A stretch of DNA of 64,000 nucleotides, taken from assembly GCA_902788785.1 (NCBI GenBank), contig CADALT010000011.1, positions 21,766 through 85,765 of the forward strand, given 5' to 3'. Below are positions 1-64,000 of this stretch, piece after piece. Both the position numbers and the translations under genes were made by a program. The notes under the pieces are model-generated. The model saw only the letters and a list, made by a program, of their open reading frames with translations, was not told where the DNA came from and ran no database searches. The stretch comes from an uncultured Ruminococcus sp. (GTDB lineage Bacteria; Bacillota; Clostridia; Oscillospirales; Ruminococcaceae). Positions within the stretch are counted from its first letter, which is position 1, and each line of letters begins with the position of its first letter.

Positions 1-2
1 AG

Positions 3-506
3 CCCGATGCAACGCTCCACCACGAGGGCATAGGCAGTGCGGCGGCTGACAAAGTCGTGAATGAGCTTGAAGCGGCAGTAAAAGCGCTGGCTGAAAAGCT
101 TGAAGATACGCTGCTCATGATAATTGCCGACCACGGTCATATCAACATCGAAAACAAGACACTGACGGACTATCCCGATATATGCGAATGTCTTCTGAGG
201 ATGCCGTCCATTGAAGCAAGGGCTGTGAATATGTTTGTCAAGCCCGATAAAAAAGAACTGCTGCCAAAGCTTTTCAAAAAGCATTTCGGCAGAGAGTTTC
301 TGGTGTTGAGCAAGGAAGAAGTCCTTGAAAGACAGCTTTTCGGCGAGGGTAAACCTCACCCGAGATTTGAGGAGATGCTGGGTGACTATCTGGCGGTCGC
401 TGTGGATAATACAGCGCTTAACACCTACGCCAGGGATTACAAAAGCAATCATGCAGGCTTGACGCCCGAGGAGATGACTATACCGTTCATAGCGGTGAAA
501 AGATAG
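3..506 (+). CDS. Alkaline phosphatase superfamily protein (phosphodiesterase/nucleotide pyrophosphatase type), 5' end outside window
   Basis: The frame is open from the left edge, so only the C-terminal ~167 residues are seen. Visible metal-site motifs are IIADHGH (Asp-His pair of the alkaline phosphatase fold) and a late His in SNHAGLTPEEM, both typical of the type I phosphodiesterase / nucleotide pyrophosphatase family; the first visible residues (DATLHHEG) fit the segment before the second metal site. It probably hydrolyses a phosphate mono- or diester. Substrate cannot be told from this part. It is followed after 16 bases by a small membrane protein gene with a good ribosome binding site, so the two are likely co-transcribed. 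Confidence 0.75.
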   Translation, partial: PDATLHHEGIGSAAADKVVNELEAAVKALAEKLEDTLLMIIADHGHINIENKTLTDYPDICECLLRMPSIEARAVNMFVKPDKKELLPKLFKKHFGREFLVLSKEEVLERQLFGEGKPHPRFEEMLGDYLAVAVDNTALNTYARDYKSNHAGLTPEEMTIPFIAVKR

Positions 507-522
507 AGGAGGAAAAGTAATA

Positions 523-852
523 ATGAAAGGCAGAAAAACATTTGCTGTGATATTCTACGTGCTGTGTGCAGCCGCACTTATTGCAGCAGGTGTGATATCA
601 TTCATGGCATTCAGGGGAACTATGGATTATACCTTTGGGTTCCTGCTGTTTATGCCCATATGGATAGGTTCTTACTGGTTCTTGAGTTTCTTCAATGCAC
701 TGGCAAGGCTCAGAAAAGGCAAGAAGATAAAGTGGGTGATAGCTAAGCCCGTCACCCGTGGCTTGAGTACCGTGGCAAACATACTCAGCGTGCTGCTGGT
801 ATGTTTCTGGATATATGCTTACATATTCAAGATAATGCCCGTAAGCAAGTAA
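523..852 (+). CDS. Small integral membrane protein, unknown function
   Basis: 109 residues with three predicted membrane segments (about residues 8-28, 37-57 and 83-104) joined by a short Lys/Arg-rich loop (ARLRKGKKIK). I do not recognise a family. A GAGGA-type ribosome binding site precedes the ATG. It lies between the phosphatase-like gene and a SUFU-domain gene, all in one direction with short gaps, so an operon is likely. Coding status is supported by spacing, ribosome binding site and the lack of a better frame on either strand. Confidence 0.7.
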   Translation: MKGRKTFAVIFYVLCAAALIAAGVISFMAFRGTMDYTFGFLLFMPIWIGSYWFLSFFNALARLRKGKKIKWVIAKPVTRGLSTVANILSVLLVCFWIYAYIFKIMPVSK

Positions 853-889
853 CATAAGCTTAAACAATAATACTAAGGAGGTTCCGCAG

Positions 890-1516
890 ATGGCAGATAA
901 CAACGATCGTGCACCCGGCTGGGATGCGATAGAAGCAGAGTTTTTAAGGGTATACCCCGGGCAGACCGACCCGAAGCATTATGGCACCGTCATTTCATGG
1001 GACTTGGGCGGCGATGATCCGCTGGACGGCATAAGCATTTATGACGGCGGAGATCACTGGCATTTTGTCAGTTTCGGACTCACCGAGCTTTACGAAAAAG
1101 AAAGCGAAAATCCCAAGTACAGCGGTTTCGGCTTTGAACTGACCTTCAAGCTGAAAAAAGGCTGCTACGACCCCGACAACGAGGAAAATGAGCTCAAATG
1201 CGTGGTGGGCATACTTCAGCAGGTGGCGAAGATAACCTTTACAAACGGAGATATCTTCCAAAACAACGAGTACATCTACACGGGTCAGACCGCAGGTATC
1301 GACTACAAACAGAAGTCGGCAATAACAGGTTTCATCTGCATCAGCGACCCCACAGTGAACACCCTTGATACCGAGCACGGTATAGTTGAGTTCATCGAAC
1401 TTATCGGCATGACCGATGCAGAACTGAAAACTCTGCATTCCCGTGACGATGTGGCAGATATATACAAGCGTCTTGGCAGCGATGTCACAGACTATAACAG
1501 AAGTTCATTGGTTTAA
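890..1516 (+). CDS. Suppressor-of-fused (SUFU) domain protein
   Basis: 208-residue soluble protein. The opening GWDAIEAEFLRVYPGQ, the central DGISIYDGGDHWHFVSFGLTELY and the following FGFELTFKL are the signature segments of the bacterial SUFU domain (related to eukaryotic Suppressor of Fused). In bacteria this family is of unknown role and is often found as an immunity-like or accessory protein near toxin or housekeeping genes; no toxin partner is seen here. A strong AAGGAGG ribosome binding site precedes the ATG. Its stop codon is 18 bases before the thrS start, so it is probably co-transcribed with thrS. Confidence 0.85.
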   Translation: MADNNDRAPGWDAIEAEFLRVYPGQTDPKHYGTVISWDLGGDDPLDGISIYDGGDHWHFVSFGLTELYEKESENPKYSGFGFELTFKLKKGCYDPDNEENELKCVVGILQQVAKITFTNGDIFQNNEYIYTGQTAGIDYKQKSAITGFICISDPTVNTLDTEHGIVEFIELIGMTDAELKTLHSRDDVADIYKRLGSDVTDYNRSSLV

Positions 1517-1534
1517 TTGAAAGGCGGAATAGAT

Positions 1535-3481
1535 ATGATAAAACTTACATTGAAAGACGGCTCGATAAAAGAGATCGAGTCAGCAATGCCCGCATATGAG
1601 GTCATCAAGGGCATAGGCATGGGTCTTTATAAGGCTGCGTGCATCGTAAAGATAAACGGCGAGGTCAAGGACCTGAGAACTGTCATCGACAGCGACTGCG
1701 AGTTCGAGGTGCTGACTTTTGACTCAAAGCAGGGCAAGGCTGCATTCTGGCATACTGCTTCGCACCTGCTGGCACAGGCTGTAAAGAGCCTTTATCCCGA
1801 GGCTAAGCTGGCAAGAGGTCCTGCTACAGAGAACGGTTTCTACTACGATTTTGAGGTAGATAAGCCCTTTACTCCTGCCGATCTTGAAAAGATACAGGCT
1901 GAGATGAAGCGCCTTGCAAAGGAAGGCTACGAGCTGGAGAGATTTGAACTCTCCCACGATGAGGCTGTTAAGCTGATGCAGGAAAAGAACGAGACATACA
2001 AGCTCGAACTCATCGAAAAGCACAACGATAAGGGCGAAAAGCTCTCATTCTACAAGCAGGGCGATTTCGTTGACCTCTGCGCAGGTCCTCATATCATGAG
2101 CGTTGCACCTATCAAGGCTGTAAAGCTGACACAGTGCACAGGCGCATACTGGGGCAAGGCTGAGGACGGCAAGATGCTCTCCCGTGTGTACGGTACTGCT
2201 TATCCCAAGGCTTCCCTGCTGGAAGAACACTTAAAGCAGATGGAAGAAGCAAAGCTCAGAGACCACAACAAGCTGGGCAGAGAGCTGGAATATTTCACAA
2301 CTGTTGACTACATCGGTCAGGGTCTGCCTATCCTGCTGCCAAAGGGCGCTAAGGTCATACAGACTCTCCAGAGATGGATAGAGGACGAGGAGTACAGACG
2401 GGGCTATCAGCTGACAAAAACTCCTTTCATGTCCAAGAGAGAGCTTTATAAGATCTCGGGTCACTGGGAGCATTACAGGGACGGTATGTTCATACTGGGC
2501 GACCCCGATGACGAAACAAAGGAATGCTTCGCCCTCAGACCAATGACTTGTCCTTTCCAGTATCAGGTATTCCTGAACAGGAAGAGAAGCTACAGAGACC
2601 TCCCCATGAGACTGGGCGAGACATCCACACTGTTCCGTAAAGAGGACAGCGGTGAGATGCACGGTCTTATCAGAGTAAGACAGTTCACTATCTCCGAGGG
2701 TCACCTTATCATCAGACCCGATCAGCTGGAAGACGAGTTCAAGGGCTGCCTTGATCTTGCAAAGTATTGTCTGGAGACAATAGGTCTTGCAGAGGACGTA
2801 AGCTACCGTTTCTCCCAGTGGGATCCCGCAAACCCCAACAACAAGTACGAGGGTACTGCCGAACAGTGGGAAGAAGCTCAGGGCGCAATGAAGAAGATAC
2901 TGGACGATATCGGTCTTGATTACGAGATAGGCATCGACGAGGCTGCGTTCTACGGTCCTAAGCTGGATATCCAGATCAAGAACGTATTCGGCAAGGAAGA
3001 TACGCTCATCACGATACAGATAGATATGCAGATAGCTAAGAAGTTCGGCATGGAGTATGTTGATAAGGACGGCAAGATGAAGATGCCTTACATCATCCAC
3101 AGAACATCTGTCGGCTGTTACGAGAGAACACTGGCTCTGCTGATAGAGAAGTACGCAGGTGTACTGCCTCTGTGGCTGGCTCCCGAGCAGGTACGTATAC
3201 TGCCCATAAAGCCCGAGCATAACGACTACGCTTACGACCTGATGGAAGAGATGCGTGACCTGGGCATCAGAGCCGAGGTAGACGGCGAGGACGACAACAT
3301 CGGTCCTAAGATCAAAAAGGCAAGACTTGACAGAGTGCCCTATATGTTCATCATAGGCGATAACGAAGTCAAGGACAAGACAGTTACTGTACGTTCAAGA
3401 AAAGAAGGCGAGCTGCCTGCTATGCCTGCATCGGACGCTATAGCTAAACTCAAGGAAGAGATCGACACAAAGGCTAAGTAA
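1535..3481 (+). CDS. thrS: Threonyl-tRNA synthetase
   Basis: About 648 residues, usual for bacterial ThrRS. Order: N-terminal TGS domain, SAD editing domain (HTASHLLAQAVK and the DLCAGPH metal-binding motif), class II catalytic core (motif 2 region ALRPMTCPFQY with the zinc-ligand Cys; motif 3 region near HRTSVGCYERTLALLIE) and anticodon-binding domain (APEQVRILPI). It charges tRNA-Thr in the cytoplasm. I chose the ATG at 1535 because AAAGGCGG lies just upstream; an in-frame TTG at 1517 would put that site inside the gene. No T-box leader is possible upstream because the SUFU gene ends 18 bases before. A terminator follows. Confidence 0.98.
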   Translation: MIKLTLKDGSIKEIESAMPAYEVIKGIGMGLYKAACIVKINGEVKDLRTVIDSDCEFEVLTFDSKQGKAAFWHTASHLLAQAVKSLYPEAKLARGPATENGFYYDFEVDKPFTPADLEKIQAEMKRLAKEGYELERFELSHDEAVKLMQEKNETYKLELIEKHNDKGEKLSFYKQGDFVDLCAGPHIMSVAPIKAVKLTQCTGAYWGKAEDGKMLSRVYGTAYPKASLLEEHLKQMEEAKLRDHNKLGRELEYFTTVDYIGQGLPILLPKGAKVIQTLQRWIEDEEYRRGYQLTKTPFMSKRELYKISGHWEHYRDGMFILGDPDDETKECFALRPMTCPFQYQVFLNRKRSYRDLPMRLGETSTLFRKEDSGEMHGLIRVRQFTISEGHLIIRPDQLEDEFKGCLDLAKYCLETIGLAEDVSYRFSQWDPANPNNKYEGTAEQWEEAQGAMKKILDDIGLDYEIGIDEAAFYGPKLDIQIKNVFGKEDTLITIQIDMQIAKKFGMEYVDKDGKMKMPYIIHRTSVGCYERTLALLIEKYAGVLPLWLAPEQVRILPIKPEHNDYAYDLMEEMRDLGIRAEVDGEDDNIGPKIKKARLDRVPYMFIIGDNEVKDKTVTVRSRKEGELPAMPASDAIAKLKEEIDTKAK

Positions 3482-3498
3482 GCCGTTCAATGAAACTT

Positions 3499-3538
3499 AC
3501 GGGCTGTTTTCACGTATTGATCGGAACAGCCCGTTTTA
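3499..3538 (+). terminator. Rho-independent terminator after thrS
   Basis: A 10-bp perfect stem (ACGGGCTGTT / AACAGCCCGT) with a 16-base loop is followed by TTTTA. It closes the thrS transcription unit. Confidence 0.85.
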
Positions 3539-3569
3539 TATTTACAGTCTGGAAAGGAAAGTTTTTTAA

Positions 3570-4058
3570 ATGTTCAGAGCACTGAGAGGTATACTATACA
3601 TAGTAAATGCCAGAAAGATCCCACCAAAGAACGCATACTTAACATCTATCATCTTATTGATACTGGCGCTGGTGATACTGATAATATCAACCGTTGATAC
3701 AAACAATAACGGCAAACTGGTAGCAAAATGCAGCGAGCAGACCGCAGGCGAGGTGGTAGACACCGATACACAGCACGTTTACAGACGCAGAGGCGGAAGC
3801 TACGATAAAAACATGATAACCGTAGAATTCAAAGACAAGAACGGCAAGGTACACACCGCATACTATGAAGGCAAAAAGTATTTCGGCAAAGGCGACCCTG
3901 TGCTCATAAACTACGATCCTACCGACCCGGATACAAATTACTTTGATGCCGCACCGCCCTCAAGCGGTGTTTCGGGACTGCTTTGTGGAATACTCTGCGC
4001 AGGACTCGGATGCTGGTGCTTATTTGCATCGAAGCACTCGCTGTATTACGGAGGATAA
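3570..4058 (+). CDS. DUF3592-like membrane protein
   Basis: 162 residues. A membrane segment at about 25-42 (TSIILLILALVILIIS) is followed by a ~90-residue extracytoplasmic domain containing a YDP motif (INYDPTDPD), then a second membrane segment near residues 133-152. This two-membrane-segment plan with a beta-rich domain ending in a YDP motif is what DUF3592 proteins show. Function of the family is unknown. AAGGAAAG precedes the ATG at moderate distance. It has terminators on both sides, so it is probably monocistronic. Confidence 0.7.
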   Translation: MFRALRGILYIVNARKIPPKNAYLTSIILLILALVILIISTVDTNNNGKLVAKCSEQTAGEVVDTDTQHVYRRRGGSYDKNMITVEFKDKNGKVHTAYYEGKKYFGKGDPVLINYDPTDPDTNYFDAAPPSSGVSGLLCGILCAGLGCWCLFASKHSLYYGG

Positions 4059-4119
4059 AAAGATCGGGACTGGTTTCATAAAATGGTCAAAAACCCAAAC
4101 ACATTTTTACAACGATACA

Positions 4120-4151
4120 AGAGCTGTCTTGCACAAGGGCAGCTCTTTTTT
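4120..4151 (+). terminator. Rho-independent terminator after the DUF3592 gene
   Basis: Stem AGAGCTGTC / GGCAGCTCT (one G-U pair), 9-base loop, then a run of seven T. The remainder of the intergenic region to about 4480 is AT-rich and I see no convincing feature in it. Confidence 0.8.
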
Positions 4152-4487
4152 ATGCCGTAAATACGCCGTTTCAGCGAGGTATTACAGTAATAGTCCAAAA
4201 CATCGTACAAATGTTTTTGTGCATTATGACGATATTATTGTTGAAAACTACCCCCTATATGGCTGATTTGGTCATCTTACACTCACTTATCACAACCATC
4301 GGAAGAAAAATTTCGCTTTTGTTCCAAAATGTGCCATTGTAATAATTAAGCGTTTTAACAATTATTTTCTGTAACCGTTTTTAATTTTTTGACATTTTCT
4401 GTTTTTCTTAACTGTACATAGAATTACGCTTTAATGTATTAAAGTAAATTTTCTTCCGTATTTTGTGTGTAATTTCGGTGAAAACTA

Positions 4488-4516
4488 TTGACGTATACCA
4501 GTTATTGTGGTACAAT
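4488..4516 (+). promoter_or_regulatory. Strong promoter within the mraZ upstream region
   Basis: TTGACG, 17-bp spacer, TACAAT; start expected near 4523. There is no open reading frame of note for 380 bases downstream, so the transcript is either a non-coding RNA or a long leader of mraZ. Confidence 0.75.
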
Positions 4517-4522
4517 AATGTC

Positions 4523-4757
4523 AGTGAAAATGAAATTTTAATAAAGGACGGTTCGGCGGACGTATTTTTCCTGTAACCATATTCATTTTGCCCAACTAAA
4601 TATCCGCATTTTTTCGGGGTCAGATACCCAGATGTAGTGGTCGGTAAGAGTTCACAAAAAGTTAAGAAGTTACAGAAATATTACAATCGGCGTCTAAAAA
4701 GTTACAAGATACGCCCCCACAGAACATTTCTGACCGCCCGAGTACAATAAATTTCCC
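4523..4757 (+). ncRNA. Possible structured non-coding RNA upstream of mraZ
   Basis: The segment starts at the +1 of a near-consensus promoter and contains nested long-range complementarities in the right order: GAAATTT near 4530 with AAATTTC near 4754; TCGGCGG near 4553 with CCGCCCGA near 4737 (one bulge); CGTAT with ATACG; GTAAC with GTTAC. A small perfect hairpin, CAGAA-CAT-TTCTG, lies on the 3' strand. The closed rod with a side hairpin resembles 6S-type RNA in general plan, but I cannot confirm that family; conserved RNase P, tmRNA and SRP motifs are absent. No clear terminator with a T run was found. It could also be a long 5' leader of the division operon. Confidence 0.35.
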
Positions 4758-4788
4758 TCGTTCTGTGCGAATTCGGAAAAAATAACAA

Positions 4789-4817
4789 TTGCAATTTTTA
4801 TCATTTTATTGTATAAT
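4789..4817 (+). promoter_or_regulatory. Promoter of the mraZ division/cell-wall operon
   Basis: TTGCAA, 17-bp spacer, TATAAT, with start expected near 4824. It is the proximal promoter of the dcw cluster, 80 bases ahead of mraZ. Confidence 0.85.
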
Positions 4818-4823
4818 ATTCAT

Positions 4824-4850
4824 GGTGGTAAAAAGTGCGATTTGGTGTCA
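4824..4850 (+). promoter_or_regulatory. Candidate MraZ operator: three GTG boxes at 10-bp spacing
   Basis: GGTGG at 4824, AGTGC at 4834 and GGTGT at 4844 recur exactly every 10 bp, directly at the predicted transcription start. MraZ is known to repress its own operon by binding direct repeats spaced about one helical turn apart just downstream of the promoter, so position and spacing fit autoregulation. The assignment is inference. Confidence 0.5.
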
Positions 4851-4896
4851 AATCCGACACTGTTTTTCCAAATAAGCGGCACGGAGGTGGGAAGCT

Positions 4897-5328
4897 TTGT
4901 CTATGAAGACCCTGATGGGTACATATAATCAGTCGATGGACGTAAAGGGACGCATGAGTTTTCCTGCCAAGCTGCGTGAGGCGCTGGGCGAACAGTTCAT
5001 CGTGACCCGTGGGGTGGACGGCTGCCTGTTCGTGTATTCGCAGGAGGATTTTGACCGCAAGAACGAGCAGTTAAAAAATCTCCCCATGAAAGCCTCAAAA
5101 GATTTCCAGAGATTTTTCACGGGCGGCGCTACGGTGGCTGAGCCCGATAAGCAGGGCAGGATACTGATACCTGCGGCACTTCGCAAATGGGCAGAGCTTG
5201 AAAAGGACGTGATCGTTCTGGGCGTAAACGACAGATGCGAGATCTGGTCGAAAGAAAAATGGGAAGAGTTCAACGAGAATATCGACAGTGACGCTTTGCT
5301 CGAAGCCCTTGAGGGAGTTGGATTTTAA
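4897..5328 (+). CDS. mraZ: Transcriptional regulator MraZ
   Basis: 143 residues with the two tandem SpoVT/AbrB-like repeats of MraZ: first repeat GTYNQSMDVKGRMSFPAKLREALG, second repeat PDKQGRILIPAALRKWA (the DxKGR and DKQGRIL signatures). MraZ forms a ring-shaped oligomer that represses the division/cell-wall operon. The start is probably TTG 4897, 9 bases after GGAGGTGG; ATG 4903 is the alternative and gives two residues fewer. Its stop overlaps the rsmH start by one base (TAATG), so the two are translationally coupled. It lies at the head of the cluster behind a promoter with candidate MraZ boxes. Confidence 0.95.
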   Translation: MSMKTLMGTYNQSMDVKGRMSFPAKLREALGEQFIVTRGVDGCLFVYSQEDFDRKNEQLKNLPMKASKDFQRFFTGGATVAEPDKQGRILIPAALRKWAELEKDVIVLGVNDRCEIWSKEKWEEFNENIDSDALLEALEGVGF

Positions 5329-6254
5329 TGGAATTCAAGCACGTTTCGGTGCTGCTGGATGAATGCATAGAGGGACTGAACATACGTCCCGACGGGATAT
5401 ACTGCGACGGTACCGCAGGCGGTGCAGGGCACTCGAAGGAGATCGCAAAACGGCTTGACAGCGGTCTGCTGGTGGCTGTGGACAGAGATCCCGAAGCCGT
5501 TGCGGTCGCAACGGAAAGACTTGCGGGACTGCCCGCAAAGGTCGTAAGAGGTAATTATTCCGAACTGGATGAGATATTTGAAAGGCTCGGTCTTGAGGGT
5601 GCTGACGGCATACTGATGGACCTGGGCGTAAGCTCTTATCAGCTTGATAATGCAGAGCGTGGTTTTTCTTACCACAATGACGCTCCGCTGGATATGAGGA
5701 TGAGCAGTGAGGGGCTTTCCGCCAAAGACGTGGTCAATGATTATGACGAGCAGAGACTTGCGAAGATAATTTTTGAGTACGGCGAGGAAAAGTTCTCACG
5801 CAATATAGCAAAAAAGATAGTTCAGGCAAGAGAAGAAAAGCCTATCGAGACTACGCTGGAGCTGGCAGAGATAATAAAGTCGGCTGTACCGCAGAAGGTC
5901 AGAAGAGAGAAAAATCCATGTAAAAAGACCTTTCAGGCGATACGCATAGAGGTAAACAGCGAGCTTGAACATCTCAGCACAGCGCTGGATAAAGCGTTCG
6001 ACCTGCTCAATGTGGGCGGAAGGCTTTGCATCATTACTTTCCACTCGCTGGAGGACAGGCTGGTAAAGCAGCGTTTCAGAAGCTTCTGTCAGGGCTGCAT
6101 ATGTCCGCCGGACTTCCCTGTCTGCGTGTGCGGAAGAACTCCCAGGGGCAAGCTTATAACCAGAAAACCCATAGAGCCTTCGCAGGAAGAGCTGGAGATG
6201 AATAAGAGGTCTCACAGCGCAAAACTCAGGATAATAGAGAAGATAAAAGACTGA
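5328..6254 (+). CDS. rsmH: 16S rRNA (cytosine-1402 N4) methyltransferase RsmH
   Basis: 308 residues. SAM-binding core is seen as IYCDGTAGGAGHSKEI (motif I) and LVAVDRDPEA; the family hallmarks LMDLGVSSYQLD, ERGFSYHNDAPLDMRM, TFQAIRIEVNSEL and IITFHSLEDRLVKQ follow. It methylates N4 of C1402 in the decoding centre of 16S rRNA. It is usually, as here, the second gene of the dcw cluster (old name mraW). It begins inside the mraZ stop codon. C-terminal Cys cluster (CQGCICPPDFPVCVCG) is normal for the family. Confidence 0.97.
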   Translation: MEFKHVSVLLDECIEGLNIRPDGIYCDGTAGGAGHSKEIAKRLDSGLLVAVDRDPEAVAVATERLAGLPAKVVRGNYSELDEIFERLGLEGADGILMDLGVSSYQLDNAERGFSYHNDAPLDMRMSSEGLSAKDVVNDYDEQRLAKIIFEYGEEKFSRNIAKKIVQAREEKPIETTLELAEIIKSAVPQKVRREKNPCKKTFQAIRIEVNSELEHLSTALDKAFDLLNVGGRLCIITFHSLEDRLVKQRFRSFCQGCICPPDFPVCVCGRTPRGKLITRKPIEPSQEELEMNKRSHSAKLRIIEKIKD

Positions 6255-6347
6255 CACCTTAGCATTGGAAAAGACAGACATATAAAACAAAACGAAAGTG
6301 TAAAAGTGTAAAAAATTTGAGGATGGATATCACAGAGGTGTATCATA

Positions 6348-6848
6348 ATGGCTAATAAATATTACGGTCACGACAATCTAGCGCACGAATTCGAGATGCC
6401 TTACGAGGATGAGGGTCGTGCATATGAAAATACAAGGGAATATTCCCGCAGAAACAGCGTGCGTACCGAACCTGCAATGAGTCTTAAAGAAAAGGCGATG
6501 TGGGGCATACTTACTATAATCGCACTTACGCTGCTGGCATCTCTCATTTACGGCAGAGTCGAGATATCAAGACTCTACAGCGAGAGAGCAGGACTTGAAA
6601 AGCAGCTGGCTGTCATACAGAATGAAAATATCAGTATGCAGTCCGAGATAGCCGAGCGTATGAATATGACTAAGGTCGAGGAATACGCAAAGGATAATCT
6701 GGGCTTGCAGAAACTCGATAAATCTCAGATAGAATATATCGAAGTCGAAACACCGTCTACGGTGGAGGTAAAGCAGGAAAAGGAAGAAGGCATATTCGTC
6801 CGTATCAAACAGCTTTTCAATTCCGCTTCGGAATATCTGGGGCTTTAA
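6348..6848 (+). CDS. ftsL: FtsL/DivIC-like cell division protein
   Basis: 166 residues: a ~48-residue acidic/polar cytoplasmic head, one membrane segment (about residues 50-67, WGILTIIALTLLASLIYG), then a coiled coil (EISRLYSERAGLEKQLAVIQ) and an EEYAKDNLGLQKLDKSQI segment typical of FtsL/DivIC septum-formation initiators. FtsL joins DivIB and DivIC in the divisome and recruits FtsW and PBP2. Sequence divergence in this family is high, so the call rests on topology plus the position between rsmH and the class B PBP gene. The 93-base gap to rsmH contains no obvious terminator. Confidence 0.85.
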   Translation: MANKYYGHDNLAHEFEMPYEDEGRAYENTREYSRRNSVRTEPAMSLKEKAMWGILTIIALTLLASLIYGRVEISRLYSERAGLEKQLAVIQNENISMQSEIAERMNMTKVEEYAKDNLGLQKLDKSQIEYIEVETPSTVEVKQEKEEGIFVRIKQLFNSASEYLGL

Positions 6849-7019
6849 ATCCATATAGTATAAATAAACGGCATCATATCCTGCTCTATGAGTGCAGATG
6901 CAGTATTTCAGGGGCTTTGACGGGTGGCGTTTATACGTAAGAAAGTTAAGCACATATTGTACTTAGCTTTCTTATTCGTTATTGAAATAGGTTCATTTAT
7001 CGGGACGGAGGTTTGTATA

Positions 7020-9356
7020 GTGATATCCGATAAACCAAGTGTAAAGATGAAAACAAGGCTCACCATATGGCTTTGCCTGCCTGTATTGGTGCTGCTTATC
7101 TATATGATATGGGGCATATGGAAGGTATCCATCAAGGAGGGCGAAAAATGGAAAAAGCTGGCAAATTCGCAGCAGCTGAAATCCACTGTAGTCACCGCTT
7201 CGAGAGGCACTATCTACGATGCTAAGGGCAATGTGCTGGCGCAGAGTGCCACAGTGTACAGGATCTTCGTTGACCCCGTTATGCTCAAACAGCAGTGCGA
7301 CAAACGTGATGCACGCATCACCGAACTTACAGCTGCCATAAAGGAAGAGGACGACGATGTTACGTTAGCCAGGTATAAGGCTGAACTGGCAGAAGCCAAA
7401 ACAGGCGAGGAGACCTTCAATGAACTGGTGGAGTTCCTTGCGGTAAAATTACAGCTGGATACTTCCGATGTCAGAAGCAAGCTGGGCGATACTTCACAGC
7501 AGTATATCGTCCTTAAAGAATCCGTGGAAAAAACTCTCCGTGATGAGATAGATGCAAAGCTCACCGAGCTGAAGATAGACGGTGTACGTGGCGAGCCCAA
7601 TACAAGGCGTGTTTATCCGCAGGAGACACTGGCTGCCCATGTGCTGGGTCATACAGATTACTCAGGCGCAGGCACCTATGGTCTTGAGGCTTATTACGAC
7701 GACTATCTGCGTGGTGTTGACGGCAGAGTCATCACCGCAACGGATAAGGACGGCAACGATATCCCTTACAGGTATAAGCAGAGTTATGACGTTCAGGACG
7801 GCAACGACCTCAACCTGAACATCGACATAAATATCCAGTATATGCTGGAAAGATCACTGCAAAAGGCTTATGAACTGAATGCCCCCACAGACAGGCTCTG
7901 CGGCATCATCATGAACCCCAAGACAGGTCAGATATACGCTATGGCAACTTCATACAGCTATGACCCGAACAAGCCTTCTGTAATATCTGACAAGAATGTT
8001 GCAGCCCAGCTTTCGTCCTTACAGGGCAAGCCAGAATATGAGCAGGCTCAGATGGACGCATGGAGCCTGCAATGGAAGGATAAGTGCATTTCTGAACTTT
8101 ACTTCCCCGGTTCCGTATTCAAGATAATCACAGGTTCGGCTGCACTGGAAGAAAAAGCCATAACCATGAACGATATCTTCTACTGCAACAGCCAGATACA
8201 CGTCGAGGACAGAGATATCTCCTGCTGGACAACAGGCGACCACGGCGGACAGAACCTGGCACAGGCTATGGCCAACTCCTGTAACCCTGCATTCGTGCAG
8301 ATAGGTCTTAAACTGGGTGCTGAAAATTTCACCAAGTATTTTGACGGCTTCGGCTATAACGAACTCTCGGGCATCGACCTGCCCGGTGAGGTAAATTCCT
8401 ACAACATCCACTCGCTGCCCTGGATAGGCAATGTGGAACTGGCAACTTCCGCTTTCGGTCAGACCAATAAGGTCACACCGATACAGATGATAACCGCAGT
8501 ATCCGCCTCGGTAAACGGCGGCTATGTGGTGACTCCGAGAGTTGTCAGCAGCATCACCGACTCAAACGGCAATGTGGTAAAGCGCAACGGCACAGAGATA
8601 AAGCGCCAGATAATCTCCGAAGAAACTTCCGAGACAATGAGACAGATACTCAAAGACGTGGTCGAGACAAACAAGAGCTCAAACTGCTATATACAGGGCT
8701 ACAGCATAGGCGGCAAGTCGGGTACTTCCCAGAAGCTGGACGAAAACGCAAAGGGTGATACCTACGTGGCATCTTACTGTGCATTCGCTCCTGCCGAGGA
8801 CCCCGAGGTCATCATGCTGGTCATGGTAGACCACCCCACAGGCAAGGAATTCTACGGCAGTATGGTGGCTGCACCTATCTGTCAGGAAGTGCTCAGCGAA
8901 GTGCTGCCCTATATGGGTATGTTCCCCAACTACAGCGAGGAAGACCTGAAGACCCTCAGCGTCAATGTACCCAACGTTCAGTATTATACAGTTGATGAAG
9001 CTAAAAAGACCCTTGAAGAACACGGTTTCGTGGTCAAGGTCAAAGGCGAGGGCGATACTGTACTGCGCCAGATGCCTTCGGGCGTTAAGATAGAACACGG
9101 CGGCTCGGTAGTTCTGTATACAGACCAGAAGACCCAGATAGAAAAGGTAACTGTGCCTAATCTGCAGGGCCTTACCAGAGAACAGGCAAGGGCTACGCTG
9201 GAAATGTACGGGCTGAACCTTATCGCAGAGGGCGCTGCGGCTTCGGAAGAAAATTCCGTGGCACAGGGCGACCAGACCTACGATGCGGGCGCAAGCGTGC
9301 CTATGGGTACAGCTGTCACTGTTACCTTCGCTACAATGCAGGTAGCTTCGCAGTAA
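7020..9356 (+). CDS. Class B penicillin-binding protein (FtsI/SpoVD type) with two PASTA domains
   Basis: About 778 residues. N-terminal membrane anchor (residues ~15-33), dimerisation/pedestal domain with a long helical insertion, then transpeptidase with the catalytic triad motifs S365-VFK (SxxK), SCN (SxN) and KSGT; two C-terminal PASTA repeats beginning VPNVQYYTVDEAKK and VPNLQGLTREQARA. It cross-links septal or spore peptidoglycan, in partnership with FtsW. PASTA domains are usual in Firmicutes SpoVD/PBP2B. GTG at 7020 is chosen: GGAGGT ends 7 bases before it. The open frame reaches 6924 but nothing supports an earlier start. Whether it is the vegetative PBP or the sporulation SpoVD cannot be settled here. 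Confidence 0.95.
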   Translation: MISDKPSVKMKTRLTIWLCLPVLVLLIYMIWGIWKVSIKEGEKWKKLANSQQLKSTVVTASRGTIYDAKGNVLAQSATVYRIFVDPVMLKQQCDKRDARITELTAAIKEEDDDVTLARYKAELAEAKTGEETFNELVEFLAVKLQLDTSDVRSKLGDTSQQYIVLKESVEKTLRDEIDAKLTELKIDGVRGEPNTRRVYPQETLAAHVLGHTDYSGAGTYGLEAYYDDYLRGVDGRVITATDKDGNDIPYRYKQSYDVQDGNDLNLNIDINIQYMLERSLQKAYELNAPTDRLCGIIMNPKTGQIYAMATSYSYDPNKPSVISDKNVAAQLSSLQGKPEYEQAQMDAWSLQWKDKCISELYFPGSVFKIITGSAALEEKAITMNDIFYCNSQIHVEDRDISCWTTGDHGGQNLAQAMANSCNPAFVQIGLKLGAENFTKYFDGFGYNELSGIDLPGEVNSYNIHSLPWIGNVELATSAFGQTNKVTPIQMITAVSASVNGGYVVTPRVVSSITDSNGNVVKRNGTEIKRQIISEETSETMRQILKDVVETNKSSNCYIQGYSIGGKSGTSQKLDENAKGDTYVASYCAFAPAEDPEVIMLVMVDHPTGKEFYGSMVAAPICQEVLSEVLPYMGMFPNYSEEDLKTLSVNVPNVQYYTVDEAKKTLEEHGFVVKVKGEGDTVLRQMPSGVKIEHGGSVVLYTDQKTQIEKVTVPNLQGLTREQARATLEMYGLNLIAEGAAASEENSVAQGDQTYDAGASVPMGTAVTVTFATMQVASQ

Positions 9357-9396
9357 GCTGCAACATCTTACAAAAAATGTTAAGGGAATGAGTATT

Positions 9397-10836
9397 ATGA
9401 AGCTTTACGAGCTTATAAAAGATGTGGCAGAGACTTCTCTGCCCGATATGGAGATAAGCGGTGTCACCAGTGATACAAGGGGCGAAGCCAAGAAGGGCAG
9501 CCTGTTCGTTTGTATCAAAGGCAATACCTTCGACGGTCACGATGCTGCACAAGAAATGCTGGATAAGGGCTGCGCTGCGGTGGTATGCCAGCGTGACCTG
9601 GGTATAAAGGAACAGATAATCGTTGAAGATACCCGAGCAGCTTTCCCGATGCTGTGCGCCGCATGGTTCGGTCACCCCGAGCGTGAACTGACGCTCATAG
9701 GCGTTACAGGCACCAACGGCAAGACCACCATAACCACGGTCATCAAGAAAGTGCTCACATCATTCGGTTTCAAGGTGGGGCTCATAGGCACCTGCCAGAA
9801 TGAGATAGGCGATGTGGTGATACCCACCGCAAGAACTACTCCCGAGCCTTACGACCTGTTTGAGCTTTTCCGCAAGATGGCAGATGCAGGCTGTAAGTAT
9901 ACTGTCATGGAAGTATCCTCTCAGGGACTTGAACAGAAGCGTGTGCAGAGCTGTCATTTCAAGGTGGGCGTGTTCACGAACCTGACTCAGGATCACCTTG
10001 ATGTCCACGGAACTATGGAGAACTATTATCAGGCTAAAAAGCTGCTGTTCGATATATCGGATACAGCTGTGATAAATATTGATGACAAGTACGGCGCAAG
10101 ATACGCCAAAGAGATCCCCTGCCCCTACAGGACTTATTCGGTGGAAGGCAGCGCAGATTTCATGGCGGAGGACGTTATGCTAGGCACATCAGGCGTAAAG
10201 TATGTGTTCGATGACCGCAAGGTCAAGAAGAATGTGTGCTTCAATATGCCCGGACTTTTCAACGTTTCCAACTCGCTGGCTGTCATAGCCTGCATGGAAG
10301 TGCTGGGCTTTGAGCCTTGCAAAACGATAAAGGCTTTCGAAAACATCGAGGGCGTCCGGGGCAGAGCGGAGATAGTCCCCACAGGACGGGATTTCACCGT
10401 TATATGCGACTATGCGCACACTCCCGATGCGCTGGTAAATGTGCTCTCGGCAATACGTGAGGGCGCAAAGGGCAAGGTAAAATGTCTGTTCGGATGCGGC
10501 GGCAACCGTGACCGCACAAAGCGTGCGCCCATGGCAGCAGCTGCGGCAGACCACGCAGATTTCCTGATAGTTACCTCGGATAATCCGAGAAACGAAGATC
10601 CCGATGAGATAATCGGCGATGTGCTTGAAGGACTTAAAGGCAAAGATACCCCCTATATACGTATCACTGACAGACGTGAGGCGATACACTGGGCGGTGAA
10701 GAATGCCGAAAAAAACGACATCATAGTGCTGGCGGGCAAGGGTCATGAGGATTACCAGATACTTGCAGGCGGCGTTAAGATACATTTTGACGAGCGTGAG
10801 GTAGTGGCGGAAGCTCTTAAAGAGCTGGACAGCTGA
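9397..10836 (+). CDS. murE: UDP-MurNAc-L-Ala-D-Glu--meso-diaminopimelate ligase MurE
   Basis: About 479 residues with the three Mur-ligase domains: N-terminal substrate domain (GVTSDTRGEAKKGSLFVCI), central ATPase with P-loop GVTGTNGKTT, and C-terminal ligase domain (VICDYAHTPDALVNVL, FGCGGNRDRTKR). The DNPR motif at about residues 395-398 (SDNPRNEDP) is the known determinant of meso-DAP specificity, so this organism should have DAP-type peptidoglycan. ATG 9397 is preferred to 9388 because AAGGGA is only two bases from the latter. Followed 49 bases on by murF. Confidence 0.97.
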   Translation: MKLYELIKDVAETSLPDMEISGVTSDTRGEAKKGSLFVCIKGNTFDGHDAAQEMLDKGCAAVVCQRDLGIKEQIIVEDTRAAFPMLCAAWFGHPERELTLIGVTGTNGKTTITTVIKKVLTSFGFKVGLIGTCQNEIGDVVIPTARTTPEPYDLFELFRKMADAGCKYTVMEVSSQGLEQKRVQSCHFKVGVFTNLTQDHLDVHGTMENYYQAKKLLFDISDTAVINIDDKYGARYAKEIPCPYRTYSVEGSADFMAEDVMLGTSGVKYVFDDRKVKKNVCFNMPGLFNVSNSLAVIACMEVLGFEPCKTIKAFENIEGVRGRAEIVPTGRDFTVICDYAHTPDALVNVLSAIREGAKGKVKCLFGCGGNRDRTKRAPMAAAAADHADFLIVTSDNPRNEDPDEIIGDVLEGLKGKDTPYIRITDRREAIHWAVKNAEKNDIIVLAGKGHEDYQILAGGVKIHFDEREVVAEALKELDS

Positions 10837-10885
10837 TATAACGGCTGCCACAACATACTCACAAAATCGAGAGGCGGACATAAAC

Positions 10886-12250
10886 ATGGAAAAACTAATG
10901 CTTTCAGAGATAATAGGCGCTGTCAGAGGCAGCTTCGGCTACCCTGCGGACGTGGAGATAGAGGATATCTCCACCGATACCAGGACCATCAAGCCAAACT
11001 CTCTTTTCATAGCGCTCAAGGGTGCGAATTTCGACGGACATGATTTTGCCGAAAAAGCTATGGAGCTGGGTGCGGCAGCGGTCATGACCGAAAGACCCGT
11101 ACAGGGCGCACGCTGCCTGATAGTCGATTCGACAGCTCAGGGGCTGCTGGATGTGGCATCATATTACCGCAGCAAATTCGATATACCTCTGGTGGGCATA
11201 ACAGGCAGTGTCGGCAAGACCACCACTAAAGATATGATACACAGCGTGCTTTCGAGAGGATTCAAAACTCTGAAGACCGAGGCGAACCATAATAACGAGG
11301 TGGGTATGCCCAAGACACTGCTGGAGCTTGACAGCTCATATAAAGCGGCAGTGATCGAGATGGGCATGAACCATAAGGGCGAGATATCCAGAATGTCCAC
11401 AAGCTGCAAGCCCACTATCTGCGTGATAACCAACATAGGCGTATCGCATATAGAAAATCTAGGCTCGCAGGACGGCATACTCAAAGCAAAGCTGGAGATA
11501 CTGGACGGTGCATCGGCAGACGCTCCGCTGATACTTTCAAGAGACGACAGACTGCTCTCCAAAGTACAGCTTTACGGCGACAGGAAGAAAATGTACTACT
11601 CAATATCCAAGAAAGACAGCGACGTTTATGCATCCGAGGTCAAGGCTGACAGCGAAGGCATAAGCTTCAATATACACTACGAAAAGCAGAAATATCCTGC
11701 ACGCATCAACTGTCTGGGCGACCATAATGTAAAGAACGCTCTGGCGGCTTTCTGCTGCGGTATCTGCGCAGGTATGGACATAGACTCCATAATCTCGGGA
11801 CTGGCTGATTTCAAGCCCGAGGGCATGAGACAGAATATCATTCGTGAAAACGGCATGACCTATATCCTTGACTGCTACAACGCAGCACCCGATTCCATGA
11901 AAGCCAGTCTTTCCGTGCTGACACAGGTGGAAGTCACAGGCAAGAGGATAGCTGTGCTGGGCGATATGCTGGAACTTGGCAAGGGTGCTGCACGCTATCA
12001 CAGGACAGTGGGCGAATACGTCAAGGCAGCAAAGGCAGATGTACTGCTGTGCTTCGGCGATAATTCAAACTACTACATCGAAGGTGCCTGCGATAAGGGC
12101 TTTGACCGTGAAAACACAAAACATTTCGATACAAGGGAAGAACTGGCAGAATACCTCGGCAGCATATTGCAGCAGGGCGACGCTGTGCTGTTCAAGGGCA
12201 GCAGAGGCATGAAACTGGAAGAGGTCTACAACGCCGTAAAACAGGGCTGA
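10886..12250 (+). CDS. murF: UDP-MurNAc-tripeptide--D-alanyl-D-alanine ligase MurF
   Basis: 454 residues. N-terminal domain with DISTDTRTIKPNSLFIALKG, ATP-binding GITGSVGKTTTKDM, the ANHNNEVGMPKTLL segment and the MurF-typical VIEMGMNHKGEI; C-terminal NAAPDSMKASL and VLGDMLELG. It adds D-Ala-D-Ala to the UDP-MurNAc-tripeptide in the cytoplasm. GAGAGGCGG precedes the start. The mraY-position gene begins one base after its stop codon, so the pair is coupled. Confidence 0.97.
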   Translation: MEKLMLSEIIGAVRGSFGYPADVEIEDISTDTRTIKPNSLFIALKGANFDGHDFAEKAMELGAAAVMTERPVQGARCLIVDSTAQGLLDVASYYRSKFDIPLVGITGSVGKTTTKDMIHSVLSRGFKTLKTEANHNNEVGMPKTLLELDSSYKAAVIEMGMNHKGEISRMSTSCKPTICVITNIGVSHIENLGSQDGILKAKLEILDGASADAPLILSRDDRLLSKVQLYGDRKKMYYSISKKDSDVYASEVKADSEGISFNIHYEKQKYPARINCLGDHNVKNALAAFCCGICAGMDIDSIISGLADFKPEGMRQNIIRENGMTYILDCYNAAPDSMKASLSVLTQVEVTGKRIAVLGDMLELGKGAARYHRTVGEYVKAAKADVLLCFGDNSNYYIEGACDKGFDRENTKHFDTREELAEYLGSILQQGDAVLFKGSRGMKLEEVYNAVKQG

Positions 12251-12251
12251 C

Positions 12252-13268
12252 ATGGCAAAGACCCTGATAGTTGTACTGCTCGAACTGGTATCGAGCGTGA
12301 TGCTGGGACGGATAATGATACCTGTTTTTCGCAAGATAAAAACAGGCAAGTTCGATATTTATGTGGGCGACCGTTTCAAACAGGACGGTTCTGAACCGTC
12401 GGGCGGCGGTGCGCTGATACTTCTTACTCTGATAATAGGCGTGTTTGCAGGTGCTGCGGCGTTTGAGACCGACTCTGACAGCGTCCGTGGGATACTGTGC
12501 ATGATGATGTTCGTTTCGGCATTGACTGCTGTAGGACTTGCGGAGGACTACGTCCGTGAGGTGCGTGGCGGCATCGGCATGAAAAGTGCGCACAGAGTGC
12601 TTATAAAACTTACCCTCTGCCTGTGTTTTACAGCAGTGATGAAGCTTTGCGGCTTTGAGAGCAGAGTGATACTGCTCCCCTTCAGATGGGGCGGCATCGA
12701 CATGGGCAGGGCATATATACCGCTTACTGCGGTGATAATGACTATAATGATAACAGCAGCAGAGGTCTGCGATTGCCAGCGTGGTGTACACGATACGGGC
12801 ATCGACGGGCTTTGCTGCATGACTATGTTCGTGGGCTTTCTGGGGCTTGCGGCAGCTTTTGGCACAGGCAGCAGAGAGGCATCACGGCTTATCTGTATTT
12901 GTGCTGCGGCAGCCTGCGGTGCTTTCGAGGTATGGGGGCTTTCCCCTGCAAAGCTGTACATCGGCAGGTCGGGCGGACTTCTGCTGGGCGGACTGATGTG
13001 CGGCATAATGGTACTTTCGGAAATGCCCATAGCAGTGTGGCTGGCGATGGCAGTACCTCTGGCAGAACTGGTGATGATGGGTCTGCAATGGGCTGTGTTC
13101 AGAGCCAACAAAAAGCTGCTGCTGAAAGGTGCGACCATACACGAACACCTGCATAATACAGGCATGAGCGACAGCGGGATATTCATGATATTCGCCATAG
13201 CGCAGCTGTTGTTCGGTATAGGTGCAGCGGCTTATGCGGTATACGAAACTAAATTCTTTCTGAAATAA
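12252..13268 (+). CDS. Diverged MraY-like polytopic membrane protein lacking key catalytic residues
   Basis: 338 residues, about ten membrane segments, sitting where mraY normally lies between murF and ftsW. Family landmarks can be aligned but are degraded. The PTMGG segment reads PSGGG. The paired Asp of the first cytoplasmic motif reads E98-D99. The NLTDGLDGL motif reads HDTGIDGL with one Asp lost. The FMGDTGSLALGG motif reads YIGRSGGLLLGG, so the metal-binding catalytic Asp is Arg239. The HHHFE motif reads HEHLH (297-301). MraY makes lipid I by transferring phospho-MurNAc-pentapeptide to undecaprenyl phosphate; this protein probably cannot do so in the usual way. It may be a pseudoenzyme, a scaffold or an enzyme with altered chemistry. 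Confidence 0.8.
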   Translation: MAKTLIVVLLELVSSVMLGRIMIPVFRKIKTGKFDIYVGDRFKQDGSEPSGGGALILLTLIIGVFAGAAAFETDSDSVRGILCMMMFVSALTAVGLAEDYVREVRGGIGMKSAHRVLIKLTLCLCFTAVMKLCGFESRVILLPFRWGGIDMGRAYIPLTAVIMTIMITAAEVCDCQRGVHDTGIDGLCCMTMFVGFLGLAAAFGTGSREASRLICICAAAACGAFEVWGLSPAKLYIGRSGGLLLGGLMCGIMVLSEMPIAVWLAMAVPLAELVMMGLQWAVFRANKKLLLKGATIHEHLHNTGMSDSGIFMIFAIAQLLFGIGAAAYAVYETKFFLK

Positions 13269-13286
13269 ATGACAGGAGGCAGCTGA

Positions 13287-14522
13287 ATGGCTGATAAAGG
13301 TATCTACAGGGATCGTGACGGCGGTCTTGTTTACAATAATCACCTGCCCAGGCTGAGGAGACAGCCCGTGGCACAGGCGAGAAAAAAGCTGAATTTCAAA
13401 TTCATAAGGACGGGCACAGATAAGCCGTTTTTGATACTGGTGCTGGTGCTGCTGGGCTTCGGCGTGCTTATGATGTTTTCGGCATCCTATGCCTGGGGAC
13501 TTAATGATATGGGCGACGGCTATTATTATGCGAAAAAACAGCTGACCTTTGCAGGCATCGGTCTTGCTGTCATGTTCGGCGTTTCGATGCTGGATTATCA
13601 CTTTTTCCAGAATACGCTGATATGTTATGTGTTCTATATCATAATGTTTTTGCTTTCATTGTATACGGCGCTGTTCTCGGACTGGTCAACGGCAGGCGCC
13701 AACCGATGGATAAACCTGGGATTTATGCAGTTCCAGCCGTCGGAGATGCTGAAAGTCGCATTCATAATCATATTCGCCTATATAATGGCGGTCAACTTCC
13801 CGAAATTTTCCAACTGGAAATACTGCGTGCTGCCTTTCATGGTCATCATGGGTATGACAGTCGGTGTTCTTATGCTGCAAAGACATATGTCTGCGGTGCT
13901 TATCATCGGTGTTATCGGTCTTAGCATGATGTTCGTCAGCGGTATGCCCGCAAAGACTTTCTGGAAATTCATTGGTGTCTGCGGCGCACTTGGCGGACTT
14001 CTCACAGGTGTCATCGCACTGACGGGAAAATTCTCATACATCCAGCAGAGGATCGAAAGCTGGAAAAACCCCGAGGCTGATATACAGAACACTACCTGGC
14101 AGACCTATAACTCACTGGTAGCCATAGGTTCTGGCGGCTGGTTCGGACTGGGTTTCGGTGAATCAAGGCAGAAATTCCTCTACCTGCCCGAAGCACAGAA
14201 CGACTTCGTTTTCGCAGTCATCTGCGAGGAACTGGGCTTTGTGGGCGCACTGGTAGTTGTGGTGCTGTTCGTTATATTCGTGCTGCGTGGATTTTATATC
14301 GCATCAAAAGCCAAGGACCGCTTCGGTCTGCTGGTGGCTGCGGGCATAACGATACAGATAGGTATCCAGGCTTTTCTGAATATCATGGTAGCTTCAAACT
14401 CCTTCCCGAATACAGGTATCGCACTGCCGTTTTTCAGTTACGGCGGTACAGCGCTGATAATACAGCTGGCTGAGATGGGCATACTGCTGAACATCTCCCG
14501 TCAGGGCAGCATCAAAAAATAA
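13287..14522 (+). CDS. ftsW: Septal peptidoglycan glycosyltransferase FtsW (SEDS family)
   Basis: 411 residues with a ~45-residue basic cytoplasmic head and about ten membrane segments. SEDS hallmarks: STAGANRWINLGFMQFQPSE (residues ~132-152), MLQRHMSAVLIIG (LQPDxG region), QTYNSLVAIGSGGWFGLGFG, FVFAVICEELGFVGAL and the C-terminal PNTGIALPFFSYGG. It polymerises lipid II at the septum together with the class B PBP encoded upstream. AGGAGGCAGC precedes ATG 13287. SpoVE/RodA paralogs look alike; the dcw position favours FtsW/SpoVE. Confidence 0.93.
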   Translation: MADKGIYRDRDGGLVYNNHLPRLRRQPVAQARKKLNFKFIRTGTDKPFLILVLVLLGFGVLMMFSASYAWGLNDMGDGYYYAKKQLTFAGIGLAVMFGVSMLDYHFFQNTLICYVFYIIMFLLSLYTALFSDWSTAGANRWINLGFMQFQPSEMLKVAFIIIFAYIMAVNFPKFSNWKYCVLPFMVIMGMTVGVLMLQRHMSAVLIIGVIGLSMMFVSGMPAKTFWKFIGVCGALGGLLTGVIALTGKFSYIQQRIESWKNPEADIQNTTWQTYNSLVAIGSGGWFGLGFGESRQKFLYLPEAQNDFVFAVICEELGFVGALVVVVLFVIFVLRGFYIASKAKDRFGLLVAAGITIQIGIQAFLNIMVASNSFPNTGIALPFFSYGGTALIIQLAEMGILLNISRQGSIKK

Positions 14523-14556
14523 CGGAGATATTTATATCGACGCTGCAAATCCGCAT

Positions 14557-14594
14557 ATCAGCTTCATCCATAAACAGGATGCGGCTGATTTTCT
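14557..14594 (+). terminator. Probable terminator after ftsW
   Basis: A 13-bp stem with two mismatches (ATCAGCTTCATCC / GGATGCGGCTGAT) followed by TTTTCTCG. The 247-base gap to murG then holds an AT-rich stretch with two TATAAT boxes (14686 and 14699) but no convincing -35 box, so a separate murG promoter is likely though weakly supported. Confidence 0.55.
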
Positions 14595-14769
14595 CGTGTT
14601 CGCACCGAAACAGCGTTCCGAATTGACGTATTTGTGAATTTTTGTAAAATTTCAGAATTTCATTTTGTCTTGTTAATAAAACTTCTATAATATAGTTGTA
14701 TAATAAAGGATAAGACATTTTTAGAACGATATTATGTTTTCTGCAATGGCAGGATAGTGAGGTATTTTT

Positions 14770-15900
14770 ATGCTGAAAGTGCTTATGGCAGGCGGCGGCA
14801 CAGCAGGTCATGTGAACCCTGCGCTGGCTATCGCCGAAATGATAAAGGAAGAACATCCCGATGCGGAGATAAGGTTCGCAGGCAACCCCGATAAACTCGA
14901 GGCTAAGCTGGTGCCGAAAGCAGGCTATGCTTTTGAACCGCTGAGGATAGAAGGTTTCCAGAGGCAGATAAATGCCGAGAACATCAAGCGCAATCTCAAA
15001 GCTGCGGTATACCTGATGAAGTCAGGCAGCCGCTGCAAGGAGATAATACGTGGTTTTCAGCCCGACCTTGTCATCGGTACAGGCGGATATGTAAGCGGTC
15101 CTGTGGTAAGGACAGCCGCAAAGCTCGGCATAAAAACAGCTATACATGAGCAGAATGCATTTGCAGGCGTGACCAACAAACTGCTTTCAAAACAGGTAGA
15201 TGTGGTCATGATGACTGTAAAGGAGTCGCAGAAGTATTTCCCCGAAGCTAAGAAATGTATGGTAACGGGACTTCCCGTCAGGGGCAGCTTCGGCAGACTC
15301 ACAAAGGCTGATGCCAGAAAAAAACTGGGCATACCCGAAGATGCGACAGTAGTGCTCTCCGTGGGCGGAAGTCTCGGTTCAAAGGTAATAAACGAGAACG
15401 TGAAGAAACTGCTCAAATGGTATCAGAAAGACGGTCGGGATGTATACCATATACATTCCTACGGCACATATAAGGACTATGCGCACTTCATAGACGAATG
15501 CGAAGCCGAGGGCATACGCATTCGTGACGATTCAAAGCGCATGGTGGACAGCTATGTGGATATGCCGAAAGCTATGGCTGCCTGCGACCTGATGATATCA
15601 AGATGCGGTGCAGCTTCACTGGCTGAGATAGAGGCTATGGGCAGGTGTTCGGTGCTGATACCCTCGCCTATGGTCGCAGAGAACCATCAGTATCATAACG
15701 GTATGGTGCTGCAAAATGCAGGCGCAGGTATCGTTATAGAAGAAAAAGACCTGACAGGGGAAAAGTTTATAAATACTATAAAGGACTTCCTCGATCACCC
15801 CGAGAAGATAAAGGAATGTTCCGAGAAAGCCGCAGGGCTCCATATCAAGGATACAAAAGAGCGTATAATGGGATGTCTCGAACCGCTGATAAAGAAGTAA
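14770..15900 (+). CDS. murG: Undecaprenyl-PP-MurNAc-pentapeptide GlcNAc transferase MurG
   Basis: 376 residues, GT28 fold. GGGTAGHVNPALAIAE (glycine-rich loop binding the lipid diphosphate), VIGTGGYVSGPVV, the HEQNAFAG motif, VSVGGSLGS-like second-domain loop and the UDP-GlcNAc-binding ISRCGAASLAEIEAMG are all present. It converts lipid I to lipid II on the inner face of the membrane. GTGAGGT precedes the ATG. Its presence shows that the cluster still expects lipid I as a substrate even though the mraY-position gene looks inactive. Confidence 0.97.
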   Translation: MLKVLMAGGGTAGHVNPALAIAEMIKEEHPDAEIRFAGNPDKLEAKLVPKAGYAFEPLRIEGFQRQINAENIKRNLKAAVYLMKSGSRCKEIIRGFQPDLVIGTGGYVSGPVVRTAAKLGIKTAIHEQNAFAGVTNKLLSKQVDVVMMTVKESQKYFPEAKKCMVTGLPVRGSFGRLTKADARKKLGIPEDATVVLSVGGSLGSKVINENVKKLLKWYQKDGRDVYHIHSYGTYKDYAHFIDECEAEGIRIRDDSKRMVDSYVDMPKAMAACDLMISRCGAASLAEIEAMGRCSVLIPSPMVAENHQYHNGMVLQNAGAGIVIEEKDLTGEKFINTIKDFLDHPEKIKECSEKAAGLHIKDTKERIMGCLEPLIKK

Positions 15901-15937
15901 AAGTAACAGAATATGAAAAAGTAAGGACTGATGAGTT

Positions 15938-16912
15938 TTGGCAATAGATAAGACTTTACAGACGAAGCGTTCCGCAAGAGGCGCTTCTATGGATTCTCTC
16001 TCAGTGCCCGATACCACCAGGATGAAAGACCTGGACAGACCTGCATCTTACAGGGCAGGCACAGGTATAAATGCTGCTGCCGACGAGATCTTCAACTCAA
16101 GCAGCCACATCGGAAGGACCACACAGTTCGGTGCTGCCGATATGAATTACAAGGGCTCGGAAAAAATGGCTAAAGAACGCAAGGACGCCGAGGAAGACGA
16201 TCCGCTGAAGGATATGCGCTTCTCTCCCGAGGTCAACAGAAAAGCCCCCGATGTCATGCATCAGGGCGTTAAGGTAGGTTCAGCCTATGTTGAGCGCAGA
16301 AAGGTAGTCATCTGGATGGTGGTATCTTTCCTGCTGCTGGCTTGTGCGCTGATATTCCTGCCGCCGCTGATGAATTCATCGGATGAAACCACTTCCGTCG
16401 ATCACGACCGCAATGTGTTTGAAGATATGGGCATGAATGAGTTCAAGGCTTATGCCGTGGCGAATTACTCAGTGTACTCCACCGATGCTTTCTCTTCGGA
16501 AAAAAATGAGAGCTACAGAGTGATACGCCTGAATGCACATTTGCAGAATTCCTCACCTTTTGAGGTCACGATACCTCAGTATAAAGCTGTACACGTCCCC
16601 GGAAAGTACAAGAACAAGGTATGTTATGTTACCTCTGCAAAAACCGAGGACGGAAAGATAGTCGGTGATACCATACCCGGATTTTCGGGCGAAGATGTGA
16701 CCATAGAGATAATGGTCAACGTGGTCGGTATGACAGATGAAGATCTTGATGAGTGCATAACAGGCATGATACTCTCGACCGTTGATGCCAAAAAGCAGAT
16801 GGTCGGCAATATCAAGACCCCATGTATCCCCGGATTTCTGTTCGTGTCAAACACCGTGAAAATCACCCTTGAGGATGATAAGGCACCAAATGCCATAGAA
16901 AAACATAAGTAG
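15938..16912 (+). CDS. Bitopic membrane protein of unknown function inside the cell-wall cluster
   Basis: 324 residues: a ~120-residue polar, probably disordered cytoplasmic domain (rich in Arg, Asp, Ser), one membrane segment (about 124-144, VVIWMVVSFLLLACALIFL), and a ~180-residue extracellular domain with beta-strand pattern and two Cys. Start TTG 15938 has AAGGA 12 bases upstream; an ATG at 15930 is out of frame and closes quickly. I recognise no family. Its place between murG and murA, in the same direction, suggests a lineage-specific division or wall-synthesis partner. Confidence 0.75.
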   Translation: MAIDKTLQTKRSARGASMDSLSVPDTTRMKDLDRPASYRAGTGINAAADEIFNSSSHIGRTTQFGAADMNYKGSEKMAKERKDAEEDDPLKDMRFSPEVNRKAPDVMHQGVKVGSAYVERRKVVIWMVVSFLLLACALIFLPPLMNSSDETTSVDHDRNVFEDMGMNEFKAYAVANYSVYSTDAFSSEKNESYRVIRLNAHLQNSSPFEVTIPQYKAVHVPGKYKNKVCYVTSAKTEDGKIVGDTIPGFSGEDVTIEIMVNVVGMTDEDLDECITGMILSTVDAKKQMVGNIKTPCIPGFLFVSNTVKITLEDDKAPNAIEKHK

Positions 16913-16995
16913 CGAAATACCGTGCTGATGCATAAGATATGTCAAACGGCAGTTTATTGATGTCGTTTAATCTACCCAAAAAAGGGGCGACATTT

Positions 16996-18252
16996 ATGCA
17001 GAGGCTTATCATAGAAGGCGGAAAAAAGCTGTGCGGCGAGATAAAGGTGCAGGGTGCGAAAAACAGTGCGCTGCCTCTGCTGGCAGGCTGTCTGCTTGCG
17101 GGGGACCGTACCGTGCTGTACGGCTGTCCCGAGCTTTCTGATGTTTTTTCCGCTTGCAGGATACTTAACAGACTTGGCTGCAAATGCAGCTTTGATAAAG
17201 GCACGGTAAGTGCCGACTCCTCCACCCTGACAGGGTGGGACATACCCGAAGAACTTATGCGTGAGATGCGCTGTTCGATAGTGTTCCTGGGTGCGGTGCT
17301 GGGCAGGCTGGGCAAATGCGAACTAAGCTACCCCGGCGGCTGCGAACTGGGTCCGAGACCCATAGATATGCACCTTGATGCCCTTAAACAGCTGGGCGTG
17401 GTCATGACCGAGGAACACGGCAGGATAAGCTGCGTGTGCCCCAAAGGACTGCGTGGTGCAGCGATAGACCTGCCATTTCCTTCCGTGGGTGCTACGGAAA
17501 ACATAATGCTGGCAGCAGCTTGCGCTGAGGGCGACACTATTATAAGAGGTGCAGCCCGTGAGCCCGAGATAGAAGATCTGGCAGATTTTCTCAACAGGTG
17601 CGGCGCACGCATAAAAGGTGCAGGAAACAGCACAATACGTATAAGCGGAGTAAAAAAGCTCCACGGATGCGAATACAAAGTCATGCCCGACAGGATAGCG
17701 GCGGCGACCTATATGGCAGCTGCGGCATCAGCAGGGGGCGAAGTAGGACTTTTAGGCATACGCTGTGCAGACCTCTCTGCGGTGATCGCAGTCTTTGAAG
17801 AAATGGGCTGCGGGATATACTGCATGGAGGATAGGATATTCATCAGCTGCAAGCTCCCCCTGAAAGCGGTGCGGATGATACGCACCATGCCCTACCCGGG
17901 ATTTCCAACCGATGCGCAGGCAGTGGTAATGGCAGCGCTGGCAACGGCACAGGGCAGCAGCATGATAGTGGAAAATATTTTTGAGAGCAGATACCGCCAT
18001 GTGGATGAGCTCGTCCGCATGGGCGCTGATATAAAGACCTCGGGCAGAACTGCCGTGATACAGGGCGTGCGCAGGCTATACGGAGCAAGTGTGCGTGCAA
18101 GCGACCTGAGAGGCGGCGCAGCGCTGACAGTGGCAGCACTGGGTGCCGAGGGCACTACCTCAGTGGCAGGTGTGCAGTACATCGACAGGGGCTATGAACA
18201 CCCCGAGAAAGTGCTGACCTCGCTGGGGGCTAAAGTAAGGAGAGCATTCTGA
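16996..18252 (+). CDS. murA: UDP-N-acetylglucosamine 1-carboxyvinyltransferase MurA
   Basis: 418 residues, the normal length. Begins LIIEGGKKLCGEIKVQGAKN with the KN motif of EPT enzymes; the active-site loop is YPGGCELGPRPIDMHL with catalytic Cys116; later GYPGFPTDAQA and DLRGGAALTVAAL are diagnostic. It catalyses the first committed step of peptidoglycan synthesis, transferring enolpyruvate from PEP to UDP-GlcNAc, and is the fosfomycin target (Cys form, so expected sensitive at target level). ATG 16996 is chosen for its AAAGGGG site and for family length. Upstream in-frame codons to 16939 lack support. Confidence 0.96.
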   Translation: MQRLIIEGGKKLCGEIKVQGAKNSALPLLAGCLLAGDRTVLYGCPELSDVFSACRILNRLGCKCSFDKGTVSADSSTLTGWDIPEELMREMRCSIVFLGAVLGRLGKCELSYPGGCELGPRPIDMHLDALKQLGVVMTEEHGRISCVCPKGLRGAAIDLPFPSVGATENIMLAAACAEGDTIIRGAAREPEIEDLADFLNRCGARIKGAGNSTIRISGVKKLHGCEYKVMPDRIAAATYMAAAASAGGEVGLLGIRCADLSAVIAVFEEMGCGIYCMEDRIFISCKLPLKAVRMIRTMPYPGFPTDAQAVVMAALATAQGSSMIVENIFESRYRHVDELVRMGADIKTSGRTAVIQGVRRLYGASVRASDLRGGAALTVAALGAEGTTSVAGVQYIDRGYEHPEKVLTSLGAKVRRAF

Positions 18253-18275
18253 CGATCATAAAGGACGAAGTTTAA

Positions 18276-19427
18276 ATGAGCAATATTTTTGAGAAAGATC
18301 CCGAGCCTGTGTTCAAAGCACGCCCCAAGCGTATCCTGAACATCAGGGCGCTCTATGCGGGCGCAGCCGTGATCGCAGCCGTGGTGATACTGGTGCTGTG
18401 CATGACGGTATTTTTTAATGTCAGTGACATCGAGATAGAAGGTGTCAGCCTGTATACGCAGGAACAGATAGTCAATGTGGGCGGCATCACACAGAACATG
18501 AACCTGGTAAGGACCGATGTTTCACTTGCCGAACAACGACTGAAGGAAAACCTTGTATATATTGACGATGCAAAGGTCACAAAGTCATACCCATCGACAG
18601 TAGTCATAAGCTGTACCGAGGCGGTAAAGGCTGCGGATATCGAGTACGAGGGCAGCTACTATGTCGTAAGCACTTCGGGCAGAATACTGGAAGCCGCAAA
18701 TGCTCAGCCTACGGGCGGCATACCAGTGGTCACAGGATTCAAGTTCTACACAGGTCAGGACCTTATCGACAAGGGAAAAGAACTGACAGAAGAGGATATA
18801 CTCGCTTTCAGAGCGGCAGGCAGCAAACTGCGCTCCGAGGATGATTACAGCAGCAAGATACTGGTAGATCTGGTCAATGAGATCAGAAAGCAGGATCTGA
18901 AAAATGTGGTGAGCATCGAGATGTCATCAAGAGCCGATATCAAGCTCAATGTGGATAACAGGCTCGAAGTCAAACTGGGAAGTTCTGCGGATATCCCCTA
19001 CAAGCTCAGCTATTTCAATGCGGTCATAAGCACTCTCGCACCGAACTACGAGGGTACGCTTATATATAACGGCGTTTCGGGCGGCGTTTCGGCTATACCG
19101 AAGGATAAAGCCATAGGTAAGCCTAATTTTGCTAAAGACCCTGTTAAAAAGGACGACAGTTCTTCAGAGGCAGAACCTGCCAACGCTCCTATGAACGGTA
19201 CAGGCGATAATAACAGCGTGCCCGATCAGGCAGCCGATACACAGCAGATCCAGCAGGACGGCGCTTTGCAGGGCAATAACGGTCAGACCGACGGCACGGG
19301 CTACGATAACGGCTGGACAGATAACGGCTGGCAGGCTGACAATGGCGGCTGGACCGACGATACGTGGACAGATAATACCTGGGACGGCGGAGGAAATGAC
19401 TGGGATACAGGCTACACATATTGGTAA
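18276..19427 (+). CDS. divIB: Cell division protein DivIB/FtsQ with Trp-rich C-terminal tail
   Basis: 383 residues. Short basic cytoplasmic head (ARPKRILNIR), one membrane segment (about 27-46), then a POTRA domain (FFNVSDIEIEGVSLYTQEQIVNVGG) and the beta domain (VVISCTEAVKAADIEYEGSYYVVSTSGRILE). DivIB stabilises FtsL-DivIC in the divisome. The last ~110 residues form a low-complexity tail rich in Asn, Asp, Gly, Gln and Trp, with repeated WTDN and NGW units, ending in Trp. Such a tail is outside the usual family length (~260-290) and lies outside the cell. Confidence 0.9.
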   Translation: MSNIFEKDPEPVFKARPKRILNIRALYAGAAVIAAVVILVLCMTVFFNVSDIEIEGVSLYTQEQIVNVGGITQNMNLVRTDVSLAEQRLKENLVYIDDAKVTKSYPSTVVISCTEAVKAADIEYEGSYYVVSTSGRILEAANAQPTGGIPVVTGFKFYTGQDLIDKGKELTEEDILAFRAAGSKLRSEDDYSSKILVDLVNEIRKQDLKNVVSIEMSSRADIKLNVDNRLEVKLGSSADIPYKLSYFNAVISTLAPNYEGTLIYNGVSGGVSAIPKDKAIGKPNFAKDPVKKDDSSSEAEPANAPMNGTGDNNSVPDQAADTQQIQQDGALQGNNGQTDGTGYDNGWTDNGWQADNGGWTDDTWTDNTWDGGGNDWDTGYTYW

Positions 19428-19486
19428 AGTTTTTACAAATTAACAAAAGTTTAAAGTTTATCAAGGGCTTAATGTCGGCAAAATCC

Positions 19487-19515
19487 TTTACAATTCGGGG
19501 AATTTGTGTTATCAT
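19487..19515 (+). promoter_or_regulatory. Promoter of ftsZ
   Basis: TTTACA, 17-bp spacer, TATCAT in the 195-base gap between divIB and ftsZ; start expected near 19522, giving a ~100-base leader. No terminator was found after divIB, so ftsZ may also be read from upstream. Confidence 0.7.
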
Positions 19516-19622
19516 ATTACTGTATCTAGTTATGTTCTCTGCACCTTAGCGGTAATGAGACAGGAGAAAATACAGAGCTTCGGTTCGGAGAATATGTGAA
19601 AAAATTCAGGAGGATGTTTACT

Positions 19623-20783
19623 ATGAGTTATGAATTTGTAGAAGAGCCTGTAGTGGGCGCAAAGATCAAAGTTATCGGCGTTGGCGGAGGCGGCGGAAAT
19701 GCCCTCAACGGCATTGCGCAGGCAGGTATCCAGGGCAACGTTGAATACATAGCTGTAAATACTGATATACAGGCACTCAAGAAGTCTATGGCTGACAGAC
19801 AGATCCAGATCGGCGCTAAGCTGACACATGGTCTGGGCGCAGGCGCTAAGCCTGAGATCGGTGAGGCTTCCGCACAGGAGAGCCAGGACGAGATCGCTGA
19901 GGCTATCAAGGACGCAGATATGGTATTTATCACCGCAGGTATGGGCGGCGGAACAGGTACAGGTGCAGCTCCTGTTGTTGCAGAGATCGCACAGAGCCTT
20001 GAAAAGCTGACTATAGCTGTAGTTACAAAGCCCTTCAAGTTCGAGGGCGTAAAGAAGATGATGAGAGCAGAGAGCGGTATCGAGCAGCTCGTTAAGCACG
20101 TTGATGCGCTGATCGTTATACCTAACCAGAACCTTATCACAAGCGATATGAGACTGACCATGAAGCAGTCCTACCAGATCGCAGATGAGGTGCTCAAGAC
20201 AGACGTTATCGCTATCGCTGAGATCATCACAAGACATGACGAGATCAACGTTGACTTCGCTGACGTTACCACTATCCTCAAGGGCGCAGGCAGAGCACAC
20301 ATCGCTATCGGCCACGGCGAAGGCAAGGATAAGGTACAGGATATCGTAAGCCAGGTTATCGCTTCCAAGATACTGGAGACATCTATCTCCGGCGCAAGAA
20401 GACTGATCGTAAACGTATCCATGTCCGAGGACCTGCTCATCAGCGATATGGACGAACTGACAGCTGCTATCGCAGACGCTGCGGATGACGGCGCAGAGAT
20501 CATCTTCGGTAACGGTACAAATCCCGATACCAAGGATTGCATGGATGTTACAGTTATCGCCGCAGATTTTGTGGAGGGCAACCCTTCCGCTGCTAATCTC
20601 GAAGAGGCAGCAGCACAGAATGCAGCCGCTGTATCCCCTGCACCTACAGCACAGACCTTCAACTTCCAGAGAACAGAGGAAGACAAGAAGGCTGATGCAG
20701 AGGCTATGTACAAGGCAGGCGTTAAGGCAGCAGATAAGACAGATATCTATGACGATATCTTCAACGTTTTCAAAAATAAATAA
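19623..20783 (+). CDS. ftsZ: Cell division GTPase FtsZ
   Basis: 387 residues. Tubulin-type GTP-binding elements: GVGGGGGNALNG near the N terminus and the signature GGGTGTG at about residues 108-114, plus the T7-loop region (NVDFADVTTILKGAGRAHIAIG). It forms the Z ring. The C-terminal conserved peptide is present only loosely (IYDDIFNVFKNK). ATG 19623 follows AGGAGG by 9 bases; two upstream in-frame ATG codons are less suitable. ftsA is not adjacent. Synonymous codon use is strongly biased toward a few codons, as expected for high expression. Confidence 0.98.
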   Translation: MSYEFVEEPVVGAKIKVIGVGGGGGNALNGIAQAGIQGNVEYIAVNTDIQALKKSMADRQIQIGAKLTHGLGAGAKPEIGEASAQESQDEIAEAIKDADMVFITAGMGGGTGTGAAPVVAEIAQSLEKLTIAVVTKPFKFEGVKKMMRAESGIEQLVKHVDALIVIPNQNLITSDMRLTMKQSYQIADEVLKTDVIAIAEIITRHDEINVDFADVTTILKGAGRAHIAIGHGEGKDKVQDIVSQVIASKILETSISGARRLIVNVSMSEDLLISDMDELTAAIADAADDGAEIIFGNGTNPDTKDCMDVTVIAADFVEGNPSAANLEEAAAQNAAAVSPAPTAQTFNFQRTEEDKKADAEAMYKAGVKAADKTDIYDDIFNVFKNK

Positions 20784-20792
20784 TCAGCTGAT

Positions 20793-20823
20793 ATCAAAGA
20801 CGAGTTCATCACTCGTCTTTGAT
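20793..20823 (+). terminator. Strong hairpin after ftsZ
   Basis: Perfect 12-bp stem ATCAAAGACGAG / CTCGTCTTTGAT with a 7-base loop. A T run is lacking after the stem, so termination may be Rho-assisted or the hairpin may protect the 3' end. Confidence 0.65.
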
Positions 20824-20835
20824 GGCTATATAAAT

Positions 20836-20889
20836 TATATTAAACGACATAAATTTCTATATCAAGAAGTTTTAATGTCGTTTGCTATA
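20836..20889 (+). repeat. Dispersed inverted-repeat element, copy A (short form)
   Basis: 54 bp bounded by TATATTAAACGACAT and ATGTCGTTTGCTATA, which pair as terminal inverted repeats. The internal core seen in copies B and C is deleted. It lies just downstream of the ftsZ hairpin. The remaining gap to divIVA (20890-21026) shows no other feature. Confidence 0.8.
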
Positions 20890-21026
20890 TCCGATTCAAG
20901 CCGCACGGACACGATATTATAGAGTTATGTGGTGCTCATATCGGAAAATTGTACACAAAATCTAAGTTGAGAATTGTATGGTTTACTGAATTTTAACGAA
21001 ATTGTGAAATTTATTAAAGTTTACGG

Positions 21027-21055
21027 TTGAAATGAGCGGCGATTTGTAGTATAAT
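21027..21055 (+). promoter_or_regulatory. Promoter of divIVA
   Basis: TTGAAA, 17-bp spacer, TATAAT; start expected near 21062, leader ~85 bases, with AGGAGG before the ATG. Confidence 0.85.
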
Positions 21056-21145
21056 AAATTAGTATCTATAAACGGTCAGGCACCGTTTATCTTAGAGTTG
21101 CGTAAATTATGATTTGTGCAAATATATTTCAGGAGGGAATAGAAA

Positions 21146-22090
21146 ATGGCTGGTAGCGGATATTTGAGAACGGTAAGAGTCGGCGGTTTCGATAAGCAGG
21201 ATGTTCTGCAGTATGTTGACGAGCTGACTTCCAAGATCTATCAACTCGAGACCAAGGTCAAGGATCAGGAAGAGCAGATCGACCGTCTTGAACAGCAGGA
21301 AGGTACTGTTCAGCAGGGCGATGATGAAGCAAAGAAGGAGCTTGAAGCTAAGGTTGAAGAGGCTAAGCAGAAGATAGCTGAGCTGATGGCTTCCACAGAT
21401 ACTATGAAGGTAAGGATCGCTGACTATGAGCAGCAGATCACTGAGAAGGATGCCGAGATCGAGCAGAAGAATGCTGAGATCGAGGATCTGAAGGATAAGG
21501 TCGCAGAGGCAGAGCAGAAGGCTCAGCAGGCTGAGAACAGCGGTTCACAGCAGGCGTTCGATATGGGTCAGATCTTTGTTCAGGCTCAGCAGACCGCTAA
21601 TATGGCTATCGAGAAGGCTAAGGCTGATGCTAAGCAGATCACTGATGAGGCTGAGGCACAGGCTAACCAGGCTATCGACGATGCTAACGCACAGGCTGAG
21701 GCTACTGTTACAAAGGCTAACACCGAGGCTGAGCAGACCATCAGCGCTGCAAGACAGAGCGCAGAGGATACCAAGGCTGAGGCTAAGAAGGAAGCAGATC
21801 AGGTTACAGGCGCTGCTTACAGCGAGGCTGCAAGAGTCAAGAAGGAAGCCGAGGAAGAGGCTGAAAGACTCATCAACGACGCTAAGGAGAAGGCTGCAGC
21901 TATCAAGAACGATACAGTTGAGATCAGAACAGCTGTCAAGAGTGAGTTCACATCTCTCAGCGACACCGTTCAGAAGCTCGTTACAACTCTTAATGATCTG
22001 TACGGCAGCAGCATCGGCGCTGTTAATACCGCAAGAGATCTGATCGACGATGGTCTTGAGATCGTAAGCGACGAGGAAGAGGAAGTGTAA
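21146..22090 (+). CDS. divIVA: DivIVA-like coiled-coil protein
   Basis: 314 residues. The N-terminal RTVRVGGFDKQDVLQYVDEL matches the membrane-binding DivIVA domain (Phe/Gly turn then coiled coil); the rest is a long parallel coiled coil, rich in Ala, Glu, Lys and Gln (about residues 25-280), ending in an acidic tail (SDEEEEV). DivIVA proteins mark curved membrane at septa and poles and organise wall synthesis. Location right after ftsZ fits. The central Ala/Glu repeats resemble a stalk. Its stop overlaps the next start (TAATG). Confidence 0.88.
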   Translation: MAGSGYLRTVRVGGFDKQDVLQYVDELTSKIYQLETKVKDQEEQIDRLEQQEGTVQQGDDEAKKELEAKVEEAKQKIAELMASTDTMKVRIADYEQQITEKDAEIEQKNAEIEDLKDKVAEAEQKAQQAENSGSQQAFDMGQIFVQAQQTANMAIEKAKADAKQITDEAEAQANQAIDDANAQAEATVTKANTEAEQTISAARQSAEDTKAEAKKEADQVTGAAYSEAARVKKEAEEEAERLINDAKEKAAAIKNDTVEIRTAVKSEFTSLSDTVQKLVTTLNDLYGSSIGAVNTARDLIDDGLEIVSDEEEEV

Positions 22091-22650
22091 TGTCTGATAT
22101 AAGGTCTTTCAGAACGGAAGAACTTAAAGAGCGCAGCGGTGAGCTGAAATGCGGAGATAAGATACTGCTCACGGGCACTGTATATACCGCAAGAGATGCC
22201 GCACATAAGCGCTTCGCAGCACTGCTTGACGAGGGTAAGGAACTTCCTATCCCCTTAGAAGGCGCTGTGATATACTATGCAGGTCCCACACCTGCCCCCG
22301 AGGGCAAGGCTATAGGTTCCTGCGGCCCTACAACTTCGGGCAGGATGGACAGATTTGCGCCCAGACTGCTTGACCTGGGTCTTGGCGGAATGATCGGTAA
22401 GGGCGAAAGATCACAGGAAGTACGTGATGCCGTGGTCAGAAACGGCGCTGTATATCTCTGTGCGGTCGGCGGCGCAGGCGCACTTGCCTGCAACTGCATA
22501 AAGTCCTGCGAGGTCATAGCTTTTGATGACCTTGGGTGCGAATCGGTGAAGAAGCTCTATGTTGAGAACTTCCCTGTTATCGTGGCAGATGATCGTTTCG
22601 GCGGCGATATATTCTCCCGTGGCAGAGCCGAATACTGCACAGCTGAATAA
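22090..22650 (+). CDS. Fumarate hydratase/L(+)-tartrate dehydratase beta subunit-like protein
   Basis: 186 residues, the size of the free beta subunit of class I (iron-sulfur) hydro-lyases. Diagnostic segments: GDKILLTGTVYTARDAAHKR, YYAGPTPA, GSCGPTTSGRMDRFAPRLLDLG, GKGERSQEV and the C-terminal DDLGCESVKKLYVENFPVIVADD. The partner alpha subunit carrying the 4Fe-4S cluster is not adjacent; the upstream gene is divIVA, translationally coupled through TAATG. The enzyme interconverts fumarate and malate or dehydrates tartrate. Which one cannot be told from the beta subunit. Confidence 0.9.
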   Translation: MSDIRSFRTEELKERSGELKCGDKILLTGTVYTARDAAHKRFAALLDEGKELPIPLEGAVIYYAGPTPAPEGKAIGSCGPTTSGRMDRFAPRLLDLGLGGMIGKGERSQEVRDAVVRNGAVYLCAVGGAGALACNCIKSCEVIAFDDLGCESVKKLYVENFPVIVADDRFGGDIFSRGRAEYCTAE

Positions 22651-22662
22651 TGAATAGCACAC

Positions 22663-22697
22663 TCCGGAAGCAGCAAGTCTGTTTCCGGATTTTTTTT
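22663..22697 (+). terminator. Terminator of the divIVA operon
   Basis: Stem TCCGGAA / TTCCGGA, 13-base loop, then nine T in a row. Confidence 0.9.
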
Positions 22698-22817
22698 GCC
22701 CAAAGTAATTTTTTCGAGAAATTATACAAATCTCAACACTGTGATTTCTTTATAGTTAATTGGTCATAATTGTGAACTTGATGTGTTCTTTTGGCGGCGC
22801 AAAATTTGTTGTAATAT

Positions 22818-22852
22818 TAAACGTTTTCGACATATTTACATAAACGTTTTCG
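22818..22852 (+). promoter_or_regulatory. Pair of LacI-type operator candidates upstream of the cellobiose operon
   Basis: The 12-mer TAAACGTTTTCG occurs twice, at 22818 and 22841 (23 bp apart), each holding the palindrome AAACGTTT with a central CG as in LacI-family operators. They lie 70-105 bp upstream of the promoter at 22922. No regulator gene is adjacent. The rest of the gap (22698-22817) is AT-rich with nothing recognisable. Confidence 0.5.
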
Positions 22853-22921
22853 TAATATTGGTAAGATGTTCAAAAGGTTTATAAAATATTTATCTAAATG
22901 GGCAAAAATCGGGAAAAACTC

Positions 22922-22950
22922 TTGAATAATCCTGACTTGTGTGTTATAAT
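22922..22950 (+). promoter_or_regulatory. Promoter of the cellobiose operon
   Basis: TTGAAT, 17-bp spacer, TATAAT; start near 22957, leader about 90 bases to the GTG at 23046. Confidence 0.85.
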
Positions 22951-23045
22951 GGTCTATGTAAATCATGCCCGATGGCGAAATTGCGCTTTGATGCAGTTTT
23001 TGTATTTCTCTTGTACTGCCGTCGGCACGAAAGGAAGAATATACA

Positions 23046-24050
23046 GTGAATAAAATTGACCTGAATTATGAATTCAAGGGTGAAAGCTGCGTAAAAATGC
23101 AGTCCGATAAATATACTGCCATAATCGCTCCCGCTGTGGGCTCTGCGGTGCTCAGGATGAGAGATGACAAGAACGATCTGGAGATCTTCCGTTTCAGGAA
23201 ATTCATCTCTATGCAGAATATCAGAGAGCAGCGTGAGATCTGGGGTCTGCCCACTCTCTATCTGCCTAACCGCTTCGATAAGGGCGTGCTCAAAACATCT
23301 GATGCTGAATACCACTTCCCCATCAATGAACCCTTGTTCAATAATTTCATTCACGGCTGGGTGCATCAGAGAGCGCACGAGATAGAGTGCTACTCCGAGG
23401 ATAACGGCAAATGCGTGCTGATAACCTCGTATATCTATGATAAAAACGACGAGATGTATGAGTTCTTCCCCGTGGATTTCAAGATATCCTATACATTTAC
23501 GCTTTCAAAAGACGGACTCAGACAGGATATCTACCTGACCAATAACTCCGATAAGGCTCTGCCTGTTTCCATATGTACACATACCTGCATCAATTCGCCC
23601 CTTAAAGACGGCGGAAATGAAGCTGACCTGAGACTTTGTGTGCCCGTTGGCGAAAAGTGCGAGCTTGACTCCAGATGTCTGCCTACCGAAAGACTTCTTG
23701 CGCTGACTGATCGGGATAAGGAGTATAAAGCAGGCAAAAAGACCCCCACAGGACAGAAACTCGATAACGATATGTATACCGCTGTCATGAACACCTACAA
23801 GGACAAGCCCTTCAACGGTGTTATCGTCAGAGATATCAAGAACGGCATAACCTTACTCAATGAGGTATCCGAAGAATTCAAATTCTGGAATATCTGGAAC
23901 CACGACGGTGATAAGGGCTATTTCTGCCCCGAGCCGATGACGGCTATGATAAATGCACCAAATCTCAGCCTTGATAAGGAGATAAGCGGTTACTGCGAGA
24001 TAATGAAAGGTGAGACCTTTAAATGCTGGCAGAGGTTCTATACCGAATAA
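23046..24050 (+). CDS. Aldose 1-epimerase/mutarotase-like protein
   Basis: 334 residues of the galactose mutarotase fold: early SDKYTAIIAPAVGSAVLRMRD (pattern of the first strands), LPNRFDKGVL, HGWVHQRAHEI with the paired His usually needed for catalysis, and WNIWNHDGDKGYFCPEPMTAMINAPN near the end. Likely role is to interconvert anomers of the glucose or glucose 1-phosphate-related sugars released with the phosphorylase encoded two genes on. GTG 23046 has GAAAGGA upstream. The gene overlaps the following lipoprotein gene by 28 bases. Confidence 0.8.
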   Translation: MNKIDLNYEFKGESCVKMQSDKYTAIIAPAVGSAVLRMRDDKNDLEIFRFRKFISMQNIREQREIWGLPTLYLPNRFDKGVLKTSDAEYHFPINEPLFNNFIHGWVHQRAHEIECYSEDNGKCVLITSYIYDKNDEMYEFFPVDFKISYTFTLSKDGLRQDIYLTNNSDKALPVSICTHTCINSPLKDGGNEADLRLCVPVGEKCELDSRCLPTERLLALTDRDKEYKAGKKTPTGQKLDNDMYTAVMNTYKDKPFNGVIVRDIKNGITLLNEVSEEFKFWNIWNHDGDKGYFCPEPMTAMINAPNLSLDKEISGYCEIMKGETFKCWQRFYTE

Positions 24051-24802
24051 AAAAAGTCTCCCTGATGACGGCGGCGGTCTGTACGGCTATGCTGTGTACG
24101 GGCTGCGAATGGGACGGCGTGGAGATCCCCGAGCCTGAATTCGATCATGTTGAAATGCAGGCGGATGATCCCGCAAACGAACCTGAAGCACTGGCAAAAA
24201 CCATGCTGGAAGAATGGTTCGGGCTGTTGTCAAAGGGTGAAAAAGATACTGCAAAAACTTATACCGCAGACCGTGTGGGTAAGTTTGGTGCAGATATAAG
24301 GCTGTTCGATACGATATATCCGGGAGAAGCGGAGATAAGCTACTATGCCCCTGCCAAGTCCGATATGTGCGGTGCAGGATATCTTGTGACGCTCAAAACT
24401 CTGCTGATACCAAAAGACCTCCCCGAAACACGGCTGTACAGTGACTTTGTCATTTCTGTCAGCAGCAAGGGCGAGACACGCATCGAACTCATCACCGAGG
24501 TAGGTGCGCCCGAAGCTATGGACGGTATGCTTTACCGCAAGGCTTATCAGGCTTATAATCTGGCTTCGGATTACTACGAACAAGCCTCGGAGAAACCCTG
24601 GGGTGGGATACACCACAGCTATGAGGGTTCTGAGATGACCAACATGATAGAGGATAAGATGAAGCCCCTCTACAGAGAATATTATGAAGTCGCTATACGA
24701 AACGGCAGGGTAATGTATGTAAGCTGGAGCGATGGCTCGATGACACAGCGCTATCCCCATGCCCCCGAAACAGACGAACTTCTTGAACTCGGACCCCCGT
24801 AA
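24023..24802 (+). CDS. Predicted lipoprotein of unknown function in the cellobiose operon
   Basis: 259 residues. Basic start, hydrophobic stretch and lipobox LCTGC (Cys28) mark a signal peptidase II lipoprotein. The following domain (ALAKTMLEEWFGLLSKGEKDTAKTY) resembles a small NTF2-like/DUF-type ligand domain but I do not recognise a family. It starts within the end of the mutarotase-like gene (GGTGAG upstream), so it is co-translated. It could be a surface partner of sugar uptake, but there is no transporter beside it. The repeat copy B begins directly after its stop. Confidence 0.7.
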   Translation: MLAEVLYRIKKVSLMTAAVCTAMLCTGCEWDGVEIPEPEFDHVEMQADDPANEPEALAKTMLEEWFGLLSKGEKDTAKTYTADRVGKFGADIRLFDTIYPGEAEISYYAPAKSDMCGAGYLVTLKTLLIPKDLPETRLYSDFVISVSSKGETRIELITEVGAPEAMDGMLYRKAYQAYNLASDYYEQASEKPWGGIHHSYEGSEMTNMIEDKMKPLYREYYEVAIRNGRVMYVSWSDGSMTQRYPHAPETDELLELGPP

Positions 24803-24803
24803 A

Positions 24804-24906
24804 CTATATTAAACGACATAAATTTCTATACATCGGAAACTCATCGAAATAAGTATCATAGTTCCGACAAGTCCCCTATGTAGAAATTTTAATGTCGTTT
24901 ACTATA
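24804..24906 (+). repeat. Dispersed inverted-repeat element, copy B (full length)
   Basis: 103 bp bounded by TATATTAAACGACAT and ATGTCGTTTACTATA. Inside, AAATTTCTATACAT pairs with ATGTAGAAATTT, and CGGAA with TTCCG, so the whole unit can fold into one long hairpin. A 34-bp core (24839-24872) matches copy C in reverse orientation with one difference. It lies between the lipoprotein gene and the cellobiose phosphorylase gene. Confidence 0.9.
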
Positions 24907-24915
24907 AACGTTAAG

Positions 24916-24965
24916 AAGTCTTTCCCATATCTTTCGTGGGAAAGGTGGAATATATAATGAAAAAA
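24916..24965 (+). promoter_or_regulatory. Hairpin, mini-ORF and duplicated ribosome binding site ahead of cellobiose phosphorylase
   Basis: CTTTCCCA pairs with TGGGAAAG (24917-24941) and would sequester the first AAAGGTGGA site. That site serves a three-codon frame (ATGAAAAAATGA, Met-Lys-Lys-stop, 24958). A second copy of AAAGGTGGA then serves the true ATG at 24986. A translational control role is inference. Confidence 0.4.
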
Positions 24966-24985
24966 TGAAAGGTGGAAATCAATCA

Positions 24986-27439
24986 ATGAAATTCGGATCA
25001 TTTGACGACATCAATAAGGAGTATGTCATCACCGACCCAAGAACACCTTATCCCTGGATCAACTATCTGGGCACACAGGCGTTCTTCTCACTCATTTCCA
25101 ACACCGCAGGCGGCTACAGCTTCTTCAAGGACGCAAGACTGAGAAGGATCACAAGATACCGCTACAATAACGTTCCCGTGGATATGGGCGGAAGATATTT
25201 CTATATAAACGATAACGGCACAGTCTGGAACCCGGGCTGGAGTCCCGTAAAGACCGAGCTCGACGCTTATTCCTGCCGCCACGGTATGGGCTATACCATC
25301 ATCAAGGGCGAAAAGAACGGCATCGAGGCTGAGGTAACTTTCTTCGTTCCTGTTGACTACAACGGCGAAGTGCAGAAGGTAGTCCTCAAGAACAAGGGCA
25401 ATGCAAAGAAGAGCTTCAAACTGTTCTCATTCCAGGAGTGGTGTCTGTGGAATGCACAGGATGACGGCGAGAATTTCCAGAGGAACTTCAACACAGGTGA
25501 GGTCGAGATAGAAGGCTCTACCATCATTCATAAGACCGAGTATAAGGAGAGAAGAGATCACTTCGCTTTCTATACCGTAAATACCGAGATAAGCGGCTTT
25601 GATACCGACAGAGAGACTTTCATGGGCGGCATCTACAACGGCTTTGCTAACCCGGGCACTGTTATGGCAGGTGAGCCTAAGAACTCTGTAGCTGACGGCT
25701 GGTCGCCTGTAGCTTCCCACTGCATCGACGTTACACTGGACGCAGGCGAGGAGAAGACACTGGTATTCGTACTGGGCTATGTTGAGAACGGTAAGGATAA
25801 GTGGAACGCTGACGGCACAATGAACAAGTCCAAGGCTTATGAGATGATAAAAGCTATGGATACCGCAGAGAAGGCTGACAAGGCTCTCGCTGACCTGAAG
25901 GCAAGCTGGGAAGAGCTCCTCAGCCAGTACCACGTTGAGACTGCTGATGATAAGCTCAACAGAATGGTAAATATCTGGAACCAGTACCAGTGCATGGTAA
26001 CATTCAATATGTCAAGATCCGCATCTTACTTCGAGAGCGGTATCGGCAGAGGCATGGGCTTCCGTGACTCCAACCAGGATCTGCTGGGCTTCGTTCACCA
26101 GATACCTGACAGAGCAAGAGAGAGAATTCTCGATCTGGCTGCTACACAGTATGAGGACGGCGGATGCTATCACCAGTATCAGCCCCTTACCAAGAAGGGT
26201 AACGACGCTATCGGCGGCGACTTCTCCGATGACCCGCTGTGGATGATACTCTCCACCGCTCAGTATATCAAGGAAACAGGCGATAAGACTATCCTCGATG
26301 AGAACGTGCCTTACGATAACGATGAGAGCAAGGCTCAGAGCATGATGCACCACCTGAAGCAGAGCTTCTGGCACGTTGCTAAGGCTGTGGGTCCCCACGG
26401 TATGCCTCTTGCCATGAGAGCAGACTGGAACGACTGCCTGAACCTCAGCTGTCATTCCGATACTCCCGGTGAGAGCTTCCAGACATATACTTCGCCTAAG
26501 TACGGCGCTGACAAGTTCAGCCGTGTGGCAGAATCCGTAATGGTAGCTGCTATGATGGCTTACATAGGACCTGAGTACGTTGCACTGTGCAAGATGAAGG
26601 GTCTTGATGATGAGGCTGCAAAGGCTCAGGAAGCTATCGACACCATGAACAAGAATACTCTCGAGTACGGCTGGGACGGCGAATGGTTCCTGCGTGCATA
26701 CGACGACTTCGGCAAGAAGGTCGGCTCACACGAGTGTGAAGAGGGCAAGATATTCATCGAACCCCAGGGCTTCGCTGTTATGGCAGGTCTTGGCAAGGAG
26801 AGCGGCAAGGACATCACCACCATGAACAGCGTCAAGAAGTATCTGGACAGCAAGTATGGTCTGGTGCTCAACAACCCTGCTTTCACTAAGTATTATAAGG
26901 AGTACGGCGAGATATCCACATATCCCGCAGGCTATAAGGAGAACGCAGGTATCTTCTGCCACAACAACGCTTGGATAATCTGCGCTGAGGCTGCTATCGG
27001 CAGAGGCGATCAGGCATTTGAATATTACAGCAAGATAGCTCCTGCATATCTGGAGGATATCTCCGACCTGCACAGAACAGAGCCTTATGTATATGCTCAG
27101 ATGATCGCAGGTAAGGACGCCAAGAGACACGGCGAAGCTAAGAACAGCTGGCTGACAGGTACAGCTTCCTGGAACTTTGTGGCTGTTTCACAGTTCATCC
27201 TGGGCTGCATACCCGACTATGACGGTCTGAAGATCGACCCATCTATACCCGAGGCATGGGACGGCTTCAAGCTGACAAGAAAGTTCCGTGACAACACCTA
27301 CAACATCACAGTCAAGAACCCCGACCACGTTTGCAAGGGCATAAAGGCTGTAACTGTTGACGGCACTAAGATAAACGGCAATATCCTGCCTGTATTCGAT
27401 AAGGGCACAACTCACGAAGTTGAAGTTGTAATGGGATAA
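24986..27439 (+). CDS. cbp: Cellobiose phosphorylase (GH94)
   Basis: 817 residues, typical for GH94. N-terminal [40 protein letters not shown] and [11 protein letters not shown] are family signatures; the catalytic (alpha/alpha)6 domain carries [22 protein letters not shown], and the general-acid region RADWNDCLN is at residues ~478-486. It phosphorolyses cellobiose to glucose 1-phosphate and glucose in the cytoplasm, saving ATP during cellulose use. No signal peptide. ATG 24986 is chosen for the AAAGGTGGA upstream. Close homologs act on cellodextrin or beta-mannosyl-glucose; the match to the cellobiose branch is by overall resemblance only. Confidence 0.93.
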
Positions 27440-27458
27440 TTTGATTTTATAAACATTG

Positions 27459-27493
27459 ACAGAGCGGACATTTTATGTTCGCTCTGTTTTTTT
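27459..27493 (+). terminator. Terminator of the cellobiose operon
   Basis: ACAGAGCGGAC / GTTCGCTCTGT stem, 7-base loop, then eight T. Confidence 0.9.
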
Positions 27494-27517
27494 ATGTTGG
27501 CTGCCCTTTCTAGGCAC

Positions 27518-27545
27518 AAAAAAAGATGGAGTAAAAACTCCATCC
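27518..27545 (-). terminator. Terminator of the 27552-27965 gene
   Basis: On the minus strand, GGATGGAGT / ACTCCATC stem with a T-rich loop followed by seven T; it faces the cellobiose operon terminator. Confidence 0.85.
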
Positions 27546-27551
27546 TGTTTG

Positions 27552-27965
27552 CTATTCATCCATCATATAATCAAAATGTCTGCGATAACGTCTGGGGATA
27601 TTTATCCCGACCATGAATCCCATCTCGGAAAGCACATCCGAGATAACCGCAAAGCCGTCCTTGTAAAATGCACTTATCCTGCGCTGTTTATCATCAATGC
27701 CTTTATAATCGGGCGGACATACAAACGTCCAGTCTGCGCCCTCATCATCAAGAACGATACGGAAAAACTTGTCGATATCGCTGCTTTTGAGACCAAGCCC
27801 CATCATCTCACTCGCCTTGGAAAGCAAGATATGATGCTCGACCGCTTCGTCAACATGGCTTACTATCGCTCGTTTGCCATCGAAAGAGATAAGTACCAGC
27901 AGAGGTTCTTTCTCACGGACTGCGTTATCGACCTCTTTTTCGGAAGGATATTTTATTATTTCCAT
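27552..27965 (-). CDS. Hypothetical cytoplasmic protein
   Basis: 137 residues, no signal peptide or membrane segment. The first part (LLVLISFDGKRAIVSHVDEAVEHHILL) and the closing INIPRRYRRHFDYMMDE do not match a family I know. A GGAGGAG ribosome binding site precedes the ATG. It has its own terminator and lies downstream of the tRNA-Arg gene on the same strand; no clear promoter was seen in the 126-base gap. Confidence 0.65.
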   Translation of the reverse strand: MEIIKYPSEKEVDNAVREKEPLLVLISFDGKRAIVSHVDEAVEHHILLSKASEMMGLGLKSSDIDKFFRIVLDDEGADWTFVCPPDYKGIDDKQRRISAFYKDGFAVISDVLSEMGFMVGINIPRRYRRHFDYMMDE

Positions 27966-28091
27966 GCTATCTCCTCCGTAAAACTTTGTTTGTGCACAAT
28001 ATCAGCAGTGCTGACGTTTGCTGATGCTTCGAGCGCCTGTTTTTTCTATTAAGCGAAATAACGTGACGAATCGGCTTTCCGGGCTAGGGAG

Positions 28092-28165
28092 TGCGCCCGA
28101 CAGGAGTCGAACCTGCGGCCTTCAGAGTCGGAGTCTGACGCTCTATCCAGCTGAGCTACGGACGC
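28092..28165 (-). tRNA. tRNA-Arg (anticodon CCG)
   Basis: Full cloverleaf on the minus strand: acceptor GCGTCCG / CGGGCGC (one G-U pair), D arm GCTC-AGCTGGATA-GAGC, anticodon arm TCAGA-CTCCGAC-TCTGA with CCG at positions 34-36, T arm GCAGG-TTCGACT-CCTGT. The discriminator base is A and CCA is not encoded. It reads the Arg codon CGG. No intron. Confidence 0.95.
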
Positions 28166-28175
28166 TTATTTAAGC

Positions 28176-28203
28176 CCGATAAGGATATCGGGCTTTATTT
28201 TTT
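28176..28203. terminator. Hairpin beside the tRNA gene
   Basis: AAGCCCGATA / TATCGGGCTT with a short loop; the T run lies on the plus strand side. It separates the metG operon from the tRNA gene and may act as a partly bidirectional terminator or as a processing site. Confidence 0.5.
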
Positions 28204-28228
28204 TGAAAAAGTATCTCAGAGCACCATG

Positions 28229-28426
28229 CTAAATTATGTTTGATAAGTCCCACATAAATTTTATCAGCATCAGCAAACCGCATATAATAAGTATCATCGG
28301 TGCTTTTGATGTTCCGTCGGCACCCTTGATTATCTTGACTACTCCTATCGCAAGAGAAGTTATGCCTGCTATACCCGTGCCGATGGTCAATATCCCATAA
28401 AGCACTAAAGCTATCAGCAGATCCAT
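28229..28426 (-). CDS. Small membrane protein after metG
   Basis: 65 residues with two membrane segments (about 4-30 and 43-62) separated by a Lys-containing loop (KIIKGADGTSKAP). It starts within the metG stop codon (TAATG overlap), showing translational coupling. No family recognised. Confidence 0.7.
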   Translation of the reverse strand: MDLLIALVLYGILTIGTGIAGITSLAIGVVKIIKGADGTSKAPMILIICGLLMLIKFMWDLSNII

Positions 28427-30405
28427 TACCTTATCTTAGAGCCGTTTGGCAGAGTCTGGTCGGGGAATACCACCCTTGCAGAACCATCGGGTGCATCAGC
28501 AGCACATATCATGCCGTTGGACTCAACTCCGCAGAGGGTAACAGGCTTCAGGTTAGCCACAATGATGACCTTCTTGCCGATGAGGTCTTCGGGCTTGTAC
28601 CACTGTGCGATACCGCTGACTACCTGTCTGCCGCCGAAACCGTCATCAAGCTGTAAGCAAAGGAGCTTCTTGGACTTCTTTACCTTCTCGCAAGCCTTGA
28701 CCTCGGCTACTCTCAGCTCGACCTTGCCGAAATCGTCGATAGTTATCTCATCACCCAGTGCAGCAGGCTCAAAATTATTTGCAGCCTCATCAGCCGAAAG
28801 CTTAGCCTTAGCCTCAGCCATGTTCTTCTCGATGATAGCATTGAGCTCTGCTATCTCCTTGTCCATATCTATTCTGGGGAAGAGTATCTCGCCCTTATGA
28901 ACAGTAACATTTACAGGCAGCACGCCGAACTTGCCTGCGTTCTCGTATGTGCAGATGTCAGCCGATGCGCCTATCTGCTCCCACACCTTAGGCATGATAG
29001 TTGGCATGAATGCCGAAAGCAGAGTGGATATTATACGTATCGACTCCAGCAGATTGTAGAGAACAGATGCAAGTCTGTCATACTTCGATTCGTCCTTGCC
29101 AAGTATCCATGGCTCGGTCTCGTCGATATACTTATTTGCACGGTCTACCGCAACGAATATCTCCTCCAGTGCATTTTTAAGACGTGTCTCATCTATGCAC
29201 TTATCCACCTTCTCACGAACAGAGAGCAGGCAATCCTTGAGGGACTGATCGAAATCGCCCTCCAGACGCTTCTCGGGAAGAGTTCCGCCGAAATACTTAT
29301 CAGCCATGGCAACAGTACGTGATACCAGGTTGCCGAAACCGTTAGCAAGGTCGGAATTTATGCGGTTTATCATGATCTCGTTGGAGAATGCGCTGTCAGC
29401 ACCCAGAGCCATCTCACGCAGGATATGGTATCTTATAGCGTCAACACCGTAGCGTTCGCCCAACATGAAGGGGTCTACCACGTTGCCCAGCGACTTCGAC
29501 ATCTTCTGCGCCTCACCGTTCTTGTTCTGGAAGGTTATCCAGCCGTGAACAGCCAGGTGCTTAGGCAGAGGCTCTTCCAGTGCCATGAGTATAGCAGGCC
29601 AGATGATAGCGTGGAATCTCATTATATCCTTAGCTACCATATGAACGTCTGCGGGCCAGTATTTATCATAATCATTGTACTTGCCGTTCTTGTAACCCAG
29701 TGCTGTGCAGTAATTCGAGAGTGCGTCCACCCAAACGTAAACTACGTGCTTGGGGTCAAAGGTCACGGGTATGCCCCATTTGAAAGAAGTTCTCGAAACA
29801 CACAGGTCTTCAAGACCGGGCTTGATGAAGTTGTTTACCAGCTCTGTTGCCCTAGTCTTGGGACGCAGATAATCAGTCTCGGTAAGCAGCTTTTCTATCC
29901 TGTCGGCAAACGGCGACATCTTAAAGAAGTAAGCCTCCTCGGAAGCTTCCTTTACAGGACGGTGGCACTCGGGACAGCAGCCGTCAGCATCCAGCTGGCT
30001 CTCTGTCCAGAAGCTCTCGCAGGGTGTGCAGTATTTGCCCCTGTATTCGCCCTTGTAGATATAGCCCTTGTCATAAAGCTCCTTGAATATCTTCTGGACG
30101 CTCTCGATGTGGTAATCATCTGTAGTCCTGATATATCTGTCATAGCTGATGTTCATATAGCTCCAGAGCTTTTTAAACGTAGCCACGATCTCATCAACAT
30201 ACTGCTGAGGAGTAACGCCCTTATCTCTTGCCTTATCCTCGATCTTCTGACCATGTTCGTCAGTACCTGTCAGGAACATGACATCATAGCCCTGCATTCG
30301 CTTATACCTCGCAATAGAGTCGCAGGCGACTGTGGTATAGCAATGACCGATATGCGGATCACCCGATGGGTAATATATCGGAGTAGTAATGTAAAACTTA
30401 GGCAT
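28426..30405 (-). CDS. metG: Methionyl-tRNA synthetase
   Basis: 659 residues. Class I motifs HIGH (YYPSGDPHIGHCYTTVA) and KMSKS (KMSKSLGNVV); zinc knuckle CTPC...CPEC in the connective peptide; anticodon-binding helices; C-terminal tRNA-binding (EMAP/OB) domain beginning DFGKVELRVAEVKACEKVKKSKKLL, a common dimerisation extension. It charges Met-tRNA. GAAAGGGG precedes the ATG. The promoter leaves a leader of only about 55 bases, too short for a T-box. Confidence 0.98.
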   Translation of the reverse strand: MPKFYITTPIYYPSGDPHIGHCYTTVACDSIARYKRMQGYDVMFLTGTDEHGQKIEDKARDKGVTPQQYVDEIVATFKKLWSYMNISYDRYIRTTDDYHIESVQKIFKELYDKGYIYKGEYRGKYCTPCESFWTESQLDADGCCPECHRPVKEASEEAYFFKMSPFADRIEKLLTETDYLRPKTRATELVNNFIKPGLEDLCVSRTSFKWGIPVTFDPKHVVYVWVDALSNYCTALGYKNGKYNDYDKYWPADVHMVAKDIMRFHAIIWPAILMALEEPLPKHLAVHGWITFQNKNGEAQKMSKSLGNVVDPFMLGERYGVDAIRYHILREMALGADSAFSNEIMINRINSDLANGFGNLVSRTVAMADKYFGGTLPEKRLEGDFDQSLKDCLLSVREKVDKCIDETRLKNALEEIFVAVDRANKYIDETEPWILGKDESKYDRLASVLYNLLESIRIISTLLSAFMPTIMPKVWEQIGASADICTYENAGKFGVLPVNVTVHKGEILFPRIDMDKEIAELNAIIEKNMAEAKAKLSADEAANNFEPAALGDEITIDDFGKVELRVAEVKACEKVKKSKKLLCLQLDDGFGGRQVVSGIAQWYKPEDLIGKKVIIVANLKPVTLCGVESNGMICAADAPDGSARVVFPDQTLPNGSKIR

Positions 30406-30468
30406 TGTCAGTACCCCTTTCAGAAAGAATAATATTATTAAACATCACGGCACAAGCCGTACTTATTT

Positions 30469-30497
30469 ATTATAACCCTTTTCCCTGATTTTGTCAA
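30469..30497 (-). promoter_or_regulatory. Promoter of metG
   Basis: On the minus strand TTGACA, 17-bp spacer, TATAAT: a consensus promoter, start near 30462. Confidence 0.92.
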
Positions 30498-30528
30498 GCA
30501 CGGCGTGGTTCTTGAGCGCATTATAGAC

Positions 30529-30568
30529 AAAAAGCCCGCACTCGCCGTATACAGGCTCGTGCAAGCTT
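30529..30568 (-). terminator. Terminator of the 30.7-33.6 kb ABC operon
   Basis: On the minus strand AGCTTGCAC pairs with GTGCGGGCT (two G-U pairs), followed by TTTTTG. Repeat copy C lies between the last gene and this terminator. Confidence 0.75.
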
Positions 30569-30574
30569 TTAGTT

Positions 30575-30676
30575 AATAGTAAACGACATTAAAATTTCTA
30601 CATTCGACACTTGTCGGAACTATGATACTTGTTTCGATGAGTGTGGAATGTACAGAAATTTATGCCGTTTAATATA
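30575..30676 (-). repeat. Dispersed inverted-repeat element, copy C (full length, inverted relative to B)
   Basis: About 102 bp. Read on the minus strand it starts TATATTAAACGGCAT and ends ATGTCGTTTACTATT. Core 30609-30642 is the reverse complement of the copy B core with one difference in 34. It starts three bases after the stop codon of the ABC permease gene. Confidence 0.9.
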
Positions 30677-30678
30677 AG

Positions 30679-32016
30679 CTAGATCGAACGTCGTGTAAAT
30701 GCGTCCCATCCAGTCAGCAGGAACACAACCATGTGTACCGCTATGACCACCAGTGCAACGCCCATCGTCTGATTCGGGAATGATGTTGTGCCGTTATGTA
30801 TCCCCAGCACATCGGTGTTTGCAAATATAAGATATCTGCCCCAGTCAATATGGAACGATGACATTATCATAGATATGGTAGCGCCCACAGAGCTCATGAT
30901 GAAGCCTACGATAATGGCAAGTACACTGCTCTTGGCAAGGCATGAGATCATGAAAGCCATGGTCGACATGATGACCATGCCCACACTTGCTATCAGATAT
31001 GTCTTTACCATATGTATCATGGAGCTCTTCACCACGACATCTTCCTTAACTACCTCCAGATATGGTGCTGTAAAGCCATCAAATCCGAAGAATATGCCTG
31101 TTACGGGTATGCTGATGATAAGGGTGATGAGCATCAGCAAAAGCCCCATGGTGATGACCGTGAAATACTTCGCCGCAAATATCTTGCCACGCTTAACGGG
31201 ATTTATCAGCAAGAACTTTATGGTTCCCTGGCTGAACTCATTTGCCACGCAGCTGCCTGCCAGCGCCAGCATGATATAGCCTATGCCCGTCACTAAGAAA
31301 GGTGTCCTGATAAACACGTCCCAGAAAGTCAATTTCTCATAGGGGTCTATAGATGTAAGTCTCGAGTTTTTAGCCGAGGTATTCTCGTAGATACCGTTAT
31401 CCAGCATATACTTGCCAATGATGACCTGATCGGTGCTTGACAAAGTCGACTGATAATAATCCGTATAGCCCGCCATGGCATTTACCACATTCTCTATGAT
31501 CTTATTCTCTTCGGCATATTCCTCACCGCTGAATGGGATATCATGGTCGAGCCTGTACTGCATTTCCCAGGTGTCGCTTTCTGTCTTTGGTTCATCCACC
31601 CTGTACTTGCAGTAGCCTCTCCAGTCGTTCGTTTTCATGAGCATGGTGAGCTTCTGTATCTCCTGCTTGTCATCAGCCTTGTTCAGCGTTTTTATGTTCA
31701 TAACCGCATCGAACTGCCACTGTTCATTTATATCCGCAGCCTCCAGCGCTTCTATCTTGTATTGCGCAAGACCGCTTTTGTCCTCGCCGTTTTTCAGCGT
31801 ATACAGATCTTCCTGTATGATATTCTCCTTCCACGAAATATCATTGCTATACGAATTCATTTCCTCCATAGAAATATGATTTACCAGCTTCATGATACCG
31901 GGATAGCATATCACCACAGCTACAAATATCACCAGCAGCACTCGTGTGGAAGTCTTTTTATATATCTTTATGTACTCGTTCTTCACAAGTCCCACGAAGT
32001 TATGCAATCTGTCCAT
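30679..32016 (-). CDS. ABC-2 type transporter permease
   Basis: About 446 residues. One N-terminal membrane segment (near TRVLLVIFVAVVICY), a ~190-residue extracytoplasmic region, then five membrane segments in the C-terminal half (for example GIGYIMLALAGSCVANEFSQGTIKFLL, with the Glu-Phe-Ser-Gln-Gly-Thr motif usual in ABC-2 permeases next to the membrane). Works with the ATPase encoded just upstream. The start is uncertain: ATG 32016 touches GGAAGGAG, whereas TTG 32007 lies 9 bases from it and may be the true start. The gene overlaps the ATPase stop. Substrate unknown; exporters of this type often move lipids, antibiotics or peptides. Confidence 0.85.
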   Translation of the reverse strand: MDRLHNFVGLVKNEYIKIYKKTSTRVLLVIFVAVVICYPGIMKLVNHISMEEMNSYSNDISWKENIIQEDLYTLKNGEDKSGLAQYKIEALEAADINEQWQFDAVMNIKTLNKADDKQEIQKLTMLMKTNDWRGYCKYRVDEPKTESDTWEMQYRLDHDIPFSGEEYAEENKIIENVVNAMAGYTDYYQSTLSSTDQVIIGKYMLDNGIYENTSAKNSRLTSIDPYEKLTFWDVFIRTPFLVTGIGYIMLALAGSCVANEFSQGTIKFLLINPVKRGKIFAAKYFTVITMGLLLMLITLIISIPVTGIFFGFDGFTAPYLEVVKEDVVVKSSMIHMVKTYLIASVGMVIMSTMAFMISCLAKSSVLAIIVGFIMSSVGATISMIMSSFHIDWGRYLIFANTDVLGIHNGTTSFPNQTMGVALVVIAVHMVVFLLTGWDAFTRRSI

Positions 32017-32947
32017 CTCCTTCCCTATTGGTAAGCTCAATGAACACATCTTCGAGCTTCTTGTTTTCCTCACACACAACAGAGTATATATTTATATCTG
32101 CCGCAGAGAGTTGTTTTATTATGGCTGCGATATTCTGCCTTGCAGTTTCACTGTCAAGATCAATGCGCAGCTTGCCGCCGCCGACAGATGTTACATCAAT
32201 ATCCAGCACCTTGGCAGCCGCCTTTTCATCATCTGTCTCTATGATATAGCTTGCCTTGTCGCCCTCGGATCTTGACTTTATCTCGTCCATGGTGTAGGTA
32301 CCTATCATATGACCCTCTGCGATTATACCTACTCTGTCGCACATAAGCTCCATCTCGCTCATGAGGTGTGATGATACCATAACGCAAACGCCGCTTTCAT
32401 GGGCAAGCTGTCTGAGTATATCTCTGAGCTCCTTGATGCCCTGCGGGTCAAGACCGTTCGTAGGTTCGTCCAATATGAGCAGTCTGGGCTTGTGCATAAG
32501 CGCCTGCGCCACACCCAGTCTCTGGCGCATACCCAGCGAATAGCCCGATACCTTCTCATTTATCCTGTTGGAGAGCTTTACTATCTCCACAGCCTTGTCT
32601 ATCTCCGAAAAATCCAGACCTCTCATGCGTGCATACTGTTTGAGGTTGTCACGGCCTGTCATGAATTTGTACATCTCGGGGTTCTCAACTATGCCGCCGA
32701 CATTCGCCATAGCTTCCTCAAATTCCTTTTCCACATTATGTCCGCAGATAGTTATCTCGCCCTCATCTATGCGCAGCAGTCCCACTGCCATCTTGATGGT
32801 CGTGGTCTTACCTGCACCGTTGGGTCCCAGAAAACCAAAGACCTCGCCTCTGTAACATTCAAGCTCCAGGTCGTGAAGTATCTGCTTCTTTCCGAAATAC
32901 TTATTGAGCCCTTTTACGCTAAGTACAACTTCTCTGTTATCCGACAC
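32000..32947 (-). CDS. ABC transporter ATP-binding protein
   Basis: About 315 residues. Walker A GPNGAGKTT, signature YSLGMRQRLG, Walker B LLILDEP followed by TNGLDP, and switch His in VSSHL. C-terminal ~90-residue domain is of the kind seen in ABC-2 exporters (CcmA/NatA-like). GTG 32947 is preferred: GGAGGT lies 7 bases upstream, inside the end of the preceding gene; the frame could be extended to 32977. Its 3' end overlaps the permease gene, so ATPase and permease are coupled. Confidence 0.93.
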   Translation of the reverse strand: MSDNREVVLSVKGLNKYFGKKQILHDLELECYRGEVFGFLGPNGAGKTTTIKMAVGLLRIDEGEITICGHNVEKEFEEAMANVGGIVENPEMYKFMTGRDNLKQYARMRGLDFSEIDKAVEIVKLSNRINEKVSGYSLGMRQRLGVAQALMHKPRLLILDEPTNGLDPQGIKELRDILRQLAHESGVCVMVSSHLMSEMELMCDRVGIIAEGHMIGTYTMDEIKSRSEGDKASYIIETDDEKAAAKVLDIDVTSVGGGKLRIDLDSETARQNIAAIIKQLSAADINIYSVVCEENKKLEDVFIELTNREGDGQIA

Positions 32948-33596
32948 CCATACCACCTCCGTTCTCTTTTCCTTCAACGCTGAGATCAGAGAAACCGCCT
33001 GCTGTAGCTATTTTCCAGACTCCGTCACTTTTTTCCAGCGTAACCGTATATGTACCATTGACCACAACGCTGTGTTCAGCTGTCAACTTTTTGGTCACAT
33101 CTTTTTCTCCGATAACATCTTCAAAATACCATTCGGTCTGCATCATCTCTCCGAACTGCATGATCTCGGGGGTACCTATCATATCGACTTTCATCTCGTA
33201 CTCTAGCTCCACCGTTGCACCGTTTGGACCTGCCTTATAGACATCTATACGCTTTGATCTGAACTCGCCGGACTTTACCTCGCCGTTCTCTTTTGAGGGC
33301 TGATTTGCCATAAACAGCATATTGCCCTTGGCGATAGTCGCCATCGTGTCCTCGACTTTAGACTTGCGGTCAACATATTCGTTCATTATAAAAGCCCTCT
33401 GCTTGCGCCTTACAGCCTCACCGCTGCCTATGGAGCTTTCTGCCAGTTCCTGCCCGAGTTCTTCCATACGGTTTTCAATGTCGGGTATGTTTTTTTCAAA
33501 TTTTGCGTCCTGTATTATGACGCTCACCGTTAAACCTGCCGCCAGCACTACTGCCAGCACTATGCCACGGTTTAACTCCTTCCATTTTATTCTCAT
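32937..33596 (-). CDS. Membrane-anchored extracytoplasmic protein, first gene of the ABC operon
   Basis: 219 residues: one N-terminal membrane segment (about 11-28, IVLAVVLAAGLTVSVII) then a helical region (ENRMEELGQELAE) and a beta-rich C-terminal domain of the kind found in small sensor/lipoprotein partners (GTYTVTLEKSDGVWKIA). Family not recognised. Good GGAGG site and its own promoter; the ATPase gene starts inside its last codons. May be the substrate-sensing or partner subunit of the exporter. Confidence 0.75.
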   Translation of the reverse strand: MRIKWKELNRGIVLAVVLAAGLTVSVIIQDAKFEKNIPDIENRMEELGQELAESSIGSGEAVRRKQRAFIMNEYVDRKSKVEDTMATIAKGNMLFMANQPSKENGEVKSGEFRSKRIDVYKAGPNGATVELEYEMKVDMIGTPEIMQFGEMMQTEWYFEDVIGEKDVTKKLTAEHSVVVNGTYTVTLEKSDGVWKIATAGGFSDLSVEGKENGGGMGVG

Positions 33597-33632
33597 ACAC
33601 TGCCTCCATTCTGTTTAACAAACGTTGTATAA

Positions 33633-33661
33633 ATTATAGCATATCCACGGGCTCTTTTCAA
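33633..33661 (-). promoter_or_regulatory. Promoter of the 33.6-30.7 kb ABC operon
   Basis: On the minus strand TTGAAA, 17-bp spacer, TATAAT. The rest of the divergent 411-base gap (33662-33842) is AT-rich and holds nothing I recognise. Confidence 0.85.
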
Positions 33662-33842
33662 GATTAGTTCCCGAGTATTTACTTTAGAATAACTTAATTT
33701 TTGCTTAAGACTTTTAAGCAGACCGTGTATCATTAGCTTTCTTACTTATCTTGTGACCCTGCTGCCACGTTCCTTTTGCTGAATTTACCGAAATATCGCC
33801 GTGCAATAGTCCGATTTTTTTCACTTATTTTGCGAAAAAAGG

Positions 33843-33871
33843 TTGACCTGCGGCAAAAAGAATGATATAAT
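33843..33871 (+). promoter_or_regulatory. Promoter of the MBOAT-DHHW operon
   Basis: TTGACC, 17-bp spacer, TATAAT; start near 33878, leader about 130 bases with no obvious structure. Confidence 0.87.
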
Positions 33872-34007
33872 TATCATAGTATGCATAGAAGAGCACTTCA
33901 TCATGTTCGGTGTTGTTTACTTATACATATACTAAATGTCCAAACATAAGCTCATACTTGCTTTGTTTGCGTTTAGCATCATACCATATTGTTAGGAGTT
34001 AGATAAC

Positions 34008-35393
34008 GTGTTATTTGCAGACCTTCTTTTTCTGTATTTCTTCCTGCCCGTGTGCCTGATCTGCTATTTTCTCACACGCAGCACGGATACACGCAACATA
34101 GTGCTTATAATATTCTCGTTTATTTTCTGCGCATGGGGCGACCCTAAATGGGTGGCTGCGCTGTTGATATCGGCGGTGATGAACTATTTCACGGGACGCT
34201 TTATCGGTGAACATAAGGGCATCAGCGGCAAGCTGACGCTGGCATTCGCCATCATCTTTGACATAGGGCTTTTCGGACTATACAAATACATCCTGCCAGT
34301 GACATCTGCCGCAAGCATACTCACCATGCCGCTGGGACTTGGTTTTTACACACTACAGACTATCTCATATAATGTTGAATGTTTCCGCCGCAAGGTCGAA
34401 CCCGAGCGCAGCTTTATCAAATTTCTGCTGTACATATCGTTCTTCGCAAAGCTTTCGGCAGGTCCCGTGGTGCGCTATTCGACCATAGGCAAGGAACTCA
34501 CCGACCGCAAGACCACTATACAGGATTTCTCCGAGGGCTTTACCAAGCTTTCCATAGGTCTTTGTAAAAAAGCCATACTTGCAAATTATCTGGCTGATGC
34601 GGTACACAGGCTTTTCGGCGAAAAGTCCGACGGCTACGCTGCATTATCGAGCCTTTCGGTGCTGGGCTGCTGGCTGGGCGCTGCAATGACTATGCTGTGG
34701 CTGTATTTCGATATTTCGGGCTACTGCGATATAGCATCGGGTATCGGCAGGATATTCGGTTTCCATTTTGGTGAGAACTTCAATTACCCCATGGTCTGCA
34801 AGAGTATAAGGGACTTTATGGACCGCTGGTTCATCTCCCTGACCTCATTCTTCAAAGACCACATGATCTATACAAAACTTTTTGCAGGCAAGATGAAAGG
34901 TATCGCATACCTGCTGGGCTGCGTCCTCATGGGACTGTGGCACGGACTTGACCTCAACTTCCTCATCTGGGGACTTTTCCTCGGCATATTCATGATGACC
35001 GAGACTTTCATAGGCAAAAAGCGCATGAAGAAAATGCCTTCCGCCGCAGCACATATCTATACCAAACTCGTACTGATAATATCCTTCGGTATGTTCTATT
35101 TCAATAAGCTGCCTGCACTGGTAGGCTTCCTGAAAGGACTTATAGGTCTTAACGGCAATGCCTTTGCCGATGCTTATACGGGCAGAGTTTTCCTTGGTAA
35201 CATATGGCTTTTTGCCGCAGCGATACTATTCTCGCTGCCAATTATACCGAAGCTGCGTGAAAAAGCTTTCCGCTCCGCAGGCAGTGCCTATGCTTATCAG
35301 GCAGCAGGAGTTATCTGCAACGCACTGCTTCTCCTCGCAGGCAGCCTTATGCTTAGCAGCAGGAGTTATCCATTCATATATTTCAATATCTGA
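34008..35393 (+). CDS. MBOAT family O-acyltransferase (AlgI/DltB-like)
   Basis: 461 residues, about ten membrane segments. MBOAT hallmarks: LPLGLGFYTLQTISYNVECFRRK-type segment, LLYISFFAKLSAGPVVRY, and the invariant catalytic His in LMGLWHGLDLNFLIWG. AlgI-type proteins take an acyl group (usually acetyl) across the membrane to modify exported polysaccharide. The neighbour is a DHHW/AlgX-type protein, the usual partner that completes transfer outside. GTG 34008 is preceded by TTAGGAG. No alginate genes are present, so the target is an unknown surface glycan. Confidence 0.93.
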   Translation: MLFADLLFLYFFLPVCLICYFLTRSTDTRNIVLIIFSFIFCAWGDPKWVAALLISAVMNYFTGRFIGEHKGISGKLTLAFAIIFDIGLFGLYKYILPVTSAASILTMPLGLGFYTLQTISYNVECFRRKVEPERSFIKFLLYISFFAKLSAGPVVRYSTIGKELTDRKTTIQDFSEGFTKLSIGLCKKAILANYLADAVHRLFGEKSDGYAALSSLSVLGCWLGAAMTMLWLYFDISGYCDIASGIGRIFGFHFGENFNYPMVCKSIRDFMDRWFISLTSFFKDHMIYTKLFAGKMKGIAYLLGCVLMGLWHGLDLNFLIWGLFLGIFMMTETFIGKKRMKKMPSAAAHIYTKLVLIISFGMFYFNKLPALVGFLKGLIGLNGNAFADAYTGRVFLGNIWLFAAAILFSLPIIPKLREKAFRSAGSAYAYQAAGVICNALLLLAGSLMLSSRSYPFIYFNI

Positions 35394-35407
35394 ACAGGTG
35401 ATAGAAG

Positions 35408-38101
35408 ATGAACGAACAGAACAAAAACGGCGACCCTATGTCTTTTGACCTCGATGCGCTCTCAAAAGCTTACGAGCAGTCGCTGAACAATATAGGCAAG
35501 AGCGAGACGGACAGACCCGTAAAAAGCCCACGACAGACGGCTCCGAATAAAGCTGAAAGAGATTTTGTGCCAAGGGATTTCCGCAGTCAGTCCGAGGACA
35601 GTGCCGAACATGATAAGATAGTCGATAAGATACGTGAAGAGCGCCGCAAGCGCAGTCACAGCGTATGGACGGATACTCCCCTGCTCAAGCCCAAAAAGAG
35701 CGTATGGATAGACGATACCACGGGCGAGATAGATGTCTCCGCCGTGAAGACTGCTGCCAAAAAGCAGCCCGTAAGGTCGGCACCACAGCCCACTGTCATA
35801 AGACAGCCCGAGCCGCAGAAAAGACCTCCGCAGAGGAATATGCCCCCTGTGGACGATGAGCCGCTTTTCCCCATACTAAATGAACCTCCACGCAAGCAGG
35901 AGCTTGTGATGGATATGGACAGCCACGGTGTGTGCCGTGTTCCGCCAAAGGTCAACAAGCAGAAGCTGATGCTCAATATGCCTGCCCGTGGACCTGTATC
36001 GACAGATACTCCCAACAAGCGCACAGTCTCCATCAATATGCCTTTGAGCAAGATGAAGTTCGATGACCTTTTCGAGACCGATGAGCCCACTAAGGAACTG
36101 AAAAAGACTGTTGAGAAAAAAAGCGTCCCAAAAGAGGAGCCTGCTCAGGAAGCTCCCACAGCCGAGATAAAAAAGGTCGAGCCTGAGAAAATCAAGCCTG
36201 CCAAAACAGAGCTTAAAAAAGAGCCCGTCAAGACTCAGCCCCAAAAAACAGTGACCGAAAAAACTGTTGAGAAGTCGGCAGAAAAGAGCGAAGCTGCGCC
36301 CAAAAAGACAGAGCAGGCAAAGCCCGTGACTTCTCCACGACCCGTTCAGAAGCCCGAGGCTAAGCAGGTACGCAAGGCTGATACCCCAAAGAAAGCCCAG
36401 CCCACCAAGCTAAATGTCAAAAAGCCCGTGCCTGAAAAACAGAGCAAGGTGTCAGACAAGGCAAAGGACGACGAATATAATTTCTCTGCGATGATAAACC
36501 GTGTCCATAAGGAGAAGGCAGGCAGCATCCGTGAGGAATACGAAAAGGAAGATAAGACCCACCATACACAGATAACCGAAAAAGCCCAGCTCAGCAAAGC
36601 CGCAAGACAGGTGAGCGACATAAAGCCACGCAGGCTCAACAAGCGCCGCAAGCCCAATCTCCACGAGCTGGAATTCAGGTTCATCAACTCCATAATGAGC
36701 CTTTGTGTGGTGTTCGTGATATTCTTTACACTGCTGTTCATGGAGAGAACACTGGGCTACAGCCCCTCCGAACAGCGTGAGCTGGCATCGTTTCCTGAAT
36801 TTACGTGGGAAGACCTGTTATCGGGCAAGTATGCCGAGGGTATCGACGAGTTCTTCACCGACACCGTACCCGGACGTGAAAGCTTCAAGCAGTTCGGTGT
36901 ATTTGTGGGCATGATGCGTGGCATTGATGCGGATAATATTCCCGATGCCCCGAAGCAAGCTGTTACAGCCCCTGTGGACGAAACACCCACCGAGGAAGAA
37001 ACTGTACAGACCACCGCTCCCGATGAGAGCGAAGCCGAAATTGCCACCGAAACTGAACCTGCGGTACAGCCCCACACTCCCGGTGTCATCAGCGACAGCG
37101 TCACCGAGATAACAGGCGACCTTGATGACTGCATAGTTTCGGGCGAGATAATATTCACAGGCGAGGGCGAGAATATGCGTGCGCTGGCAGGCTTTAACGG
37201 TCAGTTCGATGCAGGCACAGACTATGCCCACACCTTAAACAAGTACAAAGAAGCCCTCGGCGAGGTAAATGTATATAATATGTCCGTGCCCTCAGCGGCA
37301 GCCTACTATCTGCCCAAGGATCTGCGCACGACCATGGCAGACCAGAAGGACAACATGGACAATATCGCCGCAGAACTCAAAGGCGTTATAAATGCCGATG
37401 TTTACGAGACTCTCAGCCAGCATACGGAAGAATATATCTATTCACGCTCCGACCACCGCTGGCAGCCCCGTGGCGCATACTACGCAGGCAAGGTCTTTGC
37501 GGACAAGGCAGGGGTAAAATACCCGAGCCTTGATACCTACACCGAGTATACTGCCGAGGACTTCACGGGAAGTCTCACTAAACGCACGAGCGACAGCAGG
37601 ATGAACTCCGTTACCGATCAGTTCATCTACTACAAGCCCGAGAACGAGTTCACTGTCACCTACTTCGACAAAGAGTTCAAGAACAGTGAGACAGACGATA
37701 TGTTCTTCGATGATGCCCACGGTGCTGAATGCTTCAATGCGATACTGGGCAGCGGCGACGGCATAGTTCAGGTGGAAACTGACTGCGATAATGACCGCAC
37801 ACTGGTCATCATGGGCAGCAGCAGCGCAAAGGCACTGGTACCTTTCTTTACACACAGTTTCAAAAAGATATATCTGTGCGATTACAGAACATTTGAGCTT
37901 AATGCAGTACAGTTCTGCAAGGATGTGGGCTGTACCGACCTGCTGTTTACAATGTCGGTGGCAGAGTGTTCTTCCGCCGCACATATCACAGCAATAAACA
38001 ACGACCGTGTCAGGGCAGCCACACCTGTGGGCGTATCTCAGCCTACCAAGGTGAACTCACAGGCTGAAACAAACGCTGATAGCAGTCAGGCAGCAGAATA
38101 A
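35408..38101 (+). CDS. DHHW/AlgX-like membrane protein with ~420-residue disordered cytoplasmic arm
   Basis: 897 residues. Residues 1 to about 420 are Lys/Pro/Glu/Gln-rich low complexity (many KPV, EKS, KKT runs), with two more ordered motifs ending in a short Met-rich stretch (KLMLNMPARGP, VSINMPLSKMKFDDLF). One membrane segment follows (about 424-446, IMSLCVVFVIFFTLLFM). The outer part holds a Glu/Thr-rich linker (~520-570) and a SGNH-like DHHW domain with YIYSRSDHRWQPRGAYYAG and a C-terminal MGSSSAKALVPFF. DHHW/AlgX proteins acetylate surface polysaccharide with MBOAT partners; the MBOAT gene is 14 bases upstream. The long inner arm is unusual for the family. Confidence 0.85.
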   Translation: MNEQNKNGDPMSFDLDALSKAYEQSLNNIGKSETDRPVKSPRQTAPNKAERDFVPRDFRSQSEDSAEHDKIVDKIREERRKRSHSVWTDTPLLKPKKSVWIDDTTGEIDVSAVKTAAKKQPVRSAPQPTVIRQPEPQKRPPQRNMPPVDDEPLFPILNEPPRKQELVMDMDSHGVCRVPPKVNKQKLMLNMPARGPVSTDTPNKRTVSINMPLSKMKFDDLFETDEPTKELKKTVEKKSVPKEEPAQEAPTAEIKKVEPEKIKPAKTELKKEPVKTQPQKTVTEKTVEKSAEKSEAAPKKTEQAKPVTSPRPVQKPEAKQVRKADTPKKAQPTKLNVKKPVPEKQSKVSDKAKDDEYNFSAMINRVHKEKAGSIREEYEKEDKTHHTQITEKAQLSKAARQVSDIKPRRLNKRRKPNLHELEFRFINSIMSLCVVFVIFFTLLFMERTLGYSPSEQRELASFPEFTWEDLLSGKYAEGIDEFFTDTVPGRESFKQFGVFVGMMRGIDADNIPDAPKQAVTAPVDETPTEEETVQTTAPDESEAEIATETEPAVQPHTPGVISDSVTEITGDLDDCIVSGEIIFTGEGENMRALAGFNGQFDAGTDYAHTLNKYKEALGEVNVYNMSVPSAAAYYLPKDLRTTMADQKDNMDNIAAELKGVINADVYETLSQHTEEYIYSRSDHRWQPRGAYYAGKVFADKAGVKYPSLDTYTEYTAEDFTGSLTKRTSDSRMNSVTDQFIYYKPENEFTVTYFDKEFKNSETDDMFFDDAHGAECFNAILGSGDGIVQVETDCDNDRTLVIMGSSSAKALVPFFTHSFKKIYLCDYRTFELNAVQFCKDVGCTDLLFTMSVAECSSAAHITAINNDRVRAATPVGVSQPTKVNSQAETNADSSQAAE

Positions 38102-38113
38102 CGGGGGTGTACA

Positions 38114-38671
38114 ATGGGATTTTTGATTTGTCAGGGCGTAAATTCCCCCGATGCGGATAAACTGTCAAGCGGCTACAAGACCGAGGGCAGCAGCATAAAC
38201 GGTATCATCTCTGCCGACCTTATGGGAAAGCTGGCAGAAGGTTTTATCGACCTTGTTGATGACCCCGTGTTCTTCCTGCTGGAGCTTGCCCGTGAGGACA
38301 GCGATGGATACGACATCTACTACTTAGATAACTGCACAAAACAAGTCGCCCACGCCATAATGGAACGCTACGGCGAACTGCTTATCCAGGACGGGCTCAG
38401 CCGTTTCGGTTTCGGCTCGAACAGTTCGGAGGAGGAGCTTTATTTCATGGACTATCAGGAGTTCATGATATATACCCAAAAGACCAAAGCTGCCGAAAAG
38501 CTGCTGGGCGGACTCGGTATACAAAAAACTGCCAAGCCCGACTCCATGTGGGAACACTTCTCGGAAGATGCCCCGGGCAGCCTTTCTTCCGTAGAGGTCG
38601 AGGGTGAGACTGTATACGACATACCCGAAGCGCTGGAAGAGGCAGGTATGTACAGGTATGAGGAGGAATGA
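38114..38671 (+). CDS. Hypothetical acidic cytoplasmic protein
   Basis: 185 residues, net acidic, no signal or membrane segment. Features: GFLICQGVNSPDADKLSSGYKTEG, DPVFFLLELARED, EELYFMDYQEFMIY and a closing acidic EEE. I do not recognise the family. GGGGGTG precedes the ATG; the stop codon overlaps the ppa start region, so it is co-transcribed with the acetylation genes and ppa. Confidence 0.7.
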   Translation: MGFLICQGVNSPDADKLSSGYKTEGSSINGIISADLMGKLAEGFIDLVDDPVFFLLELAREDSDGYDIYYLDNCTKQVAHAIMERYGELLIQDGLSRFGFGSNSSEEELYFMDYQEFMIYTQKTKAAEKLLGGLGIQKTAKPDSMWEHFSEDAPGSLSSVEVEGETVYDIPEALEEAGMYRYEEE

Positions 38672-38673
38672 CT

Positions 38674-39204
38674 ATGAACATATGGCATGATATCTCACCA
38701 AAGGCTATCTCCAAAAACAGTTTTACAGCGGTCATCGAGATCCCCAGAGGCTCTAAAGTCAAGTACGAGCTGGACAAGACCACGGGACTGCTTAAAATGG
38801 ACAGGATACTTTATACGTCCACCCATTATCCTGCGAACTACGGCTTTATCCCCCGTACCTATGCGGAGGACGGCGACCCGCTGGACGTACTTGTGCTGTG
38901 TTCGGAAACGCTCGAACCCATGTCGCTGGTGGACTGCTACCCCATCGGCATGATAATGATGATGGATAACGGTGCGGCAGACGAAAAAATAATCTGCATA
39001 CCTTTCAACGACCCGACCTACAATGTCTACAAAGATATATCGGAACTGCCTGCGCACATCTTTGAGGAGATGAAGCATTTCTTCACGGTATACAAGGCGC
39101 TGGAGCACAAGGACACCGTCATAGACGATGTAAAAGGCTCGGATGAAGCTGTTACCGTCATTGAAAGCTGCATAGACCGCTATATAGACAATTTCTGCAA
39201 ATAA
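38674..39204 (+). CDS. ppa: Inorganic pyrophosphatase (family I)
   Basis: 176 residues. FTAVIEIPRGSKVKYELDK, the YPANYGFIPRTYAEDGDPLDVLVL segment with the metal-binding Asp residues, and LEHKDTVIDDV near the C terminus are family I signatures. It hydrolyses diphosphate from biosynthetic reactions in the cytoplasm. Two in-frame ATG codons exist; 38674 lies 7 bases from AGGAGG and is preferred over 38668. Confidence 0.95.
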   Translation: MNIWHDISPKAISKNSFTAVIEIPRGSKVKYELDKTTGLLKMDRILYTSTHYPANYGFIPRTYAEDGDPLDVLVLCSETLEPMSLVDCYPIGMIMMMDNGAADEKIICIPFNDPTYNVYKDISELPAHIFEEMKHFFTVYKALEHKDTVIDDVKGSDEAVTVIESCIDRYIDNFCK

Positions 39205-39207
39205 TAA

Positions 39208-39247
39208 AACGGAGCTGATGCGTAATGCAAAAGCTCCGTTATTTTTT
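39208..39247 (+). terminator. Terminator after ppa
   Basis: Perfect 9-bp stem AACGGAGCT / AGCTCCGTT followed by A and seven T. Confidence 0.92.
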
Positions 39248-39262
39248 TACTTATGACCGCCC

Positions 39263-39847
39263 TTACTTTATGCGCTTGACTTTCCTGCGCTTGATTTTGA
39301 TAAGGAAAACTTTATCGGAAATATCCATCATAGCCTGATCGTTGTAGGAGTCTGTATAGAAAGCACTTATCTTCCGCTCGCCGTAGACCTCACGGAAACG
39401 CTTGACCTTGTTTGAGCTGAAGTTGAGATAAACAAGCTTTCCCTTATCTATATCTACCTCGGAACATATAAGGTTATCTGTGCCAAGCCTATGCTTTATC
39501 GGCTCAAACAGGAAAGATGGTCCTGCGGTAATTATCAGGTCATCTTTGCCGATACGCTTTAGCATGGCATTTTCAAGTTTGCACGAATTCTTCTGCCAGA
39601 ACTCTCTTACATACTTTTCAAGTTCTTCCCTGTCAAAGCTTATATCCTTGAAAAAGCTTTCCGCTATGGCTTCCATGCGTTCGCCGCTTATTATGCACAG
39701 CTTGTACTTTATCAGATTCCAGAATATTACAGGCATCCACAGGGCTATGCGCTTGTTCTTCCTTATCACGTATATAAGGAGATCCACCGTACTTTCGCCC
39801 CGATAGAGCGTGTTATCAAAATCAAATGCTTTCATTGTACTATCCAT
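39263..39847 (-). CDS. HAD-superfamily phosphatase (subclass IB, SerB-like)
   Basis: 194 residues. Catalytic DxDxT motif FDFDNT (Asp9, Asp11) near the N terminus, a helical cap (about 20-85), motif II at IITAGPS, and late acidic motif FYTDSYNDQAMM. The HAD-IB group includes phosphoserine phosphatase and related small-molecule phosphatases. The start overlaps the end of the PHP gene (stop at 39840), so it is coupled. Substrate is not evident, though serB is otherwise missing beside serC-serA in this window. The start could be Met5 (39835). Confidence 0.8.
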   Translation of the reverse strand: MDSTMKAFDFDNTLYRGESTVDLLIYVIRKNKRIALWMPVIFWNLIKYKLCIISGERMEAIAESFFKDISFDREELEKYVREFWQKNSCKLENAMLKRIGKDDLIITAGPSFLFEPIKHRLGTDNLICSEVDIDKGKLVYLNFSSNKVKRFREVYGERKISAFYTDSYNDQAMMDISDKVFLIKIKRRKVKRIK

Positions 39848-40532
39848 CCAGTTTTTTCAGAGGATATATAGGGCTTATCTTATCCTCGAAGAATGCTTTT
39901 TTGTAGTCCGCTGCCGAGAGAAGTTCCACCTCGCTCTGAATACCGCAAAGTCTTGCCGAATCAACAGTCAGATGGTGGTTGTCAGTACCTGCTGTCATGC
40001 GGAAGCCAAATTCCTTGGCATACCACAGCGCACGGTCATTGAATGCGTCCTTATAATTGCCGCTGTTGTAGACCTCAACACCGTCCACCCACTGGGGCAG
40101 CAGCCTTATCTCACGGAGATAGTCCGCCTCACGGAAAGGGTGTGCGTGTATCAGCAGCGCACCTGCCGCCTTTGCCTTACGCTGAAAATCGAAGAAATCT
40201 CTGTCACAGTCAGGGTTATCCAGCAGCCACTGCTTATCCAGCCCGTAGACCAGTATATCTGCACCGCCATAGGTATACTCTATCCCGAAGAATACCTTGA
40301 GCCCTATCCTGTCGCCCTCTTCCTTAGCGTGTTCGTAGCCGCTGCAATAGCGCTCGACCATATCTTTCCAGGGCATTTCATGATGCACTGTGGAATTGCC
40401 GTTGAAGAAGTGGTCGGTGACGAATATGCCGTCATAGCCCTCATCCTTATAGCGTCTTGCCTGTTCTGCACCTTTAGCCGAAGCGCAGGCAGAGGCTTCA
40501 GCAGTATGTAGATGTGTTTCGTACTTAAACAT
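39840..40532 (-). CDS. PHP-domain phosphoesterase
   Basis: 230 residues. Metal-binding motifs of the PHP family in order: ETHLHTAEAS (His7, His9), VTDHFFNG, FGIEYTYGG (Glu), LIHAHPF and TAGTDNHH. Such proteins hydrolyse small phosphates (for example histidinol phosphate or 3',5'-nucleoside bisphosphates). Sandwiched between DUF1015 and the HAD phosphatase in one operon on the minus strand. Substrate unknown. Confidence 0.85.
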   Translation of the reverse strand: MFKYETHLHTAEASACASAKGAEQARRYKDEGYDGIFVTDHFFNGNSTVHHEMPWKDMVERYCSGYEHAKEEGDRIGLKVFFGIEYTYGGADILVYGLDKQWLLDNPDCDRDFFDFQRKAKAAGALLIHAHPFREADYLREIRLLPQWVDGVEVYNSGNYKDAFNDRALWYAKEFGFRMTAGTDNHHLTVDSARLCGIQSEVELLSAADYKKAFFEDKISPIYPLKKLDG

Positions 40533-40562
40533 CGTTATTGCCTTTCTATGGCGTTTAGCCTG

Positions 40563-41825
40563 TCAGAGCGAGATCTTTCTCGCTTCGACGTAAAATCTTT
40601 TATCCCATGCGTGACCCATGGAGAATGTTTTTCTTGGCAGTGCGCCGTCCTCAATTACTGTGGGGAACAGCTCGTCCTTACCCATATCGGGCAGCAGGAA
40701 TCCTATGGAACGCTCCTTTTTAGACAGCTCGCACACTACCTCCGCACCGTGGATATAGTCGGTCTTGCCGCCCTTTACCTTGGTGTAGTCATCTAAGAAA
40801 TTCTGCAAAGAACCCACGGTAAGCTTTGATGTGGGCTTATGGATATAGAGCTTTTTCTCCTCGCCGTTTTCCACCACGATGAAGCCCTGTTCGCTCTCCT
40901 CATCGCTCAGCCCCAGCTTTTCCGTCATTGCAGACATAAGGTCTGCCTCATCGACCTCGGTAACTATACGGTGTATAGCCTCGAATTCCAGCGCAGGCGA
41001 ATGCAGGTTGACCAGTTCCACCAGCGCATATCTTGCAGGGTGCTTTGAAAGGTCCTTGCCCGGTTCTGCACGTTTGAGTGTCTCATAGAACTCCTTTGCA
41101 GTTGCCAGCGAATGGTTTCCGTCGCCCATGGCAAAAGTCAGGGGAAGTCTGCCCTTCATGCCGTAGCGGCGCTCGAAAGCTTCCTGTCCCGAGAAACGCT
41201 CCAGCAGTGCCTCGACCTGTTCCCTGCTGTCTTCGTCCAGCAGCCAGCCTGTAAGATGACCGCCCTTTTCCATCATATCGAAGTCATATACCATCTTGAA
41301 CTCATTCTTCTTTTCAGCCAGCGGTTCGATGATACGTTTTTTGACATCATCTATCAGTATCATGATGTGTGGCAGCTCGATGGGTGCGCCCTTTCTTATC
41401 TTGATACGGGGCGGTATACGCTCGATGACGGTAGCCTCCGTAGCCCTCACCTGTGACTCCGAGCCCTTATAATACTCATACTCCTGCAAGTCTATCGCAC
41501 CCACAAGACCAGCTCTCACACGTCCGTCGTTCTGTGTGCGCTCGATATAGATCATTGCATTTTTGTATTCCTCAAAAACGCCCTTCTCCAGATACTCCTT
41601 CATGGTGCGGTGTATCCTGTCGATGCGGTAATCCACACCGGGCTGCTCGAGATAGACCTCGGGCAGTATAAGGTTATATGTACTCTCATCATTACCCACG
41701 AACTTCTCCACTCTGTCCCAATACTCGGGCTCGGAAGTATACTGGTCGCAGGCAACTACCGACCATTTCTGCATATCTGCGTTCTTGGGCAGAAGTATAT
41801 CCGCACCCTTGAATGCTGTTGACAT
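40563..41825 (-). CDS. DUF1015 family protein
   Basis: 420 residues. The opening FKGADILLPKN and KWSVVACDQYTSEPEYWDRVE, and the central FAMGDGNHSLATAKEFYE, are the conserved segments of DUF1015. From general knowledge of Clostridia, members are often found near serine biosynthesis genes; here serC/serA are ~11 kb away. Function is not established. GGAG precedes the ATG. It heads a minus-strand group with the PHP and HAD genes. Confidence 0.85.
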   Translation of the reverse strand: MSTAFKGADILLPKNADMQKWSVVACDQYTSEPEYWDRVEKFVGNDESTYNLILPEVYLEQPGVDYRIDRIHRTMKEYLEKGVFEEYKNAMIYIERTQNDGRVRAGLVGAIDLQEYEYYKGSESQVRATEATVIERIPPRIKIRKGAPIELPHIMILIDDVKKRIIEPLAEKKNEFKMVYDFDMMEKGGHLTGWLLDEDSREQVEALLERFSGQEAFERRYGMKGRLPLTFAMGDGNHSLATAKEFYETLKRAEPGKDLSKHPARYALVELVNLHSPALEFEAIHRIVTEVDEADLMSAMTEKLGLSDEESEQGFIVVENGEEKKLYIHKPTSKLTVGSLQNFLDDYTKVKGGKTDYIHGAEVVCELSKKERSIGFLLPDMGKDELFPTVIEDGALPRKTFSMGHAWDKRFYVEARKISL

Positions 41826-41875
41826 TTAAATCACTCCATCTTAGAATTATCTATCTTACAGGAGCTGCTCACTAA

Positions 41876-41919
41876 GCTTCTCCCGATCCAAACTATGCTT
41901 TTTCGCATCGTTTGAACAC
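41876..41919 (-). promoter_or_regulatory. Hairpin in the DUF1015 leader
   Basis: On the minus strand CAAACGATGC pairs with GCATAGTTTG around a six-base GAAAAA loop, 60-90 bases before the DUF1015 start. No T run follows. A separate promoter was not found, so the gene may be read through from secA. Confidence 0.35.
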
Positions 41920-42050
41920 TTAAAACAGGACGGTCCTACATTAAACGACCATGCCTTTGAGCACTGCCTCTCGCCCAAACCAGTATCATAGTCGGGCAAG
42001 TGCTGAATGCAGGCTCTCTCAGTGTCGTTTACTATAATAGCCGTCCTGTT
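41920..42050 (-). terminator. secA terminator with repeat copy D in its loop
   Basis: On the minus strand AACAGGACGG (42050-42041) and CCGTCCTGTT (41933-41924) form a perfect 10-bp stem followed by TTTTAA, as in a terminator, but the loop is 107 bases because element D lies inside it. Confidence 0.7.
41937..42036 (+). repeat. Dispersed inverted-repeat element, copy D (diverged, inside a terminator loop)
   Basis: 100 bp bounded by TACATTAAACGACC and GTGTCGTTTACTATA. The core has changed but still pairs: GCCC / GGGC replaces the CGGAA / TTCCG stem of copy B, and AGCACT / AGTGCT replaces the outer arm. AGTATCATAGT in the core is shared with copies B and C. Confidence 0.8.
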
Positions 42051-42062
42051 CAAAATTATCTA

Positions 42063-42362
42063 TCAGTTCTTTCCGCAGCAATCCTTATACTTTTTGCCGC
42101 TGCCGCAGGGACAAGGATCGTTCCTGCCGACCTTTTTCTTGTTGCGTACAGTCATGTTGTGGTGCTCCATAGGCTTTAAAACTTCCTGTCTCTGGGGAGC
42201 AGCCTGCTGTCTTACCTTGATGGTGAACAGCATCCTTACTGTATCCTCACGGATAGATTCGATCATTGCATCGAACATATCCATACCTTCCATACGGTAC
42301 TCAACAACAGGGTTCTTCTGACCGTAGCTTCTCCAACAGGGTTCTTCTGACCGTAGCTTCTC
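42063..42362 (-). pseudogene. secA: Out-of-frame C-terminal part of SecA (end of helical scaffold and zinc-finger tail)
   Basis: From about 42333 down, the frame reads [19 protein letters not shown], a linker and the SEC-C zinc motif [13 protein letters not shown], the normal end of SecA that binds SecB or ribosomes. It is cut off from the main SecA frame by the 29-bp tandem duplication at 42305-42362. With one repeat copy the two parts join in frame to give about 902 residues. There is no credible start codon and ribosome binding site for separate translation. Confidence 0.9.
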
Positions 42363-44800
42363 AGGGAGATACCTCTCTTGAGCTCTTCCATATCGTCGAT
42401 ATGATCCATCCACTTGGTATCAACTACCTTCAGCAGACAAACTCTCTCGATCTCGTGCAGCAGCTCAGAGCCCAGCTCTTCCTCTCTTGCAGCGTAAATC
42501 TTATTAGCTCTCTCCATAAGAATATCTGTGATCTTGTCACGGGTCAGCTCGTCCATCTGCTCGGATGTGTAGTTGAAGTCGTCCTCATTGGTCAGCAGAC
42601 CATTGAGTCTTTCTTTCAGACCCACAAGGTTCCAGTCATCAGCGATGTCGCCCTGTACATACATATTCACAGAGTCATTCACAAAGTCCTTTATCATATT
42701 GATAATGTACTCGTGGAGATCTTCACCGTCGAGCACCATCTGTCTCTGACCGTAGATTATCTCACGCTGAGTATTCATAACATCGTCGTAGTTAAGTACG
42801 TTCTTTCTTATATTGAAGTTCCTGCCCTCGATCTTCTTCTGTGAAGACTCGATAACGCTTGTAAGCATCTTGGACTGGATAGGTGTATGCTCATCAACAT
42901 TCAGCGAATCCATCATAGTGGTGATCTTATCGCCGCCGAATATACGCATCAGGTCATCTTCCAGTGACAGGAAGAATGTGCTCTCGCCGGGGTCGCCCTG
43001 ACGGCCTGAACGTCCTCTTAGCTGGTTATCTATACGTCTTGACTCATGTCTTTCCGTACCGATGATGTAAAGTCCGCCTGCGGCTCTTACCTTTTCAGCC
43101 TTCTCCTTTACCTCAGCATTGTACTTATCATAAAGCTCTCTGTATCTCTTTCTTGCGGTGAGTATCTCCTCATCCTGTGTATTGGAGAAGCTTGCAGCCT
43201 CAACAGCCTGCTCCTCGGTATAGCCCTCTTTCTGGAGCTGTGCCAGGGACAGATACTCGGCATTACCGCCCAGTGTTATATCGGTACCACGGCCTGCCAT
43301 GTTGGTAGCGATGGTAACAGCACCGAGCTTACCTGCCTGTGCAACGATCAGAGCCTCTCTGTCATGATACTTTGCGTTGAGGACATTATGCTCAACGCCC
43401 TTCTTCTTGAGCAGCTTGGAAAGGTACTCGGACTTCTCGATAGAAACCGTACCTACCAGTACAGGCTGACCTTTTTCATGGCACTCGATGATCTGGTCGA
43501 TGACCGCATCGAACTTGCCTGCCTCGGTCTTATATACCACATCGGGGTGGTCGATCCTGATAACGGGTCTGTTGGTGGGTATCTCGATAACATCGAGCTT
43601 ATAGATCTCCCTGAACTCGTCCTCCTCCGTGAGAGCGGTACCTGTCATACCCGAAAGCTTGCCGTACAGCCTGAAATAGTTCTGGTATGTGATGGTAGCG
43701 ATAGTCTTGGACTCTCTCTTGACCTCAACGCCTTCCTTAGCCTCGATAGCCTGATGCAGACCGTCATTGAAACGTCTGCCGTCCATAACACGTCCTGTGA
43801 ACTCATCAACGATCAGCACTTCGCCGTCTCTTACGATGTAGTCCACGCCTTCCTTCATGACACCGTTAGCCTTGATAGCCTGGTTGATGTGGTGCGCAAG
43901 AGTCATATTCTCCGCATCCATCAGGTTATCCACATGGAAAGCCTTCTCAGCTTTCTTAACACCGCTCTTGGTGATAGTAGCGGTCTTAGCCTTTTCATCT
44001 ATGATGTAGTCGCCGTCCAGCAGGTCATTGTCTGCCTTGTCATCCATTTCGATGACGGTAACGGGCTTCAGTGTCTTTGCGAATTTATCAGCCAGTGCAT
44101 ACAGCTCGGTGGACTTATCGCCCTGACCCGAAATGATAAGAGGAGTTCTCGCCTCATCTATCAGGATGGAGTCTACCTCGTCCACGATGGCGAAAGCGTG
44201 CTCTCTCTGCACCTTATCCTTCTTATAGATGACCATGTTATCTCTCAGGTAGTCAAAGCCCAGCTCGGTATTTGTACCATAAGTGATATCACAGTTATAA
44301 GCCTCTCTCTTTGAAGGCTTATCCATACCTGTCAGCACACAGCCGATGGAAGTATTAAGGAAATTGAATACCTTACCCATTTCCTCGGACTGGAACTTAG
44401 CCAGATAATCGTTAACGGTAACGACATGAACGCCCTTGCCGTTGATGGAGTTGGAATAAGCTGCCAGACAAGCGACCAGTGTTTTACCTTCACCTGTTTT
44501 CATCTCGGCTATTCTGCCCTGATGGAGCACGATAGCGCCTATGATCTGTACGGGGTAAGGCTTTTTGCCCAGCACTCTCCATGCAGCCTCACGGCAAACC
44601 GCCAGTGCATCGGGCAGGATATCGTCCAGCCCGGATACCTCTTCCAGTCTGCTTCTGAGGACAGCTGTCTGCTCACCCAGTTCGGTATCGGACATAGCAG
44701 CATACTTATCTTCCAGTTCAAGTACCTTATTTTTGATAGGTTCGATCTTGGCAAGCTCCTTCTTGGAGTAATTGCCGAATATTTTGTCAAGTAATCCCAT
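42263..44800 (-). CDS. secA: Protein translocase ATPase SecA, frameshifted near the 3' end
   Basis: Motor part complete: Walker [28 protein letters not shown] (Walker B), [14 protein letters not shown] and [13 protein letters not shown] in the second nucleotide-binding domain, pre-protein cross-linking and helical scaffold regions. SecA drives export through SecYEG. AAAGGTGG precedes the ATG. At about residue 822 the normal SYGQKNPV is followed by an unrelated 23-residue tail because a 29-bp stretch is duplicated in tandem (42305-42333 and 42334-42362). SecA is normally essential, so this is either an assembly error, a recent mutation tolerated by the cell, or a reversible switch; a second secA elsewhere is also possible. 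Confidence 0.95.
42305..42362 (-). repeat. Exact 29-bp tandem duplication within secA
   Basis: The two 29-bp copies are identical and adjacent. 29 is not a multiple of three, so the second copy shifts the SecA frame. Confidence 0.97.
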
Positions 44801-44870
44801 TTTCTAGCCACCTTTTTTATTCAGGGGGGATGTCCCTTTCCCTTGATAAACGATATAAAAATACTATTAT

Positions 44871-44899
44871 ATTATACACTAAACTGCCCCAAAAGTCAA
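44871..44899 (-). promoter_or_regulatory. Promoter of secA
   Basis: On the minus strand TTGACT, 17-bp spacer, TATAAT, leader about 65 bases. The rest of the gap (44900-45030) holds no recognised feature. Confidence 0.87.
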
Positions 44900-45032
44900 G
44901 GGCAACACCGCACGTTAGCCGTGTGTCGTATGCGAAGTCGGATTTTTCGTCAGAGTGACTAAAAACGGCACATGATAACTGACGCATTTCAAGATGTTTT
45001 TGGTCGCTCTTTCTATATTCGTTCCTGTATAA

Positions 45033-45066
45033 AAATACCGCCGAACTACGCCGTCGGCGGTATTTG
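45033..45066 (-). terminator. Terminator after the 45088-46035 gene
   Basis: On the minus strand AAATACCGCCGA / TTCGGCGGTATTT stem with an 8-base loop, ending in T residues. Confidence 0.85.
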
Positions 45067-45087
45067 CATTATTTGGAACAGCGCCTG

Positions 45088-46035
45088 TCACTGTGGGATA
45101 TTGTTATCTCCGTTATTAAGAGGCTGACCCGTCATGGGGTCGAAACCACCCTGCTGCACGGGCTGTACAGGCTGACCCGTCATGGGGTCGAAACCGCCCT
45201 GCTGTACGGGCTGTACAGGCTGTTGAGCCTGCGTCGAAGACTCATAAAGCGCATCAAGAAAAGCGATCTTCATAGCCTTTTCCTCTCCCGGAACTTCTCT
45301 GTCATATATCAGCAAAGGCACCAGCAGGCAAGCTATGAGGTCAAGTATGTTTAACAACGCAGACCGTGCCAAACCACCTAATGCCACACAGGTCAGACAG
45401 TAATACAGCAGATAATACGCCAGACCTATCAGTCCGATATACACTATCTTGCTGTTAGGGCATCTTCTCTCGCTATAGTCATACATAACAAATACCATGT
45501 AGATCGGAAGCATCCCCATCGGCATGACAAACCCAAAAGCGAAACTGATAAGAACATTCACTATCATCATACCGTAGAATATCACAAGGAAAAAGTTTCT
45601 TCCCCGAGGCTTTACGAGCCCGAGATAATATACTGCGATGACTGCACTGAAAAGCAGCTCAACGATGCGCATCAATATCAGGAATCCTATATCTTTTTGT
45701 AACATCATTGTACTGTCACTCCAAAAAAATGTCAGGCGAAACATATCTACTAAGCTTGAAATACCTACGAGATTTACCACCGCAAGTGCTCCAACAAACA
45801 AATAACTGAATATTTTATCATGGTGCTTTCCAAACAGGAACACGATGGCAATTATTATTTGTGGTGAATTCGATAAGATAGTTCTAAACAAAACCATTCC
45901 CGATATGCTTCCCAAAGGATTGTTTATCACCCGTATCAATTCGATCAGCAGCGATAGTCCCAATGAGCCCAAAATACATATTGCGATCACCTTCGCCACA
46001 AGCTTGTAGTCACGAAGCTTTTCCATTGTTGGCAT
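45088..46035 (-). CDS. Polytopic membrane protein with 16-residue C-terminal repeats
   Basis: 315 residues with about eight membrane segments (first near VAKVIAICILGSLGLSLLI). The cytoplasmic tail has two perfect copies of a 16-residue unit, QPVQPVQQGGFDPMTG, encoded by a 48-bp tandem repeat, then a partial third. I do not recognise a family. AGGAGGT precedes the ATG. Confidence 0.75.
   Translation of the reverse strand: MPTMEKLRDYKLVAKVIAICILGSLGLSLLIELIRVINNPLGSISGMVLFRTILSNSPQIIIAIVFLFGKHHDKIFSYLFVGALAVVNLVGISSLVDMFRLTFFWSDSTMMLQKDIGFLILMRIVELLFSAVIAVYYLGLVKPRGRNFFLVIFYGMMIVNVLISFAFGFVMPMGMLPIYMVFVMYDYSERRCPNSKIVYIGLIGLAYYLLYYCLTCVALGGLARSALLNILDLIACLLVPLLIYDREVPGEEKAMKIAFLDALYESSTQAQQPVQPVQQGGFDPMTGQPVQPVQQGGFDPMTGQPLNNGDNNIPQ
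45121..45216 (-). repeat. 48-bp tandem repeat (two units) in the membrane protein gene
   Basis: Units 45121-45168 and 45169-45216 differ at only a few positions, and keep the frame. Copy number changes would add or remove 16 residues of a Pro/Gln/Gly-rich tail. Confidence 0.9.
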
Positions 46036-46072
46036 AAAAATTTACCTCCTATCAGCCAAATTATCAGCAGAT

Positions 46073-46106
46073 AAAAAGCGCCGCTGAGTATCACATCAAG
46101 CGGCGC
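46073..46106 (-). terminator. Terminator after the zinc-ribbon gene
   Basis: Minus strand GCGCCGCT / AGCGGCGC stem, 13-base loop, then five T. Confidence 0.88.
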
Positions 46107-46125
46107 ATATTAGCTGTAATATAGA

Positions 46126-46407
46126 TCAGAACTGCTCTTCCTTCATCTTAGCGAAGCATTCGCTGCAGTATACAGGTCTGTCCTCACGGGGCTTAAAGGG
46201 TATCAGCGCCTCGCCGCCGCAAGCAGCACAAACTGCCTTGTAGGTCTGTCTCTCAGATCTGGAAGCAGCCTTTCTTGCATCTCTGCAAGCCTTGCATCTC
46301 TGGGGCTCATTAGTGAAACCCTTCTCTGCATAGAATTCCTGCTCACCTGCTGTGAAGATGAACTCATTGCCGCAATCCTTACATACTAATGTCTTGTCCT
46401 CGTACAT
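46126..46407 (-). CDS. Zinc-ribbon protein (two CxxC pairs per half)
   Basis: 93 residues. The first half has CKDCGNEFIFTAGEQEFY and later CKAC, matching the widespread probable zinc-binding domain (zf-trcl); the second half has CAAC and CSEC. Four CxxC pairs suggest two structural zinc sites. Proteins of this pattern are common in Firmicutes; the function is unknown. It follows the sigma factor gene at 100 bases on the same strand. Confidence 0.8.
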   Translation of the reverse strand: MYEDKTLVCKDCGNEFIFTAGEQEFYAEKGFTNEPQRCKACRDARKAASRSERQTYKAVCAACGGEALIPFKPREDRPVYCSECFAKMKEEQF

Positions 46408-46507
46408 ATTCTCTTACCTCGATCTTAAAAATATGGTTTGTTTTCCGCCGCAGACGGTCTTGCACCGCCATCCTTCATGCGAATGCTCTGCTTTAAGCTA
46501 TGCGGCA

Positions 46508-47095
46508 TCATCTGAATATCGTGCGAAGCTTCCTGCGAAGCCTCTGCATGGCATTGTTCACGGATTTCTCGCTCATACCCAGCTTTTGTGCGATCTGCCT
46601 GTGAGAAAGTCCTGCCAGAAAGAGCTGCAGCACGTCCCACTCAAGGTCAGATAGCGCATCGGCTATCTGTGTAAAAAGCTCATCATAGCTCTCCCTCTCG
46701 ATGACTGCATTCTCGGGGATCTCATCCTCACTGCCGCAAAGGAACTCATCCAGTTCATCCGCAGGCACAGATTCCTCCGCCTCGATCTTAGCATCTTTCA
46801 TCATATACGAGAGCATCCTGTGTCTTATACACACCCCTGCATAGGTCGCAAAACCTGCGCCACGGTCGGGACGATAGCTGTTCACCGCCTTTAGCAGTGC
46901 CATCATACCCTCCTGCACCAGATCCTTGATGATCTGCTCTCTGCCGTTTCTCGGAGCAAGTTTAGCTGCGATATGTTCCGCCGTACCCATGTATCTGCAA
47001 AGCAGCGCACCCAATGCAGCCTTATCACTGCCCGAAAGTCTTGCCAGTTCCTCATCAGAGAACTGCTCATAATCATCCGAATGACCTTTTAACAC
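46508..47095 (-). CDS. Sigma-70 family sigma factor (SigH-like)
   Basis: 195 residues. Region 2: DLVQEGMMALLKAVNSYRPDRGAGFATYAGVCIRHRM, with the core-binding and -10-recognition pattern; region 4: LSDLEWDVLQLFLAGLSHRQIAQKLGMSEKSVNNAMQRLRRKLRT, a helix-turn-helix for -35 recognition. Length and region 2 sequence recall SigH (Spo0H) more than ECF factors. In Bacillus sigH lies just upstream of rpmG-secE-nusG; here it lies beyond rplA on the other side of a terminator, in the same direction. GTG 47095 start with AAGGCGG 7 bases ahead. Confidence 0.9.
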   Translation of the reverse strand: MLKGHSDDYEQFSDEELARLSGSDKAALGALLCRYMGTAEHIAAKLAPRNGREQIIKDLVQEGMMALLKAVNSYRPDRGAGFATYAGVCIRHRMLSYMMKDAKIEAEESVPADELDEFLCGSEDEIPENAVIERESYDELFTQIADALSDLEWDVLQLFLAGLSHRQIAQKLGMSEKSVNNAMQRLRRKLRTIFR

Positions 47096-47145
47096 CTGCG
47101 CACCGCCTTAAAACCTTTACAAATGGTACATTTGAACATAAACAC

Positions 47146-47174
47146 ATCATAACATTTTCTACACAATAAGTCAA
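47146..47174 (-). promoter_or_regulatory. Promoter of the sigma factor gene
   Basis: Minus strand TTGACT, 17-bp spacer, TATGAT. Start near 47139, leader about 45 bases. Confidence 0.8.
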
Positions 47175-47289
47175 GAGATTGTACCAAATTCTTCTCCAAA
47201 TTTTAATTTTTTGTAACAACGTACATATTTCGCACAAATTCTTTGTGAGTTTAGCCCACATTAACATAACCATATTTTGCTCTATCAAT

Positions 47290-47320
47290 AAAAAAACGGC
47301 GGAGACTTTCCGCCGTTTTA
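47290..47320 (-). terminator. Terminator of the rplK-rplA operon
   Basis: Minus strand AAACGGCGGA / TCCGCCGTTT perfect 10-bp stem followed by T residues. Confidence 0.9.
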
Positions 47321-47328
47321 TACACATA

Positions 47329-47374
47329 CAGTAAGCGACATTAAAATGCTTTGGATTTTATGTCGTTTAATATG
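47329..47374 (-). repeat. Dispersed inverted-repeat element, copy E (short form)
   Basis: 46 bp; on the minus strand starts CATATTAAACGACATA and ends AATGTCGCTTACTG. The two ends pair into a hairpin around GCTTTGG. It lies between the rplA stop codon and the operon terminator. Confidence 0.75.
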
Positions 47375-47376
47375 AT

Positions 47377-48072
47377 TTAGTTGCCGTACTTAGCAGTGCT
47401 TACTCTGATTCCGGGGCCCATTGTAGAAGCAACTGTGATGCTCTTCAGGTACTGACCCTTTGCAGCTGCAGGCTTAGCCTTAACTACTGCATCGACCAGA
47501 GTATTGAAGTTCTGCTCCAGCTTCTCAACACCGAAAGATGCCTTGCCGATGGGGCAGTGGATGATGTTTGTCTTGTCCAGACGGTACTCGATCTTACCAG
47601 CCTTAGCATCTGTAACAGCCTTTGCAACGTCAGGTGTTACTGTACCTGCCTTGGGGTTAGGCATAAGGCCTCTGGGTCCGAGGACCTTACCGAGTCTACC
47701 AACAACGCCCATCATATCGGGTGAAGCGATAACTACGTCGAAGTCCATCCAGTTTTCCTTCATGATCTTATCAACGAACTCCATGCCGCCTGCATACTCT
47801 GCACCTGCTGCTGTAGCTGCCTCGATCTTGTCTTCCTTACAGAATACCAGAACTCTTACCTTCTTACCTGTACCATTGGGGAGTACAACTGCGCCTCTTA
47901 CCTGCTGGTCTGCGTGTCTGGAGTCAACGCCCAGACGGATGTGCAGCTCGATAGTCTCATCGAACTTAGCCTTTGCGCTGCCTGCTGCCAGCTCAAGAGC
48001 CTCAACTGCATCATACTGCTTAGCTCTGTCGATAGTCTTTACGCTATCAACATACTTCTTACCATGCTTCAT
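47377..48072 (-). CDS. rplA: 50S ribosomal protein L1
   Basis: 231 residues. [22 protein letters not shown] at the N terminus, [32 protein letters not shown] (the family signature) and [12 protein letters not shown]-type end. L1 forms the ribosome stalk that handles E-site tRNA and often represses its own operon by binding the mRNA leader. It lies 15 bases after rplK. rplJ and rplL, which usually follow, are not present. Confidence 0.98.
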
Positions 48073-48087
48073 TCTTTATTCCTCCCC

Positions 48088-48513
48088 TCAGTCCTCAACT
48101 ACTACGCCCATAGAACGGCAAGTACCTGCGATCATGCTCATAGCTGTGTCGATGTTTGCAGCGTTCAGGTCGGGCATCTTCTGCTCTGCGATCTGCTTGA
48201 TCTGATCCTTCTTGATGGTCGCAACCTTATTCTTGTTGGGCTCACCGGAACCGGACTCGATCTTGCAAGCCTTCTTGATCAGGACAGATGCAGGGGGAGT
48301 CTTTGTGATAAATGTGAATGATCTGTCGGCATATACTGTGATAACAACAGGGATGATAAGACCGATATCGTTCTTTGTTCTCTCGTTGAAATCCTTTGTG
48401 AATGCCATAATGTTAACACCGTGCTGACCCAGTGCAGGGCCTACGGGGGGAGCAGGAGTTGCCTTTCCTGCTGGGATCTGAAGCTTGATGTAGCCTACTA
48501 CCTTCTGTGCCAT
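48088..48513 (-). CDS. rplK: 50S ribosomal protein L11
   Basis: 141 residues. [36 protein letters not shown] and the [15 protein letters not shown] segment (thiopeptide-binding proline helix) are diagnostic; the C-terminal RNA-binding domain is complete. It forms the GTPase-associated centre of the 50S subunit. GGAGGTG precedes the ATG; a structured leader precedes it. Confidence 0.98.
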
Positions 48514-48535
48514 TATATTGCACCTCCATAATTAA

Positions 48536-48565
48536 GTGGTAAGGCGAGCCTTACGGCTCTCCCAC
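48536..48565 (-). promoter_or_regulatory. L1-type leader element before rplK
   Basis: On the minus strand GTGG...CCAC encloses GAGCC-GTAA-GGCTC, just before the rplK ribosome binding site. Additional hairpins follow toward nusG (GGAAGT-TAT-ACTTCC; CGGGC-GAGAT-GCCCG). A closed stem with GTGGGAG and an internal hairpin resembles the L1-binding leader known from other bacteria; autoregulation by L1 is inference. Confidence 0.5.
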
Positions 48566-48643
48566 GTTTTCGGAAGTATAACTTCCACGAATGAATGATT
48601 GTTCGGGCATCTCGCCCGATAGCTGTGTGATACCTGTGTGGTA

Positions 48644-49171
48644 TCAGTCCTCTTTCCTTACCTGTGTAAGGGGCAGCGTAACTGCTGTCTCTCTGCCGAA
48701 CATGGATACTGTCACATCAGCAGTCTTAGCTTCAAGGTCTATGCCCGAAACTGTACCGCTCATTCCGTCGAACGAACCGCCGACCATCATTACATCATCG
48801 CCGACCTGTATGTTCGTCTGTACGCTCTGTGCGCCTGTATCAACGCCCAGCGCCTCTACCTCCTTCTCAGAAAGAGGAACAGGCTTGCTTCCGGGACCTA
48901 CAAATCCCGTAACACCTCTGGTATTCCTTACTATATACCACGAGTCGTCCGTGAGGACCATCTTCACCAGCACATAGCTGGGAAACAGCTTTTTCTCTAC
49001 TTCAGCGGTCTTTTCGCCCTTTATCTCGGTAACGGTCTCCATAGGGATCCTTACTTCGGGGATAAGATCGTGAAGCTTACGGTTCTCAACGACCTTTTCA
49101 ATATTCTGGGCTACCTTGTTCTCATAGCCGGAATAGGTATGTACCACATACCACTTTGCTTCTTCTGCCAT
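48644..49171 (-). CDS. nusG: Transcription elongation/antitermination factor NusG
   Basis: 175 residues. NGN domain with WYVVHTYSGYENKVAQNIEK and FPSYVLVKMVLTDDSWYIVRNTRGVTGFVG, then KOW domain with VGDDVMMVGGSFDGMSGTV. Binds RNA polymerase clamp and coordinates with ribosome or Rho. Lies in the usual secE-nusG-rplK order. Confidence 0.97.
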   Translation of the reverse strand: MAEEAKWYVVHTYSGYENKVAQNIEKVVENRKLHDLIPEVRIPMETVTEIKGEKTAEVEKKLFPSYVLVKMVLTDDSWYIVRNTRGVTGFVGPGSKPVPLSEKEVEALGVDTGAQSVQTNIQVGDDVMMVGGSFDGMSGTVSGIDLEAKTADVTVSMFGRETAVTLPLTQVRKED

Positions 49172-49214
49172 GCTTATACCTCCATATTGATGTCGTTTGT
49201 ACCGCTGCCGATGA

Positions 49215-49466
49215 TTATCCGGCGCTCAGACCGATCAAAGCACGTATACCATAGCTCAGACCGGTATCCACCGCAAAAAGGAAAAGTCCCACGAAAGCCA
49301 TAACTACGAGTACAACGCCCGTGTTATTGACTACCTGCTGTCTTGTAGGCCATACGACCTTTTTCAGCTCGGCACGCAGATCCTTGAAATACTTCTTGGC
49401 TCCGCCCTTCTTTTCCTTATCGGCTTCCTTTTTCGATGACTTTTCTACCTGCTTGTCCTTAGCCAT
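49215..49466 (-). CDS. secE: Preprotein translocase subunit SecE
   Basis: 83 residues. A charged Lys-rich head (about 25 residues), then the SecE signature YFKDLRAELKKVVWPTRQQV and one membrane segment (NNTGVVLVVMAFVGLFLFAV). Single-span form as in most Gram-positives. Part of SecYEG with the SecA encoded 4.4 kb away. Confidence 0.95.
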   Translation of the reverse strand: MAKDKQVEKSSKKEADKEKKGGAKKYFKDLRAELKKVVWPTRQQVVNNTGVVLVVMAFVGLFLFAVDTGLSYGIRALIGLSAG

Positions 49467-49485
49467 AGCCAGCTCCTTTCAGACC

Positions 49486-49635
49486 TTACTTAGTCTCTTT
49501 GTGAAGAGTGTGCTTCTTGCAGAACTTGCAGTACTTGTTCATCTCAAGTCTGTCAGGGTCATTCTTCTTGTTCTTCTTTGTGTTGTAGTTTCTCTGCTTG
49601 CATTCTGTGCACGCAAGTGTGATCTTAACTCTCAT
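49486..49635 (-). CDS. rpmG: 50S ribosomal protein L33 (zinc-binding type)
   Basis: 49 residues: begins [17 protein letters not shown] and ends with [14 protein letters not shown]; two CxxC pairs mark the zinc-containing form. GGAGGTG lies 5 bases before the ATG. It is the first gene of the rpmG-secE-nusG-rplK-rplA group, as in other Firmicutes. Short genes like this are easily missed. Confidence 0.95.
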
Positions 49636-49659
49636 TTCGGCACCTCCTGACGAAATTCA

Positions 49660-49791
49660 TACCCCGCAAGAACCATCGGGGTACGCCTTGCCTCCCTCTG
49701 CAAACGTCTGACTTTCATGACGTTTTGAGGTAACTTATGATCTTTCTGCCACTGAAAAAACAGCGCAAAAAAATAGACCTCATAAAGAGGT
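49660..49791 (-). promoter_or_regulatory. Structured leader of the rpmG-secE-nusG operon
   Basis: Two hairpins on the minus strand: ACCTC-TTTAT-GAGGT followed by seven T directly at the predicted transcript start (49791-49767), and TACCCCG / CGGGGTA (49683-49660) nearer to rpmG. The first could be an early terminator or 5' stabiliser. Confidence 0.4.
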
Positions 49792-49797
49792 ACAAAT

Positions 49798-49826
49798 ATT
49801 ATAACACACCCCTTTCCCTTTGTCAA
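49798..49826 (-). promoter_or_regulatory. Promoter of rpmG-secE-nusG-rplK-rplA
   Basis: Minus strand TTGACA, 17-bp spacer, TATAAT: full consensus. Confidence 0.93.
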
Positions 49827-49863
49827 GGGCATTGAGCCTATAAATGTAAATTTTCTGTAAACT

Positions 49864-50238
49864 CTACACTTTTATAACATTTCTGACCACCCAGAAGCAC
49901 ACCGCAATGCCCAGCAGTACCCACACTGCACGGTCATGGAACTTATTTCCGTTTTTCAGCCACTCGGGTGCAAGGAATATTTTCAGTCCCAGTGAAATGA
50001 CAAGCAAAGGTCCCAAGAAGAACATCAGCGGATTGGCGTGCAGCGCCTCATCGAATCTGAAATGCGCCATATGTATGCACATAGCAGTCAGCCCGCAGCC
50101 GGGGCATTTCAAGCCTGTTATCTCATAGAACAAACAAGGTATGCGCAGCCCCGTTATCTGTGTGAACACATAGTAGACCGCCAGTATGCCGCCGCAGACC
50201 AGCGTTTCTTTGAGCAGTTTTTTCTGTCCGTCATTCAC
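49864..50238 (-). CDS. DUF2752 membrane protein
   Basis: About 124 residues, three membrane segments. CLFYEITGLKCPGCGLTAMCIHM contains the CPGCGLT motif that defines DUF2752. GTG 50238 has GGGAGGTG 8 bases upstream; the frame extends to 50277 without support. Its position after a DUF4234 protein gene is a pairing seen elsewhere in Firmicutes. Function unknown. Confidence 0.85.
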   Translation of the reverse strand: MNDGQKKLLKETLVCGGILAVYYVFTQITGLRIPCLFYEITGLKCPGCGLTAMCIHMAHFRFDEALHANPLMFFLGPLLVISLGLKIFLAPEWLKNGNKFHDRAVWVLLGIAVCFWVVRNVIKV

Positions 50239-50275
50239 GGAGCGCACCTCCCATCGTTTGTAAAGTTCCGTATGC

Positions 50276-50305
50276 AAAAAGCCGCACAGCCATCGACTGT
50301 GCGGC
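50276..50305 (-). terminator. Terminator between the DUF4234 and DUF2752 genes
   Basis: Minus strand GCCGCACAG / CTGTGCGGC perfect 9-bp stem followed by five T. It probably attenuates rather than blocks DUF2752 expression. Confidence 0.8.
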
Positions 50306-50312
50306 AGTATTA

Positions 50313-51005
50313 TCAGATCTCGCCACGAGCCATCCTGTTGAGCTCGTTTTGCAGCATACCGTAGGAAACTATGCCGAATCCCACGATAGTCAGCACCAGA
50401 TAGATCACCGAATTGTTCGGCGACTGCTGTCCTCTTGACATATAGTAGTTGTCTATTATCTCGCCCTTTTTGTACATCCAGTAATAGGTATAGATACCGC
50501 AGGTAACGATAGAGAGCAGTATAGCCATTCCGCCCGAGGTCGGGTTAGGTTCATTGGAAAGCTTGTTTGTATCCTCGGTAAGAGTATAATACCAATACAG
50601 TCCATATATGCCGCAGGTGATTATTGTCAGCAATATGCAGGTCACGATATTCTTCTCGGTGAGCCCAAAGCTTGGACCAACAGGTGTACCGAAGCCCATA
50701 TTAGGTGCGCCGCCGAAGCCGCCGTTGTTATAACCATTATTATAGCCGCCGTTCATGCCGTTATAGCCGTTGTTCACTCCATTATAGCCGTTGTTGGCAC
50801 CGTTGTCATAGCCGTAGTTCTGTACGGGAGGCTGCTGTGCAACATTATCCTTGTCCGCCTCGACAAAGTCCTGAGCAGAATCAAAGTTCTGAGGCTGACC
50901 GTTAGCATCGAACGCATCAGCAGGTGCGTCTACCGCCTGACCGCAGGCAGGGCAGAACAGCTGACCATCGTCTATCTGAGTTCCGCAGTTTTTACAGAAT
51001 ATCAT
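50313..51005 (-). CDS. Zinc-ribbon/DUF4234 membrane protein
   Basis: 230 residues. N-terminal zinc ribbon FCKNCGTQIDDGQLFCPACG (two CxxC), then a Gln/Asn/Gly/Tyr low-complexity linker with repeated NNGYNG units (about 65-105), then a DUF4234 domain with four membrane segments (IVTCILLTIITCGIYGLYWYY; second related pair SIVTCGIYTYYWMYK). Likely a membrane protein with a cytoplasmic zinc ribbon. Function unknown. Confidence 0.85.
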   Translation of the reverse strand: MIFCKNCGTQIDDGQLFCPACGQAVDAPADAFDANGQPQNFDSAQDFVEADKDNVAQQPPVQNYGYDNGANNGYNGVNNGYNGMNGGYNNGYNNGGFGGAPNMGFGTPVGPSFGLTEKNIVTCILLTIITCGIYGLYWYYTLTEDTNKLSNEPNPTSGGMAILLSIVTCGIYTYYWMYKKGEIIDNYYMSRGQQSPNNSVIYLVLTIVGFGIVSYGMLQNELNRMARGEI

Positions 51006-51066
51006 ATTCTCATTTCCTTTCTATCCTCGTGTATCATCAGGGGAAACTCCCCATAACTTCATTAAG

Positions 51067-51095
51067 ATTATAACACAACGTACATAGTTTGTCAA
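51067..51095 (-). promoter_or_regulatory. Promoter of the DUF4234-DUF2752 unit
   Basis: Minus strand TTGACA, 17-bp spacer, TATAAT; start near 51060. Confidence 0.92.
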
Positions 51096-51118
51096 TAGAA
51101 AGCTGCGGTTTTTGCGGT

Positions 51119-52339
51119 TTATCCATCCTGTCTGTATGTAGAAAGGAAGTCTTTCATCTCACCCATAGAATAAGTAAGCTGTTCAACATTCGGCAGGTAT
51201 ACTATTCTGAAGTGGTCGGGCTGTTCCCAATGGAATCCGCCGCCTGCCACGAGAAGTATCTTCTTCTGTCTCAGGAAATCCAGCACGAACTGCTCATCGC
51301 TCTTTATACCGAACCTCTTCGCATCTATCTTCGGGAAAATATAGAATGCTGCCTTCGGCTTTACAGCGCTTATGCCGTCGATATCATTCAGCAGTTTCCA
51401 GATGCATTCTCTCTGCTCATATATCCTGCCGCCGGGCAAAAGTTCCTTATCGGGTGAACCGCTGCCGCTGAGTGCGGTTGGTATAACATACTGTGCCTGA
51501 ACATTCGAGCAAAGTCTCATTGAGGACAGCATATTTAGTCCTTCAATGTAGCCTGCCATATTGCTCTTGTTTCCGCTGAGCACCATCCAGCCCGAACGGA
51601 AGCCTGCGGACATATGAGATTTCGAGATACCGTTGAAGGTTATGCAGAACAGATCGGGGTCAATGGAAGCTATGGAAGTATGCTCGACACCGTCCATCAG
51701 AAGTCTGTCATATATCTCGTCCGCAAAGATTATCAGCTCATGTTCTCTTGCCAGCTTGACTATCTGCTCCAGCACCTCACGGGGATATACCGAGCCCGTA
51801 GGATTGTTCGGGTTGATAACGACGATAGCCTTGGTCTTATCGGTTATCTTCTTCTCCATATCCTTGATATCGGGATACCAGTCGGCCTGCTCATCGCACA
51901 CATAGTGTACCGCAGTACCGCCAGCAAGTGTTACCGACGCTGTCCACAGCGGATAATCTGGCGCAGGTACGAGCACCTCATCGCCATTATCCAGCAAGCC
52001 CTGCATTACCATGGTTATAAGCTCCGAAACACCGTTGCCTGTATAAATATCATCTATGCCTGCAACGCTGAGTCCCTTGCCCCTGTGATATGCAAGTATA
52101 GCCTCTCTTGCCTGAGGAATACCCTTTGAGGTCGAATAGCCCTGTGCATTGTGGAGATTTTCTGTCATGGCCTTGATTATCTCGGGGGGCGCATCGAATG
52201 CGAAAGGTGCAGGGTTGCCGATATTGAGCTTCAATATCTTCTCGCCTGCGGCTATCATTCTGTCAGCCTCATCCATAACGGGTCCTCTGATATCATAGCA
52301 GACATTGTCCAGCTTGTGAGATTTTAAAAACGTTCTCAT
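51119..52339 (-). CDS. alaA: Alanine aminotransferase-like class I aminotransferase (AlaA type)
   Basis: 406 residues. The protein is collinear with E. coli AlaA: KLDNVCYDIRGPV, LKLNIGNPAPFAFDAP, GNGVSELITMVMQGLL, LVPAPDYPLWTASV, NPNNPTGSVY, and the PLP lysine in FNGISKSHMSAGFRSGW; near the end FYIFPKIDAKRFGI. It likely makes alanine from pyruvate and glutamate. ATG 52339 is preferred (GAAGG upstream and family start); the open frame reaches 52441. Confidence 0.92.
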   Translation of the reverse strand: MRTFLKSHKLDNVCYDIRGPVMDEADRMIAAGEKILKLNIGNPAPFAFDAPPEIIKAMTENLHNAQGYSTSKGIPQAREAILAYHRGKGLSVAGIDDIYTGNGVSELITMVMQGLLDNGDEVLVPAPDYPLWTASVTLAGGTAVHYVCDEQADWYPDIKDMEKKITDKTKAIVVINPNNPTGSVYPREVLEQIVKLAREHELIIFADEIYDRLLMDGVEHTSIASIDPDLFCITFNGISKSHMSAGFRSGWMVLSGNKSNMAGYIEGLNMLSSMRLCSNVQAQYVIPTALSGSGSPDKELLPGGRIYEQRECIWKLLNDIDGISAVKPKAAFYIFPKIDAKRFGIKSDEQFVLDFLRQKKILLVAGGGFHWEQPDHFRIVYLPNVEQLTYSMGEMKDFLSTYRQDG

Positions 52340-52456
52340 TTTACTTACCTTCTTTGAAATATTTATTGTTTCACTCATAATATCACGGCAGGCACACCAT
52401 CGGGACATTTTGCCCAAAAACAGTCGCCTTCTCCGTGTCAAAGCACTTTAAATTAC

Positions 52457-52485
52457 ATTGTACCACCATTTCAGCGCTCTGTCAA
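52457..52485 (-). promoter_or_regulatory. Promoter of the alaA-like gene
   Basis: Minus strand TTGACA, 17-bp spacer, TACAAT; leader about 110 bases. In the divergent gap (52486-52727) there is a long inverted repeat, GCATTTCAAAA near 52586 with TTTTGAAATGTGC near 52653, of unknown meaning. Confidence 0.85.
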
Positions 52486-52727
52486 GGACGCCTGCGCCGA
52501 ATAAACCACACACCCGGCACCACTCTTTAAACAAAATGTACAACTGATGTCCCGTGACAGGGGCTCTCGGGATTTTGCAGTCCGGCATTTCAAAAATTGC
52601 ATACGCCGTGCAAATAATTCCGTTTCGGCTCGTTTCCCGACAGAGAAAACGAAATTTTGAAATGTGCTTTATTCAAAATCGCTAAAAAACAGACAAATAA
52701 ATTTATACATCATTTCGGCTTCGGGTC

Positions 52728-52756
52728 TTGACAATCATGCAAGATTGTACTATAAT
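52728..52756 (+). promoter_or_regulatory. Promoter of serC
   Basis: TTGACA, 17-bp spacer, TATAAT; leader about 40 bases to ATG 52803. Confidence 0.93.
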
Positions 52757-52802
52757 AAATGTGTTGACTTTATTTTCAATATAATATATGGAGGTTATCA
52801 AA

Positions 52803-53888
52803 ATGGGCAGAGTTTACAATTTCAGCGCAGGTCCTGCTGTTCTTCCCGAGGAAGTGCTCAAGGAAGCTGCTGACGAAATGCTCGATTACAAGGGCACAGG
52901 CATGAGCGTAATGGAGATGTCTCACAGATCCAAGGCTTATGACGATATCATCAAGGATGCTGAGAAGGATCTCAGAGACCTGATGAAGATACCCGACAAT
53001 TATAAGGTAATATTCAGACAGGGCGGTGCTTCCCTGCAGTTTGCAGAAGTTCCCATGAACCTGATGAAGAACGGCAAGGCTGCTTACATCATCACAGGTC
53101 AGTGGGCAAAGAAGGCAGCTGCTGAGGCTGAGAAGTTCGGTAAGGTAGTTAAGGTAGCTTCCTCCGCTGACAAGACCTTCTCCTACATACCCGATTGTTC
53201 TGATCTTGATATTCCCGAGGATGCAGACTATGTTTACATCTGCGAGAACAATACCATCTATGGTACAAAGTACAAGACCCTGCCTAACACAAAGGGTCAT
53301 ATCCTGGTAGCCGATGTTTCCAGCTGCTTCCTGAGCGAGCCTATCGACGTTAGCAAGTACGGCGTTGTATACGGCGGTGTTCAGAAGAACGTTGGTCCTG
53401 CAGGCGTACAGATCGTTATCGTAAGAGAAGACCTGATCGCTGACGGTCCCGCTTTTGCTCAGACTCCTTCCATGATGAACTGGAAGCTGCAGGCTGATAA
53501 TGACTCCCTGTACAACACACCTCCCTGCTACGGCATCTACATCTGCGGCAAGGTATTCAAGTGGATCAAGAAGATGGGCGGTCTCGAGGGCATGAAGGTT
53601 CACAACGAGAAGAAGGCTAAGATCCTCTATGATTTCCTGGACAGCAGCAAGCTCTTCAAGGGCACAGTTGTTCCCGAGGACAGATCTCTGATGAACGTAC
53701 CTTTCGTTACAGGCAATGAGGACCTGGATAAGAAGTTCGTTGCTGAGGCTAAGGCTGCAGGCTTCGAGAACCTGAAGGGTCACAGAACTGTCGGCGGTAT
53801 GAGAGCTTCTATCTACAATGCAATGCCTATCGAGGGCGTTGAGAAGCTGGTAGCTTTCATGAAGAAGTTCGAGGAAGAGAACGCTTAA
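52803..53888 (+). CDS. serC: Phosphoserine aminotransferase
   Basis: 361 residues. YNFSAGPAVLPEEVL at the N terminus, EMSHRSKAY, FRQGGASLQF and the PLP lysine in GGVQKNVGPAGV are diagnostic. It makes 3-phosphoserine from 3-phosphohydroxypyruvate. ATG 53803-type ambiguity does not arise: GGAGGT lies 9 bases before ATG 52803. Followed by a DUF6440 gene and serA. Codon use is strongly biased, as for high expression. Confidence 0.97.
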   Translation: MGRVYNFSAGPAVLPEEVLKEAADEMLDYKGTGMSVMEMSHRSKAYDDIIKDAEKDLRDLMKIPDNYKVIFRQGGASLQFAEVPMNLMKNGKAAYIITGQWAKKAAAEAEKFGKVVKVASSADKTFSYIPDCSDLDIPEDADYVYICENNTIYGTKYKTLPNTKGHILVADVSSCFLSEPIDVSKYGVVYGGVQKNVGPAGVQIVIVREDLIADGPAFAQTPSMMNWKLQADNDSLYNTPPCYGIYICGKVFKWIKKMGGLEGMKVHNEKKAKILYDFLDSSKLFKGTVVPEDRSLMNVPFVTGNEDLDKKFVAEAKAAGFENLKGHRTVGGMRASIYNAMPIEGVEKLVAFMKKFEEENA

Positions 53889-53986
53889 TAACGTAATATA
53901 CGGAGATAGCGCAGGGCGGAAACGGTCTGCGCTGTTGCCGATTTTTAAAGCATACAATATTTATACCGTTTTGAAAGGCAAATACC

Positions 53987-54172
53987 ATGGCAAAGAATAA
54001 CAGATTTGAAACAGTATATTCCCAGGGTACTCTCGATGTAGTAAAGATCCTGGTCGATAAAGAAACAGGTGTAAACTACGTTTTCGCCAAGGAAGGCTAT
54101 GCAGGCGGTCTTACACCGCTGCTGGACAAGGACGGAAAGCCCGTTATTACTCCTGTGGAGAATGATGCTTGA
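53987..54172 (+). CDS. DUF6440 family small protein
   Basis: 61 residues: RFETVYSQGTLDVVKILVD, KETGVNYVF and GYAGGLTPLLDKDGKPV, the conserved core of DUF6440. Family role unknown. Set between serC and serA with a good AAAGGC site; its stop is 27 bases before the serA ATG. Confidence 0.85.
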   Translation: MAKNNRFETVYSQGTLDVVKILVDKETGVNYVFAKEGYAGGLTPLLDKDGKPVITPVENDA

Positions 54173-54198
54173 TTTTTATTAGAAAAGGAATGATATCA

Positions 54199-55338
54199 AT
54201 GTACAATATTCTTACAATGAATAAGATCGCAGCCTGCGGTACCGATAAGTTCGATAAGGCTGCTTACACCATCACAGATGAGTGCGCAGAGCCTACCGCT
54301 ATAATGGTACGTTCCGCTAAGCTGCACGATTATGAGATGCCTTCTTCCCTGCTGGCTATCGCAAGAGCAGGTGCAGGCGTAAACAATATCCCCGTTGACA
54401 AGTGCGCTGAGCAGGGCGTTGTTGTATTCAACACTCCCGGTGCTAACGCTAACGCTGTTAAGGAGCTGGTCATCTGCGCTCTGCTGCTTTCCTCCAGAAG
54501 GATCACAGAGGCTGCTGCATGGGCTAACTCCCTGAAGGGTACAGAGGATGCTCCCAAGACTGTTGAGGGCGGCAAGGCTAAGTTCGCTGGTCCCGAGATC
54601 TTCGGCAAGACACTGGGCGTTATCGGTCTGGGCGCTATCGGCGGCAAGGTAGCTAACGCTGCTGCTGCACTGGGCATGAAGGTCATCGGTTTCGATCCCT
54701 TCCTGAGCGATGCTGCTGCAAAGGCTCTGGACGCTTCCGTTAAGGTCGTTGACAGCAAGGACGAGATCTACAAGAACTCTGATTATATCACTCTGCACGT
54801 TCCTTTCACTCCCGATGCAAAGAACAGCATCTCCAAGGAGCAGATCGCTATGATGAAGGACGGCGTTCGTCTTATCAACATGGCAAGAGGCGAGCTGATC
54901 GATACAGCTGCTGTTGTTGAAGCTATCAAGGCAGGCAAGGTAGCTAAGTACGTTACCGACTTCGCTGATGACATCGGTCTGGGCGAGGAGAACGTTATCA
55001 CTCTGCCCCACCTGGGTGCTTCCACTCCCGAGAGTGAGGACAACTGCGCAGTTATGGCAGCTGACGAGCTGATGGATTACATCGAGAGAGGTAAGATCAG
55101 AAACTCCGTTACATTCCCTAACCTTGAACTGGCTAAGACCGCTGACCAGCTGGTTTGCGTTCTGCACAAGGCTGAGGTAACAGAAGATGCTGTAAAGGCT
55201 GCTGTCGGTGCTGACGTTGTAAATTCCGCTACTGCTACAAAGAAGGCATGGGGCTATACTCTGCTGGACGTTAAGGGCAGCGCAAACGTTGACGCTGTTA
55301 AGGCTGTTGCAGGCGTTGTAGGCGTAAGAGTTATCTGA
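54199..55338 (+). CDS. serA: D-3-phosphoglycerate dehydrogenase
   Basis: 379 residues. NAD-binding GLGAIGGKVANAAAALGMKV, catalytic Arg/Glu/His seen as NMARGELID and LPHLGASTPES, and a short C-terminal ACT-like segment (YTLLDVKGSANVDAVKAVAGVVGVRVI). First step of serine synthesis. ATG 54199 has AAAGGA upstream; the longer frame to 54169 overlaps the previous gene. No serB follows. Confidence 0.96.
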   Translation: MYNILTMNKIAACGTDKFDKAAYTITDECAEPTAIMVRSAKLHDYEMPSSLLAIARAGAGVNNIPVDKCAEQGVVVFNTPGANANAVKELVICALLLSSRRITEAAAWANSLKGTEDAPKTVEGGKAKFAGPEIFGKTLGVIGLGAIGGKVANAAAALGMKVIGFDPFLSDAAAKALDASVKVVDSKDEIYKNSDYITLHVPFTPDAKNSISKEQIAMMKDGVRLINMARGELIDTAAVVEAIKAGKVAKYVTDFADDIGLGEENVITLPHLGASTPESEDNCAVMAADELMDYIERGKIRNSVTFPNLELAKTADQLVCVLHKAEVTEDAVKAAVGADVVNSATATKKAWGYTLLDVKGSANVDAVKAVAGVVGVRVI

Positions 55339-55359
55339 TAAATCTTTAAGGAGGACGCT

Positions 55360-55662
55360 ATGAATATATTGGCAATGATAATGCTTATCGGTATACCGAT
55401 GGCTGTCACGCAGGGTGCATACCGTTTCTTTGACCCCGACGGCGAAAAAACGCTGGCGCTGTCTGAAAAGCTGCCTGTACTCATGGGAAGAAAGTTCCTG
55501 ATACAGATCATAGCACCTCTGCTGTTCATCGTTGTGTTCGGTATGATAGCTGTGGTGGCTGATCTGCCATCCTACATATTCTTTGTGGTATGCGGACTTG
55601 TCATAGGCATCATAAACGGCATGGCTGTTACGCTCATGTATCACACTGATAAACAGAAATAA
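55360..55662 (+). CDS. Small membrane protein after serA
   Basis: 100 residues, three membrane segments (about 1-20, 45-66, 70-92), with FFDPDGEKTLALSEKLPVLMGRK in the first loop. I do not recognise the family. AAGGAGG precedes the ATG; it lies 22 bases after serA and before a terminator, so it belongs to the ser operon. Confidence 0.75.
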   Translation: MNILAMIMLIGIPMAVTQGAYRFFDPDGEKTLALSEKLPVLMGRKFLIQIIAPLLFIVVFGMIAVVADLPSYIFFVVCGLVIGIINGMAVTLMYHTDKQK

Positions 55663-55677
55663 TTATATAGTACAGCT

Positions 55678-55710
55678 AGGGACAGGAGTTATTCTCCTGT
55701 CCCTTTTTGT
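55678..55710 (+). terminator. Terminator of the serC operon
   Basis: Perfect 11-bp stem AGGGACAGGAG / CTCCTGTCCCT, five-base loop, then five T. Confidence 0.95.
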
Positions 55711-55712
55711 AT

Positions 55713-55893
55713 AACTGTATATATACAGTTCAGGCTTGATACGGCACTGTGATATACACAGTTAGGCTCTCTATTTTGTATATAATGCACTATCGCAGAA
55801 TATCTAAAATGATTTATAATGTGCACATATACGATAATATCCCCAAGGTGTTGACAAAACTGTGCAAACTGTGTATACTGTATACATACAGTT
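55713..55893 (+). promoter_or_regulatory. Palindromic operator cluster (ACTGTATA type) at the exporter operon
   Basis: Three sites: a perfect 18-bp palindrome AACTGTATATATACAGTT at 55713-55730; ACTGTG-N5-CACAGT at 55746-55762; and ACTGTATACATACAGT at 55877-55892, with an extra half-site AACTGTG at 55867. The last overlaps the -10 box of the promoter at 55851. Form and size suit a GntR/YtrA-type dimeric repressor. No such regulator lies in the window. Confidence 0.6.
55851..55879 (+). promoter_or_regulatory. Promoter of the small-membrane-protein/exporter operon
   Basis: TTGACA, 17-bp spacer, TATACT; overlapped by an operator palindrome. Confidence 0.88.
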
Positions 55894-55962
55894 AAGGCTG
55901 CAATAACAGTCATAACAGTTAAGACAACAAAAGATATGAAAGAACGAAAGGAAGAGAACACT

Positions 55963-56124
55963 ATGAAAAACAGAAAAGTATTAGCATTCAGGATAATCGG
56001 AATTTTGATGCTCATCTTGGGTATCATCGGCGTAGCAAGAGGCAGCACAGCAGCAATAGCTTGCATCTGCGCATCAGGCACTATGATAAATGCATCGAAC
56101 CTGATGCTCCGCAAAAACAAATAA
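55963..56124 (+). CDS. Small membrane protein 1 of the exporter operon
   Basis: 53 residues from ATG 55963 (AAAGGAAG upstream): a basic MKNRK head, a Gly/Ile-rich membrane stretch (IIGILMLILGIIGVARG), a second hydrophobic stretch (AAIACICASG) and a basic tail. No family recognised. Confidence 0.65.
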   Translation: MKNRKVLAFRIIGILMLILGIIGVARGSTAAIACICASGTMINASNLMLRKNK

Positions 56125-56170
56125 TAAAGACAACAGACGAACAAAAGAAAGACCGAAAAGGAGAATAACT

Positions 56171-56371
56171 ATGAAAAAGAACAACATCAAAACAGTAAAC
56201 TTCATCGCAATGCTGATGCTTGCAGTAACATATATTGCAGCTATTGCATCAGTTACTTTCGGAGTAAACTTCTCAGATGCAGCTGTAAGGATCATAGGCA
56301 TAATGACGCTGACAGCACTCCCCACAGCCGCATTCACAACAGTAAAAATAAAGAGAACAGAAAATCAATAA
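56171..56371 (+). CDS. Small membrane protein 2 of the exporter operon
   Basis: 66 residues. Two membrane segments (about 11-31 and 38-57), basic ends (MKKNNIK; KIKRTENQ). AAGGAG precedes the ATG. Similar plan to its neighbours though not the same sequence. Confidence 0.65.
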   Translation: MKKNNIKTVNFIAMLMLAVTYIAAIASVTFGVNFSDAAVRIIGIMTLTALPTAAFTTVKIKRTENQ

Positions 56372-56393
56372 TATAAAAAAAGGAGATAATATC

Positions 56394-56603
56394 ATGAAAC
56401 TGAAAACAAACAAATTTGACTTCATCAAGGCTATCGTATGCATTATTACAGGTGGTGCCGCAGGTATAATCATAAACCTTGCAGAGCTCAACAGCGGTGT
56501 AACTTATCTTCTTATATTGGCTGTATCCGTTCTGGTGGGGGCTTCACTCAGACTGATCGAAAAGCTTTACCGTTCACATGAAAAATCGTGCAGTTCACAT
56601 TAA
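56394..56603 (+). CDS. Small membrane protein 3 of the exporter operon
   Basis: 69 residues. Two membrane segments (AIVCIITGGAAGIIINLA and YLLILAVSVLVGASL), basic ends, Cys near the C terminus. AAGGAG precedes the ATG. Confidence 0.65.
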   Translation: MKLKTNKFDFIKAIVCIITGGAAGIIINLAELNSGVTYLLILAVSVLVGASLRLIEKLYRSHEKSCSSH

Positions 56604-56608
56604 AATTA

Positions 56609-56637
56609 GTGACACAGAGAGAAAAATAGTATATAAT
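56609..56637 (+). promoter_or_regulatory. Internal promoter before the ABC exporter genes
   Basis: GTGACA, 17-bp spacer, TATAAT; would drive small protein 4 and the exporter separately from genes 1-3. Confidence 0.65.
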
Positions 56638-56707
56638 AAAAGAGTAAAAGATACATATATAATTTAGGGTAAACAACAAGAAAGATATATATTTGGGAGA
56701 CAGAAAA

Positions 56708-56902
56708 ATGGAAACTATGAAAAACATCATTAAAGGTATCGCAGCAGCAGTCCTGATAGGAGCAGCATTCTTTGTATTCAAGCAGAGGATGCCGCAGGTC
56801 GGGGACATCACAGGTATGATCTCACTCACAGCTATCTGCATTGCAGGCAGCACAGTGAAGATCGAGCCTGAATTTGATGAGGAACTGCTTGCTGACTTCT
56901 GA
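56708..56902 (+). CDS. Small membrane protein 4 of the exporter operon
   Basis: 64 residues from ATG 56708 (GGGAG upstream). Membrane segment at about 7-23 (GIAAAVLIGAAFFVF), a second stretch near 34-50, and an acidic tail (EPEFDEELLADF). Directly before the ABC ATPase gene (14 bases). Confidence 0.65.
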   Translation: METMKNIIKGIAAAVLIGAAFFVFKQRMPQVGDITGMISLTAICIAGSTVKIEPEFDEELLADF

Positions 56903-56916
56903 TAAGGAGAAAATTT

Positions 56917-57669
56917 ATGAGCAACAGTGAAAAGGTGCTGGAAGTCAGGGGACTTTCCAAGCAGTACAAAAAAGGTGTGTATGCCTCGGAGAAAGTTTCT
57001 TTCGATGTACACAAGGGCGAGATTTTCGCACTGATAGGTCCCAACGGCGCAGGCAAGACCACAACTATCAGAATGATAGCTACACTTTTGCAGGCGACCG
57101 AGGGTGATGCGATCGTCTCAGGACACAGCATACTCACCGAACCCGAAAAGGTCAGGAAATGCATAACCTATCTGCCCGATGAAGCAGGCGCTTATAAGAA
57201 CATGAAGGGTATCGACTACCTGAAATTCATGGCGGAGCTTTATGCGGATAATAAAGCACAGGCAGAGGAATTCGTCCAAAGGGGCAGAGATATCTGCGAG
57301 CTGGGCGACAGGCTGAACGATAAGATACAGAGCTATTCAAGAGGTATGCAGCGTAAGCTTCTGCTGGCAAGAGCCATCATGTCAAAGCCTGACCTGGCGA
57401 TACTTGATGAACCTACTTCGGGACTTGATATCATAAATGCTCTGGAGATCAGGCGAATGATAAAAAGTCTGGCAAGCGAAGGCATGAGTTTCCTGCTGTC
57501 ATCCCACAATATGCTGGAGATAGAGTATGTCTCCGACAGAGTCGGCATAATCGCAAAGGGGCACCTGCTCGAAACAGGTACGCCTGCTGAACTTATAAAG
57601 AAGTACAATGCCGAAAATCTCGAAGATGTATTCGAGCTGGTCGTAATGAATAAAAACATAAAGGGGTGA
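56917..57669 (+). CDS. ABC transporter ATP-binding protein (ABC-2 exporter)
   Basis: 250 residues. Walker A GPNGAGKTT, signature YSRGMQRKLLLARA, Walker B LAILDEPTSGLD, switch His in LSSHNM. Resembles NatA-type ATPases that energise ABC-2 exporters. AAGGAG upstream. The permease gene starts within its last codons. Confidence 0.94.
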   Translation: MSNSEKVLEVRGLSKQYKKGVYASEKVSFDVHKGEIFALIGPNGAGKTTTIRMIATLLQATEGDAIVSGHSILTEPEKVRKCITYLPDEAGAYKNMKGIDYLKFMAELYADNKAQAEEFVQRGRDICELGDRLNDKIQSYSRGMQRKLLLARAIMSKPDLAILDEPTSGLDIINALEIRRMIKSLASEGMSFLLSSHNMLEIEYVSDRVGIIAKGHLLETGTPAELIKKYNAENLEDVFELVVMNKNIKG

Positions 57670-57677
57670 TGAGCAGC

Positions 57678-59000
57678 ATGAAATTCCGTACATTATTTAT
57701 AAAAGAACTCAGAGAGATGCTCAATACCCAGACTATACTTGCTATGGTAGTTGCCGTGGTCGTTATGGGCTTTGCGGGCAGGACAATGTCAAGAGCGGTG
57801 GAGGAAAGCGCAGAAACAATGATGGATATAAACATCTGCGATAACGACAACACCGAGTTCACTCAAAACATGATAAAATTCATGACAAATAATCTCGCTC
57901 AGCTGGGCGGCGAAGTAAATGTTATAGAGATAAATTCCGATGACTACGCCGAGGAGCTGAAAAAAGCCGATGTCAAAAACGTTGTACTGATACCCGAGGG
58001 CTTTACCGAATCAGTAGAGCAGAACAAGTCTGCGCAGGTACAGTATATCCAACAGCTCAATTCTCTGGCGACTTTCTCAAACCTCAATGCAGGCTCGCAG
58101 GTCGCAGTCGAATACCTCTCTGCTGCGGTCAAGGAAGTTGTATACAGCACTAAGGTCGCAGGCGGCAAGCTTACCAATCAGGAAGTGGCATTTTTAAATG
58201 ATCCCATAACTCTTGACGAGACAACTATTGTTGCAGGCAAGAGCGAGAACATTTCTTCAAGCATAGTGCTTTCGCTGTGTTCTGCACAGAGCAATATCGT
58301 GCCCATCATGCTGTTCGTGCTGGTCATGATGTCATCTAATATGATACTCAACGCAGTAAGCACAGAGAAGATAGACAAGACCCTTGAAACACTGCTTTCC
58401 GCACCGGTATCGAGATTATCGGTCATTGCGGCAAAAATGCTGGCTGCGGCAGTTATCGCAGCAATGCAGGCATCGGTATATATGCTGGGCGCACGCAATA
58501 TGATGAGCGGTGTTATGGATAATGTCAGCGCTGACAGCGGCTACAGCGAGATACTCAAAAATCTCGGACTGACCATGAGCGCAGGACAGTATGTGCTGGT
58601 GGGACTGCAAATGTTCCTGACCATACTTATAGCCCTTTCAGTGGCACTGATACTGGGTGTGCTGGCAAAGGATGCCAAGAGCGCACAGACCCTCACACTG
58701 CCCGTTATGATGTGTACGATGATACCTTATATGCTCTCGATGTTCGTGGATATAAAGTCCCTTTCACCTGCGGCTAGGTATATCGTTTATGCTATACCGT
58801 TCACTCACTCGTTCATGGCGATGGAGAATGCCATGTTCGGCAATATGGATATATATGTAGGCGGACTCATCTATCAGGCTTTGTTCCTGGCAGTTTGTAT
58901 GTTCGCAGCACTCAGGATATTCATGAGCGACAGGATATTCACCATGACCATAGGCGGAAGGAGGACACGCAGCGGCGAACAGTCAACAGCAGATAAATAA
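57678..59000 (+). CDS. ABC-2 transporter permease (NatB-like)
   Basis: About 440 residues. One N-terminal membrane segment, a ~180-residue extracytoplasmic domain (MDINICDNDNTEFTQNMIKF onward), then five or six membrane segments with STEKIDKTLETLLSAPVSRL, the ABC-2 motif next to the membrane. ATG 57678 is preferred for GGGGTG spacing; ATG 57666 overlaps the ATPase stop. Such pairs expel peptides, sodium or antibiotics; the operon context suggests a peptide or membrane-active substrate, by inference. Confidence 0.92.
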   Translation: MKFRTLFIKELREMLNTQTILAMVVAVVVMGFAGRTMSRAVEESAETMMDINICDNDNTEFTQNMIKFMTNNLAQLGGEVNVIEINSDDYAEELKKADVKNVVLIPEGFTESVEQNKSAQVQYIQQLNSLATFSNLNAGSQVAVEYLSAAVKEVVYSTKVAGGKLTNQEVAFLNDPITLDETTIVAGKSENISSSIVLSLCSAQSNIVPIMLFVLVMMSSNMILNAVSTEKIDKTLETLLSAPVSRLSVIAAKMLAAAVIAAMQASVYMLGARNMMSGVMDNVSADSGYSEILKNLGLTMSAGQYVLVGLQMFLTILIALSVALILGVLAKDAKSAQTLTLPVMMCTMIPYMLSMFVDIKSLSPAARYIVYAIPFTHSFMAMENAMFGNMDIYVGGLIYQALFLAVCMFAALRIFMSDRIFTMTIGGRRTRSGEQSTADK

Positions 59001-59041
59001 ACATAGACAAAAATATCTACAGAACAGAAAGTGAGACAACT

Positions 59042-59185
59042 ATGAAAGAATTGAAGATCAAGGCAGCAGCTGTAGTGGCAGCTGCGGTAGTAATGTGCAT
59101 AACAGCAGGTCAGTCGGATGATAGCTTTGCTATGGGCAGGAACAAGCTGCACACCATCATCCCGATACATTTTTGTTTACAATAA
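59042..59185 (+). CDS. Candidate secreted peptide of 47 residues
   Basis: Begins MKELKIK, followed by a hydrophobic core AAAVVAAAVVMCITAG and a small-residue region ending SFA, so a signal peptidase cut after Ala30 would leave a 17-residue peptide, MGRNKLHTIIPIHFCLQ. It lies between the exporter permease and the metallo-beta-lactamase-fold gene, 41 bases after the permease stop. A weak AAAGTGAG site precedes it. Its length and Cys near the end recall signalling peptides or bacteriocin-like products; a decayed remnant of a longer gene cannot be excluded. Confidence 0.55.
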   Translation: MKELKIKAAAVVAAAVVMCITAGQSDDSFAMGRNKLHTIIPIHFCLQ

Positions 59186-59202
59186 AGGGAGGTCAGTAAG
59201 CA

Positions 59203-59925
59203 TTGGATATTCTTGATAAGATACAGGTCATCAAGCACAGCTGTGTGCGTATAGACTGCGGCAAGATCATATACATCGACCCGTTCCTGATGAACGGCGC
59301 ACCGCATGATGCGGATATAATACTGGTCACACACCCTCATTTCGACCACTTTTCCATAAAGGATATAAGGAAGGTCATGAAGGAAGATACTGTCATAGCA
59401 GGACCTAAGATGATAGCTGTGCCCTGCAAACTGCTGACGGGCAAGGACCTCATTGCCGTGACCCCGGGGCAGAAGACTATGATCTGCGGTATAAACATCG
59501 AGGTCATTGCGGCTTATAACACCGCCGCCACAAGACCCCACAAGCGTTTCTTGAACTGGGTGGGCTATGTGGTTGATACTCCCGAGGGACGCATATATGT
59601 CACGGGCGATACAGATGATATCCCCGAGGCAAGGGCGGTCAGCTGCGATGTACTTATGCTGCCCGTGGGCGGCAGCAACTACACCATGACTGCCGAAGAA
59701 GCCGCTGCACTGACTAATGCCATACGCCCTGAAACAGTCATACCGATACACTATGGCGCACTGCTGGGCGGCGAATATGCCCCTATGAACTTCAAGGCAA
59801 AGCTTGATAAGGATATACGCTGTGAGATCAGGGATACCGTGTACAGCAATGCCATGATACTGGCATATACCGTTGCTGCCGCCATGATATTGCTGATAAT
59901 TGCGCTGTATCTGTTTTTTAGATAA
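59203..59925 (+). CDS. Metallo-beta-lactamase-fold protein with C-terminal membrane anchor
   Basis: 240 residues. Metal-binding THPHFDHFS (HxHxDH), later His and Asp in VTGDTDD and IPIHYGA. Catalytic domain like UlaG/cyclic-phosphate-type hydrolases of the MBL fold; last ~25 residues are one membrane segment (AAAMILLIIALYLFF), unusual for these. Start TTG 59203 has GGGAGGT 8 bases upstream. Substrate unknown. Last gene of the exporter operon. Confidence 0.85.
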   Translation: MDILDKIQVIKHSCVRIDCGKIIYIDPFLMNGAPHDADIILVTHPHFDHFSIKDIRKVMKEDTVIAGPKMIAVPCKLLTGKDLIAVTPGQKTMICGINIEVIAAYNTAATRPHKRFLNWVGYVVDTPEGRIYVTGDTDDIPEARAVSCDVLMLPVGGSNYTMTAEEAAALTNAIRPETVIPIHYGALLGGEYAPMNFKAKLDKDIRCEIRDTVYSNAMILAYTVAAAMILLIIALYLFFR

Positions 59926-59934
59926 TAAGATACT

Positions 59935-60066
59935 GTGATATAAATGTCACATATTTGGTGCCCCGAATTTGTACAAGTCTACGAAAGTGATAAAAATGTC
60001 ACTTTTGGTATTGACAAGCAGAATTAAAAGTGATATGATTGTCACATAAAGTGATAAATATATCAC
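59935..60066 (+). promoter_or_regulatory. Four GTGATA/TGTCAC palindromes controlling the XRE operon
   Basis: Four 16-bp palindromes: at 59935 (GTGATATAAATGTCAC), 59987 (GTGATAAAAATGTCAC), 60030 (GTGATATGATTGTCAC) and 60051 (GTGATAAATATATCAC). Spacing start to start is 52, 43 and 21 bp, close to five, four and two helical turns. The third overlaps the -10 box, the second lies upstream of the -35 box, the fourth lies just after the start. Probable binding sites of the XRE regulator encoded at 61230. Confidence 0.75.
60011..60039 (+). promoter_or_regulatory. Promoter of the XRE operon
   Basis: TTGACA, 17-bp spacer, TATGAT, flanked and overlapped by the four operator palindromes. Confidence 0.9.
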
Positions 60067-60116
60067 TTCTGTGGAAAATACATAAAAACAGTAGAACAAA
60101 TCAGGAGGCACACAAA

Positions 60117-60689
60117 ATGGCTAATGAGAACACTTCTTTAAAAGAATTGTACGCAAAGTACAGCAAACCCAACATGACTCGTGCAGAACGTCAGGAGCTG
60201 ATGGAAAAGATCGCCCGTGAGCGATATAAGATCGACAAACGCAAGCCTATCACCATAAAAGGACAAACGGTTTCAAATCTTATCTGCGGTATCATCATCG
60301 CCCTGGAAGGTATATTCTGTATCATAGGTGTGAATGGCGAAAAAGTATTTGGTGATACCAGCAATATCTTTTTCATAGCGGCTATAATTACCTGTGTGGT
60401 CATATGCATAATAATGGGACAGTACAAAAAAGAGCTGCCCGATGAGCTTTCAAAGGAACTTATGACCAAGGCTACAGCTTACTCGGCATATGTACCTATG
60501 TTCATCATCGTCGCTATAAGCATAGTTATGACCCTGATAGGCAATAAAAGAGACAATGAGTATTTCAAAGTCAACAGCGATCAAGTAATGGGACTTGCAT
60601 TCGCAATGATGGGTCTGCTTTATATCGCCAAAAGCATCATATATCTCTGGCTGGACAGAACTCCGAATTCGGATGATGAGGAGGAATGA
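60117..60689 (+). CDS. Membrane protein 1 of the XRE operon
   Basis: About 190 residues: a basic cytoplasmic head (TRAERQELMEKIARERYKIDKRKP), then four membrane segments (about 52-70, 82-100, 122-142, 160-180) and an acidic end (DDEEE). ATG 60117 has AGGAGG 8 bases upstream. It resembles the next gene's product in plan and in shared motifs (KRKP near the head, ELSK before a loop, DR at the end of the last helix and an acidic tail), so the two are probably an old duplication. No family recognised. Confidence 0.75.
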   Translation: MANENTSLKELYAKYSKPNMTRAERQELMEKIARERYKIDKRKPITIKGQTVSNLICGIIIALEGIFCIIGVNGEKVFGDTSNIFFIAAIITCVVICIIMGQYKKELPDELSKELMTKATAYSAYVPMFIIVAISIVMTLIGNKRDNEYFKVNSDQVMGLAFAMMGLLYIAKSIIYLWLDRTPNSDDEEE

Positions 60690-60692
60690 GCC

Positions 60693-61226
60693 ATGATAAG
60701 ATATGACCACTCTGAAATAAATGAAGAAAAGCAGAGGACCGCTTACAGAAAAGATAAGCGCAAACCCATGAATGTAAGAGCACACACAAAGCTCAATGCT
60801 ATAACTGCAATGTTTGCAGGACTGTTTATGTTCTTTATGCTGCTCTCATTTGATGTTTTTGCACCCGAGGCTGACAAAGATGACCCAATTATCATAACCA
60901 TCTTTTTAGTGCTGATGCTTGGTATGATGATAAGCGGATTTATATGGATGATGAACCTGGCTTCGTACAAAATGGAGCCCGATGACGAATTGTCAAAACA
61001 GACAAGGGGCAAGGCAAACGGTCTTGCATTTGCAGTATGGTTCATTACCGTTACTGCTCTGTTTTTCATACTTGAGAAAGTAAGAACCGGCGCTGTATCA
61101 GCTTTGTTTGCACAAGGCAATTTTTTCCAGCTTGAGATCAGCGGACTGTTGACCTACGACTCGATAAGGCATTTCATTTTTCTTATTCTTGACAGACAGG
61201 AAATGTCCGATGAAGAGGAGGAATGA
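60693..61226 (+). CDS. Membrane protein 2 of the XRE operon
   Basis: 177 residues, four membrane segments, KDKRKPMNVRAHTKLNAI head and DEEEE end, related to the preceding gene product. AGGAGG precedes the ATG. Starts 3 bases after the previous stop. Confidence 0.75.
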   Translation: MIRYDHSEINEEKQRTAYRKDKRKPMNVRAHTKLNAITAMFAGLFMFFMLLSFDVFAPEADKDDPIIITIFLVLMLGMMISGFIWMMNLASYKMEPDDELSKQTRGKANGLAFAVWFITVTALFFILEKVRTGAVSALFAQGNFFQLEISGLLTYDSIRHFIFLILDRQEMSDEEEE

Positions 61227-61229
61227 TCT

Positions 61230-61433
61230 ATGCCCGAGCTGAAGACCAAGATCAAGGAACTCCGTGCGAGCCGCAATATGAAACAAGGCGACCTTGCAGA
61301 GCTGGTCGGTGTACGGCGTGAGACCATAATCCGACTGGAAAAGGGACAGTACAATCCCTCGCTCAAACTGGCTATGGATATAGCCCATATTTTTGAAACA
61401 ACGGTGGAGGATATCTTCACTTTTGAGGAATAA
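61230..61433 (+). CDS. Small XRE-family helix-turn-helix regulator
   Basis: 67 residues, almost all a Cro/C1-type DNA-binding domain: ELRASRNMKQGDLAELVGVRRETIIRLEKGQYNPSLKLAMDIAHIF, with the recognition helix in RRETIIRLE. Starts 3 bases after the membrane protein 2 stop with GAGGAGG upstream. Proteins of this size with neighbouring membrane proteins are common in Firmicutes. It probably binds the four palindromes at 59935-60066. Confidence 0.95.
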   Translation: MPELKTKIKELRASRNMKQGDLAELVGVRRETIIRLEKGQYNPSLKLAMDIAHIFETTVEDIFTFEE

Positions 61434-61451
61434 AGAAAGGATAGAAAACAT

Positions 61452-62402
61452 ATGAATAAACAGAACTCATCTGAAATGACAATGGCTAACCAAATGCCAT
61501 CTCAGTGGAACGCACCCTCTATGGAGGCGTACAGCGAGCCCAAGACCCCTGCTCCCAGAGCATCAGTCGGCAAGACCATTTTGCTCGTGCTGGGTACGAT
61601 CATAGGATACCTGGTAGTATCAAGGCTGAGCGGAACTGTGTTAGCTTCGATAGACCCCCAGATGGGTCAGTATAAGCTGATGACATTTGCGGCGATACCT
61701 CTGCTTATTTTCTATGTGTGCATGATAGTATTCGTCATGAAGAAGAAAAAGGTTCTGACGGCTAAAGGCAACGGCTTCGGCGAGGGTCTTATAACTGCTA
61801 TGTTCTGGCTTTATGTTTGCGCTTCATCAGTTTTAAGTGTTTTCCTCGTTCAGGAAAAAAATCAGATGCCCCGTTTCGAGCTCCCTAAGGATCTCACCTT
61901 CGGTTCTGAACAGATATGGTGCATACTTGCAGTTCTGCTTAGTGCAGGTATCTGTGAAGAGCTTATGTGCAGAGGTCTTATCCTCAACGCCCTGCGTGAC
62001 CGTTTTGGCAGAGATACCGCTAAGGGCACTATACTTGCCATAGCACTCTCGGGCGTGATATTCGGCTGTATCCACTTTATAAACCTTCTGGCAGGCGTAT
62101 CTTTCCAGGCAGTTATCATACAGGTGCTCGGTGCAACAGGCATGGGCTTCTACCTGGGCACTGTTTATTGCAGATGCGGCAACATCAAGGTAACTATCTT
62201 CCTGCACTTCCTGATGGATATTTGCGTGCTGCTCCCTGCAAGCATGAGCGGTTCTGCCGGACTGACAGGTGCTATAGACGACACTATGAACAGTCCTGTG
62301 AAGTTCCTGGGCATATTCCTTTATACAGGTCTCTCGGCTTTCCTGTTAAGACCCAGTATGCAGCCTATGCTGTTTAAATACAGCCTTGAAGATGATAAAT
62401 AA
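61452..62402 (+). CDS. CPBP family intramembrane metalloprotease
   Basis: 316 residues. Gln/Pro-rich cytoplasmic head (~40), then about eight membrane segments. CPBP motifs: ICEELMCRGLIL (EExxxR), FGCIHF (FxxxH) and FLHFLMDI (HxxxD). CPBP (Rce1-like) proteases cut near membrane surfaces and are known as bacteriocin-immunity or peptide-processing proteins. Last gene of the XRE operon. It could process or protect against a peptide such as the candidate at 59042; this link is inference. Confidence 0.9.
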   Translation: MNKQNSSEMTMANQMPSQWNAPSMEAYSEPKTPAPRASVGKTILLVLGTIIGYLVVSRLSGTVLASIDPQMGQYKLMTFAAIPLLIFYVCMIVFVMKKKKVLTAKGNGFGEGLITAMFWLYVCASSVLSVFLVQEKNQMPRFELPKDLTFGSEQIWCILAVLLSAGICEELMCRGLILNALRDRFGRDTAKGTILAIALSGVIFGCIHFINLLAGVSFQAVIIQVLGATGMGFYLGTVYCRCGNIKVTIFLHFLMDICVLLPASMSGSAGLTGAIDDTMNSPVKFLGIFLYTGLSAFLLRPSMQPMLFKYSLEDDK

Positions 62403-62413
62403 GCAATACCCAA

Positions 62414-62440
62414 AAAGCTCTCCAAGTGAGAGCTTTTTTC
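62414..62440 (+). terminator. Terminator of the XRE operon
   Basis: AAAGCTCTC / GAGAGCTTT stem with a five-base loop and a run of T. The gap to cysK (62441-62621) holds nothing else I recognise. Confidence 0.92.
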
Positions 62441-62621
62441 TTTAGTATGATAAAATGTTTCATTCAAAATCCCAGTACGATAATATGAGTTTGCATTGAA
62501 TAACCACTTTTCACATGGCTCAAAAGCAGTTTTCACAGCTGAAATTTAGTGCACAGTAAACAAATTGAGAGCAGATATTTTGTACTAAATGTAAAAACTA
62601 TAAAAATCTCTATATAACCTA

Positions 62622-62650
62622 TTGACATACTAGGAATAGTGTGATATACT
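62622..62650 (+). promoter_or_regulatory. Promoter of cysK with inverted repeat
   Basis: TTGACA, 17-bp spacer, TATACT. The spacer holds ACTAGGAATAGT, and CTATT upstream pairs with AATAG, which suggests a regulator site (for example a CymR/Rrf2-type cysteine repressor), by inference. Confidence 0.85.
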
Positions 62651-62716
62651 CTAATTACAGTAAAGAAAGCGGAACTCACCGCATTACAATACCAAGTATG
62701 AAAGGAAGTTATTTTC

Positions 62717-63646
62717 ATGAGCAAGATCTATAAGAACATTGGAGAACTGATTGGCGGCACTCCCCTGCTGGAGGCTTCGAGATTTTCAAAGGATGTAAAC
62801 GCAGGCGGCACACTGCTTGCCAAGCTTGAATATTTCAACCCCGCAGGCAGCGTTAAGGACAGAGTTGCCCTGAACCTCATTGAAGATGCAGAGAAGAACG
62901 GCGTACTCAAACCAGGCTCCACCATAATCGAGCCTACATCGGGCAACACAGGCATAGGTCTGGCAGCTGTGGGCGTATCCAAGGGCTATAAGGTAATACT
63001 GACAATGCCCGAGACAATGAGCATCGAGAGAAGAAATCTGCTAAAAGCATTCGGCGCACAGATCGAGCTGACAGAGGGCTCAAAGGGCATGACAGGCGCT
63101 ATCAAGAGAGCTGAAGAACTTAACGGCGAGATCGAGAACTCCGTTATACTGGGTCAGTTCGTTAACCCTGCAAACCCAGCTATCCACCTGGCTACCACAG
63201 GTCCCGAGATCTGGGATGATACTGAGGGCAAGGTAGATATATTTGTTGCAGGTATCGGCACAGGCGGCACTATCACAGGTGTTGGTCAGTACCTCAAGTC
63301 CAAGAACCCCGATGTCAAGGTCGTTGCAGTAGAGCCTGCAAGCTCTCCCGTACTCAGCCAGGGCAAGTCGGGCAGCCATAAGATCCAGGGTATCGGCGCA
63401 GGCTTCGTTCCCGATGTACTGGATACAAAGGTATATGACGAGGTTTTCCCTGTTGAGAATGCAGATGCTTTTGCAGCAGGCAACCGTTTCGCCAAGACAG
63501 AGGGTATCCTTGTGGGCATATCTTCAGGTGCAGCACTCCATGCAGCTGCTGAACTTTCCAAGCGCCCCGAGAATGCAGGCAAGGTCATCGTTGCACTGCT
63601 TCCAGATACAGGTGAGAGATACCTCTCCACAGCACTGTTTGACTAA
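62717..63646 (+). CDS. cysK: Cysteine synthase (O-acetylserine sulfhydrylase)
   Basis: 309 residues. GGTPLLE, the PLP lysine in NPAGSVKDRVAL, EPTSGNTGIGLA, GTGGTITG phosphate-binding loop and GISSGAALHAA are diagnostic of the CysK family. Makes cysteine from O-acetylserine and sulfide. AAAGGAAG precedes the ATG. Monocistronic between its own promoter and terminator. Confidence 0.97.
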   Translation: MSKIYKNIGELIGGTPLLEASRFSKDVNAGGTLLAKLEYFNPAGSVKDRVALNLIEDAEKNGVLKPGSTIIEPTSGNTGIGLAAVGVSKGYKVILTMPETMSIERRNLLKAFGAQIELTEGSKGMTGAIKRAEELNGEIENSVILGQFVNPANPAIHLATTGPEIWDDTEGKVDIFVAGIGTGGTITGVGQYLKSKNPDVKVVAVEPASSPVLSQGKSGSHKIQGIGAGFVPDVLDTKVYDEVFPVENADAFAAGNRFAKTEGILVGISSGAALHAAAELSKRPENAGKVIVALLPDTGERYLSTALFD

Positions 63647-63678
63647 GCTAAACAGAATTAAACGATCTTTCCATACAG

Positions 63679-63715
63679 CGGGCAGTCCATCACGGGCTGT
63701 CCGTTCTTTCGTTTT
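63679..63715 (+). terminator. Terminator after cysK
   Basis: Ten-bp stem CGGGCAGTCC / GGGCTGTCCG (two G-U pairs) with a 5-base loop, then a T-rich tract. Confidence 0.8.
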
Positions 63716-63721
63716 AAGGCA

Positions 63722-63752
63722 TAAAAAAACTCCCGACCATCCGATCGGGAGT
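63722..63752 (-). terminator. Terminator of the convergent sugar permease gene
   Basis: Minus strand ACTCCCGA / TCGGGAGT stem followed by seven T. Faces the cysK terminator. Confidence 0.92.
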
Positions 63753-63762
63753 AATATTCATA

Positions 63763-64000
63763 TCAGGACTTAACGCCGCCCAGAGCAACACCTTCGACGA
63801 TGTACTTGGAAAGTATAAAGTAAACGATCATCAGAGGCAGGACTGTAAGCAGCAGACCCAGGTAAATTGCACCGTACTCTGTTCTGTAGATATCACCGTT
63901 GAGCAGAGATACCATCAGAGGCATGGTGAACAGTTCCTGTCTTGTCAGCAGGATCTGGGGAAGGAACAGCTGGTTCCAGCTGGTTACAAATCCGAATATT
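63763..64000 (-). CDS. Carbohydrate ABC transporter permease (MalG/UgpE type), C-terminal end only
   Basis: Read from the right edge on the minus strand, the open frame gives about 79 residues: FGFVTSWNQLFLPQILL (the end of the permease EAA motif region), a variable loop LNGDIYRTEYG, a last membrane segment (LGLLLTVLPLMIVYFIL) and the family-typical end KYIVEGVALGGVKS. It is the C terminus of a binding-protein-dependent sugar permease; the 5' end lies outside the window. A terminator follows the stop codon. Confidence 0.93.
   Translation of the reverse strand, partial: IFGFVTSWNQLFLPQILLTRQELFTMPLMVSLLNGDIYRTEYGAIYLGLLLTVLPLMIVYFILSKYIVEGVALGGVKS

Follow-up and report, generated by a model that had tools for sequence, protein, structure and literature searches.

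Hairpin copies in the window

Five copies of a short hairpin element (copies A to E) were identified in the 64-kb window, that is, the whole stretch of DNA that was analysed (Table 1). The genes around them include ftsZ, secA and rplA. All five are present where the initial annotation had placed them; the coordinates of A, C and D stand as given there, whereas the starts of B and E were off by 1-2 bases. The spans of copies A to E include the terminal TATA.

Table 1. Copies of the hairpin element and a lone end in the window
Feature	Coordinates	Strand	Length and state	Position relative to genes	Model match
Copy A	20836..20889	+	54 bp, internally deleted	52 bp behind ftsZ	R1 match
Copy B	24805..24906	+	102 bp (full length) with the terminal TATA	2 bp behind ORF, ahead of GH94 gene	R1 match
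Copy C	30575..30676	-	full length, 102 bp	2 bp behind 3' end of ABC-2 permease-like gene	R1 match
Copy D	41937..42036	+	100 bp, diverged core	between secA (3' end) and DUF1015 gene (5' end)	R1 match
Copy E	47327..47374	-	48 bp, internally deleted	between rplA stop codon and terminator-like hairpin	R1 match
Lone end TAGATTAAACGACAT	16960..16974	-	left unpaired by the pairing script; may be a remnant		

The architecture described in the initial annotation was confirmed. All ten ends correspond to the terminal inverted repeat TATAKTAAACGACAT with 0-3 mismatches, the cores of B and C differ at one position, the altered core of D still folds, A and E have lost internal sequence, and the copies occur in both orientations. 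A placement just downstream of genes applies to A (52 bp) and to B, C and E (2 bp) but not to D, which lies 226 bp behind secA and 111 bp ahead of the start of the DUF1015 gene. The window contains 14 matches to the ends (up to 3 mismatches) against 2.58 expected, a number reached in none of 100 shuffles; four of these matches are at places other than the ends of copies A to E. An Rfam scan of the window at the gathering score returned one tRNA and no family on the hairpins.

Distribution and conserved folding

The ends occur far beyond chance in the window genome, at 100 places with up to one mismatch compared with three for a reversed control. Further copies exist: a covariance model search of the 2.95 Mb genome detected 51 distinct places, two of them overlapping at an assembly gap (C54). 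This genome has the numerous short, scattered copies bounded by terminal inverted repeats that are a feature of MITEs. The pairing script gave 58 pairings, which include alternative and over-long ones, and 48 rows (one place counted twice) were taken for the analysis of placement. None of these 48 lies within a gene predicted by a crude gene caller. Gene 3' ends account for 38 placements, 13 of which are at most 11 bp from the stop codon, and the orientation relative to the gene reading into the element is the same in 22 cases and opposite in 11. One pair of ends 1.3 kb apart (L040) encloses a gene that looks ordinary on reading of the sequence.

Matches were found in 14 of 28 other Ruminococcus genomes, so that a MITE family present in half of the relatives searched is added to the genus. 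The copy-rich genomes are G000, G019 and G017, with 51, 57 and 31 places or matches, respectively. Nine further genera of the family (ten genera in total) have related hairpins, 102-105 bp long and with paired changes, and a model match links the hairpins of Ruminococcus with those of G030, a genome of another genus. A search for the exact 23-base end in genome contigs returned 29 stretches, all from one Ruminococcus MAG (G019), in a collection that may omit records near the window genome. The same end had no match in viral contigs, and one copy (C3:59569) had none in phage and plasmid records. No paper on this hairpin family was present among the listed literature matches on Ruminococcus MITEs, IS630 and repeats (open-licence PMC papers).

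The relatives keep the hairpin shape while many letters differ. Across the ten genera, the elements retain their overall length, the hairpin and a loop that mostly measures 8-11 bases, and the stem letters turn over in pairs. The multi-genus alignment (A3) comprises 18 chosen sequences, with L116 added. It leaves out the 132-134-bp matches of G033 and G177, which contain two short palindromes each, and two rows of an earlier alignment, one from G162 in L203 and one from the window genome (L061); the L061 row folds unlike the others, with arms of 62 and 30. The likeness of the loops is given little weight, since the loops found with model R2 were partly selected by a model built in part from G030 copies.

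Evidence for mobility

In G019, letter-identical copies occupy different sites; they form three sets, of 7, 7 and 3 copies. Three copies of the first set are located inside copies of one host repeat, and the filled and empty copies of this repeat differ by a 98-bp insertion together with a TA duplication. The empty junction, GGGCAT-TA-ACARTAG, is seen in 14 of 31 host-repeat rows (one with GGGAAT). For the filled junction, GGGCAT-TA[98 bp]TA-ACAATAG, the left side is seen in six of the 31 rows and the right side in three copies. A relative of the element in G162 splits an IS630 transposase gene and has TA on both sides. The target duplications and empty sites sought in the initial annotation were thus found in G019, and a TA duplication also for the related hairpin in G162. 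TA on both sides would, taken alone, also be compatible with an element that brings its own TA, a reading that keeps some residual weight. A reading as integron attC sites was dropped on seeing the TA duplication.

Copy E, behind rplA, is absent from all 26 rplA loci of 25 relatives. The element is therefore not strictly conserved in position at the one orthologous site that was compared, and the empty-site evidence for the copies of the window genome itself consists of copy E, by absence.

The identical copies, the filled and empty sites with TA duplication and the absence at the rplA site support a mobile, TA-inserting MITE of the RUP/Correia/ERIC kind and not a fixed 3'-end RNA element. Together with the 51 places, they lend support to the first reading in the initial annotation, in which the element is small, mobile and non-autonomous and ends in TATA.

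Mobilisation and comparison with known systems

The explanation favoured here, with a probability of about 0.8, is a non-autonomous family of TA-inserting MITEs that an IS630/Tc1-mariner-type transposase mobilises in trans. A full copy consists of 98 bp (TATTAAACGACAT...ATGTCGTTTACTA) with a TA on either side, and this entire unit can fold into one long imperfect hairpin. The filled and empty sites show insertion at TA in intergenic DNA. The trans-acting transposase would recognise the terminal 25-35 bp, copies of 33-54 bp would arise by internal deletion, and tandem arrays may result from insertion beside an existing copy or from unequal recombination. For copies that have landed behind a stop codon, transcription would yield a 3' hairpin, more probably as a side effect than as a fixed function.

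Mobilisation of the IS630 type is likely in view of the TA duplication and of an IS630-family end in G030 that is nearly the same as the local hairpin. This one genome holds both an IS630-family element and hairpins. The left end of the IS agrees with the left arm of the hairpin over about 35 bases; all eight G030 hairpins that were read have the form TA-ATACTA...AGTA-TA, with an extra A that the IS left end lacks. A complete IS630-family element of 1133 bp, flanked by two TA, is present in G162 (L201:844-1976). Its protein is about 90% identical to the G030 counterpart and its left tip carries the same extra A as the G030 hairpins; the two G162 hairpins that were read agree only partly with the local IS ends. 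Among 148 genomes of the family, 12 have matches to DDE_3 (IS630) and 12 have hairpins. Three genomes (G030, G162 and, below the cut-off, G087) have both, compared with about one expected by chance.

The autonomous transposase with the same ends that the initial annotation had proposed to look for was not found in Ruminococcus. In 29 genomes of the genus no DDE_3 match exceeded the cut-off, and an earlier subset had likewise given none (0 of 9 genomes). Three weak matches below the cut-off (G018, G002 and G005) had no tblastn hit with the G030 IS proteins. No autonomous copy, with inward exact ends 0.7-3.5 kb apart, was seen by eye among the matches listed for G019, G023, G005 and G027. MITEs without an autonomous partner, such as Correia and ERIC, are known. 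G019 shows recent movement though it has no DDE_3 match over the cut-off.

This lack of IS630 matches in the genus, where IS630 and Y1 were the families searched, would also suit mobilisation of the MITE by a different, TA-duplicating DDE transposase outside the IS630 family. Two findings make such an origin unlikely, namely the ends of the IS630-family elements in G030 and G162 and the match, by model, of the Ruminococcus hairpins to those of G030. Still less probable is movement as folded single strands by a Y1 transposase (RAYT, IS200/IS605-like), as for REPIN/REP-type hairpins, with which the element shares polar ends, a fixed length and compensatory changes (as described in PMC3116915). 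Y1 matches occur in 16 of the 29 genus genomes and are slightly commoner in genomes with R1 matches (10 of 15) than in those without (6 of 14). However, five genomes (G000, G007, G016, G017 and G019) carry the element without a Y1 match, the three copy-rich ones even at E values up to 0.001, and the insertion is flanked by TA on both sides. The 15 Y1 loci that were read show no framing by the ends; one lone end, with two mismatches, was found. The term REP type, in its strict RAYT/Y1 sense, is accordingly not retained. A regulatory or 3'-end RNA element (attenuator or stabiliser) that stays with its genes, the alternative offered in the initial annotation, could account for the stable hairpins, the short distances and prevailing orientation behind stop codons and the terminator-like hairpin that follows copy E, which would be transcribed, but is very improbable as the main reading against letter-identical copies at unrelated sites, filled and empty sites, 26 rplA loci without the element and an Rfam result confined to one tRNA.

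The TA-inserting MITE reading leaves a question raised by the paired changes, namely whether a DDE-type MITE must fold to move, as has been argued for REPINs. Paired stem changes also occur further inward than the terminal stretch reportedly required by a related, double-strand-cutting transposase; for that of ISY100, 30 bp of each end are reported to suffice (PMC2170065). It is a tentative and rather doubtful suggestion that the folded hairpin, and not only its double-stranded ends, is selected by the transposition machinery, so that a TA-inserting element with IS630 ends would live like a REPIN.

The hairpin family falls within an already known kind of MITE, that of RUP, Correia and ERIC. 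RUP is described as an intergenic, tightly folded element of about 107 bp with TA insertion, paired ends and a likeness to IS630-family ends (PMC2229807, PMC3049150). Compared by description only, the present element resembles the RUP/IS630-Spn1 pair in its similar size, intergenic location, TA target and folding. In contrast to RUP, it occurs in a genus without IS630 over the cut-off, and its hairpins extend over ten genera with paired stem changes. Correia/NEMIS of Neisseria and ERIC of enterobacteria are described as short MITEs that form hairpins, have TA at their ends and duplicate the target (PMC2229807); again by description only, they differ in hosts and in length (about 107/155 and 127 bp, respectively). 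In REPINs, which are REP doublets forming hairpins, length and folding capacity appear to matter and compensatory changes are reported as common (PMC3116915). REPINs go with RAYT (Y1), whereas the present element is TA-flanked, has IS630-like ends in G030 and is found in G000, G019 and G017 without Y1. ISY100 and the IS630/Tc1-mariner family are described as having a TA target with duplication and short terminal repeats (PMC2170065); unlike these, the element itself lacks a transposase gene and would be a derivative moved in trans.

Hairpin copies and their surroundings

The five hairpin copies (A-E) of the initial annotation are present in the window where it had placed them, with only two starts shifted, by 1-2 bases. 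The 15-base end occurs 14 times in the window at ≤3 mismatches (2.58 expected; 0 of 100 shuffles as high) and 100 times genome-wide (2.95 Mb, 67 contigs) at ≤1 mismatch, compared with three occurrences of the reversed control. The proposed covariance-model search of the genome revealed further copies. A model trained on 26 copies from this genome (R1) gave 80 matches over both strands at E ≤0.01, corresponding to 51 distinct places, including two that overlap at an assembly gap.

A full copy reads TA-TATTAAACGACAT...ATGTCGTTTACTA-TA. Many full copies in this genome are 100-103 bp long, and strongly deleted copies are 33-54 bp. Pairing extends along most of both arms; many folds show two-base bulges, one per arm, in staggered positions. 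Among 19 folds of copies chosen from ten genera, the loop contains 8-11 bases in 17 and 7 and 15 bases in the remaining two, and the arms measure 45-49 bases in 18, the exception being a differently folded copy of this genome (L061). Copies also occur in tandem, three to four at a time, with one to four terminal bases in common (Table). At least two of the 26 partnerless ends listed for this genome (≤1 mismatch) are actually part of a paired copy, and several others adjoin terminator-like hairpins or sit near start codons. Partnerless ends may be remnants, or the end may be useful by itself.

With a crude gene caller, none of 48 rows with gene context (one place entered twice) placed a copy from this genome inside a predicted gene. 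Gene 3' ends account for 38 placements, 13 of which lie ≤11 bp from the stop codon, and the element has the same orientation as the gene reading into it in 22 cases and the opposite orientation in 11. Strict positional conservation, which the initial annotation regarded as the mark of a fixed regulatory element, was not seen at the one site compared, that of copy E: the DNA behind rplA at 26 loci of 25 relatives (700 bp per locus, 101 bp in one; three of 28 relatives yielded no rplA locus) contains no match to the end motif with fewer than 2 mismatches over 12 bases.

Table. Hairpin copies, arrays and related features (arrays are from this genome or G019)
Feature	Location	Description
Copy E		between rplA stop codon and terminator-like hairpin
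Tandem array	L062:1611-2010	one contig of this genome; head-to-tail, four copies with common TA or TATA
Tandem array	L082:1206-1610
Tandem array	L083:1219-1522
Second dispersed repeat	L122-L151, L087-L089	G019; ends near GGTTATCCCGCTGACACACC
Third repeat	L031:2662-2927	within a copy of this genome
Third repeat	L039:1534-1811	within a copy of this genome
IS630-family element	L201:844-1976	G162; complete, 1133 bp, flanked by two TA
Hairpin relative	L203:1411-1514	G162; interrupts IS630 transposase gene
Palindrome pair	L265:1501-1632	G033
Palindrome pair	L261:1501-1634	G177

Mobility and insertion into TA

G019, a copy-rich metagenome-assembled genome of an uncultured Ruminococcus, contains letter-identical sets of 7, 7 and 3 copies, each at different sites. 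Three sites of the first set fall within copies of one host repeat, further copies of which are empty. Filled and empty repeats differ by 98 bp plus a second TA. The empty junction TTAACARTAG is readable in 14 of 31 rows and the element's left junction in 6, the remaining rows being interrupted by contig ends or divergent; the right junction was seen in three filled copies. These empty sites come from the second dispersed repeat of G019 (Table), whose inner 20-mer was matched 48 times and some copies of which hold the hairpin element. In G162, where a relative of the element interrupts an IS630 transposase gene (Table), comparing the split gene with unsplit copies likewise reveals TA on both sides of the insert, plus one extra base at one tip. 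The third repeat, GGCAACACCGCACAA...TTGTGCGGTGTTGCC, is itself inserted with apparent 4-bp duplications (TAAA and TTAA).

Candidate transposases

The TA on both sides of the element points to a mobiliser of the IS630/Tc1-mariner kind, whose members are reported to insert into TA (PMC2170065). Although R1 was built from copies of this genome only, it matched 11 places in another genus, G030 (best E 2.2e-5), and all eight G030 copies read carry TA-ATACTA...AGTA-TA. About 35 bases at the left end of a G030 IS630-family element agree with the left arm of the hairpin; agreement at the right end covers about 15. The extra A at the left tip of the G030 hairpins recurs at the left tip of a complete relative in G162 (90% protein identity). 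Against this mobiliser, the left end of the G030 IS630-family element lacks that A, and the two G162 hairpins read match the local IS end only at the outer tip and, in one of them, at an inner block. Also against it, IS630 transposase (DDE_3) matches were detected in 12 genomes (9 over the cut-off) of a draw of 148 from the family and hairpins in 12, occurring together only in G030, G162 and G087 (chance expectation about one). The autonomous transposase that the initial annotation suggested looking for did not appear as a DDE_3 match over the cut-off in 29 Ruminococcus genomes, so the family is an orphan in this genus as far as these assemblies show.

RAYT/IS200/IS605-like (Y1) transposases occur in 10 of 15 genomes with the element and 6 of 14 without it. 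None was found at E ≤0.001 in five element-bearing genomes, including the window's own, G017 and G019, and the element's ends do not flank any of 15 Y1 loci.

Paired changes and known families

The 26 copies from this genome share 40 pairs (89.7% paired). Changes on both sides affect 19 of these pairs (80 cells against 28.5 shuffled; 0/500 as high). Of five measures, one was not clearly raised, namely further pair types (42 against 38.7; 52/500 as high). Past the first 29 columns, the 14 inner pairs account for 67 of the 80 cells; their covariation is 0.442, against 0.175 shuffled and ≤0.141 slid, with further pair types likewise not clearly raised (63/500 as high). In these statistics the shuffles leave relatedness in, and the structure derives from a member of the set itself. 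An alignment of 18 chosen sequences of 102-105 bp from Ruminococcus and nine other genera (A3) has both-side changes at 23 of 32 predicted pairs; its consensus leaves the central 29 columns unpaired, though most single folds pair some of them.

A mini-ISY100 with 30 bp per end reportedly moves as well as the whole element (PMC2170065), so end recognition alone does not explain the inner hairpin. Three explanations of the paired changes remain: selection for a fold that movement requires, selection for transcripts that are harmless or useful, and replication events in which one arm is copied onto its partner. The changes need not be simultaneous, because copies with mismatched arms exist.

G033 and G177, from another genus, contain paired, near-perfect palindromes of 35-37 bp with TATA-like ends, spaced about 60 bases apart, possibly a different hairpin family.

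By anatomy and insertion, the element belongs with RUP, Correia and ERIC. RUP is the closest, and its reported insertion into IS genes (PMC2229807) parallels the interrupted IS630 gene of G162. REPINs resemble the element in paired changes and fixed length. We call the element a new family of an already known kind, unusual in the extent to which its fold persists despite changing letters.
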